The notes beneath the pieces are model-generated. The model saw nothing but the letters and a program-made list of their open reading frames with translations. It searched no databases and was not told where the DNA came from. The position numbers and the translations under genes are program-made. A stretch of 64,000 bases of DNA. Origin: Magnetospirillum gryphiswaldense MSR-1 v2. GTDB lineage: Bacteria; Pseudomonadota; Alphaproteobacteria; Rhodospirillales; Magnetospirillaceae. Shown piece by piece: positions 1-64,000 of the stretch. The stretch spans positions 1,674,001-1,738,000 of the forward strand of contig NC_023065.1 of assembly GCF_000513295.1 (NCBI RefSeq). The letters run 5' to 3'. Position 1 is the first letter of the stretch. Each line of letters starts with the position of its first letter.

Positions 1-1
1 C

Positions 2-283
2 ATCCTGGCCACCATCGCCGCCGAGGAATTGGGCATCACCTCGGCCAACGTCAAACAGCATCTGAACAGCACAGACCCGGAAATCCGCCGCCTGCTGGGG
101 CTGGACGGCGACATGGGCGCCCGCCTGGGCCTGGACAAGGCCTGGGTCATGCGGGTGATCGAACAGGTCGGCAATTACGGCGAAATCTACAACCGCAACC
201 TGACCAAGGTTCTCGGGCTGGACCGTGGCCAGAACGCCCTGTCGAGCCAGGGCGGCATCCTGTGGTCGCCGCCGTTCCGCTGA
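2..283 (+). CDS. aapJ: C-terminal end of general L-amino-acid-binding periplasmic protein (AapJ type), partial
   Basis: Only the last 93 codons are in the window; the reading frame is open from base 2 and stops at TGA 281-283. The tail carries the features I associate with AapJ-type binding proteins: a [22 protein letters not shown] segment, then a short stretch ending in a [10 protein letters not shown]-like C-terminus. AapJ proteins are periplasmic solute-binding subunits of broad-specificity amino-acid ABC importers (Aap/Bztf-type). A TTG at 29 could be mistaken for a start but lies inside the conserved C-terminal region, so the gene begins upstream. It is followed after 22 bp by a sensor kinase and is probably unrelated to the polyketide cluster. 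Family assignment rests on about 90 residues, so the exact substrate is open. Confidence 0.8.
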
Positions 284-305
284 TTTCCGACGAAGGACCA
301 TCACC

Positions 306-3300
306 ATGCGCTTCGGCTTCGCCACCCGCTTGACCCTGGGAATGCTGACGGTCATCGGCATGACCGTGGCCGCATTTCTGGTGGCGTTGGTCGGAACCCA
401 ACGGTTCGAGCAGGGGTTCAGCCACATCGCCGACACCCAGATGGGCCGGCTGATCGTGGTCTCCCGTCTGGTTCAGCGCAGCGAAGCCTTATCGGAAAGC
501 GGCCTCAGCCTGTCCACCGCCACCGGAATGTTTGAATTGCGGCGCAAGCGCGATGTCGTCAACGACCAATTGTCGGTGCTGGGCCGCGCCTTCAATGATT
601 TGGGGCAAAAGGGCGTCAGCGAAGCCGCCCGCAACAATCTGGCCCAGCATCGCGACGCCATGGCCGCCAACCTGGATCAACTGGTGGCGGCGGTGGGCGA
701 ACGCATCGAGCTCGAGGAAAAACTTGCCCAGGCCACCCGCCGTGTCGATGTCCTGTCGCAAACCATCCGTCAGGCGGAACAGCAACAGGGCGGCGTGCCG
801 TGGGCGCTGGAACGCGGCATCACCTTGATGACCCGCGCCCTCAGCATCACGCGTGAGCACGAGATGGATGCCCTCGAGCAGGAAGCCGCCCAGGTGCTGG
901 CGGCGGCGATCAAGGCCAGGATGCCGGCATCGGTGCGCGACGCCGCCAGCCAACTGGCGATCATGACCCAGGAAAGCGACGGCATCTTCACCCTGCGCCG
1001 CCGCTGGCTGGTGGTGGATGGCCGGGTCAAGGGATTGCTGCGCCACAACGACAATTTGATGTCGCGGCTGTCGCTGTCGGCCACCAATCTGTTCGCCGAG
1101 TTGGAGCGCGAAACCGCCGCCGACCGCGAAGCCTTTTCCCACTTCATTACCCGCGACCAGGCGGTGTTGTACGGGGTCACCGGCGCCGCTATCCTGGTCG
1201 GCCTGCTGGTCATGCTTTATGTCAACCGTCAGGTGGTCGGACGCTTGGTCCGCCTGCAGGAAACCATGGGCAGTCATGCCCGCGGCATCGCAATGCCCAT
1301 CCCCACCGAGGGCAAGGACGAAATCGCCGACATGGCCCGCAGCCTGGGCTATTTCGTCGACGCCATCCGCCAGCGCGAGGACGCCCTGTCCCAGGCCCGC
1401 GACGAGGCCGATCAGGCCAATCAGGCCAAAAGCGCCTTTCTCGCCAACATGAGCCACGAAATCCGCACGCCCATGAACGCCATCATCGGCCTGTCGGGGC
1501 TGGCCCTGCGCACCGGACTCGATCCGCGTCAGCGCGATTATCTGATCAAGATTCAAAACGCCTCGCAGACCCTGCTGGGGATCATCAACGACATCCTGGA
1601 TTTCTCCAAGATCGAGGCCGGACGGCTGGAATTCGAGCAGATCGAGTTTTCCATCACCGACGTGCTCGACGACGTCGCCAACCTGATTACCCGCCGGGCC
1701 GAGGAAAAAGGCCTGGAAATCGTTTTCGCCACCACCGGCGACCTGCCGCAAAAGGTGATCGGCGATCCGTTGCGGCTGGCCCAGGTCATCACCAATCTGT
1801 GCACCAACGCCATCAAGTTCACCCATGTGGGCGAAGTGGTGGTACGGGTCGAACTGCGATCCATCAGCGACGGTAAGGCCTGCCTGCTGTTTTCCGTCCG
1901 CGACACCGGCATCGGCCTGACCGAACAGCAGGCCGCCCGCCTGTTCGAGCCGTTCAGCCAGGCCGACGCCTCGACCACCCGCCAGTTCGGCGGCACCGGC
2001 CTGGGCCTCAGCATCTGCCGGCGCATGGTCGAGTTGATGGAGGGCCGCATCTGGGTCGACAGCGAACACGGCAAGGGCAGCACCTTCAGTTTCACCGCCA
2101 GCCTGCCCATTCCGGCCAGCACCGCCACCGCCTTGCCGCGCTGGCAGGATTTGCGCGGCGCCCGGGTGATGGTCGCCGACGACAACGCCACCACCCGCGC
2201 GGTGCTGGGCGAGATGCTGCGCAGCCTGGAGTGCCAGGTGACCGAGGCCGAGGACGGCCAAGCCGCCTTGGCCGAGATCATGCGGGCCGAAGCCGCCGGC
2301 GAACCGCCCTACAAGGTGGTGCTGATGGACTGGCGCATGCCGGTGATGGACGGGCTGGAAGCGTCGAAGCGGATCAAACAAAGCGACGTCTTGCAGGTGA
2401 TCCCGGTGATCATCATGGTCACCGCCAGCGACCGCGAGGAGGTGATGGAGCAAAACGGCGCCGTCACCGCCATCGACAGCCTGCTGGTCAAGCCGGTCAA
2501 TCCGTCCTTGCTGTTCGACACCATGATGACCCTGGCCTCGGGCGGCCATGTGCCCGGCATCAGCGTCGAGCCGCTGGGCCATGGCCATGACGGCGATTCC
2601 GGCCAGTTGGAAGCCGTGCGCGGTCGCCATGTGCTGCTGGTCGAGGACAACGAAATCAACCAGCAGGTGGCATCCGAGATCCTGGGCTATTGGCAGGTCG
2701 GCGTCGCCTTGGCCAATAACGGCGAGGAAGCGTTGATGGCCCTGGATGCCGCCGGCGCCGACGGCTACGACGCCGTGCTGATGGATATTCAGATGCCGGT
2801 GATGGACGGCATCGAGGCGACCAGACGCATCCGTGCCGATCCCCGTTTCATTGGCCTGCCGATCATCGCCATGACCGCCCACGCCCTGGCCGAGGAACGT
2901 GACCGCTGCCTTGATGCCGGCATGAACGACCACGTGGCCAAACCCATCGAGCCGCACATTTTGTTGCGGGTGTTGTCCACCTGCCTGGATCAGCGCCCGC
3001 CGGCCCGCCCGCAAGCACCGCCCGAGCCCGGAGTGGTCGCGCCCCCCCTGACCGACACCCATCAATTCGACGGCCTGCCCGGCATCGATTGCGGCGCCGG
3101 GTTGTCGCGGGTGATGGGCAATGCAGGGCTTTACCGCAAATTGCTGTTGGATTTCCGCCGCCGTTATGCCGACGGCGCCGCAAGCATGGAAGCCGACATG
3201 AGAGGCGGCGCCCTGGAACAGGCCAGTGCCCTGGCCCACACCATCAAGGGTGTCGCCGGCAATATCGGCGCCCAGGCCTTGTACGAATGCTGCCGGACCT

Positions 3301-3659
3301 TGGAAACGGCGCTGAAAATGGACCGCCGCGACGAGGCCGATTCCGCCCGCATCACCTTTGCCGCCGAATTGGCCCGCGTCATCGACGGCATCGCCCGACT
3401 GGAAGAGCAATCCCAACCCGCCACCACCACGAAAACCGCCGCCGACCCCGCCGAAATCAAGGCGGTCACCAACCGGCTGGCCGCCTTGCTTGACGGCAAC
3501 GACATGGGCGCCATGGACTTGGCCGAGCAGTTGGCCTCCATGCTGGACGGCGCCCAGGCGCAGGATTTCGCCCCGATCAAACAGGCCGTCGACCGCCTGG
3601 ATTTCGATACCGCCGCCATCTTGCTGACTGAATTCGCCATCGCCGGACAAGACAAGTAA
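306..3659 (+). CDS. Hybrid sensor histidine kinase with two receiver domains and an HPt domain
   Basis: A 1117-residue membrane-bound hybrid kinase for a multistep phosphorelay. The frame is open from 225, but ATG 306 is chosen because an AAGGA lies about 9 bp before it and TM helix 1 (residues ~8-30) then sits at the N-terminus. A long periplasmic, helix-rich sensor region follows, then TM2 (~285-307), HAMP (~308-356), HisKA with H384 in SHEIRTPMN, HATPase_c (~490-605, with DTGIGL and GTGLGLSI), receiver 1 with D675 in LMDWRMP, receiver 2 with D827 in LMDIQMP, and an HPt domain with H978 in [10 protein letters not shown]. All phospho-acceptors are present, so a His-Asp-His-Asp relay looks possible. 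No cognate response regulator is adjacent. It precedes the PKS cluster by 147 bp in the same orientation; a role in regulating it is only a possibility. Confidence 0.93.
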
Positions 3660-3806
3660 GAAATGAACCGCCAGGGCTAAAGGCCGTTTCTCGTCCATTC
3701 CTCAACCCAGAGAGAAACAAGTCGGCCCTTTCCTCACGTGCGATCCTTGTAAATTCCCGTTATGATGCGATGGTTTTAAGGGGCCGCCAGGGGATACCTC
3801 GACGGA
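3660..3806 (+). promoter_or_regulatory. Intergenic leader upstream of the PKS operon, probable promoter region
   Basis: This 147-bp gap is the only non-coding stretch before the long series of coupled + strand genes, so a promoter for the cluster is expected here (inference). A TATGAT hexamer at 3761-3766 resembles a sigma-70 -10 box, but I see no good -35 at the usual distance. An imperfect hairpin (GTTTCTC at 3686-3692 against GAGAAAC at 3712-3718, with flanking GGCC copies) lies earlier. It has no T-run, so it is not a convincing terminator for the kinase gene. No known operator was recognised. Confidence 0.3.
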
Positions 3807-5438
3807 ATGCATGTTCTTCGTCTCGTCAGCACCGGCACGACCTCGGGTTTCCGGCATCTGCTGGTGGTCACCTGCCTAGCCGGACTGGCCAATGCTGCCT
3901 TGCTCGGCATGATCAATCAGGCGGCGGAGCGGGCGGCGCTGGCCAGCCCGTTCGACGGCGAGGCGCTGCTGATCTACATCTGCCTGTTCGGCTTCTTCTT
4001 CCTGGCCGACCGCGCCTCGTTGCGCGAGGCCAACCAGTTGGTGCAGCACCGGTTGGAAGCCTTGCGCCTGCGCGTGGTCGGCAAGTTGCGCCGGGTCGAT
4101 CTGCGCACCTTGGAAAATCTCGGTCAGGGTGAAATCTTCGCCACCGTGGCGCAAGAGATCAACCACCTGTCGCAAAGTCTGCCGCTGTTGGTCAGCGCCG
4201 CGCAAAGCCTTTTCCTGCTGGCCTTCTGCCTGCTTTACATCGCCACCTTGTCGCTGATCGCCTTCCTCGTCGTCACCGGCTTCACCGCCTTGGGACTGGC
4301 GCTGTTCTGGCTGCGGCGGCGCAAGCTGGACCACGAATTGATGCGGGTCCATGGCCAGGAAGCCGAGATGCTGGACACCCTGGCCCATTTTACCAAGGGT
4401 TTTCAGGAAATCCGCCTGAACGGCGACAAGAACGACGCCTTGTTCCGCCGCTTCACCCAGGTGGTCGATGATCTGCAAAATCGGGTGGTCGGTGTGGGCG
4501 GCAAATGGGTGGTGCTGCTGCAATTCGGCAACGCCTTCCTTTATGCCCTGGTCGGTGCCGTCATCTTCATCCTGCCGCTGTTCTTCCAGGGCTATACCGA
4601 CGTCATCTACAAGATCACCGCCGCCGCCATCTTCTGCGTCGGCCCGGTCACCGCCATCACCGCCGCCGCCCCGCTTTACACCAAGGCCGACATGGGCCTG
4701 GGCCACGTCGCCCGGCTGGAACAGCGCCTCAACCTCAAGCGCGGCCCCATGCCCGTGGTGACGAAATCGCGTTTTGCCGGTTTCTCCACCATCGCCTGCC
4801 GCGATCTTGGTTTCAGCTACCGCGACGAGGCGGGGGAAACCACCTTCACCTCGGGGCCGCTGGACCTGACCCTGACACGGGGCGAGACCGTGTTCGTGGT
4901 CGGCGGCAACGGCAGCGGCAAATCCACCGCCATGAAACTGTTATGCGGCCTCTACACCCCCGATACCGGCACGATCGAGGTGGACGGCACCGTCATCGGC
5001 GATTCCGAGCGCCAGGATTACCGCGAACTGTTCGCTGCCGTTTTCGCCGATTTCCACCTGTTCGACCGCCTTTACGGTCTGGACGACATCGACCCCGACC
5101 GGGTCCAGGCGCTGATCACGCGCATGGAATTGACCGACAAGGTCAGCTTCGTCCAGGGTCGCTTTTCCACCACTATCCTGTCCACCGGCCAGCGCAAGCG
5201 GCTGGCCATGATCGTCGCCCTGCTCCAGGACCGCGACATCTATCTGTTCGATGAATGGGCCGCCGACCAGGACGCCCATTTCCGCGAATTGTTCTACACC
5301 GTCTTGCTGCCCGAGTTGAAACAGCGCGGCAAGACCGTGCTGGCGGTCACCCATGACGACCGCTTCTGGCATTGCTGCGACCGCCGGCTGTCCATGGATC
5401 TGGGCGTCCTCACCGCCGAGACCGGGGGGACGGCATGA
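3807..5438 (+). CDS. Cyclic-peptide-type export ABC transporter (fused TMD-NBD), first copy
   Basis: A 543-residue half-transporter with an N-terminal six-helix membrane domain (~1-300) and a C-terminal ATPase. Walker A is GGNGSGKST with K372. The signature is LSTGQRKRLAM and Walker B runs LFDEWAADQD, instead of the usual LSGGQ and DEPTS. This combination is typical of the SyrD/PvdE family, which exports peptides, siderophore precursors or related metabolites across the inner membrane. The gene opens the PKS operon, and its TGA overlaps the ATG of the next, paralogous half-transporter, so a heterodimer is likely. Product export or self-protection is the expected job (inference). The start ATG has only a weak ribosome-binding site. 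Confidence 0.9.
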   Translation: MHVLRLVSTGTTSGFRHLLVVTCLAGLANAALLGMINQAAERAALASPFDGEALLIYICLFGFFFLADRASLREANQLVQHRLEALRLRVVGKLRRVDLRTLENLGQGEIFATVAQEINHLSQSLPLLVSAAQSLFLLAFCLLYIATLSLIAFLVVTGFTALGLALFWLRRRKLDHELMRVHGQEAEMLDTLAHFTKGFQEIRLNGDKNDALFRRFTQVVDDLQNRVVGVGGKWVVLLQFGNAFLYALVGAVIFILPLFFQGYTDVIYKITAAAIFCVGPVTAITAAAPLYTKADMGLGHVARLEQRLNLKRGPMPVVTKSRFAGFSTIACRDLGFSYRDEAGETTFTSGPLDLTLTRGETVFVVGGNGSGKSTAMKLLCGLYTPDTGTIEVDGTVIGDSERQDYRELFAAVFADFHLFDRLYGLDDIDPDRVQALITRMELTDKVSFVQGRFSTTILSTGQRKRLAMIVALLQDRDIYLFDEWAADQDAHFRELFYTVLLPELKQRGKTVLAVTHDDRFWHCCDRRLSMDLGVLTAETGGTA

Positions 5439-7087
5439 GCATCGCCGCTTTCCTGGGCGGGGCCAGCCGCCGGCAATTGTGGGTCATGGCCGCCCTCACC
5501 ACCACCGCCGGGCTGGCCAATGCTGGCTTGGTGGTGATGATCAATGAAGTCGGCGGCGACATCGCCCTGGGCGAGCGGCCCGGCTGGTTGCTGTGGCTGG
5601 GTTTCGGCAGTGTGTTCCTGGCCTATTACCTGTCCAATACCGCCGCCCTGCTGCGCGCCAACACCTTGATCGAGCATCTGCTCAACCGCGTCCGCCTGGA
5701 CGTGGTCGACAAGCTACGGCAAACCGAGTTGCTGGTGGCCGATTCCCTCGGGCGCGGCAAGCTTTATTCCATGGTCTCGCACGAGACCAACCACCTGTCG
5801 GTCACCTTTCCGTTGCTGGTCGACGCCTTCCAGCAGGCCATCTTGCTGTTTTTCTCGCTGATCTATCTGGCCTGGCTGTCGCCCATGGCCTTTGCCGCCT
5901 TCATCGTCGCCGTCGGTGCGGGTATCGCCAGCTATCTGGCCATCAACCGCCGCTTCCGCGTCACCCTGGCCGTCCTCGGCCAGCGGCAAGGCAGCATGCT
6001 GGACACCATCGACGCCATCATCCAAGGGGCCAAGGAAGTGCGGCTGAACAGCGCCTGCGGCGACGGTATCGAGCGCAGTTATCGCCAATTGTCGCGCTCC
6101 AGCGAAGCCCTGTTGGTCAAATCGGGCGAGCATTGGGCCGAGATGATCCTGCTGTCCAGCCTGGTCACCTATCTGCTTCTGGGCGTGGTCGGCTTCGCCT
6201 TTCCCGGCTTCATCGACGGCCACAGCCTGATCGTCTTCCAACTGATCCCGGTGCTGCTGTTTTGCGTCAGCCCGCTGGCCAAGATCGTCGCCCTGTCGCC
6301 CATGTTCATCCGCGCCCAGGTCGGCCTGGACGGTATCTTGCAGGTACAAAAGCGGCTGGCCGATGCCGGCTCGGTGTCGCCCGCCCTGGCGCGGGAACAG
6401 GCCAAGGCCTTCAGCGATTTCCGCACCCTGACCTATGAAGGACTATGCTTCACCCATCGTGATGAGAGCGGCGAGGCCGGCTTCACCGCCGGGCCGCTGG
6501 ACCTGACCCTGACACGGGGCGAGGTGGTGTTCGTGGTCGGCGGCAACGGCAGCGGCAAATCCACCGCCCTGCGCCTGCTGTGCGGCCTTTACCCGGCGGC
6601 CAAGGGGGTAATCCGGGTCGACGGCCAAGTGGTCGACAGTTCCGGCATCGCCGGCCTGCGCGAGCTGTTTTCCGCCATTTTCGTCGATTTCCACCTGTTT
6701 GACCGCCTGTATGGGCTGGAACAGGCCGACCCGGCCGAGGTCAACCGACTGATTGACCAGATGGGGCTGGCCGGCAAGGTCCGCTTTGCTGATGGCCGCT
6801 TCAGCCGCCTGCACCTGTCCACCGGCCAGCGCAAGCGGCTGGCGCTGATCGCGGCGTTGCTGGAAGACCGGCCCATCTATCTGTTCGATGAATGGTCGGC
6901 GGAACAGGACATCCACTTCCGCCGTTATTTTTATGAAAACGTCATCCCTGACCTTAGGGCCAAGGGCAAACTGGTGGTCGCCGTCAGCCATGACGAACGC
7001 TATTGGCACCATGCCGACCGGGTGGTGAAATTGGATTTGGGCCGCATCGTCTGGGATCGTCCTGGCAGCGAAGGAGGCCATGCATGA
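5435..7087 (+). CDS. Cyclic-peptide-type export ABC transporter (fused TMD-NBD), second copy
   Basis: A 550-residue paralogue of the preceding gene with the same layout: membrane domain to about residue 310, Walker A GGNGSGKST with K375, signature LSTGQRKRLAL and Walker B LFDEWSAEQD. ATG 5435 is chosen over an upstream in-frame ATG at 5372 because it overlaps the previous stop codon (ATGA) and restores the N-terminus of the first copy (MSIAAFLGGASRRQ). Several DNA blocks around Walker A, the signature and Walker B are identical in both copies, pointing to tandem duplication with later homogenisation. Its own stop overlaps the start of the AT-ER gene. It probably forms the second half of a heterodimeric exporter for the cluster product. 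Confidence 0.9.
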   Translation: MSIAAFLGGASRRQLWVMAALTTTAGLANAGLVVMINEVGGDIALGERPGWLLWLGFGSVFLAYYLSNTAALLRANTLIEHLLNRVRLDVVDKLRQTELLVADSLGRGKLYSMVSHETNHLSVTFPLLVDAFQQAILLFFSLIYLAWLSPMAFAAFIVAVGAGIASYLAINRRFRVTLAVLGQRQGSMLDTIDAIIQGAKEVRLNSACGDGIERSYRQLSRSSEALLVKSGEHWAEMILLSSLVTYLLLGVVGFAFPGFIDGHSLIVFQLIPVLLFCVSPLAKIVALSPMFIRAQVGLDGILQVQKRLADAGSVSPALAREQAKAFSDFRTLTYEGLCFTHRDESGEAGFTAGPLDLTLTRGEVVFVVGGNGSGKSTALRLLCGLYPAAKGVIRVDGQVVDSSGIAGLRELFSAIFVDFHLFDRLYGLEQADPAEVNRLIDQMGLAGKVRFADGRFSRLHLSTGQRKRLALIAALLEDRPIYLFDEWSAEQDIHFRRYFYENVIPDLRAKGKLVVAVSHDERYWHHADRVVKLDLGRIVWDRPGSEGGHA

Positions 7088-9348
7088 AAGCCTTCCTCTA
7101 TCCCGGCCAAGGGGCGCAACGCCTCGGCATGGGCGCCGAATTGTTCAAGCAATTTCCCGATCTGGTGGCCCAGGCCGATGCCGTCTTGGACTATTCCATC
7201 GCCGAATTGTGCCTGAACGGCCCGATCGAGCGGTTGACCCGCACCAATTTCACCCAGCCGGCGCTTTATGTGGTCTCGGCCCTGAAAACCCTGCAACAGG
7301 TGGCGGAAAGCGGCCCGCCCGACATGGTGCTGGGCCACAGCGTCGGCGAATACGCCGCCTTGTTCGCCGCCGGGGTGGTGGATTTCCAATCCGGTCTGCG
7401 CTTGGTGCACAAGCGCGGCCAGTTGATGGATCAGGCCGAAGGCGGCGGCATGGCCGCCATCATCGGCCTGGAGGCCGAGCAGATCGAGGCGGTCATCCAG
7501 GCCAATGGCTTGGCCGACGTCTTCGCCGCCAATTACAACACCCCGCGCCAGATCGTGCTGTCGGGCAGGCGCGATGCCATCGTCGCCGCCGAGCCCTTGT
7601 TCCGTCAGGCCGGGGCCAGCCATTACGTGGTGTTGCAGGTGGGCGGCGCCTTCCATACCCCGTTCATGGCCCAGGCCCAGCGCGACTTCGCCGCCTTCGT
7701 CGCCGACATTACCTTCGCCGCGCCGCGCATCCCGGTGATCGCCAACGTCACCGCCCGCCCACACGCCGCCGACACCATCCGCCAGCGCATGGTCGAGCAG
7801 ATCACCGCGCCGGTGCGCTGGAGCGAGTCCATCCGCTGGCTGCTGGCCAAGGGCCTGCGTTTCGAGGATTGCACCGAGATCGGCGACGGGCCACCGGTGG
7901 TCAAGCCGATGATCCGCCGCATCCAGGCCGAGGCCGGGCCGCTGGATGCCGCCATCCTGGCCGCCGAGGAAGCCGTACCACCGCCGCCGCCCGCCCCCCG
8001 GCCCCAGCGCATCCCCATCGGATCGGCGGCCTTTTGCGCCGATTTCGGCCTGTCCCAGGCCTATGTGGCCGGGGCCATGTACCAAGGCGTGTCCTCGGTC
8101 ACCCTGGTGGCGCGGCTGGCGCAAGCCGGCATGCTGGGCTTTTTCGGTGCCGGCGGGCTGCCCATGGCCGAGGTGGCGGCGGCGATCACCAATATCCGCG
8201 CCCAGATACCCGAGGATGCCCCCTTCGGCGTCAATTTCATCGCCCATGTCAATCATCCCCATCTGGAAGACCAACTGACCGATCTGCTGTTGCAACAGGG
8301 CGTGCGGGTGGTCGAGGCCTCGGCCTTCATGGAGGTGACGCCGGCCCTGGTGCGCTATCGCGCCGCTGGCCTGTCCGAGGACGGCAACCGCATCCGCGCC
8401 GCCAACCGGGTGATGGCCAAGGTGTCGCGCCCCGACGTGGCCGAACAATTCCTGTCACCAGCGCCCGAGCGGGTCATCACCAAGCTGCTGGAAGCCGGCA
8501 GCCTGACCCTGACCCAGGCGGAATTGCTGCGTCAGGTGCCCATGGCCGATGCCATCACGGTGGAATCGGATTCCGGCGGTCATACCGACCAGGGCATGCC
8601 CTTCACCCTGATCCCGGCCATCCTCCGCGTGCGCGATCAGGCGGCCGACCGCTTCCCCCGCTTCGGTCGCATCCATGTGGGCGCCGGCGGCGGCATCGGC
8701 ACGCCCGAGGCGGCGGCGGCGGTGCTGGTACTGGGGGCGGAATACCTGGTCACCGGTTCCATCAATCAATGCACGGTCGAGGCCGGGACCAGCGATCTGG
8801 TCAAGGACATGCTGGCCGGGGCGGCGGTGCACGACACCGCCTATGCCCCGTCGGGCGAGATGTTCGAATTGGGATCGAAGGTGCAGGTGCTGAAAAAGGG
8901 CCTGTTCTTCCCGGCGCGGGCGGACAAGCTGGTGGCGTTGTACCGGCAATACGACTCGCTCGATGCCATCGACCCGGCCACCCGCCGTCAGATCGAGGAC
9001 CGCACCTTCCATCGCCCGCTCGCCGCCATTTGGGACGAGCTGCGCAACCGCCTGTCGCCCGAGGAAATCGCGCGGGCCGAACGCATGCCCAAGCACAAGA
9101 TGGCCCTTGTGTTCCGCCGTTATTTCAAGGATTCCAGCCGTTGGGCGCTTACGGGCGACGCCGATCACAAGGTGGATTTCCAAATCCATTGCGGCCCGGC
9201 CATGGGTGCCTTCAACCAATGGGTCGCCGGCACGCCGCTGGAACCCTGGCGCACCCGCCACGTGGATGAAATCGGGCTGAAGCTGCTTGCGGAAACCGCC
9301 CAAATGCTCCACCGCCGCTTCGCTGAACTGGCCGGAGAGCGCGCATGA
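7084..9348 (+). CDS. trans-acting malonyl acyltransferase fused to PfaD-type enoyl reductase (AT-ER)
   Basis: A 754-residue bifunctional protein that serves AT-less PKS modules in trans. Residues ~1-290 form a FabD-like acyltransferase with the active-site motif GHSVGEY (S86), an early GQGAQ motif and the malonate-binding Arg in HKRGQLM, so it should load malonyl units on the ACPs of both PKS proteins. A Pro-rich linker (~297-308) leads to a PfaD/FMN-dependent enoyl reductase (~310-754) with ESDSGGHTD, VGAGGGIGTPEAA and GSINQ..EAGTSD motifs, which would reduce enoyl intermediates in trans. ATG 7084 overlaps the previous stop; the frame upstream to 7003 is non-homologous. The stop overlaps the PKS start at 9345 (ATGA), suggesting translational coupling. 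AT-ER fusions are common in trans-AT clusters. Confidence 0.96.
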   Translation: MKAFLYPGQGAQRLGMGAELFKQFPDLVAQADAVLDYSIAELCLNGPIERLTRTNFTQPALYVVSALKTLQQVAESGPPDMVLGHSVGEYAALFAAGVVDFQSGLRLVHKRGQLMDQAEGGGMAAIIGLEAEQIEAVIQANGLADVFAANYNTPRQIVLSGRRDAIVAAEPLFRQAGASHYVVLQVGGAFHTPFMAQAQRDFAAFVADITFAAPRIPVIANVTARPHAADTIRQRMVEQITAPVRWSESIRWLLAKGLRFEDCTEIGDGPPVVKPMIRRIQAEAGPLDAAILAAEEAVPPPPPAPRPQRIPIGSAAFCADFGLSQAYVAGAMYQGVSSVTLVARLAQAGMLGFFGAGGLPMAEVAAAITNIRAQIPEDAPFGVNFIAHVNHPHLEDQLTDLLLQQGVRVVEASAFMEVTPALVRYRAAGLSEDGNRIRAANRVMAKVSRPDVAEQFLSPAPERVITKLLEAGSLTLTQAELLRQVPMADAITVESDSGGHTDQGMPFTLIPAILRVRDQAADRFPRFGRIHVGAGGGIGTPEAAAAVLVLGAEYLVTGSINQCTVEAGTSDLVKDMLAGAAVHDTAYAPSGEMFELGSKVQVLKKGLFFPARADKLVALYRQYDSLDAIDPATRRQIEDRTFHRPLAAIWDELRNRLSPEEIARAERMPKHKMALVFRRYFKDSSRWALTGDADHKVDFQIHCGPAMGAFNQWVAGTPLEPWRTRHVDEIGLKLLAETAQMLHRRFAELAGERA

Positions 9349-12300
9349 GCAAGCCCATCGCCATCATCGGCATGGGTCTGCGCCTGCCCGGCGCCGACAC
9401 CTTGGATGGCTTCTGGCGGCATCTGGCCCAAGCCCGCTCGCTGATCACCGAGGTGCCGGCAAAGCGTTGGGACAAGGATGAATGGCGCGGCAACCCGGCC
9501 CGCGACAACAAGACCAATTGCATCTGGGGCGGCTTCGTCGACGACGCCGATTGCTTCGACGCCGAGTTCTTCGGCATTTCCCCGCGTGAAGCCGGGTGGA
9601 TGGACCCGCAGCAGCGCTTCGCCCTGGAAATGGCCTGGCATGCCATCGAGGATGCCGGTTATGCCGCCCACACCCTGGCCGGCAGCCGCACCGGCGTGTT
9701 CATGGGCGTCTGCCACTGGGATTACGCCGAGTTGCTGGAAAAGCATCTGGCCCAGGTCGATGCCTATACCCCCACCGGCATCGCCTTTTCCATCATCGCC
9801 AACCGGGTGTCGCATTTCTTCGACCTGCGCGGCCCCAGCGTCACCAACGACACCGCCTGCGCTGCCTCGGCTACCGCCATCCATGACGCCATCCGCGCCA
9901 TGCAGGCGGGCGAATGCGACATGGCCCTGGCCGGCGGCGTCAATCTGATCTGGTCGCCCAACCATTTCGTCGCCTTCGCCAAGGCCGGCATGCTATCCAA
10001 GGATGGCCGGGCCAAGGCGTTCGACGCCGATGCCGACGGCTATGTGCGCGGCGAAGGCGGCGCCATGTTGCTGCTGAAGCCGCTGGACAAGGCCATCGCC
10101 GACGGTGACCCCATCCATGGGGTGATTCGCGGCGCCGGCATCAATCACGGCGGTCGCACCAATTCTCTGACCGTCACCAATCCGCGCGCCCAGGCCGACC
10201 TGATCATCGAAGTGCATCAGGCCGCCGGCATCACCCCCGACACGGTGTCCTACATCGAGGCGCACGGCCCCGGCACCCCCTTGGGCGACCCCATCGAGAT
10301 CGCCGGGCTGAAGCTGGCCTTCGCCCATCTGCATGATCACGCCGGCACCGCACCCAAGGCCGGCTCCTGCGGCATCGGCTCGGTCAAGACCAATATCGGC
10401 CATCTGGAAGGCGCCGCCGGGGTGGCCGGCATGGTCAAGGTGCTGGCGGCGCTGCGTCACGGCGTGTTGCCGGCCAATGTGGGCTTCGGCCGTCTCAACG
10501 ATCTGATCGACCTGACCGGCACCGATTTTCATATCCAATCCGAGCCGACGCCCTGGCTGCCCCAGCCCGGCCAGCCCCGGCGGGCGGCAGTTAGTTCCTT
10601 CGGTTTCGGCGGCAGTAACGCCCATGTGGTGATCGAGGATGCGCCCATCCTCGCCCCCGCCGCATCCTTGCCCGGCCCCTACGTGCTGCCGCTGTCGGCT
10701 CCCGATGAAGAGCGGCTGCAAGCCCTGGTCGCGGATATGCGCGCCTTCGCCGCCGACCACCCGGTGGGGATCGGTCTCGACCAACTGGCCTATACCCTGC
10801 AAACCGGACGCGCCGAAATGGAATGCCGGCTGGTGCTGGAGGTGACGGATTGGGACGATCTGGCCGCCGCCCTGGCCGAACGCCGCTGGCTGCGCCCCGG
10901 CGCCGAAGGCGCCTCCGCCGCCATCGCCTGGGTCAATGGCGAGACGGTGGATTGGCAGGCGCTGTGGCCGGTGGCGCCACGCCGCATCCATGCCCCCCTG
11001 ACCCGCTTCGCCCGTATCCGTCACTGGATGGACCCATCGGTGGCGGCCAAGGATGACCGGGCGGTGCCGCATCCGCTGTTGCACCGCAATCTGTCGGGCT
11101 TTGGCGGCGTGCATTTCCGTACCACGCTGAAGGGGCCGGAATTCTTCTGGGCCGACCATCACGTCGGCGGGGTGCAGGTGCTGCCCGGCGTCGTCGCCCT
11201 GGAAATGGCCCGCGCCGCCGCCCAGTTGAGCGGCGACGGTCTTGCGCCCTTGGCCGTGGACGACGTGGTCTGGACCCGCCCGATCCGGGCCGGCGACGGC
11301 CCGACCCAGGTGGATGTGCGGCTGGAGCGCCGCCCTGACGACAGCATCGCCTTCACCATCGCCGAGGCCGATGGCCCGACCCATTGCCAAGGCGTATTGC
11401 GCCCCCTGGACGCCGCGCCGCCCACACTGGACCTTACCCCGCCGGGGGCCGAACTGGCGGTGGAGCAATGCTATGACCGCCTGCGCGCCAGCGGCGTCAC
11501 CCACGGCCCCGCCTTCCAGGCCCTTGCCAAAATCCATGGCGGCCAAGGCGAGGTGCTGGCCCAATTAAAGCTGCCGCGCCGGCTGCATCCCGGTCTGGCC
11601 GATCTGGCCCTGCATCCGGTGCTGCTGGATTCCGCCATCCAGGCCTGGATCGGCCTGGATCAGCAGGGTCTGGACGGCGCCGCCGTGCCCTTCGCCTGCC
11701 GCCGCATCGAGATGTTCGGCCCGTGCGAAACGGTGATGTGGGCGCGGGTGCGCCCTGCCGCCGCCGCCTCCACCCCCGGCTTGCGTCGCCTGGATATCGA
11801 ACTGGCCGACAAGACCGGCGCCGTGCGCGTGGCCTTCCGCGACCTGTCGCTGCGGGTGATGCCACTGGCGGCCCATCAGGACGAGCCGCCCGTGCTGGCC
11901 ATGGGCCAATGGCGCCCGGCGCCGCTGGATCATCCGCGCCCGCACGCCCTTGACACTCTGGTGGTGCTGGCCGGGCTGGACGCGAACGTGGATGGGGCCG
12001 TACTGCGCTTGGCCCCGGTGGGCACGGATCTGGCCGCCACCTTATCGGCATGGTTCGCGGCTCTGCATCAAAGCCTGGGCCGGATCATGCGCGAGACGAC
12101 ACGGCGCCAAGTGCTGATCCTCGCCGACGATGCCCTGCCGCCGTCCTTGCTGCTACCGCTGGCGGCGCTGCTGAAAACCGCCCGTATCGAACAACCGAAG
12201 CTCGACGCGGCGCTGATCCGCGTTGCCGATTCCACCCGCTTGGCCGCCATCATCGCCGCCGAACGCCGCCGCGCCGATGGCTGGCCGGAACTACGCTATG

Positions 12301-13400
12301 ATCAAAGCAATCAGCGTCTGGCCTGGACTCTGGAAGAAACCGTGTTGCCGGCGGCGATTCCGGCGCTCGACGCCGATGCCAGCTATTGGATCACCGGCGG
12401 TTTGGGCGGATTGGGCCGTCTGTTCGCCCATTGGCTGGTGGAACGCGGCGCCGGTCAGGTGATCTTGAGCGGACGCAGCCCGGTCGCCAACCATGATCCG
12501 CGGCTGCTGGCGCTGGGACCACGGGTGCGCTATGTCGCCTGCGACATCACCGACAAGGCAGAAGTGGCAAAGCTGGCGGGGGAACTGCCCCGGCTCAAGG
12601 GCATCATCCATGCCGCCGGCATCCTTGATGACGGCTATATCCTGACCGGTGACGCGAGGCGCGAAGCCCCGGTGCTGGCGCCCAAGGTGGCCGGCACGCT
12701 GGCCCTCGACGCCACCACCGCTGCCGCGCCCTTGGATTTCATGGTGTTGTGCTCGTCGGTGGCGGCGGTGTTCGGCAATGCCGGCCAGGGTGGCTATGGC
12801 GCTGGCAACGCCTTCCTCGACGGCTTCGCCGAAGAGCGCAATGCCTTGGTGGCCGAAGGCCAGCGCCAGGGCGCCACCATCGCCATCGCTTGGCCGCTAT
12901 GGGCCGAGGGCGGCATGGGCGTGGACGATGCGACCAAGGCCACCTTGAAGCGTCGTTTCGGCACCGAACCTATGCCCACCCGTGCCGGTCTGGCGGCACT
13001 GGATCGGGTCATCGCCCATGGCGGTCCTTGCCGCATCACCGCCCTTTACGGCGCCCGCGACCGTCTGCGCCGTACCCTGGCCGATTTCGGCCAAGCCCTG
13101 GCCGACGAGCCCGAGGCGCCTATGGGCGACACGGTGGCCTTGCTGCCCCAGGTTCAGGATTTCGTCCGCGACATCCTGGCCGACGTGCTGCGGCTGGAGC
13201 CGGGGCAGATCAGGGCCAACCGCAAGCTGGACGAATACGGCCTCGATTCCATCGCCATCGTCGAGGCCACCACCCGGCTGGAAGAGGCGCTGGGGCCGCT
13301 GTCGAAGACGCTGTTCTTCGAATATGTCGACCTTGCCGGCATCGCCGGCCATCTGGCGGCGGAATACGGCCCGGCCCTGGGCAAGGTGCTGACGGTTGCC
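9345..13400 (+). other. PKS module 1: KS-DH-KR-ACP
   Basis: Residues ~1-1352 of PKS protein 1. KS1 has C172 in DTACAAS and both His residues, although the usual HGTGT reads HGPGT. The DH is intact: H605 in an HxxxGxxxxP motif and D762 in the LLDSAIQ motif. The KR has a TGGLGGLG nucleotide site and Y1151. The ACP carries S1302 in GLDSI. The module should extend the starter by two carbons and leave an alpha,beta-unsaturated thioester, as a Michael acceptor for the branching step in module 2. Confidence 0.9.
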
Positions 13401-16400
13401 GCCCCCGCGCCGGCCCAGCCCGAACGCGTCGCCCAAACCATCAAGCGCGACAAGCCCCAGACCGAAGACAGCGGCCACGACATCGCCATCATCGGCCTGT
13501 CGCTGCATGTGGCCAAAGCCAGCGACCAGGATGCCTTCTGGCACCTGCTGTCGCAGGGTCTGGACGGGTTCCAGCCCTATCCCGCCGACCGCTGGGACCA
13601 TGCGGCCCTGCTGCACCCGGAACGCGACGTCCTGGGCAAGACGGTGGTGAAGACCGGTGCCTTCCTGGACGACATCGCTGGTTTCGATCCGCGTTACTTC
13701 CGCATCTCGCAATATGAAGCAGAGCTGATGTCGCCCGAGGTGCGCCTGTTCCTGCAAGCCTCGGTCGAGGCGTTCGAGGATGCCGGCTATTCGCGCGAGA
13801 CCATGCAGGACCGCTTCGGCGGCGACGTCGCCGTCATCATGGGGTCGATGACCAACGAATACGACCTGTACGGCTTCCAGAACATGCTGATGCGCGGCAG
13901 TTTGGCCAGCGGCAGCTATACCGGCACCGTGCCCAACATGGTGTCGTATTTCTACGGCTTCACCGGGCCGTCCTATTTTCTCGACACCATGTGCTCGGCC
14001 TCGTCCACCTGTGTGCACGAGGCGGTGCACATGCTGCGCGCCGGGCGCTGCCGCATGGCCCTGGCCGGCGGTGTCAGCCTGCTACTGCATCCGCAGAAGC
14101 TGATCGCTACGAGTCAGGAACATTTCACTACCAAAACGGCCGAGGTAATTCGCGGCTATGGCCTGGGTGCCGACGGCACCATCCTGGGCGAAGGCGTCGG
14201 TGCCCTGGTGCTGAAGCGGCTGGACGAGGCCGAGCGCGACGGCGACCACATCTATGGAATCATTCGCGGCACCGCCATCAGCAATGCCGGCATCCGCAAC
14301 GGCTTCACCGTGCCCAATCCGCACCAGCAGGCCGCCGCCATCACCCAGGCGCTGGACGATGCCGGCATCACCGCCGACACCATCTCTTACGTCGAAGGCC
14401 ACGGCTCGGGCACCGCGCTGGGCGACCCCATCGAGATCCGCGCCCTGACTCAGGCGTGGCGCCGGCATACCGACGCGGTGCAGACCTGCCCCATCGGCAC
14501 GGTCAAAAGCAACGTCGCCCATCTGCTGGCGGCATCGGGTCTGGCCGGCATCGCCAAGGTGCTGATGCAGATGAAGCACGGCCAGTTGGCGCCGTCGCTG
14601 CATGCCGAGACGCTCAACCCCAACATCGCCTTCGAGCAGACGCCGTTCTTCGTCCAGCGTGATTTGGCGCCGTGGCGCCGGCTGACTGATGCAAGCGGGG
14701 CCGAAATTCCACGCCGGGCCGGGGTGACCTCGATCGGGGCCGGCGGCATGAACTCGCATATCATCATCGAGGAATACCCGGCGCCCTTGCCCGCCCCCAC
14801 GCCAACCGGACCGCAATTGCTGGTGTTCTCGGCCATGACCGAGGCCACGCTGGTCCAGGTGGTGGAACGCTTCCTCGCCCATCTCGCCGCCCGTCCGGAT
14901 CAGTCCCTGGCCGATCTGGCCTATACCCTGCAAGTGGGCCGCAACCAGTTATCGTGCCGGCTGGCCCTGGTGGTGGCGGACCACGCCCAAGCCGCCGAGG
15001 CTTTGCGCGCCTTCATCGCCGCGCCGGGGCCGGGCTCGGAGCGCTGGTACAGCCGTTCCATCCTTGATCACGACCCGGTGGCGGTGGCTGACCCGCGCGA
15101 CCCGGGCGCGGTGGCCCAGGCCTGGATCAGCGGCGCGGCCATCGACTGGGACCAACTGCACCAGGGCCACACCCCGCGCCGGCTGTCGCTGCCGGCCTAT
15201 CCGTTCGAGCGGGTGCGCTGCTGGTACCCGCAACATCCCGACGCGCCCTCGGTGGTCAACCCGCTGGGGTCGAAACTGAAGCTGCATCCGTTGGTGGGGC
15301 GCAATTGCTCGGACCTCACCGGCTTGCGCTACGTCACCGATTTTTATCCGTCGGAACTGCTGGATTATGTGTTCAAGCGCGACCGCGTCGCCGTCTTGCT
15401 GCCCACCGCCGCCATGGAAATGGCGGCGGCTTTGGGCGGCATCGCCGGGCTGGACGGGCCGCTGAATATTTCCGCCCTCAGCCTGGAGGCCGAACCCCAC
15501 TGGCCCCAGGTCAAGCAATTGCAGGCCAGCGTCGATGACCGATTGGACGTGCGCGTCGATGTCGATGGCATGCCCTGGCTGCGTGCCACCTTGGCCACCG
15601 GCGCCAGCTTGTCCGCCCCCCCGACCGTGAAGGGTGGCGCGGCGGTAGCCGACCTGTACGGTGACCTACGCCAGCGCGGCCTGGATTTCCGCCCCTATCA
15701 GGAGGTGATCGAGACGGCGGAGCATCTGCCCGATGGCGGCCTGCTGTGCCGCTTGCGGGCCGATGCGCCGCAACAGGACCATTACAAAAGCCGGGTGCAG
15801 ATATCCGCCCCGGCCTTGGCCGCCGCCTTCCAGGCGCTGGCGTGGCTGGGCGGCGGCACCATCGCCGCCATCGACAATGTCGGCCTTGCCGTCAGCGGCA
15901 CCATCACCCAGGTGTTGGTCCTGCCGCAGCAAGACCGCTTCGCCCTGTGGTTCCTGGACCAGGCCGGCGCGGTCCTGGCCCAGGTCGAGGGCGTTCGCTC
16001 CGTCGCCATGGACAGCGTCGAGGTGATCGCGGCACCGCCGCAGAATTTGGCCGACGATCTGCGCGCCCTGGCCGCCGATCTGCTGAAATTCCCGGCCGAC
16101 AGCATCAACCCGCGCGATGCCTTCCACGATCTCGGCTTCGATTCCATTTCGTTGACCCAGTTGGCGGAACTCATTTCCACCACCTATGGCATCGACCTGT
16201 CACCGGCCATCTTCTTCGAGGTCGAACACATCGACGCCCTGGCCGCCCATCTGGGCAGCCGCCACGCCGTCACTGCCGCCGCCAAACCGCGCCCGGCCCA
16301 GCCCCAGCGGGCAACCCTGCCGGTCATGCGCCCGCCAAGCAAAACCCGCGACGGCATCGCCATCATCGGCATGGCCGGGCGTTTCCCCGGCGCCGATGAC

Positions 16401-19400
16401 GTCGACACCCTGCTCGATCGCCTATTGGCCGGCGACGATCTGACCGGACCGAGCCGCGACGGCAAATGGCGCGGCGGTTTCCTGGCCGACGTCGATCGCT
16501 TCGACGCTGCCCTGTTCCGCGTCTCGCCGGTGGAAGCCCAGCGCATGGACCCGCAACAGCGGCTGATGCTGGAAACCGCGTGGCGGACGCTGGAAAACGC
16601 TGGCTACACCACCGACGACTTGCCGCCCGATACCGCTGTCTTCGTCGGCGCCAGCGCCCTGGATTACGCCAGTCTGCTGCGCCATGCCGGCATCGCCGCC
16701 GATGGCTATGGCGCCACCGGCAATTCGCTGGCGATGATCGCCAATCGGGTGTCGCATTTCTTCAACCTGCACGGCCCCAGCCAAAGTGTGGACACCGCCT
16801 GCTCGTCGTCGCTGGTGGCGCTGCTGCGCGCCGCCGAGGCATTGCGGCGCGGTACCTGCACGGTGGCCCTGGTCGGTGGCGTCAATCTGACCCTGGCGCC
16901 CGAGGGCTTCGACGGTCCGGCAAGCGCCGGCATGCTCAGCCCCGATGGCCGCTGCAAGAGCTTCGGCGCCGCCGCCGACGGCTATGGCCGCGGCGAAGGC
17001 GTGGTGATGGTGCTGCTGAAGCGTCTGGCCGAGGCCGAACGCGACGGCGACCGCATCTTGGGCGTGCTCATCGGCGGCGCCGAAAATCACGGTGGCCGCG
17101 CCGGGTCGCTGACCGCCCCCAGCGTCACCGCCCAGGCCGAGCTGATACAGGCGGCCATGGCCGGCATCGACCCGCTGAGCCTCTCGTACATCGAGACCCA
17201 TGGCACCGGCACCGCCTTGGGCGACCCGGTGGAACTCAACGGCCTGCGCCGCGCCTATGAGGCGCTGATGGGCGCCGGCACGGTCGATCAACCCTTCATT
17301 TCCCTGGGTACGATCAAATCCAACATCGGCCATCTGGAGGCCGCCGCCGGACTGGCCGGACTGGTCAAGGTGCTGGGCGCCATGGCCTGGGGCGTGCTGC
17401 CGGCCAGCCTGCATTGCGACCCGCCCAATCCCCATCTGCGTTTGGACGGCAGCCCATTCCGCCTGTTGACGCAGACACAGGACTGGGCAGCCGGCAACAG
17501 CCCGCGCCGCGCTGGCATCAGCAGTTTCGGTTTCGGCGGCAGCAATGCCCATGTGGTGGTGGAAGAGTATCGCCCCACCAAGCCCCCCCGCCGCCAGCCC
17601 CTGCCGCCGCGTCCCTTCGCCGACACCCGCTTCTGGCTGCCTGATGGCGACAACGATGCCACCATCATCGTCAGCCCGGTTTGGGTCGAAGCCGCCGCCA
17701 AGGTCGGCCCCACCCCGCGTCGGGTCGTGGTCGCCGCCGGCGTCGCCGTGACCGGGGCGGAAACCTTGCCGTCCGATTACGAGCAGGCGGCGCAGGGGCT
17801 ATTGCCCCTTCTGCGCGCCACCAGCGGCAAAGTGTTGGTGCAACTGGCGGTGCCGCTGGGCGATGCTCTGGCCGGGTTGGCCGGCATGCTGGACAGCGCG
17901 GCGCTGGAACGCCCCGGCCTGAGCGTCCAACTGATCGAAATACCCCCCATGGCGGCCGACGCCGCCGCCCGCCTGTTGGAAACCGATGCCGCCGACCCAG
18001 CACCGCGCGTCCGCCATCAGAATGGTCAGCGCTGGGTACGCGGCTGGAACGAGCTTGCCACCCGCGAAGAAACCCCGTGGCGACCGCGTGGGGTGTTCCT
18101 GATCACCGGCGGTACCGGCGGCCTGGGCCGCTTGCTCGCCCATGACATCGCCCGCACCTGCCCGGGCGCCGTGCTGGTGCTGACCGGCAGCAAAGCGGAA
18201 GATGCCGAGCGCGCCGCTTTCATCGCCCAGTTGCGGGGATTGGGCGCGATCGCCGCCTATCGTCAGGTGGACGTGACCGACGCCCGGGCGGTGACCGCCT
18301 TGGTCCAGGGTATCGTCGAGGTGCACGGCGCCCTGCATATGGTGCTGCATTGCGCCGGCGCCCTGCGCGACGGCCTGATCGGCAGCAAAAGCGCCGATGA
18401 TCTGGCCGCCGTGCTCGCGCCCAAGGTGGCCGGCACCCGAGCCTTGATCGAGGCCTGCTCGGGCCTGCAACTGGATGCACTGGTGTTGTTCTCGTCCCTG
18501 GCCGGGGCGGTGGGCAATGTGGGCCAAGCCGATTATGCCGCGGCCAACGGCTTCATGGATGCACTGGCGGAAAGCCTGGGACTGCCGCTGGTATCCATCA
18601 ATTGGCCGCTGTGGGCCGAAGGCGGCATGCGCGCCGATCAAGCCGTCCAAGAGGCCCTGTTCGCCCGCATGGGCCAGCGCCCACTGTCCACCCCTGACGG
18701 CCTTGCCGCCTTGCGCCGCATCCTGGTGGCACGGCTGCCGCGCGCGGCTTTGGTGGCCGGCGATGCCGTCCGCATCCGCGCCTTTTTCGCCGCCGCCGAA
18801 CCGGTGAGCGTGACCGCCAGCGACGATAGCGGGCTGGCCCAGGCGGTGATTGGCCGTCTGCGCGCCTTATTCGCCGAAGCCAGCGGTTTCACCGCCGCCG
18901 CCATCCATGCCGACACGGCGTTGGAGGAATACGGCATCGATTCGCTGATGATCACCCGCTTGAACAGCGCTTTGGGTGACGGGTTGGGGGCGCTGCCCAA
19001 GACCTTGTTCTTCCAATACCGCACCTTGGCCGAAATCGCCGATCATCTGGCTCGCCATCATGCCGAGCCCTGCCGCGCCTGGACCGGCCACACCCCTGCT
19101 GCCCCGATATCGGCGCCGGTCGTGGTCATGAAGCCACCGCAGTCGGTCGGGGCCGCCGAGCCCATCGCCATCATCGGCATGGCCGGGCGCTATCCCGGCG
19201 CCGATGATCTGGACGCTTTCTGGCACAATCTGGCCGCCGGGCGCGATTGCGTCGGCGAAATACCACCCGATCGCTGGACTCTGGACGGTTTTTTCCAGCC
19301 CGACCGCGACGAGGCGGTGGCTAACGGCCAATCTTATGCCAAATGGGGCGCCTTCCTCGACGGTTTCGCCGATTTCGACCCGTTGTTCTTCAAGATTTCG

Positions 19401-22400
19401 CCGCGTGACGCGGCAGCCATGGACCCGCAGGAACGCCTGTTCCTGATGTGCGCTTGGGCCGCTGCCGAAGATGCCGGCTATGGCCCGACCCGGCTGCGGG
19501 CGGCCAATCCGGTCGGCGTCTTCGTCGGCGTCACCAAGACCGGCTTCGCCCTGCACGGTCCCTTCACCACCGAGGACGGCGCGGTGGTGCGGCCCAACAC
19601 CTCGTTCGCCAGCGTCGCCAACCGGGTGTCGCACGCGCTTGACCTGACCGGCCCCAGCCTGCCCTTGGACACCATGTGCTCAAGCTCGGCCACCGCGCTG
19701 CACGAAGCCTGCGAGCACCTGCGCTCGGGCGCCGCCAGCATGGCCCTGGCCGGCGGCGTCAATTTGTACCTGCACCCCAGCACCTTCATCGACCTAAGTG
19801 CTGCGCGTATGCTGAGCCCCGATGGCCGGTGCCGCAGCTTCGGCGCCGGCGGCAACGGCTTCGTCCCCGGCGAGGGTGTCGGCTGCGTGGTGCTGAAGCC
19901 GCTGTCGCACGCCATCGCCGATGGCGACCGCATCCATGCGGTGATCCGGGCCAGCGCCATCAATCATGGCGGCCACACCAACGGCTATACGGTGCCCAAT
20001 CCCGCCGCCCAGGGCGATCTGGTGCGCGCGGCGCTGGACCGCGCCGGGCTTACCGCCCAAGACATCACCTGCATCGAGGCCCATGGCACCGGTACCGAGT
20101 TGGGCGACCCCATCGAGGTCGAGGGCCTGACCCAGGCCTTCGCCGCCGATGACCCGCCGCGCGGCTTCTGCGCGTTGGGCTCGGTCAAATCCAATATCGG
20201 CCATCTGGAAGCCGCCGCCGGCATCGCCGGCCTGACCAAGATGGTGCTGGCCCTCAAGCATCGCGCCCTGCCGCCGTCCTTGCACGCCGAGACCATCAAC
20301 CCCAATCTGGATTTGGCCGCCAGCCCGTTCAGCCTGAACTGCCAGTTGACGCCGTGGAACCCGAGCGGGCCGCGCATGGCCGGCATTTCCTCGTTCGGGG
20401 CCGGCGGCGCCAACGCCCATGTGATCGTGGCCGAAGCGCCCCCCGCCGCCGCCCAAACCATCAACGGACCGCAGGCCCTGGTGCTGTCGGCACGCGATGG
20501 CGACGGCCTGCGCCGTCAGGCTGAAAACCTGTTGCGGGTCATTGCCGCGCCCGCCGCAGCCCCCGGTTTGGCCGAGGATTTGCGCGTTCATCTGGCCCGC
20601 CTGCTGGACGTAACCCCCAGCGATGTGGACGGGGCCGAACCGTTCGATTGCCTGGGACTCGACCCCGCCCAACGTCTGGCCCTGCGCGGCTGGATCGAAA
20701 CCCGGCTGGGCCGGGCGGTGGATGCCGAGGCCTTCACCCATCTGACCTGCCTGGACCAGATCATCGCCCATGTGGGCGGCAACGCCACCGCTGCCCTGTC
20801 CCTGGCCGATATCGCCTTCACCCTGCAAGTGGGGCGCGAGGCGATGGAGCACCGGCTGGCCGTGGTCGCCGACAGTCTGGACGACGCCGTCCAAGCCCTG
20901 CGCCGCTGGCTGGCCGGTGACCAAGGCGCGGTGCTGAGCGGTCAAAGCGGCCAGCACCGCGATATCCTGGGCGCATTGGGCGATGAAGCCGCCCTGGCCG
21001 ACATCGTCAGAAGCTGGTGGGATCAGGGTGCGCTCGACAAGATCGTGTCGCTGTGGGTCAAGGGCATGGGGGTGGATTGGTCCGCCTTGCCGCGTAACCC
21101 ACGCCCCGGCATCGTCTCGCTGCCCACCTATCCCTTCGCCACCCGCCGGTTCTGGCTGCCGGTGGTTGAAACCCCCAGTGCCGCCATCACCGCCCCCCAC
21201 GGCGACGCGGCCTTGGAAGCCCAGGCGGAAAGGCTGGACCGCGCCATCGCGGCCATCCTGGCCGCCAGCCTGCGCGCCATCCCCGACACCATCCCGGCCC
21301 AGGCCCGCTGGCGGAGAGCGGCACTGGATTTGCTGAACGCCACCGACATCCCCGGCGGCGATCCGTGGCAGGCATGGGAAAGCCTGCGCCGCGATGGCGG
21401 CCCGGCGGCGCAGATGGATCTGGCCGAAGCCACCTTGCGGGCATTGCCCGATATCCTGAGCGGCAAGCTCCCGGCGACATCGGTGATGTTCCCCGACGGC
21501 GCCTTGCGACTGGTCGAGGCCACCTACAAGGACAATCCGGTGGCCGCCCGGTTCAGCCGCACCCTGGCCCAGGCGGCGGCGGCCTTCGTCCGTGCGGCGC
21601 CGCAGCCCGGCTTGCGTATCCTGGAAATCGGCGCCGGCACCGGCGGCACCAGCGAACGGGTGTTCGAGGCTCTGGCCCCGCTCAAGGGCCGCGTCGCCGA
21701 GTACCGCTATACCGATCTGTCGCGCGCCTTCCTGATCCATGCCGAGCGCGCCTATGGCCCGGCTTGGCCGCAACTGACCACCGCCCTGTTTGACGTGGAA
21801 AAACCGCTGGCGGGCCAGGACGTCGCCCCCGGCGGCTACGACATGGTCATCGCCGCCAACGTGCTGCACGCCACCGGGGACATGGCCCGGACCCTGGCCC
21901 ATGTGCGCGCCCTGCTGGCGCCGGGCGGCGTGCTGTTGCTCAACGAGACCAGCCGGACCACCTTGTTCACCCACGTCACCTTCGGCCTGCTCGACGGCTG
22001 GTGGCGCTTCACCGACCCAGAGCGCCGCATCCCCGGTACGCCGTCGCTTGCGCCCGCTTCGTGGCGTACCGTGCTGGAAGGCGCCGGGCTGGACTGGTTG
22101 GCCGGATCGACGGATGCGGAATGCGCCTTGGGCCAGCAGATCATCGCCGCCCGCGCAGGCCTGCAGCCGGCAATCGAGGCGGTGAAAACGCCCTCCGGCG
22201 ACCTGCGGCAAACCCTGCTGGCGGTGCTGGGCGAAACCTTGAACGTGGCGCCATCCACCATCCGCGCCGACCGCTCGTTCGCCGATTACGGCCTCGATTC
22301 CATCCTGGGGGCGGAATTGGTGCACAAGCTGCGCCGCGCCCTGGGGGTGGAGTTGGATCATACCGCCTTGTTCGACCACACCAACGTGGCGCAGTTGGAA

Positions 22401-25400
22401 GCCTTCCTGGCCCAGCAGGTGCCGCAGCCGGCAAAGGCCCCGGCGGCCATTCCCAAGCCGGCAGGCACGACCCAACCGATCGCTATCGTCGGCTATAGCG
22501 GTCGCTTCGCCAAATCCGCCGATGCCGAGGCGTTGTGGGCGCATCTGCTGGCCGGTGACGATCTGGTCGAGCCGGTCAGCCGCTTCGACCTGGAACCACT
22601 GTACCGCGACGCGGCGCCGGGCACCTATGGTCGCCACGGCAGCTTCCTTGACGGCATCGAGAATTTCGACCCGGTGTTCTTCGGCATTTCCGGGCTGGAA
22701 GCCACCTATATGGACCCGCAACAGCGGTTGTTCCTGGAAGAAGCGTGGAAGACCCTGGACCATGCCGGTCATGCCGGCGAGGCCATCCACGGCCAGCGGG
22801 TCGGCGTGTTCGCCGGGTGCAGTTCCGGCGATTACCACGAATTGTTCGGGGCCAAGGCGCCGGGGCAGGCGTTTTGGGGCAATACCTGCTCGCTGATCCC
22901 GGCTCGCATCGCCTATTTCCTTGATCTCAAGGGGCCGGCGGTGGCGGTGGACACCGCCTGCTCCAGTTCGCTGGTCGCCGTGCACATGGCCTGCCAAAGC
23001 CTGTGGAACGGTGAGTCCGACATGGCCCTGGCCGGCGGCGTCTTCGTCCAATGCACGCCCCGTTTCTACCGTTCCGCCAACCAGGCCAACATGCTGTCGC
23101 CCAGCGGTCGTTGTGCCGCCTTCGGCGCCGGTGCCGACGGCATCGTCCCCGGCGAAGCGGTGGGGGCCGTGCTGTTGCGCCCGTTGGCCGAGGCCCTGGC
23201 CGACGGCGATACCGTGCACGGCATCATCGTCGCCAGCGGCCTGAACCAGGACGGCACCACCAACGGCATCACCGCCCCCAGTGCAGCCTCCCAAGAACGG
23301 CTGATCCGCAGCGTCTACGACCAGTTCGGCATCGACCCGGCCAGTATCGGCCTGATCGAGGCGCACGGCACCGGCACGCCTTTGGGTGATCCCATCGAAC
23401 ACACTGCCCTGGCCCGCGCCTTCGGCCCCGGCACAGCGGGCAGCGTCGCCTTGGGCTCGGTCAAATCCAATATCGGCCATGCCACCACCGCCGCCGGCAT
23501 CGCCGGGCTGATCAAGGTGCTGCTGAGCCTGCGTCACCGCACCATTCCGCCCACCTTGCATTTCAACGGAGGCAACCCGGCCATCCGCTTCGCCGACGGC
23601 CCCTTCGTCGTCAACACCACCCCCCTGCCGTGGAATGAACGGCGGCGCGCCGGCATTTCCTCGTTCGGCTTTTCCGGCACCAATGCCCATGTGGTGGTCG
23701 AGGCGCCGCCGCCGCCCGCCGCCAGCCCCGTCATCGCCGGGCCGCATCTGTGCGTCCTCAGCGCCCGCAGCCCAGACTTGCTGCGCGCCCAGGCCGAGGA
23801 TCTGGCCCGCCATCTGGAGCACACTCCCGATCTGGCCATCGCCGACATCGCCTTCACCTTGGCCTGCGGGCGCCGTCCTCTGCGCCACCGGCTGGCGGTG
23901 ATGGCCGAAACCAGTGCCGATCTGGCGCAAAGACTGCGCCGCTGGCTGGCGGGCGATGCCCAGAGTGGGGTGAAGAGCGGCGAGGCCGCCGACGATGCCG
24001 CCGATAAAACCGACTTTATTGCCGGCGCCCGCCCGGTAGCTCCGGCCCAGGGTCGCCGGGTGCCGTTGCCGGTGACCCGTTTCTCTCGCATTCGCTGCTG
24101 GGTCGAGACGGCGACCGCAGTGCCGGTAATTCCAATCGTTCCGCCGGGTCTGGCCGATCCCGCCACCTTGGCCGGACCGTTCGTCGCCGCCACTCCCGCC
24201 CGCATCACCCTGGCGCCGCTGGCCAACACCGCCCGTATCGAAGTCTTGGGCGGTGCCGATGGCGTGCGCCGCCTGCGTCTGACCGCTGACCATTCTGACT
24301 TGGCCGCTGAACTGGCCAAGGCCGGCACCGACCCATCGCTGCGGGTGGTGCTGATCGAGGCGGAAGACTGGAACGGCCCCGCCCAGGTGCTGATGGATTG
24401 CCCGCTGCCCATCGTCGCGGGCACCGGCAATCCCCGTCTGGCCGAGGCCGCCGATTTCGCCGCCGCCCCCGACGCCGCCATCGCCCTGGCCCGACAGGTG
24501 GCCGAGGCGCCGCGTCTGGCTCTGATGGAATTGAAACAGGCCATGCGCCGGGCCGATATCCCCGAGGCGGTCGCCCTCTGGCCGCAGGTCGAGGCCCCTG
24601 GCCCCGGCCCGGCCCGTATGGTGCCGCTTCAGACCCCATGCATGAGGCTGGAAACCTTCGCCGACGGCGTCATCCTGCTGCGCATGAGCGAGCGCCGGCA
24701 CAAGAACAGCTTCACCACCCTGTTCATGGACGGCCTGGCCGAGGCTTTTGCCGCCATCGGCCACATGGCCGAGGCCAAGGTGGTGGTGCTGACCGGCTTC
24801 GACGGCTATTTCGCCTGCGGCGGCACCCGCGACGGGCTGGAGGCGCTGCAACAGGGCACCACCCGCTTCACCGACCGCACCATCTATACGCTGCCGCTGG
24901 ATTGCCCGCTGCCGGTGATCGCCGCCTTGCAGGGCCATGCCATCGGCGCCGGCTGGTCGTTGGGGATGTTCTGCGACCGGCAAATCTTCGCCGCCGAATC
25001 CCTCTATCACAGCAATTACCTGTGGTACGGTTTCACCCCCGGCGCTGGCGCCACCCTGGTTTTCCCCCATCGCCTGGGCGACCGGCTGGGGCGCGAGGTC
25101 TTGTTCACCGCTCGCGAATATCGCGGCCGAGAACTGGCTGAACGCAATCCATCCCTGCACGTCACCCCTGCCGCCCAGGTGCTGCCCACCGCCCTGGCCC
25201 TGGCCCATGGGCTGGCGCGGCAGAAGCGTGAAACCCTGCTGGACCTGAAGGCCCAGGCCAGTCAGCCCCTGCGCCAACGCCTGCCGGCCACCTTCGCCCG
25301 CGAACTGGCCATGCACGAAAAGACCTTCATCGGCAATCCCCGGGTGCAGGAAAGGATCGAACGCATGTTCCCCACTGCCGCCCCGGCTCCCTCGGCTCTG

Positions 25401-28370
25401 ACCGGCACCGGCAGCCGCGACGCCGTGCGGGCGCAGGTGATCGCCACCCTGGCCGAGGATCTGATGATCCCACCCGCCGATATCCGCGACACCGCCGGGT
25501 TCCTGGAACTGGGCCTGGATTCCATCCTGGCGGTGACCTGGGTCCGGCGCTTGAATGCCCTGTTGGGGGTCGAGCTGCCGGCCACCATCGTCTATGCCCA
25601 ACCCACTGTCGGCGCCCTGATCGATCATCTGGCCGGCAAGATGCCGGCCCCGGCACCGGTGGCTGTCGCCACGCCGGCCCCATCGGGGCGCGATGACCTG
25701 CGGGCCAAGGTGGTGGCGACCCTGGCCGAAGACCTGATGATCCCGCCCGCCGATATCCGCGACGGCGCCGGTTTCCTGGAACTGGGCCTGGATTCCATCC
25801 TGGCGGTGACCTGGGTCCGACGGTTGAACGCCCTGTTGGGGGTGGATTTGCCGGCGACCATCGTCTATGCCCAGCCCACAATCGGCGCCCTGGTCGATCA
25901 TCTGACCGGCAAGCTGCCGGTGCCGGCGCCAACACCCGTTGCCACGCCGGTTGCGGCCCCGGTCGTCGTCCGCCGCGACCGCACCGCCCGTTCCGAGGCC
26001 GACGCCGTCGCCATCATCGGCGCCTCGGGCCGTTTCCCTAAGGCGCCCGACCTGGAAGCCTTCTGGGACAATATCCGAAACGGCCGCGACTGCATCGACG
26101 AGGTGCCGCCCGACCGCTGGGACATCGCCCGTTTCTATCATCCCGATCCGCTGCATCCGGGCACCTCGTCGTGCAAATGGATGGGAGCCATCGACGATAT
26201 CGACCGTTTCGACGCCGCCTTCTTCAACATCACCCCGCGCGAGGCCCAGTTGATGGACCCGCAGCAGCGTCTGTTCCTGCAACATGCTTGGCAGGCGTTC
26301 GAGGATGCCGGGCTTGATCCTTCGGCCCTGGGTGGCAGCCGCTGCGGTGTTTTCGTCGGTGCCGGCCCCAGCGGCTATGGCGATCTGATCGACGAACACA
26401 ACGCCTATAGCCTGCTGGGATGTTCCGGCTCGATTTTGGCGGCGCGCATCGCCCATCTGCTGGATTTGCGCGGGCCATGCATCTCGCTGGATACCGCGTG
26501 TTCTAGCTCGCTGGTGGCCATCGCCGAAGCCTGCAATTCGCTGCTGGTGGGCGATTGCGACATGGCCTTGGCCGGCGGCGTCTCGGTGCTGATCGGGCCC
26601 GAGATGTTCATCGACACCTCCAAGGTCAACATGCTGTCGGCGGATGGCCGCTGTTTCACCTTCGATTCCCGTGCCAACGGCTTCGTTCCCGGCGAAGGCG
26701 CCGGCGTGCTGCTGCTGAAGCGGCTGGAGGATTGCTTACGCGACCGCGACCCCATCCACGCGGTGATCCGCGGCTGGGGCATCAACCAGGATGGCCGCAC
26801 CAACGGCATCACCGCCCCCAATCCGCAGGCCCAGACCCGGCTGATGCGTGAGGTGCAGCAACGCTTCGCCATCGCCCCTGCCAGTATCGGCCTGATGGAA
26901 TGCCACGGCACCGGTACACCCTTGGGCGACCCCATCGAGATCGAGGGACTGACCGATGCCTTCACCGGTCTGGGCGACCGCCCCGGCACCTGCGCCTTGG
27001 GCTCGGTCAAAAGCAATGTCGGCCATCTGCTGGCGGCGGCGGGGGTGGCCGGGGCGATCAAGGCCATGCTGGCGGTGGAACGCGGGCAATTGCCGCCCAC
27101 CATCCATTTCCAGCACATGAACGAGCATATCAATCTGAGCAATACCCCGTTCATGGTGAACACGGCGTTGCGGCCCTGGCCGACCGGCGACGGCCCGCGC
27201 CGGGCTGGAATCAGCGCCTTCGGCTTTTCCGGCACCAACGCCCATGTGGTGGTGGAATCCGCCCCCGCCCCCGCCCCCGGCGGCGTGCCGGGGCCATGGG
27301 TGTTTACCCTGTCGGCGCGCAATCCGGACCAATTGGCCGCCCATGCGGCGGCGCTTGCGCACTTCATCACCGCCCATCCGGGGGTGGATTTGGGCGATGT
27401 CGCCCATACCTTGCGGGTGGGGCGCAAAGCCCTGGGCCGGCGCGCCGCTTTCGTCGCCGCCGACCGCGCCACCTTGTTGCGTGCGCTCGACACCCTGGCG
27501 ACGGGGCAGTCGTTGGATTTCATCCATCAATCCAAGGCGGAACCGCAGGACAACGCCCCCCTGCCCGCCACCTTGGCCCCCGATCACTTGGCCAGGGCCT
27601 GGGCCGAGGGGGCGCGGGTCGATTGGCCCTCTGGCGGTCAGCGCCTGCACCTGCCCGGCACGGTGTTCGCCCGTGACCGCCATTGGGTCGAGACCAAGGC
27701 ATCGGAACAACCCTATCAGCCGCTGACGGCGCTGAGCTTGCCCGAACTGGCCCGCGCGGCGGCGGAAGGCGATGGCGGCGCCCCCATCCGCGGCTTGCGC
27801 CATGTGGTGTGGGGCCGTCCCGCCGCCCATGGCACCCGGCTAAAAACGGTGATCGACCGCGATGAGTTGGGACGGCTGTTCCGCATCGTCGCCGATGGGG
27901 CGGAATGGGCGCCGTGCATGGTGGGCGAAGTGGCCGATAGCGTGCCGCCACCGCCCGAGCCCATTGGCCCGCCGACCGGCGACGACGTCACCCCTGATTT
28001 CCGCCGTTTCGCCCCCGATTGCCGCATGGTCAACGCAGTGTGGCGCCGTGGCGACGAGGTATGGGCGCAAGGGACATTGGCCACCCCGCCCACCGGCTTC
28101 GACCCGGTACTGCTGGATTTGGGCTGGCGCTTGGCCGCCTTCCGCCTGGGCGACCCGCCGCAACACCCGCAAGCGGCGGAAGCCATCAGCCTTTACGGGC
28201 CGCTGCCGGCCCAATTCCTGATCCGGGTGTGGCTGCGCCCCGGCGCCGCCCATCCCTCCATCGCCTTGCTGGACCAGCAAGGGACAACGCGCCTGTGCCT
28301 CGACGGCCTGAGAACGGCGCCTGACAATCACCTGGCCGACATCCTTCTGGGGGAGAACACCGCATCATGA
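9345..28370 (+). CDS. Giant trans-AT type I PKS, protein 1 (modules 1 to 6)
   Basis: A 6341-residue multimodular PKS without integrated AT domains, served by the AT-ER protein. Domain order by residue: KS1 (C172)-DH-KR-ACP (S1302); KS2 (C1550)-B-ACP (S2267); KS3 (C2486)-KR-ACP (S3200); KS4 (C3445)-ACP-like insert without Ser-cMT-ACP (S4319); KS5 (C4539)-degenerate ECH-ECH2-ACP (S5393)-ACP (S5484); KS6 (C5719)-DH-like tail, with no ACP. All six KS keep Cys-His-His. It starts directly with KS1, so the starter must come from a free ACP. The order is that of glutarimide polyketides: amidated starter, reducing module, then a KS-B-ACP branching module. The start ATG overlaps the AT-ER stop, and its own TGA overlaps the monooxygenase ATG. 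Protein 1 ends in mid-module; the missing ACP is at the start of protein 2. Confidence 0.97.
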   Translation: MSKPIAIIGMGLRLPGADTLDGFWRHLAQARSLITEVPAKRWDKDEWRGNPARDNKTNCIWGGFVDDADCFDAEFFGISPREAGWMDPQQRFALEMAWHAIEDAGYAAHTLAGSRTGVFMGVCHWDYAELLEKHLAQVDAYTPTGIAFSIIANRVSHFFDLRGPSVTNDTACAASATAIHDAIRAMQAGECDMALAGGVNLIWSPNHFVAFAKAGMLSKDGRAKAFDADADGYVRGEGGAMLLLKPLDKAIADGDPIHGVIRGAGINHGGRTNSLTVTNPRAQADLIIEVHQAAGITPDTVSYIEAHGPGTPLGDPIEIAGLKLAFAHLHDHAGTAPKAGSCGIGSVKTNIGHLEGAAGVAGMVKVLAALRHGVLPANVGFGRLNDLIDLTGTDFHIQSEPTPWLPQPGQPRRAAVSSFGFGGSNAHVVIEDAPILAPAASLPGPYVLPLSAPDEERLQALVADMRAFAADHPVGIGLDQLAYTLQTGRAEMECRLVLEVTDWDDLAAALAERRWLRPGAEGASAAIAWVNGETVDWQALWPVAPRRIHAPLTRFARIRHWMDPSVAAKDDRAVPHPLLHRNLSGFGGVHFRTTLKGPEFFWADHHVGGVQVLPGVVALEMARAAAQLSGDGLAPLAVDDVVWTRPIRAGDGPTQVDVRLERRPDDSIAFTIAEADGPTHCQGVLRPLDAAPPTLDLTPPGAELAVEQCYDRLRASGVTHGPAFQALAKIHGGQGEVLAQLKLPRRLHPGLADLALHPVLLDSAIQAWIGLDQQGLDGAAVPFACRRIEMFGPCETVMWARVRPAAAASTPGLRRLDIELADKTGAVRVAFRDLSLRVMPLAAHQDEPPVLAMGQWRPAPLDHPRPHALDTLVVLAGLDANVDGAVLRLAPVGTDLAATLSAWFAALHQSLGRIMRETTRRQVLILADDALPPSLLLPLAALLKTARIEQPKLDAALIRVADSTRLAAIIAAERRRADGWPELRYDQSNQRLAWTLEETVLPAAIPALDADASYWITGGLGGLGRLFAHWLVERGAGQVILSGRSPVANHDPRLLALGPRVRYVACDITDKAEVAKLAGELPRLKGIIHAAGILDDGYILTGDARREAPVLAPKVAGTLALDATTAAAPLDFMVLCSSVAAVFGNAGQGGYGAGNAFLDGFAEERNALVAEGQRQGATIAIAWPLWAEGGMGVDDATKATLKRRFGTEPMPTRAGLAALDRVIAHGGPCRITALYGARDRLRRTLADFGQALADEPEAPMGDTVALLPQVQDFVRDILADVLRLEPGQIRANRKLDEYGLDSIAIVEATTRLEEALGPLSKTLFFEYVDLAGIAGHLAAEYGPALGKVLTVAAPAPAQPERVAQTIKRDKPQTEDSGHDIAIIGLSLHVAKASDQDAFWHLLSQGLDGFQPYPADRWDHAALLHPERDVLGKTVVKTGAFLDDIAGFDPRYFRISQYEAELMSPEVRLFLQASVEAFEDAGYSRETMQDRFGGDVAVIMGSMTNEYDLYGFQNMLMRGSLASGSYTGTVPNMVSYFYGFTGPSYFLDTMCSASSTCVHEAVHMLRAGRCRMALAGGVSLLLHPQKLIATSQEHFTTKTAEVIRGYGLGADGTILGEGVGALVLKRLDEAERDGDHIYGIIRGTAISNAGIRNGFTVPNPHQQAAAITQALDDAGITADTISYVEGHGSGTALGDPIEIRALTQAWRRHTDAVQTCPIGTVKSNVAHLLAASGLAGIAKVLMQMKHGQLAPSLHAETLNPNIAFEQTPFFVQRDLAPWRRLTDASGAEIPRRAGVTSIGAGGMNSHIIIEEYPAPLPAPTPTGPQLLVFSAMTEATLVQVVERFLAHLAARPDQSLADLAYTLQVGRNQLSCRLALVVADHAQAAEALRAFIAAPGPGSERWYSRSILDHDPVAVADPRDPGAVAQAWISGAAIDWDQLHQGHTPRRLSLPAYPFERVRCWYPQHPDAPSVVNPLGSKLKLHPLVGRNCSDLTGLRYVTDFYPSELLDYVFKRDRVAVLLPTAAMEMAAALGGIAGLDGPLNISALSLEAEPHWPQVKQLQASVDDRLDVRVDVDGMPWLRATLATGASLSAPPTVKGGAAVADLYGDLRQRGLDFRPYQEVIETAEHLPDGGLLCRLRADAPQQDHYKSRVQISAPALAAAFQALAWLGGGTIAAIDNVGLAVSGTITQVLVLPQQDRFALWFLDQAGAVLAQVEGVRSVAMDSVEVIAAPPQNLADDLRALAADLLKFPADSINPRDAFHDLGFDSISLTQLAELISTTYGIDLSPAIFFEVEHIDALAAHLGSRHAVTAAAKPRPAQPQRATLPVMRPPSKTRDGIAIIGMAGRFPGADDVDTLLDRLLAGDDLTGPSRDGKWRGGFLADVDRFDAALFRVSPVEAQRMDPQQRLMLETAWRTLENAGYTTDDLPPDTAVFVGASALDYASLLRHAGIAADGYGATGNSLAMIANRVSHFFNLHGPSQSVDTACSSSLVALLRAAEALRRGTCTVALVGGVNLTLAPEGFDGPASAGMLSPDGRCKSFGAAADGYGRGEGVVMVLLKRLAEAERDGDRILGVLIGGAENHGGRAGSLTAPSVTAQAELIQAAMAGIDPLSLSYIETHGTGTALGDPVELNGLRRAYEALMGAGTVDQPFISLGTIKSNIGHLEAAAGLAGLVKVLGAMAWGVLPASLHCDPPNPHLRLDGSPFRLLTQTQDWAAGNSPRRAGISSFGFGGSNAHVVVEEYRPTKPPRRQPLPPRPFADTRFWLPDGDNDATIIVSPVWVEAAAKVGPTPRRVVVAAGVAVTGAETLPSDYEQAAQGLLPLLRATSGKVLVQLAVPLGDALAGLAGMLDSAALERPGLSVQLIEIPPMAADAAARLLETDAADPAPRVRHQNGQRWVRGWNELATREETPWRPRGVFLITGGTGGLGRLLAHDIARTCPGAVLVLTGSKAEDAERAAFIAQLRGLGAIAAYRQVDVTDARAVTALVQGIVEVHGALHMVLHCAGALRDGLIGSKSADDLAAVLAPKVAGTRALIEACSGLQLDALVLFSSLAGAVGNVGQADYAAANGFMDALAESLGLPLVSINWPLWAEGGMRADQAVQEALFARMGQRPLSTPDGLAALRRILVARLPRAALVAGDAVRIRAFFAAAEPVSVTASDDSGLAQAVIGRLRALFAEASGFTAAAIHADTALEEYGIDSLMITRLNSALGDGLGALPKTLFFQYRTLAEIADHLARHHAEPCRAWTGHTPAAPISAPVVVMKPPQSVGAAEPIAIIGMAGRYPGADDLDAFWHNLAAGRDCVGEIPPDRWTLDGFFQPDRDEAVANGQSYAKWGAFLDGFADFDPLFFKISPRDAAAMDPQERLFLMCAWAAAEDAGYGPTRLRAANPVGVFVGVTKTGFALHGPFTTEDGAVVRPNTSFASVANRVSHALDLTGPSLPLDTMCSSSATALHEACEHLRSGAASMALAGGVNLYLHPSTFIDLSAARMLSPDGRCRSFGAGGNGFVPGEGVGCVVLKPLSHAIADGDRIHAVIRASAINHGGHTNGYTVPNPAAQGDLVRAALDRAGLTAQDITCIEAHGTGTELGDPIEVEGLTQAFAADDPPRGFCALGSVKSNIGHLEAAAGIAGLTKMVLALKHRALPPSLHAETINPNLDLAASPFSLNCQLTPWNPSGPRMAGISSFGAGGANAHVIVAEAPPAAAQTINGPQALVLSARDGDGLRRQAENLLRVIAAPAAAPGLAEDLRVHLARLLDVTPSDVDGAEPFDCLGLDPAQRLALRGWIETRLGRAVDAEAFTHLTCLDQIIAHVGGNATAALSLADIAFTLQVGREAMEHRLAVVADSLDDAVQALRRWLAGDQGAVLSGQSGQHRDILGALGDEAALADIVRSWWDQGALDKIVSLWVKGMGVDWSALPRNPRPGIVSLPTYPFATRRFWLPVVETPSAAITAPHGDAALEAQAERLDRAIAAILAASLRAIPDTIPAQARWRRAALDLLNATDIPGGDPWQAWESLRRDGGPAAQMDLAEATLRALPDILSGKLPATSVMFPDGALRLVEATYKDNPVAARFSRTLAQAAAAFVRAAPQPGLRILEIGAGTGGTSERVFEALAPLKGRVAEYRYTDLSRAFLIHAERAYGPAWPQLTTALFDVEKPLAGQDVAPGGYDMVIAANVLHATGDMARTLAHVRALLAPGGVLLLNETSRTTLFTHVTFGLLDGWWRFTDPERRIPGTPSLAPASWRTVLEGAGLDWLAGSTDAECALGQQIIAARAGLQPAIEAVKTPSGDLRQTLLAVLGETLNVAPSTIRADRSFADYGLDSILGAELVHKLRRALGVELDHTALFDHTNVAQLEAFLAQQVPQPAKAPAAIPKPAGTTQPIAIVGYSGRFAKSADAEALWAHLLAGDDLVEPVSRFDLEPLYRDAAPGTYGRHGSFLDGIENFDPVFFGISGLEATYMDPQQRLFLEEAWKTLDHAGHAGEAIHGQRVGVFAGCSSGDYHELFGAKAPGQAFWGNTCSLIPARIAYFLDLKGPAVAVDTACSSSLVAVHMACQSLWNGESDMALAGGVFVQCTPRFYRSANQANMLSPSGRCAAFGAGADGIVPGEAVGAVLLRPLAEALADGDTVHGIIVASGLNQDGTTNGITAPSAASQERLIRSVYDQFGIDPASIGLIEAHGTGTPLGDPIEHTALARAFGPGTAGSVALGSVKSNIGHATTAAGIAGLIKVLLSLRHRTIPPTLHFNGGNPAIRFADGPFVVNTTPLPWNERRRAGISSFGFSGTNAHVVVEAPPPPAASPVIAGPHLCVLSARSPDLLRAQAEDLARHLEHTPDLAIADIAFTLACGRRPLRHRLAVMAETSADLAQRLRRWLAGDAQSGVKSGEAADDAADKTDFIAGARPVAPAQGRRVPLPVTRFSRIRCWVETATAVPVIPIVPPGLADPATLAGPFVAATPARITLAPLANTARIEVLGGADGVRRLRLTADHSDLAAELAKAGTDPSLRVVLIEAEDWNGPAQVLMDCPLPIVAGTGNPRLAEAADFAAAPDAAIALARQVAEAPRLALMELKQAMRRADIPEAVALWPQVEAPGPGPARMVPLQTPCMRLETFADGVILLRMSERRHKNSFTTLFMDGLAEAFAAIGHMAEAKVVVLTGFDGYFACGGTRDGLEALQQGTTRFTDRTIYTLPLDCPLPVIAALQGHAIGAGWSLGMFCDRQIFAAESLYHSNYLWYGFTPGAGATLVFPHRLGDRLGREVLFTAREYRGRELAERNPSLHVTPAAQVLPTALALAHGLARQKRETLLDLKAQASQPLRQRLPATFARELAMHEKTFIGNPRVQERIERMFPTAAPAPSALTGTGSRDAVRAQVIATLAEDLMIPPADIRDTAGFLELGLDSILAVTWVRRLNALLGVELPATIVYAQPTVGALIDHLAGKMPAPAPVAVATPAPSGRDDLRAKVVATLAEDLMIPPADIRDGAGFLELGLDSILAVTWVRRLNALLGVDLPATIVYAQPTIGALVDHLTGKLPVPAPTPVATPVAAPVVVRRDRTARSEADAVAIIGASGRFPKAPDLEAFWDNIRNGRDCIDEVPPDRWDIARFYHPDPLHPGTSSCKWMGAIDDIDRFDAAFFNITPREAQLMDPQQRLFLQHAWQAFEDAGLDPSALGGSRCGVFVGAGPSGYGDLIDEHNAYSLLGCSGSILAARIAHLLDLRGPCISLDTACSSSLVAIAEACNSLLVGDCDMALAGGVSVLIGPEMFIDTSKVNMLSADGRCFTFDSRANGFVPGEGAGVLLLKRLEDCLRDRDPIHAVIRGWGINQDGRTNGITAPNPQAQTRLMREVQQRFAIAPASIGLMECHGTGTPLGDPIEIEGLTDAFTGLGDRPGTCALGSVKSNVGHLLAAAGVAGAIKAMLAVERGQLPPTIHFQHMNEHINLSNTPFMVNTALRPWPTGDGPRRAGISAFGFSGTNAHVVVESAPAPAPGGVPGPWVFTLSARNPDQLAAHAAALAHFITAHPGVDLGDVAHTLRVGRKALGRRAAFVAADRATLLRALDTLATGQSLDFIHQSKAEPQDNAPLPATLAPDHLARAWAEGARVDWPSGGQRLHLPGTVFARDRHWVETKASEQPYQPLTALSLPELARAAAEGDGGAPIRGLRHVVWGRPAAHGTRLKTVIDRDELGRLFRIVADGAEWAPCMVGEVADSVPPPPEPIGPPTGDDVTPDFRRFAPDCRMVNAVWRRGDEVWAQGTLATPPTGFDPVLLDLGWRLAAFRLGDPPQHPQAAEAISLYGPLPAQFLIRVWLRPGAAHPSIALLDQQGTTRLCLDGLRTAPDNHLADILLGENTAS
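13471..16270 (+). other. PKS module 2: KS-B(X)-ACP, predicted glutarimide-forming branching module
   Basis: Residues ~1376-2309. KS2 (C1550 in DTMCSAS, EGHGSGT, SNVAHL) is followed by a linker and a double-hotdog-like domain (~1974-2226) that aligns in position with DH but has no HxxxGxxxxP motif. It starts LHPLVGRN and later reads VLLPTAAMEMA where a DH would have its catalytic His region. The ACP has S2267 in GFDSI. KS-B-ACP modules of this kind (rhizoxin RhiE, glutarimide PKSs) add malonyl to the beta carbon of an enoyl intermediate. With an amidated starter this closes a glutarimide ring. Confidence 0.8.
16348..19070 (+). other. PKS module 3: KS-KR-ACP
   Basis: Residues ~2335-3242. KS3 has C2486 and complete His residues; its N-terminal loop between GDDL and WRGGF is shorter than in the other KSs. 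The KR (~2917-3139) has TGGTGGLG and Y3064. The ACP has S3200 in GIDSL. The expected product is a beta-hydroxy thioester. Confidence 0.88.
19150..22440 (+). other. PKS module 4: KS-(ACP-like)-cMT-ACP
   Basis: Residues ~3269-4365. KS4 has C3445 in DTMCSSS. Its downstream linker contains an ACP-like fold (~3742-3815) with Pro instead of the phosphopantetheine Ser. A C-methyltransferase follows, with the SAM-binding motif LEIGAGTGG starting at L4093, then an ACP with S4319 in GLDSI. No KR is present, so an alpha-methyl beta-keto intermediate is expected. The keto group is what the module 5 beta-branching machinery or later steps may need. Confidence 0.87.
22470..25950 (+). other. PKS module 5: KS-ECH*-ECH2-ACP-ACP, beta-branching module
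   Basis: Residues ~4376-5535. KS5 (C4539) is followed by a shrunken crotonase-like stretch (~4935-5085), then a full ECH2-type domain (~5099-5336). That domain resembles PksI/CurF ECH2, with SERRHKNSF, TGFDGYFACGGT, QGHAIGAG and GFTPGAGAT segments. Two almost identical ACPs follow (S5393 and S5484, 91 residues apart). Both have a Trp six residues after the Ser (DSILAVTW), a hallmark of ACPs recognised by HMG-synthase cassettes. The trans partners are encoded at 57081-60559 on the - strand. Confidence 0.92.
25430..25905 (+). repeat. Tandem near-identical repeat encoding the two module 5 ACPs
   Basis: Two consecutive units of about 273 bp encode the tandem ACPs. They share long identical DNA stretches around the GLDSILAVTWVRR coding part and around the IVYAQPT segment, and differ mostly at third codon positions. 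The pattern suggests recent duplication or gene conversion. Doubled ACPs are common in beta-branching modules and raise flux through the slow branching step (established for mupirocin-type systems). Confidence 0.9.
25995..28370 (+). other. PKS module 6 (first part): KS-DH-like tail, ACP on the next PKS protein
   Basis: Residues ~5551-6341. KS6 (C5719, ECHGTGT, SNVGHL) is followed by the usual post-KS linker and a ~190-residue C-terminal region (~6152-6340). That region resembles the second half of a DH (FDPVLLDLGWRLAAF, then GPLPAQF) but has no N-terminal His motif. The protein then ends without an ACP. The next gene is a flavin monooxygenase and the following PKS begins with an ACP, so this is a split, oxygenase-containing module. 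Confidence 0.82.
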
Positions 28371-29668
28371 GCACGAACTTGAAGGTGGCGATCATCGGCG
28401 GCGGTCCGACCGGCATCGGCGTCGGCCGCGAATTGATCGACGGCGGCATCGATTTCGACCTCTACGACGCCGAATCGGATTTCGGCGGCGTCTGGAACAG
28501 CGGGGCGGCGTGCGGGCGGACCTATGATTCGCTGCATCTGATCTCACCCAAGTTCAACACCCAGGTGCCCGACTTCCCCATGCCGGACGATTATCCGGTC
28601 TATCCCAACCACAAGCAGATGCTGGCCTATATCCGCGCCTATGCCGATCATTTCGGCCTGCGCCAGCATGCCCGTTTCAACGCCCCCATCACCCGGCTGA
28701 CCCGGCAGGACCAGGGCTGGCGGCTGCAAAGCGGTGCCGGTCATGACCAGCATTATGATCTGGTGGTGGTGTGCACCGGCCTGCACCGCAAGCCGCTGTT
28801 CCCCGACCCCATGCCCGCAGGCAACTTTAGCGGCGAGGTTCTGCACGCCCGCGATTACAAAAGCCTGGATCAGTTGGGCGGCAAGCGGGTGCTGGTGGTG
28901 GGCGGCGGCAATTCCGGCTGCGACTTCGCCGCCGATGCCGTGCACGGGGCGGCGCATGTGTTCCACAGCACCCGGCGTGGCTATTATTACCAGCCGAAAT
29001 TCATCGCCGGTAAGCCGACGCCGCAATGGATGATGGAGCTGGGGGCCAAGTTCAAGACCCGCCAGGAAACCATGGCCTATATCCAGCAGGTGTTCAAACT
29101 GGCCGGCTGCGACGGCACCGATTATGGCCTGCCCCAACCCGATTATCCGTTGGACGGGGCGCATCCGGTGATGAACTCGCTGCTGCTTTATCACATCGGC
29201 CATGGCGACATCACGCCCAAGCCCGATCTTGAAGGCTTCAACGGTAAAACCGTCACCTTCAAGGACGGAAGCACCGCCGAGATCGACCTGATCTTGTACG
29301 CCACCGGCTATCGCCGCGACTTCCCCTTCCTCGACCGCGAGCTGCTGGAATGGAAATCGGGCATCCCCGACCTGTTCCTGCATTCGACCCCCAGGAACCA
29401 TGACGACCTGTTGTTCATGGGCTTCATCAATTCCGCCGCCGGTCTGGGCGACGGGTTGAAGACGCAAGGCCTGTTCGTGCTCAACTATGCCCGCGCCCTG
29501 GCCGGGCGGACGCCGGGGCTGCAAAAGTTCCTGGCGGCCAAGCGGGCCGACCAACCCGATCTGGGCCAGGAATATTTCGTCAAATCCTACCGCCACCTGT
29601 GGGAGGCGGATTTGTGGAAATTGTTGGCCCACATGCGCCATTACCGCGACATGCTGGCCGGGGGCTGA
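28367..29668 (+). CDS. Flavin-dependent monooxygenase (FMO/Baeyer-Villiger family)
   Basis: A 433-residue FAD/NADPH monooxygenase. It shows an N-terminal FAD motif GGGPTGIG (~12-19), the FMO signature FxGxxxHxxxY starting at F154 (FSGEVLHARDY), an NADPH motif VGGGNSGCD (~180) and a C-terminal ATGYRRDFPF segment. The start ATG overlaps the stop of PKS protein 1 and the next PKS begins 14 bp after its stop, so it sits exactly inside the split module 6. Related monooxygenases in trans-AT systems (for example OocK in oocydin biosynthesis) act on ACP-bound beta-keto intermediates and insert oxygen into the chain. The same role here is inference; alpha-hydroxylation is an alternative. It is a soluble cytoplasmic enzyme of usual length. 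Confidence 0.92.
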   Translation: MSTNLKVAIIGGGPTGIGVGRELIDGGIDFDLYDAESDFGGVWNSGAACGRTYDSLHLISPKFNTQVPDFPMPDDYPVYPNHKQMLAYIRAYADHFGLRQHARFNAPITRLTRQDQGWRLQSGAGHDQHYDLVVVCTGLHRKPLFPDPMPAGNFSGEVLHARDYKSLDQLGGKRVLVVGGGNSGCDFAADAVHGAAHVFHSTRRGYYYQPKFIAGKPTPQWMMELGAKFKTRQETMAYIQQVFKLAGCDGTDYGLPQPDYPLDGAHPVMNSLLLYHIGHGDITPKPDLEGFNGKTVTFKDGSTAEIDLILYATGYRRDFPFLDRELLEWKSGIPDLFLHSTPRNHDDLLFMGFINSAAGLGDGLKTQGLFVLNYARALAGRTPGLQKFLAAKRADQPDLGQEYFVKSYRHLWEADLWKLLAHMRHYRDMLAGG

Positions 29669-29682
29669 AGGAAAACCACCCG

Positions 29683-32600
29683 ATGACCGACAAGACCGCC
29701 CCCGATCTCGCCCAAGCCATGCACGACCTGCTGGAGCAGGAACTGATGGCCGCCAGCGGCATTGCCGCCGCCCCGGTTCCCCAGGCGGCGACGGGGGCGG
29801 CTGGCGACCGGTTGGAAGCGGACGTGCTGGCCATCGCCGCCGCTGCCTTGCGCATGGCCCCCGAACAATTGGACCCGACCGAGAATTTGGCCAATTTCGG
29901 CGTCGATTCCATCGCCATCACCGAGATCATGGTCAACATCTCGCGCGCTTTCGCCATTTCGGTGGCGCCCACCACATTTTTCGAGGCCCGCCACCTCAAC
30001 GATTTGGCCCATATCCTGCGCCAGCGTTACGGCAAGGCCATCGATGCCCATTACGCCAAAAGCGCACCAAAGCCGGAGGCACCCGCCCCGAGCCCGGCAA
30101 AGGACGATGTGTCCGGCTGGCTCGACCGCCACCGCGCTTTACGCCGCGTCACCCCTGCCACCACCAACCATGCCGCCGCCCCCATCGCCATCATCGCCAT
30201 GGACGGGCGCTTTCCCCAAAGCCCCGACCTGCAAACGCTGGAAGCGCATTTGCGCAACGGCGACGATTGCATCAGCGAAGTGCCGCCCGAGCGCTGGGAT
30301 TGGCGTTCCATCTGGGGCGACCCGCGCAAGGGGCGGTTTTGCGACGTCAAATATGGCGGCTTCGTCGATGGTGTCGACCTGTTCGACGCTGGCTTCTTCA
30401 ACATCGCCCGGCGTGAAGCCGAGCTGATCGACCCGCAGCACCGCCTGTTCATGGAATGCGTATGGTCGCTGATCGAACGCGCCGGTCTTGCCCCAAGCAG
30501 TCTGAGCGGCCAGCAAGTGGGCCTGTTCCTCGGCATCAATCTGCTGGATTACACCAATCTGGCCAACAGCGCCGGGGTGACCGACGCGCAGAAGATGACC
30601 GGGCTGGGCCATGCCTTCTGCCCCAACCGATTGTCCTTCCTGCTCGACATCCACGGCCCCAGTCAGGTGGTGGACACGGCCTGCTCCAGTTCGGCGGTGG
30701 CACTGCACCGCGCTGTCATGAGCATCCGTCACGAAGGCTGCGCCATGGCCATCGCCGGCGGCTCCAACCTGATGCTGTCGCCCGACCAGCACATCCTGTT
30801 CGCCCAGGTGGGCATGCTGTCGACGTCCGGGCGTTGTCAGACGTTTTCCCGCCATGCCGATGGCTACGCCCGCGCCGATGGTGTCGGCGCCGTGCTGCTG
30901 AAGCGGCTGGATCTGGCCGAGCGCGACGGCGACCCTATCCTGGCGGTCATCCGCTCCAGCGTCGAACATCATGGCGGCGGCGCCACCTCGCTGACCGCAC
31001 CCAATCCCAAGGCTCAGGCCCGCCTGATCGTCGAAGCGCACCGACAAGCCGGCATCGACCCACGCAGCATAACCATGGTGGAATGCCACGGCACCGGCAC
31101 CGCCCTGGGCGATCCCATCGAGGTGGAAGGGCTGAAGACCGCCTTCGCCGAGCTTTACCGCGAACGTGGACTGAAGCCGCCGACCACGCCCCATTGCGGC
31201 CTGGGCTCGATCAAATCCAATATCGGCCACACCGAGACCACAGCCGGCGTCGCCGGGCTGATCAAACTGGTCCTGGCCCTGCAAAGCGGCATCCAGTACC
31301 AATCCCTGCATTGCGCCGAGGTTAACCCGCAGATCGACCTGGCCGGCACGCCGTTCCGGCTGTTGCAGCAGGCGCAGACATGGACGCGCCCGGTCATCGA
31401 CGGCATCGAGGCGCCGCGCCGCGCCGGTCTGTCGTCGTTCGGTGCCGGCGGCACCAATGTGCATGTGGTGATCGAGGAATATCGAAAGGCCCCGGCACAA
31501 GCCGCTCCGCCCGGCCCGCGCCCACTGGTGGTGCCGGTTTCGGCGGCGACCGAAGGTAGTTTGCGCGGCGCCGTCGCGGCCTTGCGCCCGCTGGTCGCCA
31601 GTGTCGACCTGGACGATCTTGCCCATACCTTGCAGGTGGGCCGCGACGCCCTGCGCTGCCGGGCAGCCTTCGTCGTCGCCGATGCCGACGATCTGGCCCG
31701 GCAGATGGATCGCTTTCTGGCTGATGACACATCCAGCATCGCCCACGGCACCGCCCCGCGTAAGCGCGGCGCTGGCGTAATCGACGACAGCGATCCGGCC
31801 CGCATCGCCGCCCGCTGGGTCGCCGGCGACCATATGGACTGGCGCAACGACGGAAACCGCCGCCGCCTGAGCCTGCCGCCCACCCCGTTCGAGCGCAAAC
31901 GCTATTGGCTGCCCCAGCCGCAGAGCGGTTTCGATCTGCGCTCCAGCGGCACCGATTGCTGGCGGCTGACGCTGAAGGGGACCGAGTTCTTCCTGGCCGA
32001 TCATCGCCTGAACGGCATTCCGGTCCTGCCCGGTGTCGCCTATCTGGAACTGGCCCGTCTGGCCACCACCCAGGCCGGCTTGCCATCCACGGTACTGCGC
32101 AACGTGGTCTGGGTGCAGCCATTGATGGTCGCCGTCCCGACCGAGGTGGAGATCACCTTGGACCGCGCCGGCATGCGGGTGGAAATCGCCAGCCTGCCCA
32201 CGGGCGGGCGCGTCCTGCATGCGCAGATTCGCCTGGGCGAGGGTGCGACAGAACCGGCGCCGCCGGTGGATTTGACCGACCTGCCCGGACGGAAATTCAG
32301 CGCCGGCGAAATCTATGCCGCCTTCGACCGTCTGGGTCTCAATTACGGCCCCGGCCATCGCGCTATCAGCCATTTGTCCACCGGCCCCGGTCCTCGGGTG
32401 CTGGCAAAGTTGACCTTGCCCGCCGCCGGCGGTGCCGTTGACGCCTTCGGCCTGCATCCCAGCCTGTTGGATGGCGCCTTCCAGGCCGCCCTGGGCATGG
32501 CTTTGGCCGAGGATGAAAGCACCAACGGTGCCGCCCTGCCCTTCGCCATCGATCAGGTCGATATCCTGGGGCCGTGCGCCCCGGTCATGTGGGTGCTGAT

Positions 32601-35600
32601 CCGCCCGGCGGCACAAGCCGAGACGGCACCGCGCGTGCGCACGCTCGACCTTGATCTCGCCGATGAAACCGGAGCCGTGCGGGTGCGCCTGCGCGGCTTC
32701 GCCACCCGCCTGCCCGCCGCCGCCCAAGCCAGCCCCGTGCATCTGTTCGCCCCGCGCTGGCGACAGGCCCCCACCGGCACCGCCGCGCCCCGCTCGGTGG
32801 TGCTGCATGCCGACGAAATTACCGATCCGGCCTTGCCGCTGGACCAGCGCTTCACCGCCCTGGCCACCGCCCTGCTGCGTCAGGCCCAGGCCGAACCCGC
32901 CTTCCTCCAACTGGTCGTGACCGATGGCCCCGAGGCCGAGCCGCTGGCCGGTCTGGCCGGAATGCTGCGCAGCCTTGCGCAGGAACCGGGCAGCCTAGGT
33001 GGTCAGGTGCTGATGGTGCCGCCGGGCAGCGACGCACAATTCCTGCCGCCGCCCGTGGGAACCAAGCTGCGGCTGGAAGACGGCATCTGGTGGCAAGAGG
33101 TTTGGGAACCCACCACCGCCCAAGCCGCGCCGCTGCCCTGGCGCGACGGCCAGATCATCCTGATCACCGGCGGCCTGGGCGGCTTGGGCCGCATCCTGAC
33201 CCGGGCCATCCGCGCCGCCGCCCCGACAGCATTCATCATCCTGGCCGGACGCGGTCAAAATACCGAGGCCGGCGACTGGCTGGCGGCACAGGGGCCGGGG
33301 GTGGAATTCGTCGCCACCGACCTCACCGATGGCGACGCGGTCATAGCCTTGGTGGACGGCATCCGCCGCCGACATGGCCGTCTGGACGGGGTGATCCACG
33401 CCGCCGGCATCCTGGACGACGCCCCGCTGGCGGCCAAGACGCCCGAGCGCTTGGCCCAGGTGCTGGCGCCCAAGGTGGCCGGCACCATCAATCTTGATCG
33501 CGCCATCGGTGACGGGGCGCTTGAGTTCTTCGTGCTGTTTTCCTCCATCTCAGCGGTCCTGGGCAGTGCCGGCCAGACCGATTATGCCGCTGCCAACGGC
33601 TTCATGGACGGCTTCGCCGCCGCCCGCGAAGTGCGCCGCCGCGCCGGTCTGGTGCAAGGGCGCACCATCGCCATCGCTTGGCCGCTGTGGGCCGACGGCA
33701 GCATGAACATGGACGAGGCCAGCCGCACCCTGATGACCCGGACCACCGGTCTGGTGCCACTGGCCAGCGCCGACGGCTTGACCGCCCTGGCCACCGCCCT
33801 GGCCGGCGCGTCCCCGCGCCTGCTGGTGGTGTCGGGGGATGGCGACAAACTGCGCCGCCGGCTGGCGGGGGAAGCACCGACCGCCAAACCCGCCCAAGTG
33901 CTGGTCGGACTGGAAGATAAATTGCTGCCGGCACTGATCGCCGCCGCCGCGGCCCAGTTGAAGGTATCCGCCAGCGATCTGGCCGACGACGAGGATTTGA
34001 CCGAATACGGCTTCGATTCCATCGGTTTCACCCAATTCACCAATGCGCTCAACGATCGCTTCGCGCTGGAACTGACCCCCGTCGTTTTCTTCGAGCACCC
34101 GACCCTAGCCGCCCTCGCCAGCCATCTGGCCAAGACCCATGGCAGCACCCTGGCGGCACAATTGGGGGTGAAGGAACAGGTCATGGCCGCACCGCTGCCG
34201 GTGATCACCCCCGCCCCGATTATCAAGCCGCAACCCCTGACCGACGACCCGGTGGCCATCATCGGCATGACCGGCATCTTCCCCCAATCCCCCGATGTGG
34301 ATGCCTTTTGGGCCAATCTGGTCGAGGGCCGCGACTGCATCGGCGAAGTCCCGCCCGAGCGCTGGGACTGGCGCGCCGCCGGCACCATCGGGCGCGGTGG
34401 CTTCATCACCGGCATCGATGCCTTCGACGCCGGCTTCTTCGGCCTGTCGGCGCCGGAAGCACGGGTGATCGACCCGCAGCAACGCCTGTTGCTGACCCAG
34501 GCGTGGCGTTTGTTCGAGGATGCCGGCTATGCCCCGCGCCGGCTGTCGGGATCGGATACCGGCGTGTTCATCGGCATCGCCGATACCGGCTATGGCCGGC
34601 TGCTGGCCCAGGCCGGCACCGGCATCGAAGGCTATGCCATGACCGGGCTGGCGCCGTCATTGGGCCCCAACCGCATCAGCTATCATTTCAACCTGCACGG
34701 CCCGTCGGTGGCGGTGGAAACCGCCTGTTCCAGCGCCCTGGTCGCCGTCCATCGCGCCGTCGAAGCCATTCGCGCCGGGGCGTGCGAGGCGGCCATCGCC
34801 GGCGGCATCAACACCTTGCTGCTGCCCGATTCGTTCATCGGTTTCGCCAAGGCCGGCATGCTGGCCGAGGATGGCCATTGCAAGACCTTCTCCGCTGCCG
34901 CCGACGGCTATGTGCGCGGCGAAGGCGTTGGCCTGGTGCTGCTGAAACGCCTGAGCGCCGCCCAACGCGATGGTGACAACATCATCGCGCTGATCCGCGC
35001 CAGCGGCGAAAACCATGGTGGCCGCGCCGGCTCGTTGACCGCGCCCAATCCCAAGGCCCAGGCCGATCTGCTGCGCAAGGTCTATGCCCGAACCGGCTTC
35101 GATCCGCGTAGCCTCGGCTATATCGAGGCCCACGGCACCGGCACCAAACTGGGCGACCCCATCGAGGTCGAGGCCTTGCGCGCCGCCTTCGCCGATCTGA
35201 CCCAAGAGGCCGAAGGCCGGTTCGGTCCCGCCCCGGTCATGAAATGCGGCCTGGGCTCGGTCAAATCCAATATCGGCCATCTGGAACTGGCCGCCGGCAT
35301 CGCCGGCCTGATCAAGGTGCTGTTGCAGATGCGCCACCGCACCTTGGTGCCGAGCCTGCATTGCCAGCGCCTCAATCCCTATCTGAAGCTGGAGGACGGC
35401 CCCTTCCACGTGGTGCGGGAAAACCAGTCGTGGCCCCGCGCGCTCGACCATGACGGCAACCCGCTGCCCTTGCGCGCCGGCATCAGCAGTTTCGGCTTCG
35501 GCGGTGCCAACGCCCATGTGGTGGTCGAGGAAATGGTGGCGGCACCGCAAGTCCCGGCAGTCCCTGCCACCGGCCCGGCCTTGCTGGTGCTGTCGGCCCA

Positions 35601-38600
35601 TTCCGCCGACGCCCTGATGCACTGCGCCCGCGATCTGCGCGATTGCCTGGACCGCTTCGATCTGGCCGATATCGCCTTCACCTTGCAGACCACGCGCGAG
35701 GCCATGGAACACCGCCTGGCCTTCGCCGCCGCCTCGCCCGCCGAGGCAGCGTTGCGGCTGGAATCCTTCCTCAGCGGCAGCGATGACCCCGCCTTGCATC
35801 AGGGCCGGGTCAAGGCCAGCCGGGGCGCCGTCTCGGTGCTGGAAAGCGACCCCGAGGTGGCCCGCGCCATCGCTGGTCTGGCGGCGCGCGGTCGCGCCGA
35901 TGGCCTGCTGGAAGTGTGGGTCAAGGGCTTCGCCGTCCATTGGCGGCAGCTCCATGGCGGCCAAGGCCGCCAACGGGTGGCGCTGCCCGGCTATCCTTTG
36001 GCCACCACCCGCCATTGGGTCCAGCGTGGCGAAATGCCGATCCCGATGCCGATACCGGTTGCCGCACCCATGCCCGAGCCGGAACCCGAAACCGCTGTCG
36101 AAGACCCCGCCGTTGGCGCCTTGGCCGCGCTCTCGGCTATCGCCGCGCGGGTGCTGGAAGTCGATCCGTCGGTGTTGGACGCCGACGCCGAATTAGGCGA
36201 ATTCGGCTTCGATTCCATCACCATGACCGGCTTCGCCGCCAAGGTGAATGCTGAACTCGCGCTATCGCTGACCCCCGCCGATTTCTTCGAATTCGCCACC
36301 TTGAACCGGCTGGCCCGCCACATTGCCGGCAGCGTGGTTTTGCCCAGCCGGCCCAAGGCGCAACCGGCGGCGGTCAGTGTCCCGGTCCACACGGTGACGG
36401 CCCCCGTACCCGCCGCCACCGATGCCATCGCCATCATCGGTTTTTCCTGCCGCTTCCCCCAGGCGCTGGACGGCGACCAATTCTGGCAGAATCTGCTGGC
36501 GGGCCGCGACTGCATCAGCCGCATCCCCGCTGATCGCTGGGACTGGCAGGCCTATGACGGCGACCCCAAGATCGAGCAGGGCAAGACCAATATCCATTGG
36601 GGTGGCTTCATCGACGGCGTCTTCGAGTTCGACCCGCTGTTCTTCGGCATCAGCCCGCGCGAAGCCAAGCTGATGGACCCGCAGCAGCGGCTGTTGATGA
36701 TGCATGTGTGGAAAGCCATCGAGGATGGCGGCGACGCGCCCAAATCCCTGGCCGGACGCCGGGTCGGGCTGTTCGTCGGCACCTCGTCCAGCGGCTACCG
36801 CGAGATCATCGGCGACGACACCGGGGCGGAAGGCTATGTGGCCACCGGTGCCGTGCCCTCGGTCGGTCCCAACCGCATCAGCTATTTCCTCGACTGGCAC
36901 GGCCCCAGCGAACCGGTGGAAACCGCCTGCTCCAGTTCGCTGGTGGCATTGCACCGGGCGGTGCAGGCCATGCGCGCCGGCGATTGCGACATGGCGGTGG
37001 TCGGCGGCGTCAACACCATCGTCACCCCCGAGGCCCATATCAATTTCGCCAAGGCCGGCATGCTGTCGCCCGATGGTCGCTGCAAGACCTTTTCCGCCCA
37101 GGCCAACGGCTATGTCCGAGGCGAGGGGGTGGGCGCCGTCGTGCTGAAATACCTGTCCGAGGCGGAGAAAGACGGCGATCCCATCCTGGCGGTGGTACGC
37201 GCCAGCGCCGTCAACCATGGCGGTCGCGCCAATTCACTGACCGCGCCCAATACCGCCGCCCAGGCCGATCTGCTGCGCGACGCCCACACCCGTGCCGGCA
37301 TCGACCCCGCCAGCATCGGCTATATCGAGGCGCACGGCACCGGCACCGCCCTGGGCGATCCGGTGGAGATCAACGCGCTGAAATCGGCCTTCGCCGGGGT
37401 GCAGGGCGCCCATATCGGCATCGGCTCGGTCAAGACCAATATCGGCCATCTGGAACTGGCCGCCGGCATGGCCAGCATCATCAAGGTGCTGCAACAGATG
37501 CGCCATCGGCAGTTGGCCCCCAGCCTGCATTGCGCCGAGATCAACCCCTATATCGACTTGTCGGCCTCGCCCTTCCACATCGTGCGCACGCCAGAGGAAT
37601 GGAAGCCGGTGCACGATGCCCAGGGCCGCGCCCTGCCCTTGCGCGCCGGCATCAGCAGCTTCGGCTTCGGCGGCGTCAACGCCCATGTGATCCTCGAGGA
37701 ATACCACGCCCCGGCCACCTCCGCCGCCCCGCATGCCGGGCCGGTGCTGGTGGTGCTGTCGGCACGCGACGGCGAACGGCTGAAGGAGCAGGCCGGCAAC
37801 TTGCTGGCGGCCATCGCCGAGGGCCGGGTGGGCGAAGCCGATCTGGCCGATCTCGCCCATACCCTGCAAGTGGGCCGCGACGCCATGAAGCACCGGCTGG
37901 CGCTGGTGGTCGATTCGTTGCCGCAATTGCGCCAGACTCTGACCGCCTTCCTGGCCGGCGACACCAGCGGGATCATGTTGGGCAAACTGGAGGCCGGGGC
38001 CAAGACCGGTCCCGCCATCGATGCCCGCGCCCCCCTCCACACCATCGCCGCCCAATGGGTGGCCGGCGGCAGCATGGACTGGGCCGGGCTTTATCCGGAA
38101 AAACGGCGGCGCCTGCGCCTGCCCAGCTATCCCTTTGCCCGCGACCTCTATCACATCAATGCCAGCTTCGGCGGGTCCGCGACCCTGGCATCGACGGATT
38201 ACCGCCGCACCCTCGATGCCGAGGATTTCTTCCTGCGTGACCATCGGGTCAAGGGCAGCCGCATCCTGCCCGGGGCCATGGGGCTGGAACTGGCGCGCTC
38301 TGCCTTTGCCGCCGGCCAGCCTTTCGCCCCCGTCGCCCTGCGGCGGGTGGTGTGGCAGCAGCCGTTGCGGTTGGACGCCGGCACCGTCACCGCCCGCCTC
38401 CCCCTCAGCCGGGCCGAAGACGGCGGTTTCGCCTTCCGCCTGCTGACCGGTGACGTTATCCACATGCAAGGGCTGATCGCGCCCTTGGCCGCAACCGCGC
38501 CGGTGCGGCTGGAGGTGGAGCATATCCAAAGCCGCTGCCCTGACAAACTGAGCGCCCGCGACTTGTATGACCGCTATGCTCGGCTTGGCTTGGAATACGG

Positions 38601-41600
38601 CCCGACCTTCCAGGCGGTCGACCACATCCAGATCGGCACCGACGAGGTGCTGGCCCGGCTGATCCTGCCGGCAAGGGCTGCCGGCCACGATTTCGGTCTG
38701 CATCCGTCCATGGTCGATGCGGCGTTCCAGGCCGCCTTGGGCTTGTTCCCCGCTGAGGGCGAGGGCGGCACGGCGCTGCCCTTCGGCCTCGATGTGGCCG
38801 AAGTGCTGGCGCCGACCACCGCCGGCATGTGGGCGCATGTGCGCCGGGTCAGCTCTGTCAACGGCATCCACCGGCTGGATCTGGACGTGGCCGACGATGA
38901 CGGCATCATCCGCCTGCGTCTGCGCGGCTTCACCCTGCGGGTGCTGAAGACCCAGCCCGCCCCCGACCGGAAAGCCGCCACCTTGCGCCACCTGACCGCA
39001 TTGGTGGCGCGCGAGGCGGCGATAGCGCCGGAAGAAATCGAGGCCGAAGCACCGCTTGAGGTCTATGGCATCGATTCGGTGATGATCGTCCAATTGACCG
39101 AGGCGCTGGAGCGCGATTTCGGCCCGCTGCCCAAGACCTTGTTCTTCGAGTATCGCTCTCTGGCGGCGCTGGCCGAGTATTTCGTTGCCCATCACGGCGC
39201 CGCCGTCCCGCCGGAGCCAAAAGCGGCCGCGATCCCCGTCGCTGTCGCCGCCGATGATGCCATCGCCATCATCGGCATGGCCGGGCGTTATCCAGGTGCC
39301 GACACCCTGGATCAGTTCTGGCGCAATCTGGAACAGGGCCGCGACGGCATCAGCGAAGTGCCGCCTGAACGCTGGGACCATGCCCGCTTTTATGACCCCA
39401 AGCCCGGCACCCCCGGCAAGACCAACAGCAAATGGGGCGGCTTCATCGACGGCTTCGACCGCTTCGACCCCCTGTTCTTCAACATCGCCCCGCGCGAGGC
39501 CGAGTTTCTGGACCCGCAGGAACGCCTGTTCCTGCAATGCGCCTGGGAAACGCTGGAAGATGCCGGCTATACCCGCGCCAGCCTGCCCGCCGCCGCCCCG
39601 CCCCTGGACGGCGCCGATGTGGGCGTGTTCGTCGGTGTCATGTACGAGGAATATCAGCTTTACGGCGTCGAGCGCACCCTGGCCGGGCAGCCGCTGGCGC
39701 TGTCGTCCTCCGCCGCCTCCATCGCCAACCGGGTGTCGTCGTTCTGCGGTTTCCACGGCCCCAGTCTGGCGGTGGACAGCATGTGCTCGTCGTCGCTGTC
39801 GGCCATCCATCTGGCCTGCGACGCCCTGCGCGCCGGCTCGTGCAAGGTGGCCTTGGCCGGCGGCGTCAATCTGACGCTGCATCCCAACAAATATCTGGGG
39901 CTGGCCCAGGGCCGCTTCATGGCGTCGTCGGGGCGCTGCGAGAGCTTCGGCCAGGGCGGCGACGGCTATGTGCCGGGCGAGGGTGTCGGCGCCGTGCTGC
40001 TGAAGCCGCTGGCCCAGGCCGAGGCCGATGGCGACCGCATCTGGGGCGTTATCCGCGCCTCGGCCCTGAACCATGGCGGCCACACCAATGGCTATACCGT
40101 GCCCAATCCCGCCGCCCAGGCGGCGGTGATCGGCACCGCCTTGGATCGGGCCGGCATCAGCCCGCGCCACATCAGCTATGTGGAAGCGCACGGCACCGGC
40201 ACCAGCCTGGGCGACCCCATCGAGATCGCCGCCCTGACCAAGGCCTATGGCGCCCATACCAGCGACACCGGCTTTTGCGCCATCGGCTCGGTCAAATCCA
40301 ATATCGGCCATTGTGAAAGCGCCGCCGGCATGGCCGGGCTGGCCAAGGTGCTGTTGCAGTTCCGCCAGCAAAAGCTGGTGCCGTCGCTGCATTCAACCGT
40401 GCTCAATCCCCGGATCGATTTCGCCCGCACCCCCTTTGTCGTCCAGCAGCAGGCAGCGCCGTGGCCGCGCCCGGTCATCGACGGCCAGGAAATGCCGCGT
40501 CTGGCCGGGCTGTCGTCGTTCGGTGCCGGCGGCGCCAACGCCCATCTGATCTTGCAGGAATACCAGGCGCCCCCCGTCCCGGCCCAACCGCCGCGCCGCC
40601 ACGTCTTCCCGCTGTCAGCGCGCGACCCCGAGCGGCTGGCCGAGGCCGAACGCCGCCTGCGTGCGGCGCTGGAAACCCTGGCCGATGCAGATTTGGCCGC
40701 CATCGCCTGGACCTTGCAAAGCGGACGCGAAGCCTTCGAGGAACGCCGCGCCATCGTCGCCAGCAGCCGGGCCGAACTGATCACGGCGTTGGAACAAGGC
40801 CAGGGCCAGCGCGGACGGGCCGGACGCGGCAAGGGCAATGCCCCCCCAGGCGACGCCGATGCCGTGGCGGCGGCCTGGGTCGCCGGCTTCCGTGTCGATT
40901 GGCGGGCCTTGCACCCGGTCACGCCGTCGCGCATGGCGTTACCGTCCTATCCCTTCGCCCGCGACCGCTATTGGGTGCCGGGCAGCGCCCCGCCTGTCGC
41001 CGCGCCCCCCGCCTTGCCGCTTTTGTTCGCGCCGCGCTGGCACGAGCGCGCCGCCACGGCTGGTCCGCTGCCGGAAAATCGGCTGGTGGTGCTGTGCGAG
41101 CCGCCGCCCCGGGCAGTGGCGGCGTTGTCCGCTGTCATGGCGGTGGAGGTGCTGCCCGCCGCCGCTTACGCCGACCATGCCGCCCGCCTGCTGGCCCTGT
41201 TGCAGAATCTGTTGCGGCAACGGCCCGAGCGCGCCCTGGTCCAGTTGGTGGTCCTCCCCGCCTCCCCGTTGGAGGGGCTGGCCGGCCTGCTGTTGAGCGC
41301 CATGCATGAACGCCCTGGCCTGCGCTGCCAGTTGGTGGCGCTGGACCTGGAAGAGGCCGACGCCGCTGCTCGCCTGCTCGCCGATCAGGCCAGCGACGAT
41401 ACCCTTATCCGCCACGCGGGCACCCGCCGGCTGGTGCGGCATTGGCAGGAACTGACCATCCCCGCCGCCCCGCCGCCATGGCGGGCCGACGGCATCTATC
41501 TGATCACCGGCGGTGCCGGCGGTGTGGGCCGCCATGTCTGCACCCATATCCTGAACACCGCGCCCCAGGCCCAGGTGTGGCTGGTCGGACGCTCGGCCCC

Positions 41601-44600
41601 GCCCAGCGATCTGCCGACCCGCGTCCATTACCGTCAGGCTGACGTCACCGATGCCACCGCCATGACCGCTTTGGTCGGCGCGATCATCGCCGATCATGGT
41701 CGCCTGAACGGCATCATCCACGCCGCCGGCCTGACCCGCGACATGCTGCTGGTGCGCAAGACCGAGGCCGATTTGCGTGCCGTCCTCGCCCCCAAGGTGG
41801 CCGGCACCATCGCTCTGGATGCCGCCAGTAGCGGCTGTGACCTGGATTTCATGCTGCTGTTCGCTTCGGCCTCGGGCGCCTTGGGCAATGCCGGGCAAAG
41901 CGATTACGCCGCTGGCAACGGCTTCTTGGATGCCTTCGCCGCCCACCGCAACCGCTTGGTGGCAGTGGGCCAGCGCCATGGCCGCACCCTGGCGCTGGAC
42001 TGGCCCTATTGGCGCGACGGCGGCATGCAATTGGGCGCGGACGTCATCGCCGGCATGGAACGGGTGGCCGGCGCCCGCCCGCTGGAGACCGGGCCGGCCC
42101 TGGCCGTCCTTGGCGCCGCCCTGAGCACCGCCGAGGACCAGATTCTGGTGCTGGACGGCGACCACGACCGCCTGCGCGCCCTGCTGCGTCCGACCCGGAT
42201 GGAAGCACCCAAGCCGGCGCCGTCACGGTCCATGGCCGCCCTGGTCACCGCCAGCTTCGCCGAAGTGTTGAAAATCCCCGCCGACAAGCTGACCGCCGAC
42301 GCCCCCTTGGACCATTTCGGCATGGATTCGGTGTCGGCGCTGGAAATCGTCGCCGCGCTCGAACGTCACCTCGGGCCGCTGCCGCCCACCATTTTGTTCG
42401 AGCACCCGACCATCGCCCAGTTGAGCGTGGCGCTGGGGGGAAATGCTCCGTCCTCATCACCCCGTCATTCCCGCGAAGGCGGGAATCCAGAGGGTGCACC
42501 ACCGCCTTTTCCGCAACTCCTGGACCCCCGCCTGCGCGGGGGTGACGACGAGAAAGGTGGCGACATCGCCATCATCGCCGTCGCCGGGCGCTATCCCGGT
42601 GCCGACAGCCCCGAGGCCTTATGGGCGGCGCTGGAACAGGGCCGCGATCTGGTCACCGAGGTGCCACCCGACCGCTTCGAGCCGGCCTATGCGCCGACCA
42701 AGGGCAAGCCGGGGGCCAGTTATTGCAAATGGGGCGGCTTTCTGGCCGATGTCGATCGCTTCGACGCCGAATTCTTCGGCTATTCGCCCCGCGCCGCGGC
42801 CCTGGCCGACCCACAGGAACGCTTGTTCCTGCAAACCGCCTGGCACCTGCTGGAACGCGCCGGCCACACCCGCACCCGCCTGCGCCGCCAGTACGATTCC
42901 CGCGTCGGCGTGTTCGTCGGCGCCATGTACCAGCATTACAGCGCCCTGGCCGACGACGCCGACAGCAAGGCGCTGTTGCGGCTCAATTCCTATGCGGGCA
43001 TCGCCAACCGGGTGTCGTTCTTCTTCGACCTGCAAGGGCCGTCGGTGGCGGTGGACAGCATGTGCTCGTCGGCTTTGCAGGCGGTGCATCAGGCCTGCCA
43101 AAGCCTGCGGGCGGGGGAATGCCGGCTGGCCATCGCCGGCGGCGTCAACCTGTCGCTGATCGCCGACAAATATGTGGGCCTCAGCCGCGCCGGTCTGGTC
43201 GGCAGCAGTGCCGCCAGCCGCAGTTTCGCCGATGGCGACGGCTATCTGCCGGCGGAAGGTGTGGGCGCCGTGCTGTTGAAACCGCTGTCCCAGGCCATCA
43301 CCGCCGGCGATGCCGTCATCGCCATCATCAAGGCCAGCAGCGCCAACCATGGCGGCCATTCCGCCGGTTTCGGCGTCCCCAGCGCCGAGGCCCAGGCCCG
43401 GCTGATCGAGGACAATATCCGCCAAAGCGGCATCGATGCCCGCAGCATCGGCTATGTGGAAGCCGCCGCCAACGGCGCCGCCTTGGGCGATGCCATCGAA
43501 TTGCGCGCCCTCACCCGCGCCTTCCGCGCCCTGGGCGTGGCCGATGGCAGCATCGCCATCGGCGCGGTCAAATCCAACATGGGCCACGCCGAAGCGGCGT
43601 CGGGCATGGCGCAATTGACCAAGGTGCTGCTGCAATTGCAGCACCGCCGGCTGGCGCCGACCTTGCGCCCCGATGCCGCCAACCGGGCCTTGGATTTCGC
43701 CGCCACGCCGTTCCGCCCGCAATGGCAGGCGGCGGATTGGCCGGCTCCGGTGGCGGGCGGGCCGCGCCGCGCCGTCATCAGCTCGTTCGGGGCCGGCGGC
43801 TCCAACGTCCATATGGTGATCGAGGAAGCGCCGCCCGCCCCCATGGCGGCGGATATGCGCCGCCCGCGCCGTTTCCCGGTTTTCGCCCGCACGCCGGAAC
43901 AATTGACGGAAAAACTGCGCGCTCTGGCTGACTTCATCCGCGCCGATCCGGGCCTGTCGCTGGCCCGGCTGTCCCATACCCTGCGTCTGGGCCGCGAGGA
44001 ATTCGACCACGGCGTGGTGGTGGTCGCCAGCGATGCCGACGAACTGGCGGCCAAGCTGGAAAACGCCCGCCCCGGCGCCCCGCCGCCAGGGCTGGACCCC
44101 AGCGAGGACGAAACGGCAGGGCCGATGCTGGTGCTGCCGCCCTATCCCTTCGCCCGCGACCGCCATTGGCTGAACGAAGCGGCACCCCACAACGATAGCG
44201 GCGATTTGTGCGCCCTGATCATCGCCGTGCTGGCCACCGAACTGGGGATCGCCCCGGCCAGCCTGGAGGCCGAAGCCCCGTTCGACAGCCTGGGCCTGGA
44301 TTCCATGAACCTGTTGCGGCTGGGCTATGCCGTCGAGGAAGCCACCGGTCTGCGCCTGGAGCGCAGCACCTTGGCCGCCCATCCCAGCCCGGCCCGACTG
44401 GCCGCCCATCTGGCGGCACAACAGGCAAGCCCACCACCGCCCGTCGCCACCACCCCCGCCGGCCCCTGGCGCATGCCCCTGACCGAGGGGCAAAAGGGCT
44501 TGTGGGTGCTGCATGCCTTGTACCCGGATTCCGGCATCTACAACGTGCCGGCGGCCTTTCGCGTCAGCGGCCTGGACCACGATGCCCTGACCCGCGCCTG

Positions 44601-47600
44601 CCGCTGGCTGTTCGACGCCTATCCCATACTCAGCGCCCGCGTCATCGATGACGGCGACCACCCCATGTTGGCCGCCGGCCCGGTGCCCCAGCCGTTGCAG
44701 CGGGTCAAGGTGCCCAAGGGCATGGACCCGGTGGATTTCGCCCGCCGTCGGGCGGCGCGTCCGTTCACCCTGGCGGTCGAGGCCCCATGCCGCATCGAGT
44801 TGCTGCATGGCGGCGCCTTGGGCGGCGACCATGAAATCCTGCTGCTGGTCGCCCATCATCTGGTGTTCGACGGCGCCTCGGCGGCGGTGGTTCTGCATGC
44901 CCTGTGGGATGCCTATGGCCGCTTCGTTAGCGGCACCACCCCGCCCACCCCCGAAGCCGCCGATTTCATCGCTTTCGGCCAGTGGGAACAGGCGCTGCTG
45001 GCGTCCGAGCGCGGTGAACACCAGCGGCGCTGGTGGGAGCGGCACTTGGCCGGTGACTTGCCGGTGTTCACTCTGCCCGCCGACCGCCCGGCCCAGCCGG
45101 GGGCGGCCATCGACGGTCGCACGCTGGAACAGGCGATGGCGCCCAGTCTGGCCCAAGCCGCCAAGCGCACCGCCGCCCACCTGGGGGTCAGCGTTCCGGC
45201 CCTGCTGCTGGCGGTGCTGACCATGCTGGTCTATCGCCACACCGGCCAACGCGACATGGTCATCGGCATCCCCAGCCTGCGCCGCCCGGAGCGGCGGTTT
45301 GAACGTTCCGTCGGTTATTTCGTCAACATGCTGGCCGTGCGCGCGGCCGTCGGCGGCGACCTCACCTGCACCGCCTTGGTGCGCGACGTCCATCGCCGCC
45401 TGACCGAGGCGCTGGACCATGGCGATATCCCCTTCGCCACCATCGCCCGCGAGTTGGCCGGGTCGTCGCTGGGGCAGCCGCCCTATCAGATCAGCTTCGC
45501 CTATCAGAACTTCCCGTTGATCGGGACGGTGGAACCGCCCATCGGTCAGGCCAGCTTCCTGCCGCATATCCGCCAGCCCGGCGACGGCCCGTTCGGCCTG
45601 GAAGTGCACGAAGACGGCGACGGCCTGCGGCTGGTGGCCGGCTATGACGGCGCCCGCTTCGACGCCGCCACCATCAGCCGCCTGCTCGACCGCTTCATCC
45701 GCCTGACCGATGCCCTGTGCCAAAACCCCGACGCCCCGGTCCATGAGTTGGAGATGTTGGCGGCGGATGAACGCAAGCACCTGAGCGGATTCCGTGCCAA
45801 CCCGGCTTCCCTGCCCCGCCGACCGGGATTGGTGGCCGACTGGATCAATGCCCAGGCCAAGGCCCGGCCCGATGCCGTGGCGGTGACCGCCGGCGCCGAG
45901 ACGCTGACCTATCGCCGCCTGAGCCGCCGCGCCAACCGTCTGGCCCGTCATCTGCGCCAGCACGGCGTGCGCCGCGGCGACAAGGTGGCGGTGCTGCTGG
46001 ACCGCGGTGGCGACAGCATCATCGCCTTGCTGGCCTGCCTGACTTTGGGCGCCATCTGGGTGCCGCTGGACACCGAGGCGCCACCCCGGCGACTGGCAGC
46101 CATGATGGCCGATTGCGCCCCGCGCGCGGTGGTGGTCGATGGCTTCGTCCCGCCGAATTCGGAGGCGGTGGTGATCGACCTGGGTACTCAGGCGTCGGCC
46201 ATCGCGGCCCGGCCCGGTCGCCCCCTGAAGGGCGGGCCGAAACCCGCCGATGCCGCCTATATGATCTATACCTCGGGCACCACCGGCACCCCCAAGGGAG
46301 TGGTGGTGACGCAGCGAGCCCTGGCCGATCACGTCCAGGCCATCGGCGCCGCTTTCGGCCTGAATACTGACGACGTTGTGCTGCATTTCGCCCCCCAGGT
46401 GGTGGATACGGCGCTGGAGCAGATCCTGCCGACGCTGGTCAGTGGCGCCCGCCTGCTGGTGCGTACCGGCCCGACCTGGTCGCCCGACGATCTGCGCCGG
46501 GTGCTGACCGAACAGCGGGTCAGCGTCGCCGACCTGCCGCCGGCCTATCTGCGTGAGGCGTTGCTGGCCTGGGACGGCCCCGCCCCACTGTCCTTGCGCC
46601 TGCTGATCGTCGGCGGCGAGGCCCTGGCCGCCGACACCGTGCGGCTATGGCAGAGCGGTCCGCTGGCCAGTACCCGCCTGCTCAACGCCTATGGCCCGAC
46701 CGAAGCCACCATCACCTGTCTGCTGCACGAGGTGGAGGCCACCACCCCGCCCGGTGCCGCCATCCCCATCGGCACGCCGCTGCCCGGTACCCGCGTCGCC
46801 ATCGTCGACGGCGACGGCAACCCGGTGCCCGAAGGGGTGATCGGCGAGTTGCTGGTGGGCGGCAACCGGCTGGCCCAGGGCTATCACCACCGCCCCGACC
46901 TGACGGCGGAACGCTTCATCCGCGCCGGTTCAGGCAAGCGCATGTACCGCACCGGCGATCTGGCCTCGTTCATCCCCGGCGGCAAGGGCTCGATCGCCTT
47001 TCATGGCCGCCTGGACCATCAGGTCAAAATCCGCGGTTTCCGCGTCGAACTGTCCGAGGTCGAGGCGGCGTTGTCGGAATTCGGCCTGCGCGAGGCGGCA
47101 GTGGTGCCGCGCCAGGATGCCGGCGGCACTCAGGTGTTGGTGGCCTATGTGGTGCCGGCGACGGAATACGATGAGGAGAAACTGCGGGCCCACATGGCCG
47201 CGCGGCTGCCCGCCGCCATGCTGCCCATGGCCTATGTGGCGTTGGCCGCACTACCGATCACCGCCGGCGGCAAGCTGGACCGTGCCGCCCTGCCCCAGCC
47301 CCAGGGCCAGGGCTTGAGCGGCGACACCCCGCGCGACGTGGTGGAACGGCAGGTACTGGAATTGTGGGCGCAGGTGCTGGGGCGCGAGGCCGCCTCCATC
47401 GGCATTCACGACGATTTCGCCCTCTGCGGCGGCCATTCGCTGGCCTGGGTCCGGCTGTTGGCCGGAATCGGTCGCAGCTTCGGCTGCCGTCCCGCCGCCG
47501 CCACTTTCCTGACGGCGCAGACTATCGCCCAACAGGCGGCAATCCTGCGCTCGGACGCCAAACCAACGGCCCCGGAAATCGTCGTGCCGCTGCGCCCCGT

Positions 47601-48378
47601 CGCCCAGGCCAAGGCCGCGCCGCTGTTCTTGGTCCACGGCGCGGCGGGGACGGTGTCGGCCTATGGGGAACTGGCCCGCCGCCTTGATCCATCGGTGCCG
47701 GTCCATGGCCTGCAAGCCCCCGAAGCGGACGAGCCCACGGCCACCATCATCACCCGCACCCTGCCCGAACTGGCGGCGTTGCACGTGACTGCATTGCGCC
47801 GGGTGCAACAGCGCGGCCCCTATGCCCTGGCCGGCTGGTCGCTGGGCGGCGTGCTGGCCTTCGAGATGGCGCGGCAATTGCGGCAAGCGGGGGAAGAGGT
47901 GGCGCTGTTGTGCCTGATCGACAGCCATAGTCCAGCGCAACTGTCCCGCCTGGACCAACATTTGGGCACCAGCTTGCCCCAGGCCTTCCTGCGCGATCTG
48001 TTCGGTCTGGATTTGCCCGTGGCGACCGACGACGACATCGCCGGCATCATCCTGGCCCAGCCTGGGTTGGCCGGGCAGGTCCAGCCCGAAGATGCCCCGC
48101 GCCTGCGTCATCTTTACGCCCTGTATTGCGCCCACAACGACGCGCTGATGGCCTATGAGCCCACTCCCATCGACATCCCCGTCACCTTATTGCGGGCCGA
48201 GGCCAGCATTGGGGCCGGGGATTGCGGCTGGGGCTGGCTGACCCCCGCCGGGCTGACAATCGAGACGGTGCCGGGCGACCATGCCACGCTTTTGCAACCG
48301 CCCAACCTGGACGTTTGCGCCCAATACCTGGACGCCGCCTTGGCGCGGCGGCCCACAACAGCACTGGTGTCGGGCTAA
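29683..48378 (+). CDS. Giant trans-AT PKS-NRPS hybrid, protein 2 (ACP6, modules 7 to 11, C-A-PCP-TE)
   Basis: A 6231-residue megasynthase. Order by residue: ACP (S76); KS7 (C334)-DH (H774)-KR (Y1301)-ACP (S1446); KS8 (C1682)-ACP (S2178); KS9 (C2416)-DH (H2854)-ACP (S3132); KS10 (C3368)-KR (Y4075)-ACP (S4216); KS11 (C4461, catalytic His lost)-ACP (S4874); C (HHLVFDG from H5058)-A-PCP (S5919)-TE (S6053, H6200). ATG 29683 is chosen over an in-frame codon at 29599: AAGGA sits 10 bp before it and the upstream part overlaps the monooxygenase. The terminal TE makes this the release end of the line, by hydrolysis or cyclisation. A palindromic repeat at 42464-42546 forms part of the ACP10-KS11 linker. 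No AT domains are present; malonyl must come from the AT-ER protein. Confidence 0.97.
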   Translation: MTDKTAPDLAQAMHDLLEQELMAASGIAAAPVPQAATGAAGDRLEADVLAIAAAALRMAPEQLDPTENLANFGVDSIAITEIMVNISRAFAISVAPTTFFEARHLNDLAHILRQRYGKAIDAHYAKSAPKPEAPAPSPAKDDVSGWLDRHRALRRVTPATTNHAAAPIAIIAMDGRFPQSPDLQTLEAHLRNGDDCISEVPPERWDWRSIWGDPRKGRFCDVKYGGFVDGVDLFDAGFFNIARREAELIDPQHRLFMECVWSLIERAGLAPSSLSGQQVGLFLGINLLDYTNLANSAGVTDAQKMTGLGHAFCPNRLSFLLDIHGPSQVVDTACSSSAVALHRAVMSIRHEGCAMAIAGGSNLMLSPDQHILFAQVGMLSTSGRCQTFSRHADGYARADGVGAVLLKRLDLAERDGDPILAVIRSSVEHHGGGATSLTAPNPKAQARLIVEAHRQAGIDPRSITMVECHGTGTALGDPIEVEGLKTAFAELYRERGLKPPTTPHCGLGSIKSNIGHTETTAGVAGLIKLVLALQSGIQYQSLHCAEVNPQIDLAGTPFRLLQQAQTWTRPVIDGIEAPRRAGLSSFGAGGTNVHVVIEEYRKAPAQAAPPGPRPLVVPVSAATEGSLRGAVAALRPLVASVDLDDLAHTLQVGRDALRCRAAFVVADADDLARQMDRFLADDTSSIAHGTAPRKRGAGVIDDSDPARIAARWVAGDHMDWRNDGNRRRLSLPPTPFERKRYWLPQPQSGFDLRSSGTDCWRLTLKGTEFFLADHRLNGIPVLPGVAYLELARLATTQAGLPSTVLRNVVWVQPLMVAVPTEVEITLDRAGMRVEIASLPTGGRVLHAQIRLGEGATEPAPPVDLTDLPGRKFSAGEIYAAFDRLGLNYGPGHRAISHLSTGPGPRVLAKLTLPAAGGAVDAFGLHPSLLDGAFQAALGMALAEDESTNGAALPFAIDQVDILGPCAPVMWVLIRPAAQAETAPRVRTLDLDLADETGAVRVRLRGFATRLPAAAQASPVHLFAPRWRQAPTGTAAPRSVVLHADEITDPALPLDQRFTALATALLRQAQAEPAFLQLVVTDGPEAEPLAGLAGMLRSLAQEPGSLGGQVLMVPPGSDAQFLPPPVGTKLRLEDGIWWQEVWEPTTAQAAPLPWRDGQIILITGGLGGLGRILTRAIRAAAPTAFIILAGRGQNTEAGDWLAAQGPGVEFVATDLTDGDAVIALVDGIRRRHGRLDGVIHAAGILDDAPLAAKTPERLAQVLAPKVAGTINLDRAIGDGALEFFVLFSSISAVLGSAGQTDYAAANGFMDGFAAAREVRRRAGLVQGRTIAIAWPLWADGSMNMDEASRTLMTRTTGLVPLASADGLTALATALAGASPRLLVVSGDGDKLRRRLAGEAPTAKPAQVLVGLEDKLLPALIAAAAAQLKVSASDLADDEDLTEYGFDSIGFTQFTNALNDRFALELTPVVFFEHPTLAALASHLAKTHGSTLAAQLGVKEQVMAAPLPVITPAPIIKPQPLTDDPVAIIGMTGIFPQSPDVDAFWANLVEGRDCIGEVPPERWDWRAAGTIGRGGFITGIDAFDAGFFGLSAPEARVIDPQQRLLLTQAWRLFEDAGYAPRRLSGSDTGVFIGIADTGYGRLLAQAGTGIEGYAMTGLAPSLGPNRISYHFNLHGPSVAVETACSSALVAVHRAVEAIRAGACEAAIAGGINTLLLPDSFIGFAKAGMLAEDGHCKTFSAAADGYVRGEGVGLVLLKRLSAAQRDGDNIIALIRASGENHGGRAGSLTAPNPKAQADLLRKVYARTGFDPRSLGYIEAHGTGTKLGDPIEVEALRAAFADLTQEAEGRFGPAPVMKCGLGSVKSNIGHLELAAGIAGLIKVLLQMRHRTLVPSLHCQRLNPYLKLEDGPFHVVRENQSWPRALDHDGNPLPLRAGISSFGFGGANAHVVVEEMVAAPQVPAVPATGPALLVLSAHSADALMHCARDLRDCLDRFDLADIAFTLQTTREAMEHRLAFAAASPAEAALRLESFLSGSDDPALHQGRVKASRGAVSVLESDPEVARAIAGLAARGRADGLLEVWVKGFAVHWRQLHGGQGRQRVALPGYPLATTRHWVQRGEMPIPMPIPVAAPMPEPEPETAVEDPAVGALAALSAIAARVLEVDPSVLDADAELGEFGFDSITMTGFAAKVNAELALSLTPADFFEFATLNRLARHIAGSVVLPSRPKAQPAAVSVPVHTVTAPVPAATDAIAIIGFSCRFPQALDGDQFWQNLLAGRDCISRIPADRWDWQAYDGDPKIEQGKTNIHWGGFIDGVFEFDPLFFGISPREAKLMDPQQRLLMMHVWKAIEDGGDAPKSLAGRRVGLFVGTSSSGYREIIGDDTGAEGYVATGAVPSVGPNRISYFLDWHGPSEPVETACSSSLVALHRAVQAMRAGDCDMAVVGGVNTIVTPEAHINFAKAGMLSPDGRCKTFSAQANGYVRGEGVGAVVLKYLSEAEKDGDPILAVVRASAVNHGGRANSLTAPNTAAQADLLRDAHTRAGIDPASIGYIEAHGTGTALGDPVEINALKSAFAGVQGAHIGIGSVKTNIGHLELAAGMASIIKVLQQMRHRQLAPSLHCAEINPYIDLSASPFHIVRTPEEWKPVHDAQGRALPLRAGISSFGFGGVNAHVILEEYHAPATSAAPHAGPVLVVLSARDGERLKEQAGNLLAAIAEGRVGEADLADLAHTLQVGRDAMKHRLALVVDSLPQLRQTLTAFLAGDTSGIMLGKLEAGAKTGPAIDARAPLHTIAAQWVAGGSMDWAGLYPEKRRRLRLPSYPFARDLYHINASFGGSATLASTDYRRTLDAEDFFLRDHRVKGSRILPGAMGLELARSAFAAGQPFAPVALRRVVWQQPLRLDAGTVTARLPLSRAEDGGFAFRLLTGDVIHMQGLIAPLAATAPVRLEVEHIQSRCPDKLSARDLYDRYARLGLEYGPTFQAVDHIQIGTDEVLARLILPARAAGHDFGLHPSMVDAAFQAALGLFPAEGEGGTALPFGLDVAEVLAPTTAGMWAHVRRVSSVNGIHRLDLDVADDDGIIRLRLRGFTLRVLKTQPAPDRKAATLRHLTALVAREAAIAPEEIEAEAPLEVYGIDSVMIVQLTEALERDFGPLPKTLFFEYRSLAALAEYFVAHHGAAVPPEPKAAAIPVAVAADDAIAIIGMAGRYPGADTLDQFWRNLEQGRDGISEVPPERWDHARFYDPKPGTPGKTNSKWGGFIDGFDRFDPLFFNIAPREAEFLDPQERLFLQCAWETLEDAGYTRASLPAAAPPLDGADVGVFVGVMYEEYQLYGVERTLAGQPLALSSSAASIANRVSSFCGFHGPSLAVDSMCSSSLSAIHLACDALRAGSCKVALAGGVNLTLHPNKYLGLAQGRFMASSGRCESFGQGGDGYVPGEGVGAVLLKPLAQAEADGDRIWGVIRASALNHGGHTNGYTVPNPAAQAAVIGTALDRAGISPRHISYVEAHGTGTSLGDPIEIAALTKAYGAHTSDTGFCAIGSVKSNIGHCESAAGMAGLAKVLLQFRQQKLVPSLHSTVLNPRIDFARTPFVVQQQAAPWPRPVIDGQEMPRLAGLSSFGAGGANAHLILQEYQAPPVPAQPPRRHVFPLSARDPERLAEAERRLRAALETLADADLAAIAWTLQSGREAFEERRAIVASSRAELITALEQGQGQRGRAGRGKGNAPPGDADAVAAAWVAGFRVDWRALHPVTPSRMALPSYPFARDRYWVPGSAPPVAAPPALPLLFAPRWHERAATAGPLPENRLVVLCEPPPRAVAALSAVMAVEVLPAAAYADHAARLLALLQNLLRQRPERALVQLVVLPASPLEGLAGLLLSAMHERPGLRCQLVALDLEEADAAARLLADQASDDTLIRHAGTRRLVRHWQELTIPAAPPPWRADGIYLITGGAGGVGRHVCTHILNTAPQAQVWLVGRSAPPSDLPTRVHYRQADVTDATAMTALVGAIIADHGRLNGIIHAAGLTRDMLLVRKTEADLRAVLAPKVAGTIALDAASSGCDLDFMLLFASASGALGNAGQSDYAAGNGFLDAFAAHRNRLVAVGQRHGRTLALDWPYWRDGGMQLGADVIAGMERVAGARPLETGPALAVLGAALSTAEDQILVLDGDHDRLRALLRPTRMEAPKPAPSRSMAALVTASFAEVLKIPADKLTADAPLDHFGMDSVSALEIVAALERHLGPLPPTILFEHPTIAQLSVALGGNAPSSSPRHSREGGNPEGAPPPFPQLLDPRLRGGDDEKGGDIAIIAVAGRYPGADSPEALWAALEQGRDLVTEVPPDRFEPAYAPTKGKPGASYCKWGGFLADVDRFDAEFFGYSPRAAALADPQERLFLQTAWHLLERAGHTRTRLRRQYDSRVGVFVGAMYQHYSALADDADSKALLRLNSYAGIANRVSFFFDLQGPSVAVDSMCSSALQAVHQACQSLRAGECRLAIAGGVNLSLIADKYVGLSRAGLVGSSAASRSFADGDGYLPAEGVGAVLLKPLSQAITAGDAVIAIIKASSANHGGHSAGFGVPSAEAQARLIEDNIRQSGIDARSIGYVEAAANGAALGDAIELRALTRAFRALGVADGSIAIGAVKSNMGHAEAASGMAQLTKVLLQLQHRRLAPTLRPDAANRALDFAATPFRPQWQAADWPAPVAGGPRRAVISSFGAGGSNVHMVIEEAPPAPMAADMRRPRRFPVFARTPEQLTEKLRALADFIRADPGLSLARLSHTLRLGREEFDHGVVVVASDADELAAKLENARPGAPPPGLDPSEDETAGPMLVLPPYPFARDRHWLNEAAPHNDSGDLCALIIAVLATELGIAPASLEAEAPFDSLGLDSMNLLRLGYAVEEATGLRLERSTLAAHPSPARLAAHLAAQQASPPPPVATTPAGPWRMPLTEGQKGLWVLHALYPDSGIYNVPAAFRVSGLDHDALTRACRWLFDAYPILSARVIDDGDHPMLAAGPVPQPLQRVKVPKGMDPVDFARRRAARPFTLAVEAPCRIELLHGGALGGDHEILLLVAHHLVFDGASAAVVLHALWDAYGRFVSGTTPPTPEAADFIAFGQWEQALLASERGEHQRRWWERHLAGDLPVFTLPADRPAQPGAAIDGRTLEQAMAPSLAQAAKRTAAHLGVSVPALLLAVLTMLVYRHTGQRDMVIGIPSLRRPERRFERSVGYFVNMLAVRAAVGGDLTCTALVRDVHRRLTEALDHGDIPFATIARELAGSSLGQPPYQISFAYQNFPLIGTVEPPIGQASFLPHIRQPGDGPFGLEVHEDGDGLRLVAGYDGARFDAATISRLLDRFIRLTDALCQNPDAPVHELEMLAADERKHLSGFRANPASLPRRPGLVADWINAQAKARPDAVAVTAGAETLTYRRLSRRANRLARHLRQHGVRRGDKVAVLLDRGGDSIIALLACLTLGAIWVPLDTEAPPRRLAAMMADCAPRAVVVDGFVPPNSEAVVIDLGTQASAIAARPGRPLKGGPKPADAAYMIYTSGTTGTPKGVVVTQRALADHVQAIGAAFGLNTDDVVLHFAPQVVDTALEQILPTLVSGARLLVRTGPTWSPDDLRRVLTEQRVSVADLPPAYLREALLAWDGPAPLSLRLLIVGGEALAADTVRLWQSGPLASTRLLNAYGPTEATITCLLHEVEATTPPGAAIPIGTPLPGTRVAIVDGDGNPVPEGVIGELLVGGNRLAQGYHHRPDLTAERFIRAGSGKRMYRTGDLASFIPGGKGSIAFHGRLDHQVKIRGFRVELSEVEAALSEFGLREAAVVPRQDAGGTQVLVAYVVPATEYDEEKLRAHMAARLPAAMLPMAYVALAALPITAGGKLDRAALPQPQGQGLSGDTPRDVVERQVLELWAQVLGREAASIGIHDDFALCGGHSLAWVRLLAGIGRSFGCRPAAATFLTAQTIAQQAAILRSDAKPTAPEIVVPLRPVAQAKAAPLFLVHGAAGTVSAYGELARRLDPSVPVHGLQAPEADEPTATIITRTLPELAALHVTALRRVQQRGPYALAGWSLGGVLAFEMARQLRQAGEEVALLCLIDSHSPAQLSRLDQHLGTSLPQAFLRDLFGLDLPVATDDDIAGIILAQPGLAGQVQPEDAPRLRHLYALYCAHNDALMAYEPTPIDIPVTLLRAEASIGAGDCGWGWLTPAGLTIETVPGDHATLLQPPNLDVCAQYLDAALARRPTTALVSG
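29803..30050 (+). other. ACP6, the missing carrier domain of split module 6
   Basis: Residues ~40-123 of PKS protein 2. Helix-rich ACP with S76 in GVDSI. It precedes KS7 by about 45 residues and completes the module begun by KS6 on protein 1. The monooxygenase encoded between them probably acts on the intermediate bound here. Confidence 0.9.
30175..34150 (+). other. PKS module 7: KS-DH-KR-ACP
   Basis: Residues ~165-1490. KS7 has C334, ECHGTGT and SNIGHT. The DH has H774 in HRLNGIPVLP and the Asp/Gln motif LLDGAFQ. The KR has TGGLGGLG and Y1301, and the ACP S1446 in GFDSI. All domains look active, giving an enoyl intermediate. Confidence 0.9.
34240..36340 (+). other. PKS module 8: minimal KS-ACP
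   Basis: Residues ~1520-2220. KS8 has C1682 in ETACSSA and both catalytic His. After the post-KS linker comes only an ACP (S2178 in GFDSI). A beta-keto product is expected unless another module or a trans enzyme modifies it. Confidence 0.9.
36415..39200 (+). other. PKS module 9: KS-DH-ACP without KR
   Basis: Residues ~2245-3173. KS9 has C2416 and both His. The DH looks complete (H2854 in HRVKGSRILP, Asp in SMVDAAFQ), but the ACP (S3132 in GIDSV) follows with no KR between. The DH cannot dehydrate an unreduced keto group, so it must act on a substrate reduced elsewhere, catalyse another reaction, or be idle. Confidence 0.88.
39247..42450 (+). other. PKS module 10: KS-KR-ACP
   Basis: Residues ~3189-4256. 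KS10 has C3368 in DSMCSSS and full His residues. A KR with TGGAGGVG and Y4075 follows, then an ACP with S4216 in GMDSV. The expected product is a beta-hydroxy thioester. Confidence 0.9.
42464..42546 (+). repeat. dRS3-like nested palindromic repeat inside the PKS gene
   Basis: The left arm (42464-42490) and the right arm (42520-42546) are 27-nt imperfect inverted repeats with five mismatches. Each arm is itself a palindrome with a short loop. The core of the left arm, 42467-42486, fits the Neisseria dRS3 consensus ATTCCC-N8-GGGAAT exactly. It is translated in frame as the peptide HSREGGNPE and, on the other arm, LDPRLRGGDDE, a pair I know from dispersed repeats in many proteobacteria. It forms the linker between ACP10 and KS11, where an insertion can be tolerated. 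Confidence 0.85.
42560..44430 (+). other. PKS module 11: non-elongating KS0-ACP
   Basis: Residues ~4293-4916. KS11 keeps C4461 in DSMCSSA, but the EAHGTGT motif reads EAAANGA, so the catalytic His (position 4595) is Ala. Such KS0 domains pass the chain on without condensation (established for trans-AT PKSs). The ACP has S4874 in GLDSM and hands over to the NRPS condensation domain. Confidence 0.9.
44461..48375 (+). other. Terminal NRPS module and thioesterase: C-A-PCP-TE
   Basis: Residues ~4927-6231. The C domain has HHLVFDG from H5058. The A domain (~5385-5873) has YTSGTTGTPKG, NAYGPTE, YRTGDL and GGKLDR motifs. Reading the specificity pocket by hand gives DTEDIGAITK, with acidic residues at positions 239 and 278 (E5579, D5617), which suggests a basic amino acid such as Arg, Lys or Orn. 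The PCP has S5919 in GGHSL. The TE is an alpha/beta hydrolase with GWSLGG (S6053), a following Asp and H6200 in GDHATLL. Confidence 0.92.
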
Positions 48379-48441
48379 CCGATCCAGCATAATATGCGCG
48401 CCCAATGGGAACGCTCTGATTTCGGGGGGAAATCCAGCCTC

Positions 48442-49308
48442 ATGGCTGACATCGACGATTATGAAGACGATGCCATGCAGTACGCGCCCGATCGGCGTTT
48501 GCTGCATTACACCTCGGCGGCCTTGCTGTCCGTGCTGCTGTTGATGGCCGCCATCTTGCTGTGGAACCGCATGGTCATCTCGATCAAGTCGGGCGAAGCC
48601 GGGGTGCTTTACAGCTTCTTCACCGGTACCGACCAGGGCAACATCTACGGCGAAGGCGTCCACCTGATCTGGCCGTGGAACACCATGCACGTCTATGATG
48701 TGCGCTTCCAGACGCGTGAACAGACCTATTCGCTGCTGACCAATGGCGGTCTGGCGGTCAACCTCAAGGTGGCCATCCGCTATCAGCCCGACATCCGCAT
48801 GCTGCCCTTGCTGCATGTGGCGGTCGGCCCCGATTATCTGGAAAAGGTGGTGTTCCCCGAGACCGAGGCGGCGTTGCGCCGCGCCGTCGGCCAGTACGGC
48901 CCGGAAGAGGTCTATACCAGCCATCGCGGTTTCCTGGAAACCGTGGTGGTCGGCAGCCTGTCCAAGATGGAAAACCGCTACATCATCGTCGACGACGTGC
49001 TGGTCAAGTCGGTAGACCTGCCCAACACCGTGCGCGACGCCATCGAGCGCAAACTGGCCCTGCACGAAGAGGAAAAGGCCTTCCAGTACCGCCTATCCAT
49101 CGAGCAGAAGGAGGCCGAGCGCAAGCGTATCGAGGCCCAAGGCATCCAGACCTATCAGCAGATCATCGCCAAAAGCCTGAACCCCGACCTGCTGCGCTGG
49201 CAAGGGGTGCAGGCCACCCGCGACCTGGCCACCTCGCCCAACGCCAAGACCGTGGTGATCGGTGCCGGCAAGGACGGCCTGCCGCTGATCCTGGGCGGCG
49301 ATCGCTGA
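48442..49308 (+). CDS. SPFH/Band 7 (prohibitin-like) membrane protein
   Basis: A 288-residue protein with a short cytoplasmic N-terminus, one TM helix (~23-45), an SPFH/Band 7 domain (ISIKSGEAGVLYSFF...GEGVHLIWPW, then ...FQTREQTYSLLTNGGLAVNLKVAIRY) and a charged coiled-coil (EEEKAFQYRLSIEQKEAERKR) before a C-terminal tail. SPFH proteins form membrane-microdomain scaffolds. ATG 48442 is preferred over ATG 48394 because a GGGGGA lies upstream and nothing resembling a ribosome-binding site precedes 48394. It starts 63 bp after PKS protein 2 on the same strand and is followed after 5 bp by a binding-protein gene. A biosynthetic role is not evident; membrane organisation for export or assembly is speculation. 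Confidence 0.85.
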   Translation: MADIDDYEDDAMQYAPDRRLLHYTSAALLSVLLLMAAILLWNRMVISIKSGEAGVLYSFFTGTDQGNIYGEGVHLIWPWNTMHVYDVRFQTREQTYSLLTNGGLAVNLKVAIRYQPDIRMLPLLHVAVGPDYLEKVVFPETEAALRRAVGQYGPEEVYTSHRGFLETVVVGSLSKMENRYIIVDDVLVKSVDLPNTVRDAIERKLALHEEEKAFQYRLSIEQKEAERKRIEAQGIQTYQQIIAKSLNPDLLRWQGVQATRDLATSPNAKTVVIGAGKDGLPLILGGDR

Positions 49309-49313
49309 CCGCC

Positions 49314-50627
49314 ATGACCACCGACACCCCGGACCAGAGCGATAGCCCGCCCCGCCGCTCCTGGCGGCGGCAAGTCGTGGCCGGAATACTGGCTCTGTCC
49401 CTGATCGTCAGCCTAGTGGCGCTGGGGTTTTATCATCGCCAACCCGATAACGACGACATCCACCTCGCCGTGGTGTTCTCGCCCGACGAGGATGCCGACG
49501 ATTTCCTGGCTGGCACCCGTATCGCCGTCGAGCAGGTCAATGCCGCTGGCGGCTTGCTGGGCCGCAAACTGGTGGCGCACGAATACCAGGAAGAGAGTTA
49601 TACCGACAAGCTGCTGCTGGAAAAGGTGGTGTCGCACGCGCTCAAGCTGGCCGCTCGGATCGGCAAGCAAAAACAGGTGCTGGCGGTGATCGGCCATGGT
49701 TCGTCCGCCACCGCCGTACCGGCCAGCGCCGTCTATGAACGCTTCGGCAAGCTGTTCCTGGCCACCCACGCCACCGCCAGTTCACTCAGCAATCACCGGC
49801 TGGACCTGACCTTCGCGTTGCAGCCCAACAATGCCGACAACGCTGCCTTCCTGGCCCGCTATGCCGGCCAGAACGGCATCCGCCGGGTGGTGGTGCTGTC
49901 CGATAATTCCGGCTATGGCATCGAGACCACCGACCAGTTCCGCAGCCAGTTGACCCAGGACGGCGGCACCGTGCTGTATCGCGGACGGCTGACCAGCATG
50001 AACCGCTCCATCGATGACCTGCTACTTTATCTGATGGACAATCCGCTGTTCCGCCCGGCGGATATCGACGCGGTTTTCGTCACCTCGTCCGACGCGGCGC
50101 AAACCGCGCAATTCATCATCCGCGCCCGCCAGTTGGGCCTGAGGATGCCGATCATCGGGCCGGAACACCTGTATACCCGGCAGATGGAGGAAACCGTCGG
50201 CAAGGCGGCCATGCGCGACGTGGTGGCGGTATCCATCTATGATGGCGATCAGCAGACCAAGGAGGGCGAGCGGCTGTCCCAGGCCTTCACCAAGGCCACC
50301 GGGCAACAGCCCGGCCTGATGGCGGCCATGGGCTTCGACGCCGTCAAGGTCTTGGCCTATGCGGTCGGGCGCACCGGCAAGCTTGACCCCGCCGCCATCG
50401 CCGACACCTTGCGCATCATCCGCTATGACGGCCCGTTCATCGGTGCCAGCGGCCCGGTGGTGTTCGATTCCAACGGTTTGACCACCGATGCCGCCGCCTA
50501 TGTGGTGCGCCACGACGGCCAGCGCTTCCATACGGTCGCCGCCTACAAAAAGCCCTTGCCGACGCCCCCGGTCCACCAGGACGAAACGGCGGCCCCCAAT
50601 GCCTATGAAAGGACCTTGATGAAATGA
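49314..50627 (+). CDS. Leu/Ile/Val-family (type 1) periplasmic binding protein, membrane-anchored
   Basis: A 437-residue protein with an N-terminal hydrophobic segment (~21-40) after a cluster of Arg and Pro, likely an uncleaved signal anchor because no clear cleavage site follows. The rest is a LivJ-type ligand-binding domain starting DIHLAVVFSPDEDADDFLAGTRIAVEQ with an NAAGGLLGRKL motif. Such proteins bind amino acids, amides or other small ligands. No ABC permease or ATPase genes accompany it, so a sensor or scavenging role is possible. It lies 5 bp after the SPFH gene, and its stop overlaps the ATG of a small membrane protein (ATGA), so the three genes form one unit. The ligand is unknown. 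Confidence 0.85.
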   Translation: MTTDTPDQSDSPPRRSWRRQVVAGILALSLIVSLVALGFYHRQPDNDDIHLAVVFSPDEDADDFLAGTRIAVEQVNAAGGLLGRKLVAHEYQEESYTDKLLLEKVVSHALKLAARIGKQKQVLAVIGHGSSATAVPASAVYERFGKLFLATHATASSLSNHRLDLTFALQPNNADNAAFLARYAGQNGIRRVVVLSDNSGYGIETTDQFRSQLTQDGGTVLYRGRLTSMNRSIDDLLLYLMDNPLFRPADIDAVFVTSSDAAQTAQFIIRARQLGLRMPIIGPEHLYTRQMEETVGKAAMRDVVAVSIYDGDQQTKEGERLSQAFTKATGQQPGLMAAMGFDAVKVLAYAVGRTGKLDPAAIADTLRIIRYDGPFIGASGPVVFDSNGLTTDAAAYVVRHDGQRFHTVAAYKKPLPTPPVHQDETAAPNAYERTLMK

Positions 50628-50818
50628 TCTACTTCGTGCATCCGGCCGTGGTGTTCCTGTGGATCGCCTTCAGTTGGCTGATCGGTCTGCTGGGCAAGAA
50701 CAAGCGCTTCGGCTTTTTCGGCAATTTCCTGATTTCGTTCCTGTTCAGCCCGGTGGTCGGCATCATCGTGCTGCTGGCCTCCGACGACCGCCTGCCGCCG
50801 CCCTTGCGGCGGCGCTGA
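50624..50818 (+). CDS. Small hydrophobic two-helix membrane protein
   Basis: A 64-residue protein of unknown function. It has two predicted TM stretches (HPAVVFLWIAFSWLIGLL and FFGNFLISFLFSPVVGIIVLL), separated by GKNKRF, and a Pro/Arg-rich tail. Its ATG overlaps the stop of the binding-protein gene, which supports it being real and co-translated. It probably partners the binding protein or SPFH protein in the membrane. A bidirectional terminator follows. Confidence 0.7.
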   Translation: MIYFVHPAVVFLWIAFSWLIGLLGKNKRFGFFGNFLISFLFSPVVGIIVLLASDDRLPPPLRRR

Positions 50819-50866
50819 CGCTTGCGGGGGAAATGCAAGCTGACGCTCGCCGGGAAAATGCAAAAA

Positions 50867-50896
50867 ACCGCCGCCCCCGGAACCGGAAGCGGCGGT
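50867..50896. terminator. Bidirectional rho-independent terminator
   Basis: An 8-bp GC-rich stem (ACCGCCGC at 50867-50874 pairs with GCGGCGGT at 50889-50896) has a 14-nt loop. An A-run precedes it and CTTTT follows. It lies between the convergent ends of the small membrane protein gene (+) and the DUF697 gene (-), and can serve both. Confidence 0.85.
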
Positions 50897-50915
50897 CTTT
50901 TGCTGAACCAGCCGA

Positions 50916-51503
50916 TCAGTGCGCGGCGGCCACGTCGTCGACGGCGGCGGCTTCCTTGCGCGCCTTGACCTTGGCAGCCAGGGCCTTGCCCTTCTCGAAT
51001 TGCTGCTTGTAGTAAGCGCGCATGGCATCGGCGCTGAGATTGAAGATGTCGCCGCCATTTTCGTAATGCTTCACGAAGACGCGACCGATGGCGTAGGTGG
51101 TGGCGCCGGCGATCACCGGCAGCGACACCATGCCCAGCATCCAGCCGACGCCGGGGATCAGCTTGGTCAGGCTGACCGCCACGGCCATGCCGGCGCCATA
51201 GCCGACGACGCCGCCGGCCAGCGAAGCGATGACGCTGCGGCCCAGGCTTTCCGAGAACGGCTTGCCGTACAGTTCCGACAGCTTCTGGATCATGCGCAGT
51301 TCGATGGCCACCACGGCGGCGATGTCGAACAGGGGGACCGGGACGATGCTGGCGGCCACGGCGGCCAGGACATAATCCTTGATCATGTTTTCCGCCACCA
51401 GATCGCGCCCGACGGAATCCGGGGTCGGGCCGGCGGTGGTCGGGCTGTCCGCCGGAGCGGCGGCGGGGGCGGGAGCTTCGGAAGCAGCGGTTTGCGCGGC
51501 CAT
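50916..51503 (-). CDS. DUF697/YcjF-like membrane protein
   Basis: A 195-residue protein with an Ala/Pro-rich N-terminus (~1-40), then a conserved region with hydrophobic segments (LAAVAASIVPVPLFDIAAVVAIELRMIQKL, then two Gly/Ala-rich membrane stretches) and a Lys/Ala-rich C-terminal helix. This looks like the DUF697 family, found in membrane proteins often linked to GTPases; the function is unknown. The start is fixed by a strong GGAGG (51510-51514) seven bases before ATG 51503; an in-frame ATG at 51578 lacks this. It is the only gene on this strand between two + strand cluster blocks, so it may be an unrelated resident gene. Confidence 0.8.
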   Translation of the reverse strand: MAAQTAASEAPAPAAAPADSPTTAGPTPDSVGRDLVAENMIKDYVLAAVAASIVPVPLFDIAAVVAIELRMIQKLSELYGKPFSESLGRSVIASLAGGVVGYGAGMAVAVSLTKLIPGVGWMLGMVSLPVIAGATTYAIGRVFVKHYENGGDIFNLSADAMRAYYKQQFEKGKALAAKVKARKEAAAVDDVAAAH

Positions 51504-51509
51504 GATATT

Positions 51510-51514
51510 CCTCC
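51510..51514 (-). promoter_or_regulatory. Ribosome-binding site deciding the DUF697 start
   Basis: GGAGG on the - strand, optimally spaced before the ATG at 51503. Confidence 0.8.
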
Positions 51515-51684
51515 GGTTGCGCCCCGCGTCCGGCATGAAGCGCGAGGGAAGAGATGTCGGTGTGAATGAATCGGGCACCAGCCCGCAGGTACCCTACTAT
51601 TTGAGGCCATGGAAGAAAAGTACCGTTTTATACCACAGGGATATTTCATCGACCCATTGCTCGCGCGGGCATTGCCAGAAGCGT
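51515..51684. promoter_or_regulatory. Divergent intergenic region, expected promoters for the acyl hydrolase operon and DUF697 gene
   Basis: The region between the divergent DUF697 and AT-like genes is less GC-rich than its surroundings near 51591-51655 (ACTATTTGAGG, TTTTATACC, GATATTTC). It must hold the promoter for the 51685-57067 operon. TTTATACC and GATATTTC are AT-rich -10-like candidates, but no clean -35/-10 pair is recognised. Confidence 0.3.
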
Positions 51685-52713
51685 ATGGAGCAAGGTAGCG
51701 TTCCCGACGTTTTCGCTGACTTGGATTGGCCCGTGCCGCCGCTTCCCGTGATTTTCTGTTTTGCTGGCCAGGGCTCGCAATATTTCGGCATGGCCGGCCA
51801 GTTGCTGGCCGAAAATGCCGTCTTCCGCCACTGGATGCTGGCGGGCGATGCCATCGTCGCCGCCCGTCACGGCTTTTCCGTCCTGGCTGAAATCCAAGGC
51901 GGCGGCAAGCGCGTGTCGCAGCCCTTCGACCGGATGGAAGCCAGCCATCCCGCCATCTTCCTGGTGCAATACGCCTTGGCCAAGGTGTTGCAGGATCACG
52001 GCCTGCGCCCGCATATGCTGTTGGGGGTGTCCTTGGGCGAGATCGTCGCCCAGGCCATCGCCGGCATGATCAGCTTCGAGGCGGCGCTGACCCTGGTTGC
52101 CGATCAGCCGAATTTGTTCCGCCGCACCTGCCCGCCCGGCGGCATGGTGGCGGTACTGGCCCCGGCGACCTTGCACGCCGACAACCCCGTGCTGGCGGCG
52201 CGCAGCGAAATGGCCGGCATCACCTCGCCCAATCATTTCATCCTGTCGGCCCTGGCCGAGGATTTGGACGAAATCGAGGCGGAACTGCGCCGGCGCGAGG
52301 TGGTGTTCCAACGCCTGCCGGTGCCTTTCGCCTTTCATTCCCGCTTCATCGATGCCGCCCAGGCCGAATGTCTGGCCGCCACCGCCCTGGTGCGGCGCGA
52401 AACCCCGTTCTGGCCGGTGTGGTCGTGCTGCACCGCCGGGCTGACCGGGACGGCCATGCCTGATCTGATCTGGCGCATCGTCCGTCAGCCCATGCGGGTG
52501 GCGCACAGCGTGGCGATCCTCGAGCAACAAGGCGCCGTCTATGTGGACCTCAGCCCCTCGGGCACCTTGGCCACCGTTTTGCGCCAATGCCTGCAACCGG
52601 GCTCGCCGTCGAAACTGCTCAGCGTGTTGTCGCCGTTCGGCGGCGATGACCAGCGGTTGACCAAGACGGTGGAGACATTGCGCCGTCTGGCCGAGACCGG
52701 CACTTTGCGCTAA
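51685..52713 (+). CDS. Standalone AT-like protein, probable proofreading acyl hydrolase
   Basis: A 342-residue FabD-fold protein with the GQGSQY motif near the N-terminus. The active-site motif reads GVSLGE (S116) instead of GHSxGE, and the FAFHS motif is present. The Arg that binds the malonyl carboxylate in FabD is replaced by Gln (Q141 in LVADQPNLF). In trans-AT systems a second AT-like protein with such changes is usually an acyl hydrolase (PedC type) that clears stalled chains from ACPs. Hydrolase rather than loading function is inference from these residues. ATG 51685 gives the usual family length; the upstream in-frame sequence is not homologous and overlaps the DUF697 gene. A symporter-binding protein pair follows after 4 bp. 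Confidence 0.85.
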   Translation: MEQGSVPDVFADLDWPVPPLPVIFCFAGQGSQYFGMAGQLLAENAVFRHWMLAGDAIVAARHGFSVLAEIQGGGKRVSQPFDRMEASHPAIFLVQYALAKVLQDHGLRPHMLLGVSLGEIVAQAIAGMISFEAALTLVADQPNLFRRTCPPGGMVAVLAPATLHADNPVLAARSEMAGITSPNHFILSALAEDLDEIEAELRRREVVFQRLPVPFAFHSRFIDAAQAECLAATALVRRETPFWPVWSCCTAGLTGTAMPDLIWRIVRQPMRVAHSVAILEQQGAVYVDLSPSGTLATVLRQCLQPGSPSKLLSVLSPFGGDDQRLTKTVETLRRLAETGTLR

Positions 52714-52717
52714 TCTG

Positions 52718-53611
52718 ATGGCATATCGGAGTGGGGGAACGATTTTGCTTTGGACCTGGACCGGGATCCGCCACACCATTGCCGTCCTCGGCCTGTTGGT
52801 GCTGCCGCCCACCGCTGGCTATGCCGCCGACCCCGCCACCGCCCCCGACATCGCCCGTATCCTCGCCCGCGGTACCTTGGTGGTGGCAGCCTATAAATCC
52901 GACATGCCGCCGTTCTTCTATGTGGATGCGGCGGGCAAGCCGGGCGGCATCGATGTCGAATTGGCCACCGACATCGCCCAGCGCCTGGGCGTCAAACTCA
53001 ACTATGCCCGCATGGCCGACAATTTCGACGACCTGCCGCATCTGGTGGCCAGCCGCAAGGCCGACGTCGCCATCAGCTATCTCAGCCGCACCCTGCGCCG
53101 GGCCGCGCTGGTCCGTTTCACCCAGCCCTATGCCCGCCTGCGCCAGACCCTGATGGTCAACCGCACCAAGACCGCACCCTTGTTCCGTGGCGGCGAGCGG
53201 GTGGAAATGCTGAACGATGCCAGTGTCCAGGTTGGCGTCGAGGACGGCAGCTCCTACGTGGATTTCGCCACCGAGCGCCTGCCCCGCGCCCAAGTCAAAC
53301 CCTTTCCCAGCAACGAAGACGCCATCGCCGCCCTGCTGGCCGGTCAATTACATGCGGTCATGGTGGATGAGGGCTTTTCCTATTCGCTCACCCGGGTCCA
53401 GGCCGGGGTGCCGCGCTATCGTGTCCGCGACGATTGGGCGCTTTACGTCAAGATCGTGCCTTTGACCGGCGCCCGCGACCCCATCGCCATGGCGGTGCAC
53501 CGCGACGATCCCAACTGGCTGGCCTGGCTGGATACTTATATCGCCGACCGCCAGGAAGACGGCTCCCTGGACCGTCTGCTCGACCGTCATCTGGGGGGAC
53601 CGCGCAAGTGA
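52718..53611 (+). CDS. Family 3 periplasmic solute-binding protein
   Basis: A 297-residue protein with a signal peptide (hydrophobic ~17-30, likely cut near GYAA-DP) and an SBP_bac_3 fold starting ARILARGTLVVAAYKSDMPPFFYVDAAGKPGGIDVELATDIAQRLG. Such proteins bind polar amino acids or similar ligands in the periplasm. It is 4 bp after the acyl-hydrolase gene, and its stop overlaps the GTG start of an SDF/DAACS symporter gene. No ABC permease is near, which is unusual for this family. It might deliver an amino acid for the pathway (glutamine donor or the NRPS substrate), or sense or protect against the product. The ligand is unknown. Confidence 0.88.
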   Translation: MAYRSGGTILLWTWTGIRHTIAVLGLLVLPPTAGYAADPATAPDIARILARGTLVVAAYKSDMPPFFYVDAAGKPGGIDVELATDIAQRLGVKLNYARMADNFDDLPHLVASRKADVAISYLSRTLRRAALVRFTQPYARLRQTLMVNRTKTAPLFRGGERVEMLNDASVQVGVEDGSSYVDFATERLPRAQVKPFPSNEDAIAALLAGQLHAVMVDEGFSYSLTRVQAGVPRYRVRDDWALYVKIVPLTGARDPIAMAVHRDDPNWLAWLDTYIADRQEDGSLDRLLDRHLGGPRK

Positions 53612-54852
53612 ACCCGCTGACCACGCACCTGTCCAGCCCGTGGGCGGTGGTCGCCGGCCTGCTGGCCGGCGGCGTGCTGGGGGTATGGTTGCCCGAGGCC
53701 GGCATGGCGCTGGAACCGGTCGGCCAACTTTATCTGCAACTCATGCAGATGTGCGTGCTGCCCATCATCATCAGCGCCGTCACCGCCAGCATCGCCCGAC
53801 TGATCCTGGGCGACAGCGGCGCGGCGCTGCCGCGTCTGGCCCTGGTCTTTCTGGCCGGACTGGCCGCCACCGCCGCCATCGCCCTGGCCGCCGGACTTTT
53901 GTTTCAGCCGGGGATCGGGCTGGGCCAGGACCAGCGCGTCTTTCTCGCCAATGAGATCTTGCAGCAAGACGCCGCTGCTACCGGTCAGCCGGCGCCCAGC
54001 CTGTGGCTGCTGGCGCAGATGGTGATCCCGGCCAATGTCATCCGCGCCGCCGCCGAGGGCCATATGCTGGCGCTGTTGCTGTTCTCGCTGCTGCTGGGCA
54101 TGGGTCTGGGCAAACTGGGCGGCGAACAAAGCCTGTTCGCCGTCGGTGTGCTGGATGCCTTTTACAACGCCTTGGTCAAGGTGATGGGCTGGATTTTGCT
54201 GGGCCTGCCCTTCGGCCTGTTCGCGCTGATGGCCGCCCACACCGCCCAGGGCGGCCTCCACATGTTCCTGATGCTGGGCAAGCTGGTCGCCACCTTGTAT
54301 GGCGTCGCCCTGCTGGTGATCGCGGTGCTGACCCTGTTGATCGCCCGGCGCACCGGGCTTGGACCGCTGGCCGTCCTGTCGCTGGTGCGCCAGCCGCTGT
54401 TCACCGCCTTCGGCACCGGCTCCAGCATCGCCACCTTGCCGGCGGCGCTCAGGGTGGCGGAAACCGGCCTGGGCCTCAGCCGCCAGACCACCCAGATGGT
54501 GCTGCCCCTGGGCGTCAGCCTGTATCCCTTGGGCAACGTCGTCCATGTGGTCATCAGCAGTCTGTTCGTGCTGCAACTCTACGGCCTGCCCATCGGCCTG
54601 CAAGCCGGGCTGGTGGTGACCATCGGCGGCATCCTGGTGGCCTGCGCCATGTCGGGGGCGCCGGGCATCGCCTCGATGGCGTTGCTGGGCATGCTGCTGG
54701 CGCCGTTCGGCGTGCCGGTGGAAGTGGCCATCGTCCTTCTGGTGGCGCTGGACCCGGTGCTCGACCCGGTGCTGACCGTGGTCAACGTCTATGGCAACAT
54801 GGGGGCCGCCGCGCTGATGGAACCCCAGCAAAAGGAAGCGCATCATGGATAA
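53608..54852 (+). CDS. SDF/DAACS-family dicarboxylate or amino acid:cation symporter
   Basis: A 414-residue polytopic membrane protein of the GltP/DctA family. It has the N-terminal SSPWAVVAGLLAGGVLGVWLP segment, a LQLMQMCVLPIIISAVTASIARL helix, the re-entrant-loop-like SSIATLPAALR motif and, later, a GAPGIASMALLGMLLAPFG stretch. The usual GATINMDG is diverged (PLGVSLYPLGNVVH), so the substrate may differ from glutamate or succinate. GTG 53608 is taken as the start because it overlaps the previous stop (GTGA) and fits the family N-terminus; an open frame reaches further up inside the binding-protein gene. The 3' end overlaps the ACP start by 8 bp. Import of a precursor amino acid is the simplest guess. 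Confidence 0.87.
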   Translation: MNPLTTHLSSPWAVVAGLLAGGVLGVWLPEAGMALEPVGQLYLQLMQMCVLPIIISAVTASIARLILGDSGAALPRLALVFLAGLAATAAIALAAGLLFQPGIGLGQDQRVFLANEILQQDAAATGQPAPSLWLLAQMVIPANVIRAAAEGHMLALLLFSLLLGMGLGKLGGEQSLFAVGVLDAFYNALVKVMGWILLGLPFGLFALMAAHTAQGGLHMFLMLGKLVATLYGVALLVIAVLTLLIARRTGLGPLAVLSLVRQPLFTAFGTGSSIATLPAALRVAETGLGLSRQTTQMVLPLGVSLYPLGNVVHVVISSLFVLQLYGLPIGLQAGLVVTIGGILVACAMSGAPGIASMALLGMLLAPFGVPVEVAIVLLVALDPVLDPVLTVVNVYGNMGAAALMEPQQKEAHHG

Positions 54853-55090
54853 AATCCGCGCCTTCATCGAGGAACAGTTCCTGGTGGAATTCGACGATGA
54901 CGACTTCCCCGAGGACACCAACCTGTTCAAGGAAGGGGTGATGGATTCCTTCGGCTACGTGCAATTGTGCCGCTTTCTCGAACGCGAATTCGCCATCACC
55001 TTCACCGAGGCCGAGATGACCGGCAACGTTCTGGTCAGCCTGAGCCAGATCCGCGACACGGTGGCGGCCAAGCTCAAGCAGAACGGCTAG
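54845..55090 (+). CDS. Free acyl carrier protein for the amidated starter unit
   Basis: An 81-residue discrete ACP with S35 in the motif GVMDSFGYVQL. It begins 8 bp inside the symporter gene and ends 3 bp before the amidotransferase ATG. The ACP-amidotransferase pair matches the discrete gene pair of glutarimide-polyketide clusters (isomigrastatin and cycloheximide type), where malonyl-ACP is converted to malonamyl-ACP as starter. It is distinct from the second free ACP at 59043, which serves beta-branching. Confidence 0.92.
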   Translation: MDKIRAFIEEQFLVEFDDDDFPEDTNLFKEGVMDSFGYVQLCRFLEREFAITFTEAEMTGNVLVSLSQIRDTVAAKLKQNG

Positions 55091-55093
55091 GCC

Positions 55094-57067
55094 ATGTGCG
55101 GGATCGCCGGCCTGATCCACACGGAGGTGGCGTCGCAGGATTTGCCCGACATCATCACCGGCATGCTCGACCGCATCAGCCATCGCGGCCCCGACGGCAT
55201 GGGCACGGTCATCGGCGACGATTGGGCGCTGGGGACGGCGCGGCTGGCCATCATCGACCCCAAGGACGGCATTCAGCCCATGGCCGATGCCGGCGGGCGG
55301 TTCTGGCTGGCCTATAACGGCGAAATCTACAATTACCGCGAATTGCGCAGCGAGTTGGAGGCGCACGGCGCCGTCTTCCACACCCAATGCGACACCGAGG
55401 TCTTGCTGGCCGCCTGGCTGCACTGGGGCGCCGAGTGCCTGCCACGCTTGAACGGCGGCTTCGCCTTCGCCCTTTACGATCGCCGCGACCGCCGGCTGGT
55501 GCTGGCCCGCGACCGCTTCGGCAAGCGGCCCCTGTTCTATGCCCGCCACGGTAATGCCTTGCTGTTCGCCTCGGAGATGAAGGCGTTTTTGGCGGTGCCC
55601 GGCTTCGTCTTTGCCCAAGATTCGGGGCAACTGGCCTCGATCCTGGGGGTGTGGACGCCGTTGCCCGACCAAAGCGGCTTCACCGGCATTTCCGCCCTGC
55701 CCATGGGCGAATGGATGAGCGTCGACGCCGGCGGGCGGATGGAGCGCCACGCCTATGCGCCGTTACGCTTCGCTGACGGCCCGGCACCGGCCAGCGAGGC
55801 CGAGGCCATGGCGCTGATCCGGCAAAGGCTGGAACAATCCGTCCGCCTGCGCCTGCGCAGCGACGTCGAGGTCGGGGTCTATCTCAGCGGCGGCATCGAT
55901 TCGGCCATCGTCGCCCGTCTGACCACCGATATTTCCGGCCGTCCGCCGGCCACCTTTTCCGTCACCTTCGACGATGCCAGCCTGGACGAATCGCCCGAGC
56001 AACAGGCGGTGGCGGCGGCCTTGGGCACCCGCCACCACGCCTTGCGCATCACCGGCGCCCATATCGCCGAAGCCTGCCCGCAGGCGGTCTATCACGCCGA
56101 AATGCCGGCGTTTCGCAGTGCCTTCATCCCCATGTTCCTGCTGTCGCGGCTGACCCGCGACAACGGCATCAAGGTGATCCTGAGCGGCGAAGGCGCCGAC
56201 GAGGCCTTTCTGGGTTATGACCTGTTCAAGGAAACCCTGCTGCGTGGCGCCTGGGACGGCATGGACGAGGATAGCCGCCGCCAGCGCATCGCCCGGCTTT
56301 ACCCGCATCTCGGCCATTACGGCCCACAAGAGGTGGCGGCGCTGACTGGGCTTTATCAGCAATTCTCCACCGAGCGGATGCCCGGCCTGTTCTCGCACGA
56401 ACTCCGCTTCCAGAACGGTCGGTTCTCCGCCCGCCTGTTGAAGGACAAAGCCGATCCCTTCGCCGCCATCACCGCCCTGGTGGGCGAGAATGACGGATTG
56501 AAGGGCCTAAGCCCAGTGCAACGGGCACAATGGCTGGAATACAAGACGCTGCTGCCCGGCTATCTGCTGTCGACCCAGGGCGACCGCCCGGCCCTGGCCC
56601 ATGGGGTGGAAAACCGCTGTCCGTTCCTGGACCAAAGCGTGATCGACGCGGCTTCCTGTATCAATCTACGCTTCGACGATGGCTATGATGAAAAGCGTCT
56701 GCTGCGCCGGGCCTTTGCCGACGATCTGCCGGCATCGGTGGTGAACAAGCGCAAATTCCCCTATCGCGCCCCCGATGCCGATGCCTTCGCCGCCGCCCGT
56801 CCGGATTATCTGGAGTTGGTGCAGTCGGAAACGGAACTGGCCAAGCTGCCCTTCATCGATGCGGCCTTCGCCCGCCGCCTCAGCGCCAAGGTGCTGAAAT
56901 CTCCGGCGGGCGAGATCAGCACCAAGGAAAACCAGACCTTCCTGTTTCTGCTGTCCATTACCCTGCTGCACCGCTTTTTCGTCAGCCGCGAGGGTGTGCC
57001 GGGCCATGACGTCGACCGCCCGCGCCCACCGGTGATGCGGGCAGTGGATTTGCGCGGCCAGCCCTAA
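55094..57067 (+). CDS. Asparagine-synthetase-like amidotransferase (starter amidation)
   Basis: A 657-residue class II glutamine amidotransferase of the AsnB family. Cys2 at the processed N-terminus (MCGIAGL) and the RGPDG and YNGEIYNYRELR segments form the glutaminase (~1-210). The synthetase half has a PP-loop LSGGIDS starting at residue 264 and SGEGADEAFLGYD. Classic AsnB amidates aspartate, but next to a free ACP in a trans-AT cluster the expected reaction is ATP- and glutamine-dependent amidation of malonyl-ACP, giving the nitrogen of the glutarimide ring. This is inference from context and from known glutarimide pathways. It ends only 13 bp before the stop of the convergent ECH gene, with no clear terminator. 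Confidence 0.93.
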   Translation: MCGIAGLIHTEVASQDLPDIITGMLDRISHRGPDGMGTVIGDDWALGTARLAIIDPKDGIQPMADAGGRFWLAYNGEIYNYRELRSELEAHGAVFHTQCDTEVLLAAWLHWGAECLPRLNGGFAFALYDRRDRRLVLARDRFGKRPLFYARHGNALLFASEMKAFLAVPGFVFAQDSGQLASILGVWTPLPDQSGFTGISALPMGEWMSVDAGGRMERHAYAPLRFADGPAPASEAEAMALIRQRLEQSVRLRLRSDVEVGVYLSGGIDSAIVARLTTDISGRPPATFSVTFDDASLDESPEQQAVAAALGTRHHALRITGAHIAEACPQAVYHAEMPAFRSAFIPMFLLSRLTRDNGIKVILSGEGADEAFLGYDLFKETLLRGAWDGMDEDSRRQRIARLYPHLGHYGPQEVAALTGLYQQFSTERMPGLFSHELRFQNGRFSARLLKDKADPFAAITALVGENDGLKGLSPVQRAQWLEYKTLLPGYLLSTQGDRPALAHGVENRCPFLDQSVIDAASCINLRFDDGYDEKRLLRRAFADDLPASVVNKRKFPYRAPDADAFAAARPDYLELVQSETELAKLPFIDAAFARRLSAKVLKSPAGEISTKENQTFLFLLSITLLHRFFVSREGVPGHDVDRPRPPVMRAVDLRGQP

Positions 57068-57080
57068 CTTTCCCCCAGTC

Positions 57081-57836
57081 TTAATTTTCCCAGGGGAACT
57101 TCTGTTCAGTGACATAGCGGCGGATGCCAGTGCGGGTGGCCGGGTCGCTGAACATGGCCCGGTTGGCCTCTAACGCTGGCGGACGGGCGGCATCGACCAG
57201 CGCCGACAAATCATGACGATAAAGCTTGTAGCGTCCGACGGCTGACTTATCCAACCGGCGCAGGCGCAACAGATGCTTGCGCAACAGGCCGTCCACCGGA
57301 TCCTCCACACCATCCACCAAACCCCAGGCCAAGGCCTGGGCCGCATTGACCGGCTGGGTCGACAAGGTCAGGTAATGGGCGCGTTGCTCCCCCACCCGCC
57401 GGATCAAAAACGGCAGCACACAGGCCGGAAACAGGCCGAACAGCAATTCCGACAGGGCGAAACTGGCGCTATGGTCGGCCAGCACCATGTCGCAGGCCGC
57501 CGCCAGCCCGACGCCGCCAGCATTGACGCGGCCACGGGTGACCGCCACCGATACGAACGGCCCCATGGCCAGCCGCCGCCACAGATCATAAAGCGGCGCC
57601 GGATCAAGCACCGCATCGCTTTCCGCCACCGCCTGAAAGTCGCCGCCACCACAAAACACCTGGGCACCGCCGGTCAGCACCAGCACCGACGGCCCGTCCG
57701 CCGCCTCGCAGCCGCGCACCACCTCGGTCAATTCGGCCAGGAATTGGGCGTTGATGACATGGCCCAGTTCGGGCCGGGTCGGGCTGACCGTACAGATACC
57801 GTCGGCCTGTTCCACCCTCAGCGTCGTATAGGTCAT
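57081..57836 (-). CDS. Enoyl-CoA hydratase-like ECH1 of the HMG-synthase cassette (dehydratase)
   Basis: A 251-residue crotonase-fold protein of usual length. It has the oxyanion segment VFCGGGDFQAV and a NAGGVGLAAACDMVLAD stretch, close in style to PksH/CurE ECH1. ECH1 dehydrates HMG-type ACP intermediates during beta-branching. The matching ECH2 (decarboxylase) is not a separate gene here but is built into PKS module 5. The start overlaps the stop of the KS gene upstream (ATGA). It is last in the - strand operon FkbM, P450, HMGS, ACP, KS, ECH1. Confidence 0.92.
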   Translation of the reverse strand: MTYTTLRVEQADGICTVSPTRPELGHVINAQFLAELTEVVRGCEAADGPSVLVLTGGAQVFCGGGDFQAVAESDAVLDPAPLYDLWRRLAMGPFVSVAVTRGRVNAGGVGLAAACDMVLADHSASFALSELLFGLFPACVLPFLIRRVGEQRAHYLTLSTQPVNAAQALAWGLVDGVEDPVDGLLRKHLLRLRRLDKSAVGRYKLYRHDLSALVDAARPPALEANRAMFSDPATRTGIRRYVTEQKFPWEN

Positions 57837-59056
57837 GTCGCCCCCCTGATCACCAGCGCCGTATCGGTGCCGCCGAAGCCGAACGACAGTTTCAATCCGT
57901 GACGGACGGCCTGGGTCTGGGGCAATCCCTGCACATGCCGCAACACCGGCTCATGCGGATGCTCCAGATTGCGGGTGGCGTGCAGCCGTCCTGCCCGCAT
58001 CTGCAACAACAGCGCCGCCAGTTCGATGGCCCCGGCGGCGCTGAGGCCGTGACCGATGACCGATTTGGTCGCCACCACCCAGGCTTGGTCCAAGCCCAGG
58101 CCGTGCAGGGTGGCAGCTTCGACCTCGTCACCCTTGGGCGTGCTGGTGGCGTGGGCGCTGATCACGTCGATGTCGCCCGCCCCTAAGCCCGCCTGACGCA
58201 AGGCCAGGGTGATGGCGCGGCGCTGGCCGTCACCATCGGGTTCGGGACCGCGTTGACCATCGACCACCTGAGCGGCACCGATCAGCGTGCCATAGCCCGG
58301 CCCGGTCTGGTCGGCACGGCACAACACCAGAGCGGCACAGCATTCACCATAGAGGAAACCGTCGTGATCGCGGTCGAACGGACGGCAGGCGCGGCCCGGC
58401 TGATCGGCGAAACGGGCCGAGCCCATGGCCCCCAGTGCCCGCATCCCCAACAGGTCCAGATAAGACACATCCTGCATGGCCCCGAGCGCGATGCAGACAT
58501 CGACCGTGCCGGCACGGATGGCCGCCGCCGCCTGGATCACCGCCACCGCACCACTGGCCGAGGCGGCGCCGACAGTATGGGCGAAGCCGCGAATGGGAAA
58601 AATACTGGCGGCCAGACCGCAGACTTCGCTGTCCAGATAGACATGACCGGCGCGCGGTGGCACGAAAGCCAGCCGACCGGCATAATCCTGGGCCATCAAC
58701 ACCTGTTCCCGCGCGAACAGGTTGGAGCCGCCGACCACCAGCCCGATGCGGTCCGGCGCCACCTTGTCCAGGCCCGCCTCGCCCCAGGCTTCATTGAGCA
58801 CGGCCAAGGCGACACGACCGCCCAAGCCGATGGTGCGCGCCACCCGCTTGGGCACCAGCTCGGGCGGCAGTTCGGGCGGGTCGGGCATTTCCACGCCGAT
58901 GAAGGAGGTCGAGCCATCGGGCGCCTGCCGCCCCGGTCGCGCCAGCGCGGAAAACACGTCGCGCCCGGCCAGCAGGCCGTCGATCAGGCTGGCCTTGCCA
59001 TAGCCCAGACCGCAGGCGGTGCCGATGCCGGCAAAAACGATGTCAGGCGCTGGCAC
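57833..59056 (-). CDS. Decarboxylating ketosynthase of the HMG-synthase cassette
   Basis: A 407-residue FabF-like KS. The nucleophilic Cys is replaced by Ser (GAASASGAV in place of DTACSSS), while both His residues remain (SAHATST, VIGHGLSAAG). This is the signature of KSs that only decarboxylate malonyl-ACP to acetyl-ACP for beta-branching (PksF/CurC type). Its ATG lies 14 bp inside the ACP gene and its stop overlaps the ECH1 start, so the three are translationally coupled. Confidence 0.92.
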   Translation of the reverse strand: MPAPDIVFAGIGTACGLGYGKASLIDGLLAGRDVFSALARPGRQAPDGSTSFIGVEMPDPPELPPELVPKRVARTIGLGGRVALAVLNEAWGEAGLDKVAPDRIGLVVGGSNLFAREQVLMAQDYAGRLAFVPPRAGHVYLDSEVCGLAASIFPIRGFAHTVGAASASGAVAVIQAAAAIRAGTVDVCIALGAMQDVSYLDLLGMRALGAMGSARFADQPGRACRPFDRDHDGFLYGECCAALVLCRADQTGPGYGTLIGAAQVVDGQRGPEPDGDGQRRAITLALRQAGLGAGDIDVISAHATSTPKGDEVEAATLHGLGLDQAWVVATKSVIGHGLSAAGAIELAALLLQMRAGRLHATRNLEHPHEPVLRHVQGLPQTQAVRHGLKLSFGFGGTDTALVIRGAT

Positions 59057-59291
59057 ACTTGGCCTTCAGCAACAGGGCCAGTTCGCCCAGATTGCGCGGC
59101 CCGTGCAATTGCACCATGGGCAGGTCGAGACCCAGGATTTCCAGCGTGTTCATCAGGATTTCACTGCGTTCCACCGAATCGACGCCAAGGGCGGCCATGG
59201 AATCGGCGGCGCCGATGTCGTGGTCGATCATCTCGGGCACCACCTCGCGGATTTGTCCGATCAGGATGGACAGGATGTCGTCGCTTTCCAA
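59043..59291 (-). CDS. Discrete ACP of the HMG-synthase cassette
   Basis: An 82-residue donor ACP with S39 in GVDSVERS. A TTG start at 59291 is chosen because AAGGGGA lies 5 to 11 bases before it and it follows the HMGS stop by 11 bp; the in-frame ATG at 59381 lies inside the HMGS gene and would add 30 non-homologous residues. Malonyl on this ACP is decarboxylated by the neighbouring KS, and the acetyl unit is used by HMGS. Its 3' end overlaps the KS gene. Confidence 0.88.
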   Translation of the reverse strand: MESDDILSILIGQIREVVPEMIDHDIGAADSMAALGVDSVERSEILMNTLEILGLDLPMVQLHGPRNLGELALLLKAKCASA

Positions 59292-59296
59292 ACCAG

Positions 59297-59303
59297 TCCC
59301 CTT
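59297..59303 (-). promoter_or_regulatory. Ribosome-binding site for the TTG-started ACP
   Basis: AAGGGGA on the - strand, five bases before the TTG at 59291 and directly at the HMGS stop codon. Confidence 0.7.
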
Positions 59304-60559
59304 TAAACGAAACGATATTGACGGTGGTAGCCCACCATGGCCTCCAGCACAAGCCGGCCCGAGCCCTGGAACGCGTTCCACGCCCCGGCAATGGTATCGG
59401 GAGCGACGGTAACATCTTTTTGACCGAAACGAATGACGTGGTCGCCACGCAACAAATGCTCGTACTCGCTTATGCTCAGGCGGTAACGGCGATCGAGGTC
59501 GGCGCCGATGCCCATGGCCCGCAAGCGGCGCTGGCTATCGGGGCTGACCACGCCGCTGTAAAACTCGGAACAGCAGCCCGAGCCATAGGAAAACAGCCCG
59601 ACCCGGCACGGCTCGGTGATCGCGGCATTTTCCAGCAGGCCGGCGAGCCCCAGGAACACCGAGCCGCCAGCGGTGTTGCCGACGCGCTGACCAAAGGTCA
59701 GGCTGGGGCCGAGACGACGGGTGAAATCGGCCTCGATCTCGTCGGGCTTGGCCTTGAACAGCTTGCGCATCAAGGCGCGATGGGCGCCCTTGACCATGCC
59801 GCCGAACGGGGTGTGAAAGCTGAGATAGCTGAAGGACTGGCGGAAATCGGCGCCTTCGACGCGGCGGGCATAATCCTTCCAGCAGCGTTCGCAACAATCC
59901 AGGTAAGCCATCAGCGACAGATCGGCGTCACCGGCCTCGGTATCGGGACCGGGGCGGCAGGTATCCATCACCTCGAAGCCGTGATTGCCATAGGCGCCCG
60001 CATCCATACGCAGAATATGGGGGGTGTCGCTGACCAGCAGGGCCACCGCACCGGCGCCCGAACTGGGCTCGGAATAGGCCCATTCCTGGATCGCCGCCGC
60101 ATCGGCCAGGGCGAAACGCGACAGATCGGTGCACACCACCAAGGCCTTGGCCCCGGGCGAGGTGCCCGACAGGATGAAGTTGACGGCCATCTGCAAGCCG
60201 GCGGTGCCGGAATAACAGGCCTGCTTGATCTCGAACAGGCGGCAATTGCCGGCCAGCCCCAAATGGTGGTGGACATAAGTGCTGATGGACTTGCCGAAAT
60301 CGATGCCCGATTCGGTACAGGTCACCACCATCTCGATACGCGCCCGCTCTTCCACGCTCAAGGCATCGACCAGCGGTTTGGCGGCGTTGACGGCAAAGGT
60401 GATGGGATCTTCGAACGGCAAGGCCACCGTCTTTTCCCGCATCAGCAGATTGTCGAAACGTGGCATGTCGAGACCGCGATGCACGCATAACTCACGCACG
60501 TCCAGACAGGCGGCGCCGCCATAGACGTTGAGCGCCTCGATCCCAGCCGCCAAGGCCAT
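59303..60559 (-). CDS. HMG-CoA synthase-like beta-branching enzyme (HMGS)
   Basis: A 418-residue thiolase-fold enzyme with the HMGS catalytic set: E83 in CTESGIDFG, C115 in KQACYSGTAG and H249 in SFHTPFGGM. It adds acetyl-ACP to the beta-keto group of the ACP-bound chain, here the tandem Trp-containing ACPs of module 5. PksG and CurD are the family models. ATG 60559 is chosen because it overlaps the P450 stop (TGATG) and places the conserved ALNVYGGAACLDV segment at the N-terminus; the frame extends 63 bp further up into the P450 gene. Confidence 0.95.
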   Translation of the reverse strand: MALAAGIEALNVYGGAACLDVRELCVHRGLDMPRFDNLLMREKTVALPFEDPITFAVNAAKPLVDALSVEERARIEMVVTCTESGIDFGKSISTYVHHHLGLAGNCRLFEIKQACYSGTAGLQMAVNFILSGTSPGAKALVVCTDLSRFALADAAAIQEWAYSEPSSGAGAVALLVSDTPHILRMDAGAYGNHGFEVMDTCRPGPDTEAGDADLSLMAYLDCCERCWKDYARRVEGADFRQSFSYLSFHTPFGGMVKGAHRALMRKLFKAKPDEIEADFTRRLGPSLTFGQRVGNTAGGSVFLGLAGLLENAAITEPCRVGLFSYGSGCCSEFYSGVVSPDSQRRLRAMGIGADLDRRYRLSISEYEHLLRGDHVIRFGQKDVTVAPDTIAGAWNAFQGSGRLVLEAMVGYHRQYRFV

Positions 60560-61806
60560 CAGCGCCCCACCTTGACCGGAAGCGTGGCCAGACCACGGGC
60601 GTTCAGCCGGTCGGTGCGCCACACCGGCGTGCCGGCCAGGGTGATGGACGGCCAGCGGTCGAGCAAGGCGTTGATGGCGACCAGCCCTTCCAGTCGGGCC
60701 AAGGGCGCGCCCAGGCAGACATGGGGGCCGCCGCCGAAGGTGAAGTGCGCATTGCCCACCCGTCCGATGTCGAACAGATCAGGGTTGTCGAAGCGGGCCG
60801 GGTCGCGGTTGACGGCGCCGATCATCCCGAGGATGGGGGCGCCGGCGGGAATAACCGTGCCGCAGATTTCCACCTCTTCGCGCGCCACCCGCAAGATCAT
60901 GTTGCCGCCCGGCTCGCAGCGCATGAATTCCTCGACGGCGCTGCGCACCAGCGACCGGTCGGCGCGCAACCGCGCCATCTGCTCGGGGTTATCCAGCAAC
61001 AGCCGCATACCGTTGCCGATCAGCGTCACCGTGGTTTCGTGGCCGGCGATCAACATGGACATCATGTTGGTCAGGGTTTCTTCCTCGCTGACCACGCCGT
61101 CGTCCTGGGCGCGGATGATGATGCCGGTCAGGCTGGCATCACCGGCAGCCCGGCGTTCGGCCAGGAAACCGCGCAGGAAGTCCTTGCTCGCCTTCATGGC
61201 GTCGAGTGCGCGCTGCTTGTCCTCGGGCGAGATCATCACGTCGGCGACGCGGATCAGCGCCTCGCTCCAGCCATGGATGGTGTCGTCCATGCTGGACGGC
61301 AGATTGAGCAGGTTGCACAGCACCCGCATGGGCATGGGGGCAGCGAAATCGCGGATCAGGTCGATCTCGCCCTCGTCCGGCAATTCGGCCACCAATCTGG
61401 CCGCCTCGGCCTCGATCATCGGCGCCATGTCCTTGACCGCCGGCAGCTTGAAGGCGTCTTCCCACACCGCGCGCATGCGCTTGTGGTCGGCGCCGTCCAC
61501 GTTGATCATCTGCGGCTGCACGCCCTGGTAAAGCTCATGCCCCACCGGGTCACGCTGACGGTACTCGTCGTTGTTCCAGCCGGGGTTCCAGTAATGGGTA
61601 TCGCGCCCGATCTTGGGCGATTTGGCGATGGCGCCAAAGGCTTCATGCCCCAACACGAAATAGATGCCCGATTGCTCATCCAGGTGGATGGGCCCCTGCT
61701 GTTGCAGGCGCCGCAGATCGGCATAGGGATTTTCCAGAAAGGCCCGGTCGGTCAGCATCGCCCACCAGTCATGGCCGGTTACCGGCCCGGTCGTGGTTTC
61801 CGCCAT
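60559..61806 (-). CDS. Cytochrome P450 monooxygenase
   Basis: A 415-residue soluble bacterial class I P450. It has the I-helix motif AGHETT, the ExxR motif in EEFMR and the heme ligand C364 in FGGGPHVCLG. It has no redox partner gene nearby. A GGAGG 4 to 8 bases before ATG 61806 fixes the start, although the frame is open for 61 more codons. It lies between FkbM (20 bp upstream) and HMGS (1-bp overlap). It should oxidise the polyketide. A hydroxylation, or closure of a methylenedioxy ring on an O-methyl group supplied by FkbM, are both conceivable (inference). Confidence 0.94.
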   Translation of the reverse strand: MAETTTGPVTGHDWWAMLTDRAFLENPYADLRRLQQQGPIHLDEQSGIYFVLGHEAFGAIAKSPKIGRDTHYWNPGWNNDEYRQRDPVGHELYQGVQPQMINVDGADHKRMRAVWEDAFKLPAVKDMAPMIEAEAARLVAELPDEGEIDLIRDFAAPMPMRVLCNLLNLPSSMDDTIHGWSEALIRVADVMISPEDKQRALDAMKASKDFLRGFLAERRAAGDASLTGIIIRAQDDGVVSEEETLTNMMSMLIAGHETTVTLIGNGMRLLLDNPEQMARLRADRSLVRSAVEEFMRCEPGGNMILRVAREEVEICGTVIPAGAPILGMIGAVNRDPARFDNPDLFDIGRVGNAHFTFGGGPHVCLGAPLARLEGLVAINALLDRWPSITLAGTPVWRTDRLNARGLATLPVKVGR

Positions 61807-61810
61807 CTTT

Positions 61811-61817
61811 CCCTCCC
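61811..61817 (-). promoter_or_regulatory. Ribosome-binding site deciding the P450 start
   Basis: GGGAGGG on the - strand, directly before the ATG at 61806. Confidence 0.75.
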
Positions 61818-61826
61818 TTTTCGCGC

Positions 61827-62762
61827 TCACCGCGCCGCGTAGATATGGAACACCGCCGCGCCCCCTTGCGCCAGCGGATGGGTGCCGACAGAGGTGCGAA
61901 AACCGCGCCGGCGCAAGTCTTCCGCCATGATCTCGGTTACCTCTTCGCCCAGATGAACCTCGACCAGCAATTGCTGTATTTTCGGCCAATCGGCCTCGTC
62001 CAGACCGGCCAGAACCTCGCGTTCGGCCCCCTCGGTATCGATCTTCAGCAAATCCACCCGGTCGATGCCCAGGGCTTGCATCTGCGCCGACAGGGTGTCG
62101 ATTTGCGCCCGCACGGTCTCGGGCCGCAGCAGTTGGTCAAGGAACGCCGTGTCGGCGGCCACCTGGGTGGCGCCGCTGCGCTCCAGCACCTCTTGCACGT
62201 CGTCGCCCGCAATCGCCCCGCCGCCCAACAATTGGCGTAAACCGGCGGCCATGGTCTGGCCCACCGCCCGGTTCTGCGTCGATAGCGCGGCGACACCGGG
62301 GAAATAGTCGAATTCCGCCCAACCGGGCTCGGCTCCCAAGGCCAGTTGTATGGCCTGAGCCGGCGGCACCAGCGCCGCCGCGTTGCGTTCCAGCACCGCG
62401 AACACTGCCGGCATGGGCTCGAAAGCGACGATGCGGGCCTGGGGGCAATGGTCGCGTAAGTAAAGCGAGAACAGGCCGATATTGGCGCCCACATCCAGAT
62501 AGGTGCCGTCGGCGGGCAGGCTTAAACCATGGGCGGCCAGATCATCGGAAAAGATTTCGTGAGCGCCGAAATCCACCTCGTAGGTGTTAAGGCAAAACAC
62601 GCTACGGCCATCGGGCAAGGTTGCGGATTGCATGATCGGCATTTCCCCACGGCCTGACGCCGCCCACGAAGACAGGGCGAATTTTTCGGCCAGAGTTTCG
62701 CGCAAAGCGTTGATGCCGTCAAGGCAACCGCTTGGCAGCAATGGGCCGGCTCTGTTAAGCAT
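61827..62762 (-). CDS. FkbM-family SAM-dependent O-methyltransferase
   Basis: Up to 311 residues. The SAM-binding motif is YLDVGANIGLFSLYL, and the FkbM hallmark LLKIDTEGAEREVLAG follows in the C-terminal half. The family methylates hydroxyl groups on polyketides (FkbM in FK506) and sugars. The full frame begins at ATG 62762, only 5 bp from the ATG of the divergent phosphoesterase gene, and leaves no room for a promoter. ATGs at 62642 and 62633 are alternatives; 62633 has a GGGGAA at a good distance and would still keep the whole domain. It is first in the - strand operon that continues with the P450. Target hydroxyl unknown. Confidence 0.88.
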   Translation of the reverse strand: MLNRAGPLLPSGCLDGINALRETLAEKFALSSWAASGRGEMPIMQSATLPDGRSVFCLNTYEVDFGAHEIFSDDLAAHGLSLPADGTYLDVGANIGLFSLYLRDHCPQARIVAFEPMPAVFAVLERNAAALVPPAQAIQLALGAEPGWAEFDYFPGVAALSTQNRAVGQTMAAGLRQLLGGGAIAGDDVQEVLERSGATQVAADTAFLDQLLRPETVRAQIDTLSAQMQALGIDRVDLLKIDTEGAEREVLAGLDEADWPKIQQLLVEVHLGEEVTEIMAEDLRRRGFRTSVGTHPLAQGGAAVFHIYAAR

Positions 62763-62767
62763 GTTGC

Positions 62768-63607
62768 ATGAGGCTCATGGCGATCAGCGACCTGCATCTG
62801 TCCAGCGCCGCCAATCGCGATGCCCTGGCGGCACTACCTGGCTTTGCCGACGACTGGCTGATCGTGGCCGGCGACGTGGCGGAACGTTTCGACCATCTGG
62901 CCCTGGCGTTCGAGACCTTCACCCGCCGCTTCGCCCAGGTGATCTGGGTGCCCGGCAATCATGAATTATGGAGTGTGCCGGAACAGGATGGTCAGCCGCC
63001 CCTGCGCGGCGCGGCGCGCTATCAGGCACAGGTGGCGCTGGCGCGTTCTTTCGGCGTCCTTACCCCCGAAGATTCCTTTCCCCTCTGGCCGGGTCCGGGC
63101 GGACCTTGCGTCATCGCCCCCTTGTTCCTGCTTTACGATTACAGCTTTCGCCCATCCGCCATCGCCCGCGAGGACGTGGTCGCCTGGGCGACGGAACAAC
63201 GCAGCGTCTGCGCTGATGAAATGCTGCTGGACCCCGCCCCCTTCGCCAGCCGCGAGGATTGGTGCGCCAGCCGTCTGGACTGGACCGAACAACGCCTGCT
63301 GGCGCTGGACCCCAGCCTGCCCACCGTGCTGATCAACCACTTCCCGCTGCGGGATGATCTGATCCACATCCCGCGGGCACCGCGCTTCACGCCGTGGTGC
63401 GGCACCAAGGCCACCGACGATTGGCATCGGCGTTTCCGCGCGCGGGTGGTGGTCAGCGGTCATCTGCATGTGCGACGTACCGACTGGCGCGACGGCTGCC
63501 GGTTCGAGGAAGTGTCGTTGGGCCATCCGCGCCAATGGAACCACGCCCAGGGCATGGCGTCCTACCTGCGCCAGATCCTGCCCAACCCGCCGAACGGCCC
63601 GACGTGA
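62768..63607 (+). CDS. Calcineurin-like metallophosphoesterase
   Basis: A 279-residue protein with all metal-binding motifs of the family: DLH (SDLHLSS), GDVAE, GNHE, NHFPL and GHLHVRR. Such enzymes hydrolyse phosphoesters with two divalent metals; the substrate is not evident. No signal peptide is seen, so it is cytoplasmic. It is divergent to FkbM and convergent with the lpxR-like gene (13-bp gap). It probably lies outside the polyketide cluster. Confidence 0.9.
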   Translation: MRLMAISDLHLSSAANRDALAALPGFADDWLIVAGDVAERFDHLALAFETFTRRFAQVIWVPGNHELWSVPEQDGQPPLRGAARYQAQVALARSFGVLTPEDSFPLWPGPGGPCVIAPLFLLYDYSFRPSAIAREDVVAWATEQRSVCADEMLLDPAPFASREDWCASRLDWTEQRLLALDPSLPTVLINHFPLRDDLIHIPRAPRFTPWCGTKATDDWHRRFRARVVVSGHLHVRRTDWRDGCRFEEVSLGHPRQWNHAQGMASYLRQILPNPPNGPT

Positions 63608-63620
63608 AGGAAATACCCGC

Positions 63621-64000
63621 TCACCATGAAAAGCCAAGCGCCGCCGTACCGATCAGGTCGGGCGAGTTCTGGCCCTCGAATTCGCGGCTGCGCCGCACGG
63701 CACTGACCGTCATGTGGAAATCGTTGGACCAGAACAGCGAGAACCCGGCCTGAATGTCGCCGACGAAGATGTTCTTGTCGACGCTGGGACTTTGCCGGAA
63801 CGAATTGCCGTCGAGGAAGATGTTGTGGCCGACCGCCCGGCCCTGGGCGCCGGCGAAGAAATAAAAGCCCAAGGCGCCGTCGAGACGATCACTGTCGAAA
63901 TAATCGGTCCCCGACAGACCGGGACGGATGCGGGCGGGGCCGTAATCGCCGCGCAGATTTTTGCCCACCCGCAGCAAGGCGCCGCCACCGGCATAGGTGA
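63621..64000 (-). CDS. lpxR: LpxR-family lipid A deacylase-like outer-membrane protein, C-terminal part
   Basis: The reading frame stays open to the window edge, so the 5' part is missing. The visible ~126 residues have the C-terminal pattern of the DUF2219/LpxR family: LRGDYGPARIRPGLSGTDYF, a FFAGAQGRAVGHNIFLDGN segment, then SVDKNIFVGDIQAG and a terminal beta-strand ending in Phe-Ser-Trp. LpxR removes the 3'-acyloxyacyl group of lipid A in the outer membrane. A TTG at 63977 is internal, not a start. The final aromatic residue fits outer-membrane barrel export. Confidence 0.85.
   Translation of the reverse strand, partial: TYAGGGALLRVGKNLRGDYGPARIRPGLSGTDYFDSDRLDGALGFYFFAGAQGRAVGHNIFLDGNSFRQSPSVDKNIFVGDIQAGFSLFWSNDFHMTVSAVRRSREFEGQNSPDLIGTAALGFSW

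What the first reader, a model, noticed from the sequence alone, without database searches (positions are those of the whole stretch)
3807..62762. A complete glutarimide-type trans-AT PKS-NRPS cluster in an alphaproteobacterium
The sequence shows 11 KS domains without integrated AT, one AT-ER fusion, a free ACP plus AsnB-like amidotransferase, a KS-B-ACP module directly after a KS-DH-KR-ACP module, a full HMG-synthase cassette, an in-line oxygenase gene, a KS0 and a C-A-PCP-TE end. Starter amidation plus early branching is the known route to glutarimide polyketides. Domain order and, from memory, the Magnetospirillum sesbanimide cluster suggest a sesbanimide-like product ending in an amino acid. 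No dedicated regulator or phosphopantetheinyl transferase is present.
Basis: partly seen in the sequence, partly recalled or inferred. Interest (0 to 1): 0.85.

Follow-up and report, generated by a model that had tools for sequence, protein, structure and literature searches.

The report
Published sesbanimide R biosynthesis gene cluster
This stretch of a bacterial chromosome is an already published gene cluster that builds sesbanimide R, a compound toxic to cancer cell lines; comparing it with relatives suggests which enzyme does one unsettled step and shows an odd, dead carrier domain buried in the assembly line.

Summary
The window matches the sesbanimide R trans-AT PKS-NRPS cluster of Magnetospirillum gryphiswaldense, already deleted, over-expressed and tied to its product (PMC8262917). 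The sbnN start (7084) to the sbnQ stop (48378) spans 41,295 bp, the published deletion size.

I compared 24 related clusters. KS1-KS5 group position by position with five actinomycete glutarimide PKSs. Three points go beyond the sections I read: (1) the missing enoylreductase is most likely the PfaD-type half of SbnN, present in 24 of 24 relatives, not SbnX, which lies at the same distance from the cluster in only 1 of 24; (2) the arginine adenylation domain keeps its code in the marine clusters; (3) SbnQ has five KSs, the last non-elongating, in the window and 24 relatives, where the product needs five elongations, so iteration looks ancestral.

Oddest: a carrier domain lacking its serine (24 of 25 clusters) is nested in the module-4 KS linker, and in four other genomes' PKSs. 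A serine-less ACP in one trans-AT module is in print (PMC5764310).

The parts
225..3659 (+). hybrid histidine kinase directly upstream (likely one of the paper's 'regulatory' ORFs)
   Evidence: Pfam HisKA, HATPase_c, Response_reg (two stretches), Hpt
3807..5438 (+). ABC exporter 1 (MSR-1_15600 by order)
   Evidence: Pfam ABC_tran; TIGR01194 cyclic peptide export 316 bits, over its cut-off of 286; ABC1 profile hit in the stretches of 21 of 24 related clusters
5372..7087 (+). ABC exporter 2 (the true start lies inside this open frame)
   Evidence: Pfam ABC_tran
7084..9348 (+). SbnN: trans-acyltransferase (about 7087-7932) fused to a PfaD-type enoylreductase (about 8017-9315)
   Evidence: AT GHS and ER GHT histidine kept in 25 of 25 clusters
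9345..28370 (+). SbnO: KS-DH-KR-ACP / KS-B-ACP / KS-KR-ACP / KS-[nested serine-less ACP]-MT-ACP / KS-ECH-ACP-ACP / KS-DH*
15264..15998 (+). branching (B) domain of module 2
   Evidence: weak partial RhiE_B match; own B profile in 23 of 24 relatives and 5 of 5 actinomycete loci
20571..20780 (+). serine-less ACP-like domain nested inside the KS linker of module 4 (GLDP instead of GLDS)
   Evidence: Pfam PP-binding 28.7 bits, cut-off 20.8, followed by the far part of the KS linker; the near part precedes it
21558..22112 (+). C-methyltransferase of module 4
   Evidence: Pfam Methyltransf_12
24648..25352 (+). in-line ECH of module 5 (exomethylene formation)
   Evidence: Pfam ECH_1
27681..28370 (+). 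degenerate DH-like end of SbnO, first half of split module 6
   Evidence: no Pfam match; no HxxxGxxxxP motif; the paper calls it a DH lacking that motif
28367..29668 (+). SbnP: flavin monooxygenase, proposed Baeyer-Villiger enzyme
   Evidence: Pfam FMO-like; relatives of 67-97% identity in 29 of 34 genomes
29683..48378 (+). SbnQ: ACP / KS-DH-KR-ACP / KS-ACP / KS-DH-ACP / KS-KR-ACP / KS0-ACP / C-A-PCP-TE (start ATG chosen inside the 29599 GTG frame)
42562..43821 (+). KS0 (non-elongating), first active-site His replaced by Ala
45838..47286 (+). adenylation domain, specificity code DTEDIGAITK (code positions recalled)
48394..49308 (+). SPFH/Band-7 protein, conserved neighbour of unknown role
   Evidence: 17 of 24 related clusters
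49314..50627 (+). periplasmic binding protein (Peripla_BP_6), conserved neighbour
   Evidence: 16 of 24 related clusters
51379..52713 (+). SbnA: AT-like protein, acylhydrolase in the paper
   Evidence: Pfam Acyl_transf_1; role
54845..55090 (+). SbnK: free starter ACP (GVMDS)
55094..57067 (+). SbnJ: AsnB-like amidotransferase that amidates the malonyl starter (inferred)
   Evidence: role
57081..57836 (-). free ECH of the beta-branching cassette
57833..59056 (-). decarboxylating KS of the cassette (Cys to Ser)
59061..59222 (-). donor ACP of the cassette (matched stretch)
59303..60622 (-). HMG synthase
60559..61989 (-). SbnE: cytochrome P450 (C6 oxygenation, inferred); the listed start overlaps the next gene
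61827..62762 (-). SbnD: FkbM-type O-methyltransferase

Best explanation
This is the sesbanimide R biosynthetic cluster. Shown by others: deleting the core abolishes the compound, and its structure is solved. Inferred from anatomy: SbnJ amidates malonyl on the free ACP SbnK; modules 1-2 of SbnO (KS-DH-KR-ACP, KS-B-ACP) build and cyclise the glutarimide; module 3 leaves the C5 alcohol; module 4 adds the C-methyl; module 5 with the HMG-synthase cassette makes the exomethylene; split module 6 with the monooxygenase SbnP inserts an ester oxygen. SbnQ adds ten carbons in five rounds although it has only four elongating KSs, so one module works twice; I favour the first (KS-DH-KR-ACP), at about even odds. 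The three saturated positions are most likely reduced in trans by the PfaD-type enoylreductase half of SbnN, not by the acyl-CoA dehydrogenase SbnX as published. KS0 passes the chain to C-A-PCP-TE, which adds L-arginine and releases it. SbnE and SbnD put on the C6 methoxy group.
For: Identity: the span from sbnN start to sbnQ stop is 41,295 bp, the stated deletion size; the gene order fits MSR-1_15600 to 15650; the gap before the first ABC gene is 147 bp against a replaced promoter fragment of 145 bp. Glutarimide: KS1-KS5 each form a clade with the matching actinomycete KS, support 0.998-1.0 (11 of 25 clusters plus 5 actinomycete loci used). ER: searches (PfaD over cut-off; best PDB matches DfnA 4cw5 and MlnA 4z38, then PfaD proteins), AT-ER in 24 of 24 clusters, the His of the GGHT/I motif, needed for reduction in GbnE (PMC10921412), kept in 25 of 25. 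SbnX: 11 kb upstream of sbnN, beyond regulator and transport genes; homologues of 51-98% identity in 23 of 24 genomes, on the cluster's contig in 4 and at the same distance only in the sister genome G061; none at E 1e-60 in G086, which still has the cluster. Split module 6: the monooxygenase is fused to the SbnO end in G086 and to the SbnQ start in G079. Iteration: SbnQ has 5 KSs and 2 KRs in 24 of 24 relatives; in the last KS the active-site His was found in 0 of 24, Ala in 16, undecided by my motif in 8.
Against: The tools give the genome no name, so identity rests on the size match and gene order. The paper's methods say that three codons at each end were kept, so the DNA removed would be 18 bp less than the span its number equals. 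The paper assigns the ER step to SbnX; its supplementary tables could not be read and may already list an ER in SbnN. Most relatives are drafts, so a SbnX gene on another contig is not proof of distance. No tool result says which SbnQ module iterates. SbnQ has two KRs for five ketoreductions, so KR and DH steps are not explained by colinearity either. In gladiolin, binding of a trans-ER suppressed iteration of a KS-DH-KR-ACP module, which speaks against one module being both reduced and iterative here. Two related clusters (G071, G075) have frame breaks in KS domains.
Confidence: 0.93

Rival explanations
1. As published: the enoyl reductions in the SbnQ half are done by SbnX, a stand-alone acyl-CoA dehydrogenase, and SbnN is only an acyltransferase.
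For: Proposed in PMC8262917; SbnX lies at the same distance upstream of the cluster in the window's genome and in the sister genome G061.
Against: SbnN carries a complete PfaD-type ER domain with its catalytic His, present in 24 of 24 related clusters. SbnX-like genes are in 23 of 24 genomes, but on the contig of the cluster in only 4 and about 11 kb from sbnN in only 1.
Confidence: 0.08
2. The adenylation domain is dead in the marine sesbanimide producers, so the window's cluster is an intermediate on the way to losing the NRPS module (one of the paper's suggestions).
For: The marine strains' reported products lack arginine, and the paper saw unusual residues near the A-domain active site of Stappia indica PHM037, a strain not compared here.
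Against: All 24 A domains compared (window and 23 of 24 relatives; G080 ends before it) keep D235, E239, D278, G301 and T331; 11 of 24 have the identical ten-letter code, the window and Stappia indica SBBC 49 among them; Roseibium aggregatum PHM038, named in the paper with a sesbanimide cluster, differs by one I to V. Core motifs A3, A5, A7, A8 and A10 matched in all but G082 (A3), G074 (A8) and G061 (A7, A8, A10; its frame breaks there). Loss of arginine after assembly fits better.
Confidence: 0.12
3. The nested serine-less ACP of module 4 is only a relic of a lost module, without function.
For: It cannot carry a substrate in 24 of 25 clusters, and in most distant pairs it diverges about as fast as the linker around it.
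Against: Kept in frame at the same point in 25 of 25 clusters; in the three closest pairs dN/dS of the insert is 0.04, 0.31 and 0.29 against 0.44, 0.32 and 0.42 for the flanking linker; five serine-less inserts at the same point were read in four other genomes, two of them with weak ACP scores of about 12 bits.
Confidence: 0.37

Closest known systems
Sesbanimide R cluster (sbn) of Magnetospirillum gryphiswaldense, PMC8262917
   Same: Core span of 41,295 bp, same gene order and domains; to all appearance the same locus
   Different: Nothing seen in the DNA. My reading differs on the enoylreductase (SbnN rather than SbnX) and adds the nested serine-less ACP, where the paper's text says all ACP domains have the serine
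Marine sesbanimide clusters (Stappia indica PHM037, Roseibium aggregatum PHM038; Kacar et al. 2021, not held here, known through PMC8262917 and PMC10574677)
   Same: Same module order, AT-ER, monooxygenase, fifth SbnQ KS and C-A-TE in PHM038 and Stappia indica SBBC 49 (the KS0 residue was read as Ala in SBBC 49 and not resolved in PHM038)
   Different: The second SbnQ module has a DH there (11 of 24 relatives) and none in the window (13 of 24 relatives agree with the window); the reported products lack arginine
Actinomycete glutarimide PKSs (loci L032, L033, L034, L035, L037)
   Same: AT, AsnB, then KS-DH-KR-ACP-KS-B-ACP-KS-KR-ACP-KS-ACP; KS1-KS5 orthologous
   Different: No match to my ER, nested-ACP or module-4 MT profiles, no close SbnP relative (none in 4 of 5 genomes, 34% identity in the fifth); module 5 is KS-DH-KR instead of KS-ECH
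Gladiolin/etnangien PKS, PMC10921412 (passages)
   Same: A trans-acting, FabK-related ER serving two modules, and an intrinsically iterative KS-DH-KR-ACP module
   Different: Different compound; there ER binding suppresses iteration; the ER GbnE is a standalone protein
Phthoxazolin PKS module 9, PMC5764310 (passages and section 15)
   Same: A trans-AT module whose first ACP lacks the serine, beside an active ACP; its discrete AT also carries an oxidoreductase domain
   Different: Its module 9 has a KS0; the passages do not say whether the serine-less ACP sits inside the KS linker

Membership tests
Glutarimide trans-AT PKS | AsnB-like amidotransferase with a free starter ACP | tested here: met
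Glutarimide trans-AT PKS | KS-DH-KR-ACP-KS-B-ACP block | tested here: met
   B only weakly by Pfam
Glutarimide trans-AT PKS | KS1 and KS2 in the glutarimide clades | tested here: met
   support 1.0 and 1.0
Glutarimide trans-AT PKS | Product contains a glutarimide ring | not tested
   shown by NMR in PMC8262917, not by a tool here
Sesbanimide (sbn) cluster | Split module 6 with in-line monooxygenase | tested here: met
Sesbanimide (sbn) cluster | HMG-synthase cassette, P450, FkbM methyltransferase, terminal C-A-PCP-TE | tested here: met
Sesbanimide (sbn) cluster | Core length equal to the published deletion | tested here: met
   41,295 bp from sbnN start to sbnQ stop; same number in the paper, whose methods keep three codons at each end
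PfaD-type trans-enoylreductase | PfaD family score over the curated cut-off and the GGHT/I catalytic His | tested here: met
   (610 against 449 bits); motif
PfaD-type trans-enoylreductase | Reduces ACP-bound enoyl thioesters of SbnQ | not testable with these tools
   needs enzyme assay
Functional acyl carrier protein (nested domain of module 4) | Phosphopantetheine-accepting serine | tested here: not met
   Pro in the window; Ser absent in 24 of 25 clusters
Functional acyl carrier protein (nested domain of module 4) | ACP sequence family | tested here: met
   PF00550 over cut-off in the window, matched at E 0.01 in 24 of 25 members; profile positions 59-139 match solved ACPs such as 2afd and 2l22

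The most novel reading that the evidence does not exclude
Some trans-AT PKS ketosynthases carry a carrier-protein domain that has lost its phosphopantetheine serine, nested at one fixed point inside the KS linker, and use it as a protein docking or gating element, in sesbanimide synthases perhaps to recruit the P450 SbnE and the methyltransferase SbnD to the module 3-4 intermediate. It sits on KSs of several lineages, so it looks like a recurrent architectural part of trans-AT PKSs and not a sesbanimide quirk. (Odds lowered slightly after one search showed that one serine-less ACP in such a module is already in print.)
Probability: 0.27. Interest if true: 0.53.

Novelty: already known. Interest (0 to 1): 0.26.

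Why it matters
The cluster itself is in print, so its discovery value is low. The comparison makes three open points of the published pathway testable: which protein is the enoylreductase, whether the arginine module is alive in the marine strains, and whether iteration is built in. The nested serine-less ACP, if functional, would be a part of trans-AT PKS architecture worth knowing for those who recombine modules, since it lies in the linker behind the KS.

Tried and rejected
Rejected: AT-ER fused to SbnO in relatives (suggested by stop-to-stop frames of about 7000 aa); one search shows separate frames. Rejected: that the solved PksL chain 5eny holds the nested ACP (three stretches); the alignment shows an N-terminal ACP and an uninterrupted linker. 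Rejected: a nested ACP in the Bacillus contig-13 KS suggested by a partial match; one search shows ordinary tandem ACPs. A second long linker in L169 holds no ACP match (-3.7 bits). Led nowhere: tRNA and Rfam scans (none); plasmid search with the starter ACP (4 records, 37-51% identity). Literature: searches for an inactive or serine-less carrier domain listed papers only (three). I read passages of all three and one section of PMC5764310: that paper reports a serine-less ACP in phthoxazolin module 9; PMC10921412 an ACP0 in a legend about an engineered S941A mutant; PMC6916388 an inactive ACP0 in another pathway. Kacar et al. 2021 is not held. One search did not find the phrase sought on lateral KS contacts. 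The structure prediction of the nested domain was still unfinished, so no fold search was made. Dropped rows: the KS tree used 11 of 25 clusters, because the others had a KS cut by my 20-kb stretch ends or, in G071 and G075, also by frame breaks. In one search only 178 of 400 KSs had both linker anchors. In one search my motifs left some His positions undecided, KS2's first His among them in 24 of 25 clusters (G079 read Ala there, not checked further), though it is present in the window.
Full report
WHAT IS THERE. The window lies at 1674001-1738000 of a single-contig genome of 4,365,796 bases; from recall this is the size of Magnetospirillum gryphiswaldense MSR-1, but no tool names it. Pfam scans of the window cut at its KS starts gave SbnN = AT plus ER; SbnO = KS-DH-KR-ACP, KS-B-ACP, KS-KR-ACP, KS-MT-ACP, KS-ECH-ACP-ACP, KS and an unmatched DH-like end; SbnP = flavin monooxygenase; SbnQ = ACP, KS-DH-KR-ACP, KS-ACP, KS-DH-ACP, KS-KR-ACP, KS0-ACP, C-A-PCP-TE; and the free ACP, AsnB, HMG-synthase cassette, P450 and FkbM methyltransferase. 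All 11 KSs keep the Cys; only the last lacks the first His.

IT IS A PUBLISHED CLUSTER. PMC8262917 (read: abstract, opening part of the text, sections 6, 7, 8, 10, 12, 15 and passages; its supplements were not readable here) deleted MSR-1_15620 to 15650, stated as 41,295 bp, lost a 691.38-Da compound, and solved it as sesbanimide R. In the window the ATG of sbnN at 7084 to the stop of sbnQ at 48378 is 41,295 bp; the methods keep three codons at each end, so the number fits the span of the four genes. The gap before the first ABC gene is 147 bp where the paper replaced a 145-bp promoter fragment. Predicted glutarimide PKSs in Magnetospirillum were also noted in PMC7930024 (passages); PMC10574677 (passages) cites both sesbanimide papers.

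A tree of KS domains from 11 sesbanimide-type clusters and 5 actinomycete loci (146 tips) puts KS1, KS2, KS3, KS4 and KS5 each with the actinomycete KS of the same number (support 1.0, 1.0, 0.999, 0.998, 1.0), and each of the 11 positions is its own clade. So the first five KSs look inherited together from a shared glutarimide ancestor.

DISTRIBUTION. Of 34 genomes given to, 29 have a SbnP relative of 67-97% identity, among them Magnetospirillum, Stappia, Roseibium, Magnetovibrio, Aurantimonas, Roseospira, Rhodobium and MAGs labelled Acidobacteria and beta proteobacterium; of the five actinomycetes four have none and one a 34% match. Across the class it is rare: 3 of 385 genomes at E 1e-150, this one included.

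WHO REDUCES THE CHAIN. The paper needs an enoylreductase for SbnQ and proposes SbnX, an acyl-CoA dehydrogenase. The only such gene found near the cluster is at 1668900-1670078, 11 kb before sbnN, and I take it to be SbnX. Its homologues (E 1e-60 or better) occur in 23 of 24 genomes, on the cluster's contig in 4 and at the same distance in 1. SbnN, which the paper's text calls an acyltransferase, scores 610 bits for the PfaD family, its best PDB matches are DfnA and MlnA, the AT-ER is in 24 of 24 clusters, and the histidine of the GGHT motif, needed for reduction in GbnE (PMC10921412, passages), is kept in 25 of 25 (G088 has AGHT). I therefore give the reduction to SbnN. This is inference; no assay was possible.

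ITERATION. After the ester oxygen, sesbanimide R needs five rounds of elongation to reach C26 (my count from the structure). SbnQ has five KSs, the last non-elongating, and only two KRs. Five KSs and two KRs are found in 24 of 24 related clusters (in G071 and G075 KS frames are broken, G080 ends after C). In the relatives' last KS the His was found in 0 of 24, Ala in 16, and 8 were undecided by my motif or cut. The shortfall is thus shared, which favours programmed iteration over a recent accident. The paper proposes module seven or eight. I favour the first SbnQ module, the only one with both DH and KR, with gladiolin module 5 as precedent; but there the trans-ER suppresses iteration, so I hold this at about even odds.

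THE ARGININE MODULE. Codes read from 24 A domains (positions recalled from the phenylalanine-activating standard): 11 are DTEDIGAITK, the window's, 4 DTEDIGAVTK, the rest differ at one to three places (G061 is cut before the last); Stappia indica SBBC 49 is identical and Roseibium PHM038 differs by one I to V. Core motifs are kept in all but G082 (A3), G074 (A8) and G061, whose frame breaks. This does not prove activity but speaks against a dead domain.

THE NESTED SERINE-LESS ACP. In module 4 the KS linker is split by a 70-residue carrier domain (20571-20780). Pfam PP-binding scores it at 28.7 bits, over its cut-off, and matches 24 of 25 members at E 0.01. The serine is replaced (window GLDP); it is absent in 24 of 25 clusters, G064 alone having S. 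Among 178 KSs with both linker anchors (of 400), 152 have a short linker (50-79 residues) and 26 a long one (130-159): 25 are sesbanimide-type module 4, one is in a Vallitalea MAG. Serine-less inserts at the same point were read in that MAG (two), Bacillus siamensis, Pseudoduganella violacea and G101, two of them with weak ACP scores, on KSs of several lineages. None is seen in module 4 of 5 of 5 actinomycete loci (linker read letter by letter in L032 only). In 398 genomes of the phylum, full or near-full matches came from 3, this one included. No solved KS chain whose alignment was shown has it. The three closest pairs show dN/dS of 0.04, 0.31 and 0.29 in the insert, so it is not drifting freely; distant pairs are near saturation. 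A serine-less first ACP of a trans-AT module, beside an active one, is in print for phthoxazolin module 9 (PMC5764310, passages and section 15); whether it sits inside the KS linker is not said there. Its role is unknown; a docking site for the trans-acting oxidation and methylation enzymes is my guess. Searches found no other description; they cover open-licence papers and those phrases only.

VERDICT. Observation confirmed, interpretation right, cluster already known. Interest is low for the finding itself; the enoylreductase reassignment and the nested domain are the parts worth a specialist's time.

Noticed in passing
20571-20780 +: Serine-less ACP nested inside the KS linker of module 4; also seen in L162, L163, L164, L166 and L169.
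   Followed up: partly
48394-50627 +: SPFH/Band-7 protein and periplasmic binding protein follow the megasynthase in 17 and 16 of 24 related clusters; no role known.
   Followed up: no
L118 (G086) and L124 (G079): The monooxygenase is fused to the SbnO end in one MAG and to the SbnQ start in another.
   Followed up: partly
L111-L113 (G071) and L115 (G075): Frame breaks inside KS domains of otherwise complete clusters; assembly error or decay not decided.
   Followed up: no
L151 (G374): A further sesbanimide-type module 4 (KS, serine-less ACP, MT, ACP) in a genome listed as same phylum but not same class.
   Followed up: no
L076:10114-12630: SpoIIE-type response regulator and Hpt protein between sbnX and the cluster, near the hybrid kinase at window 225-3659.
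   Followed up: no
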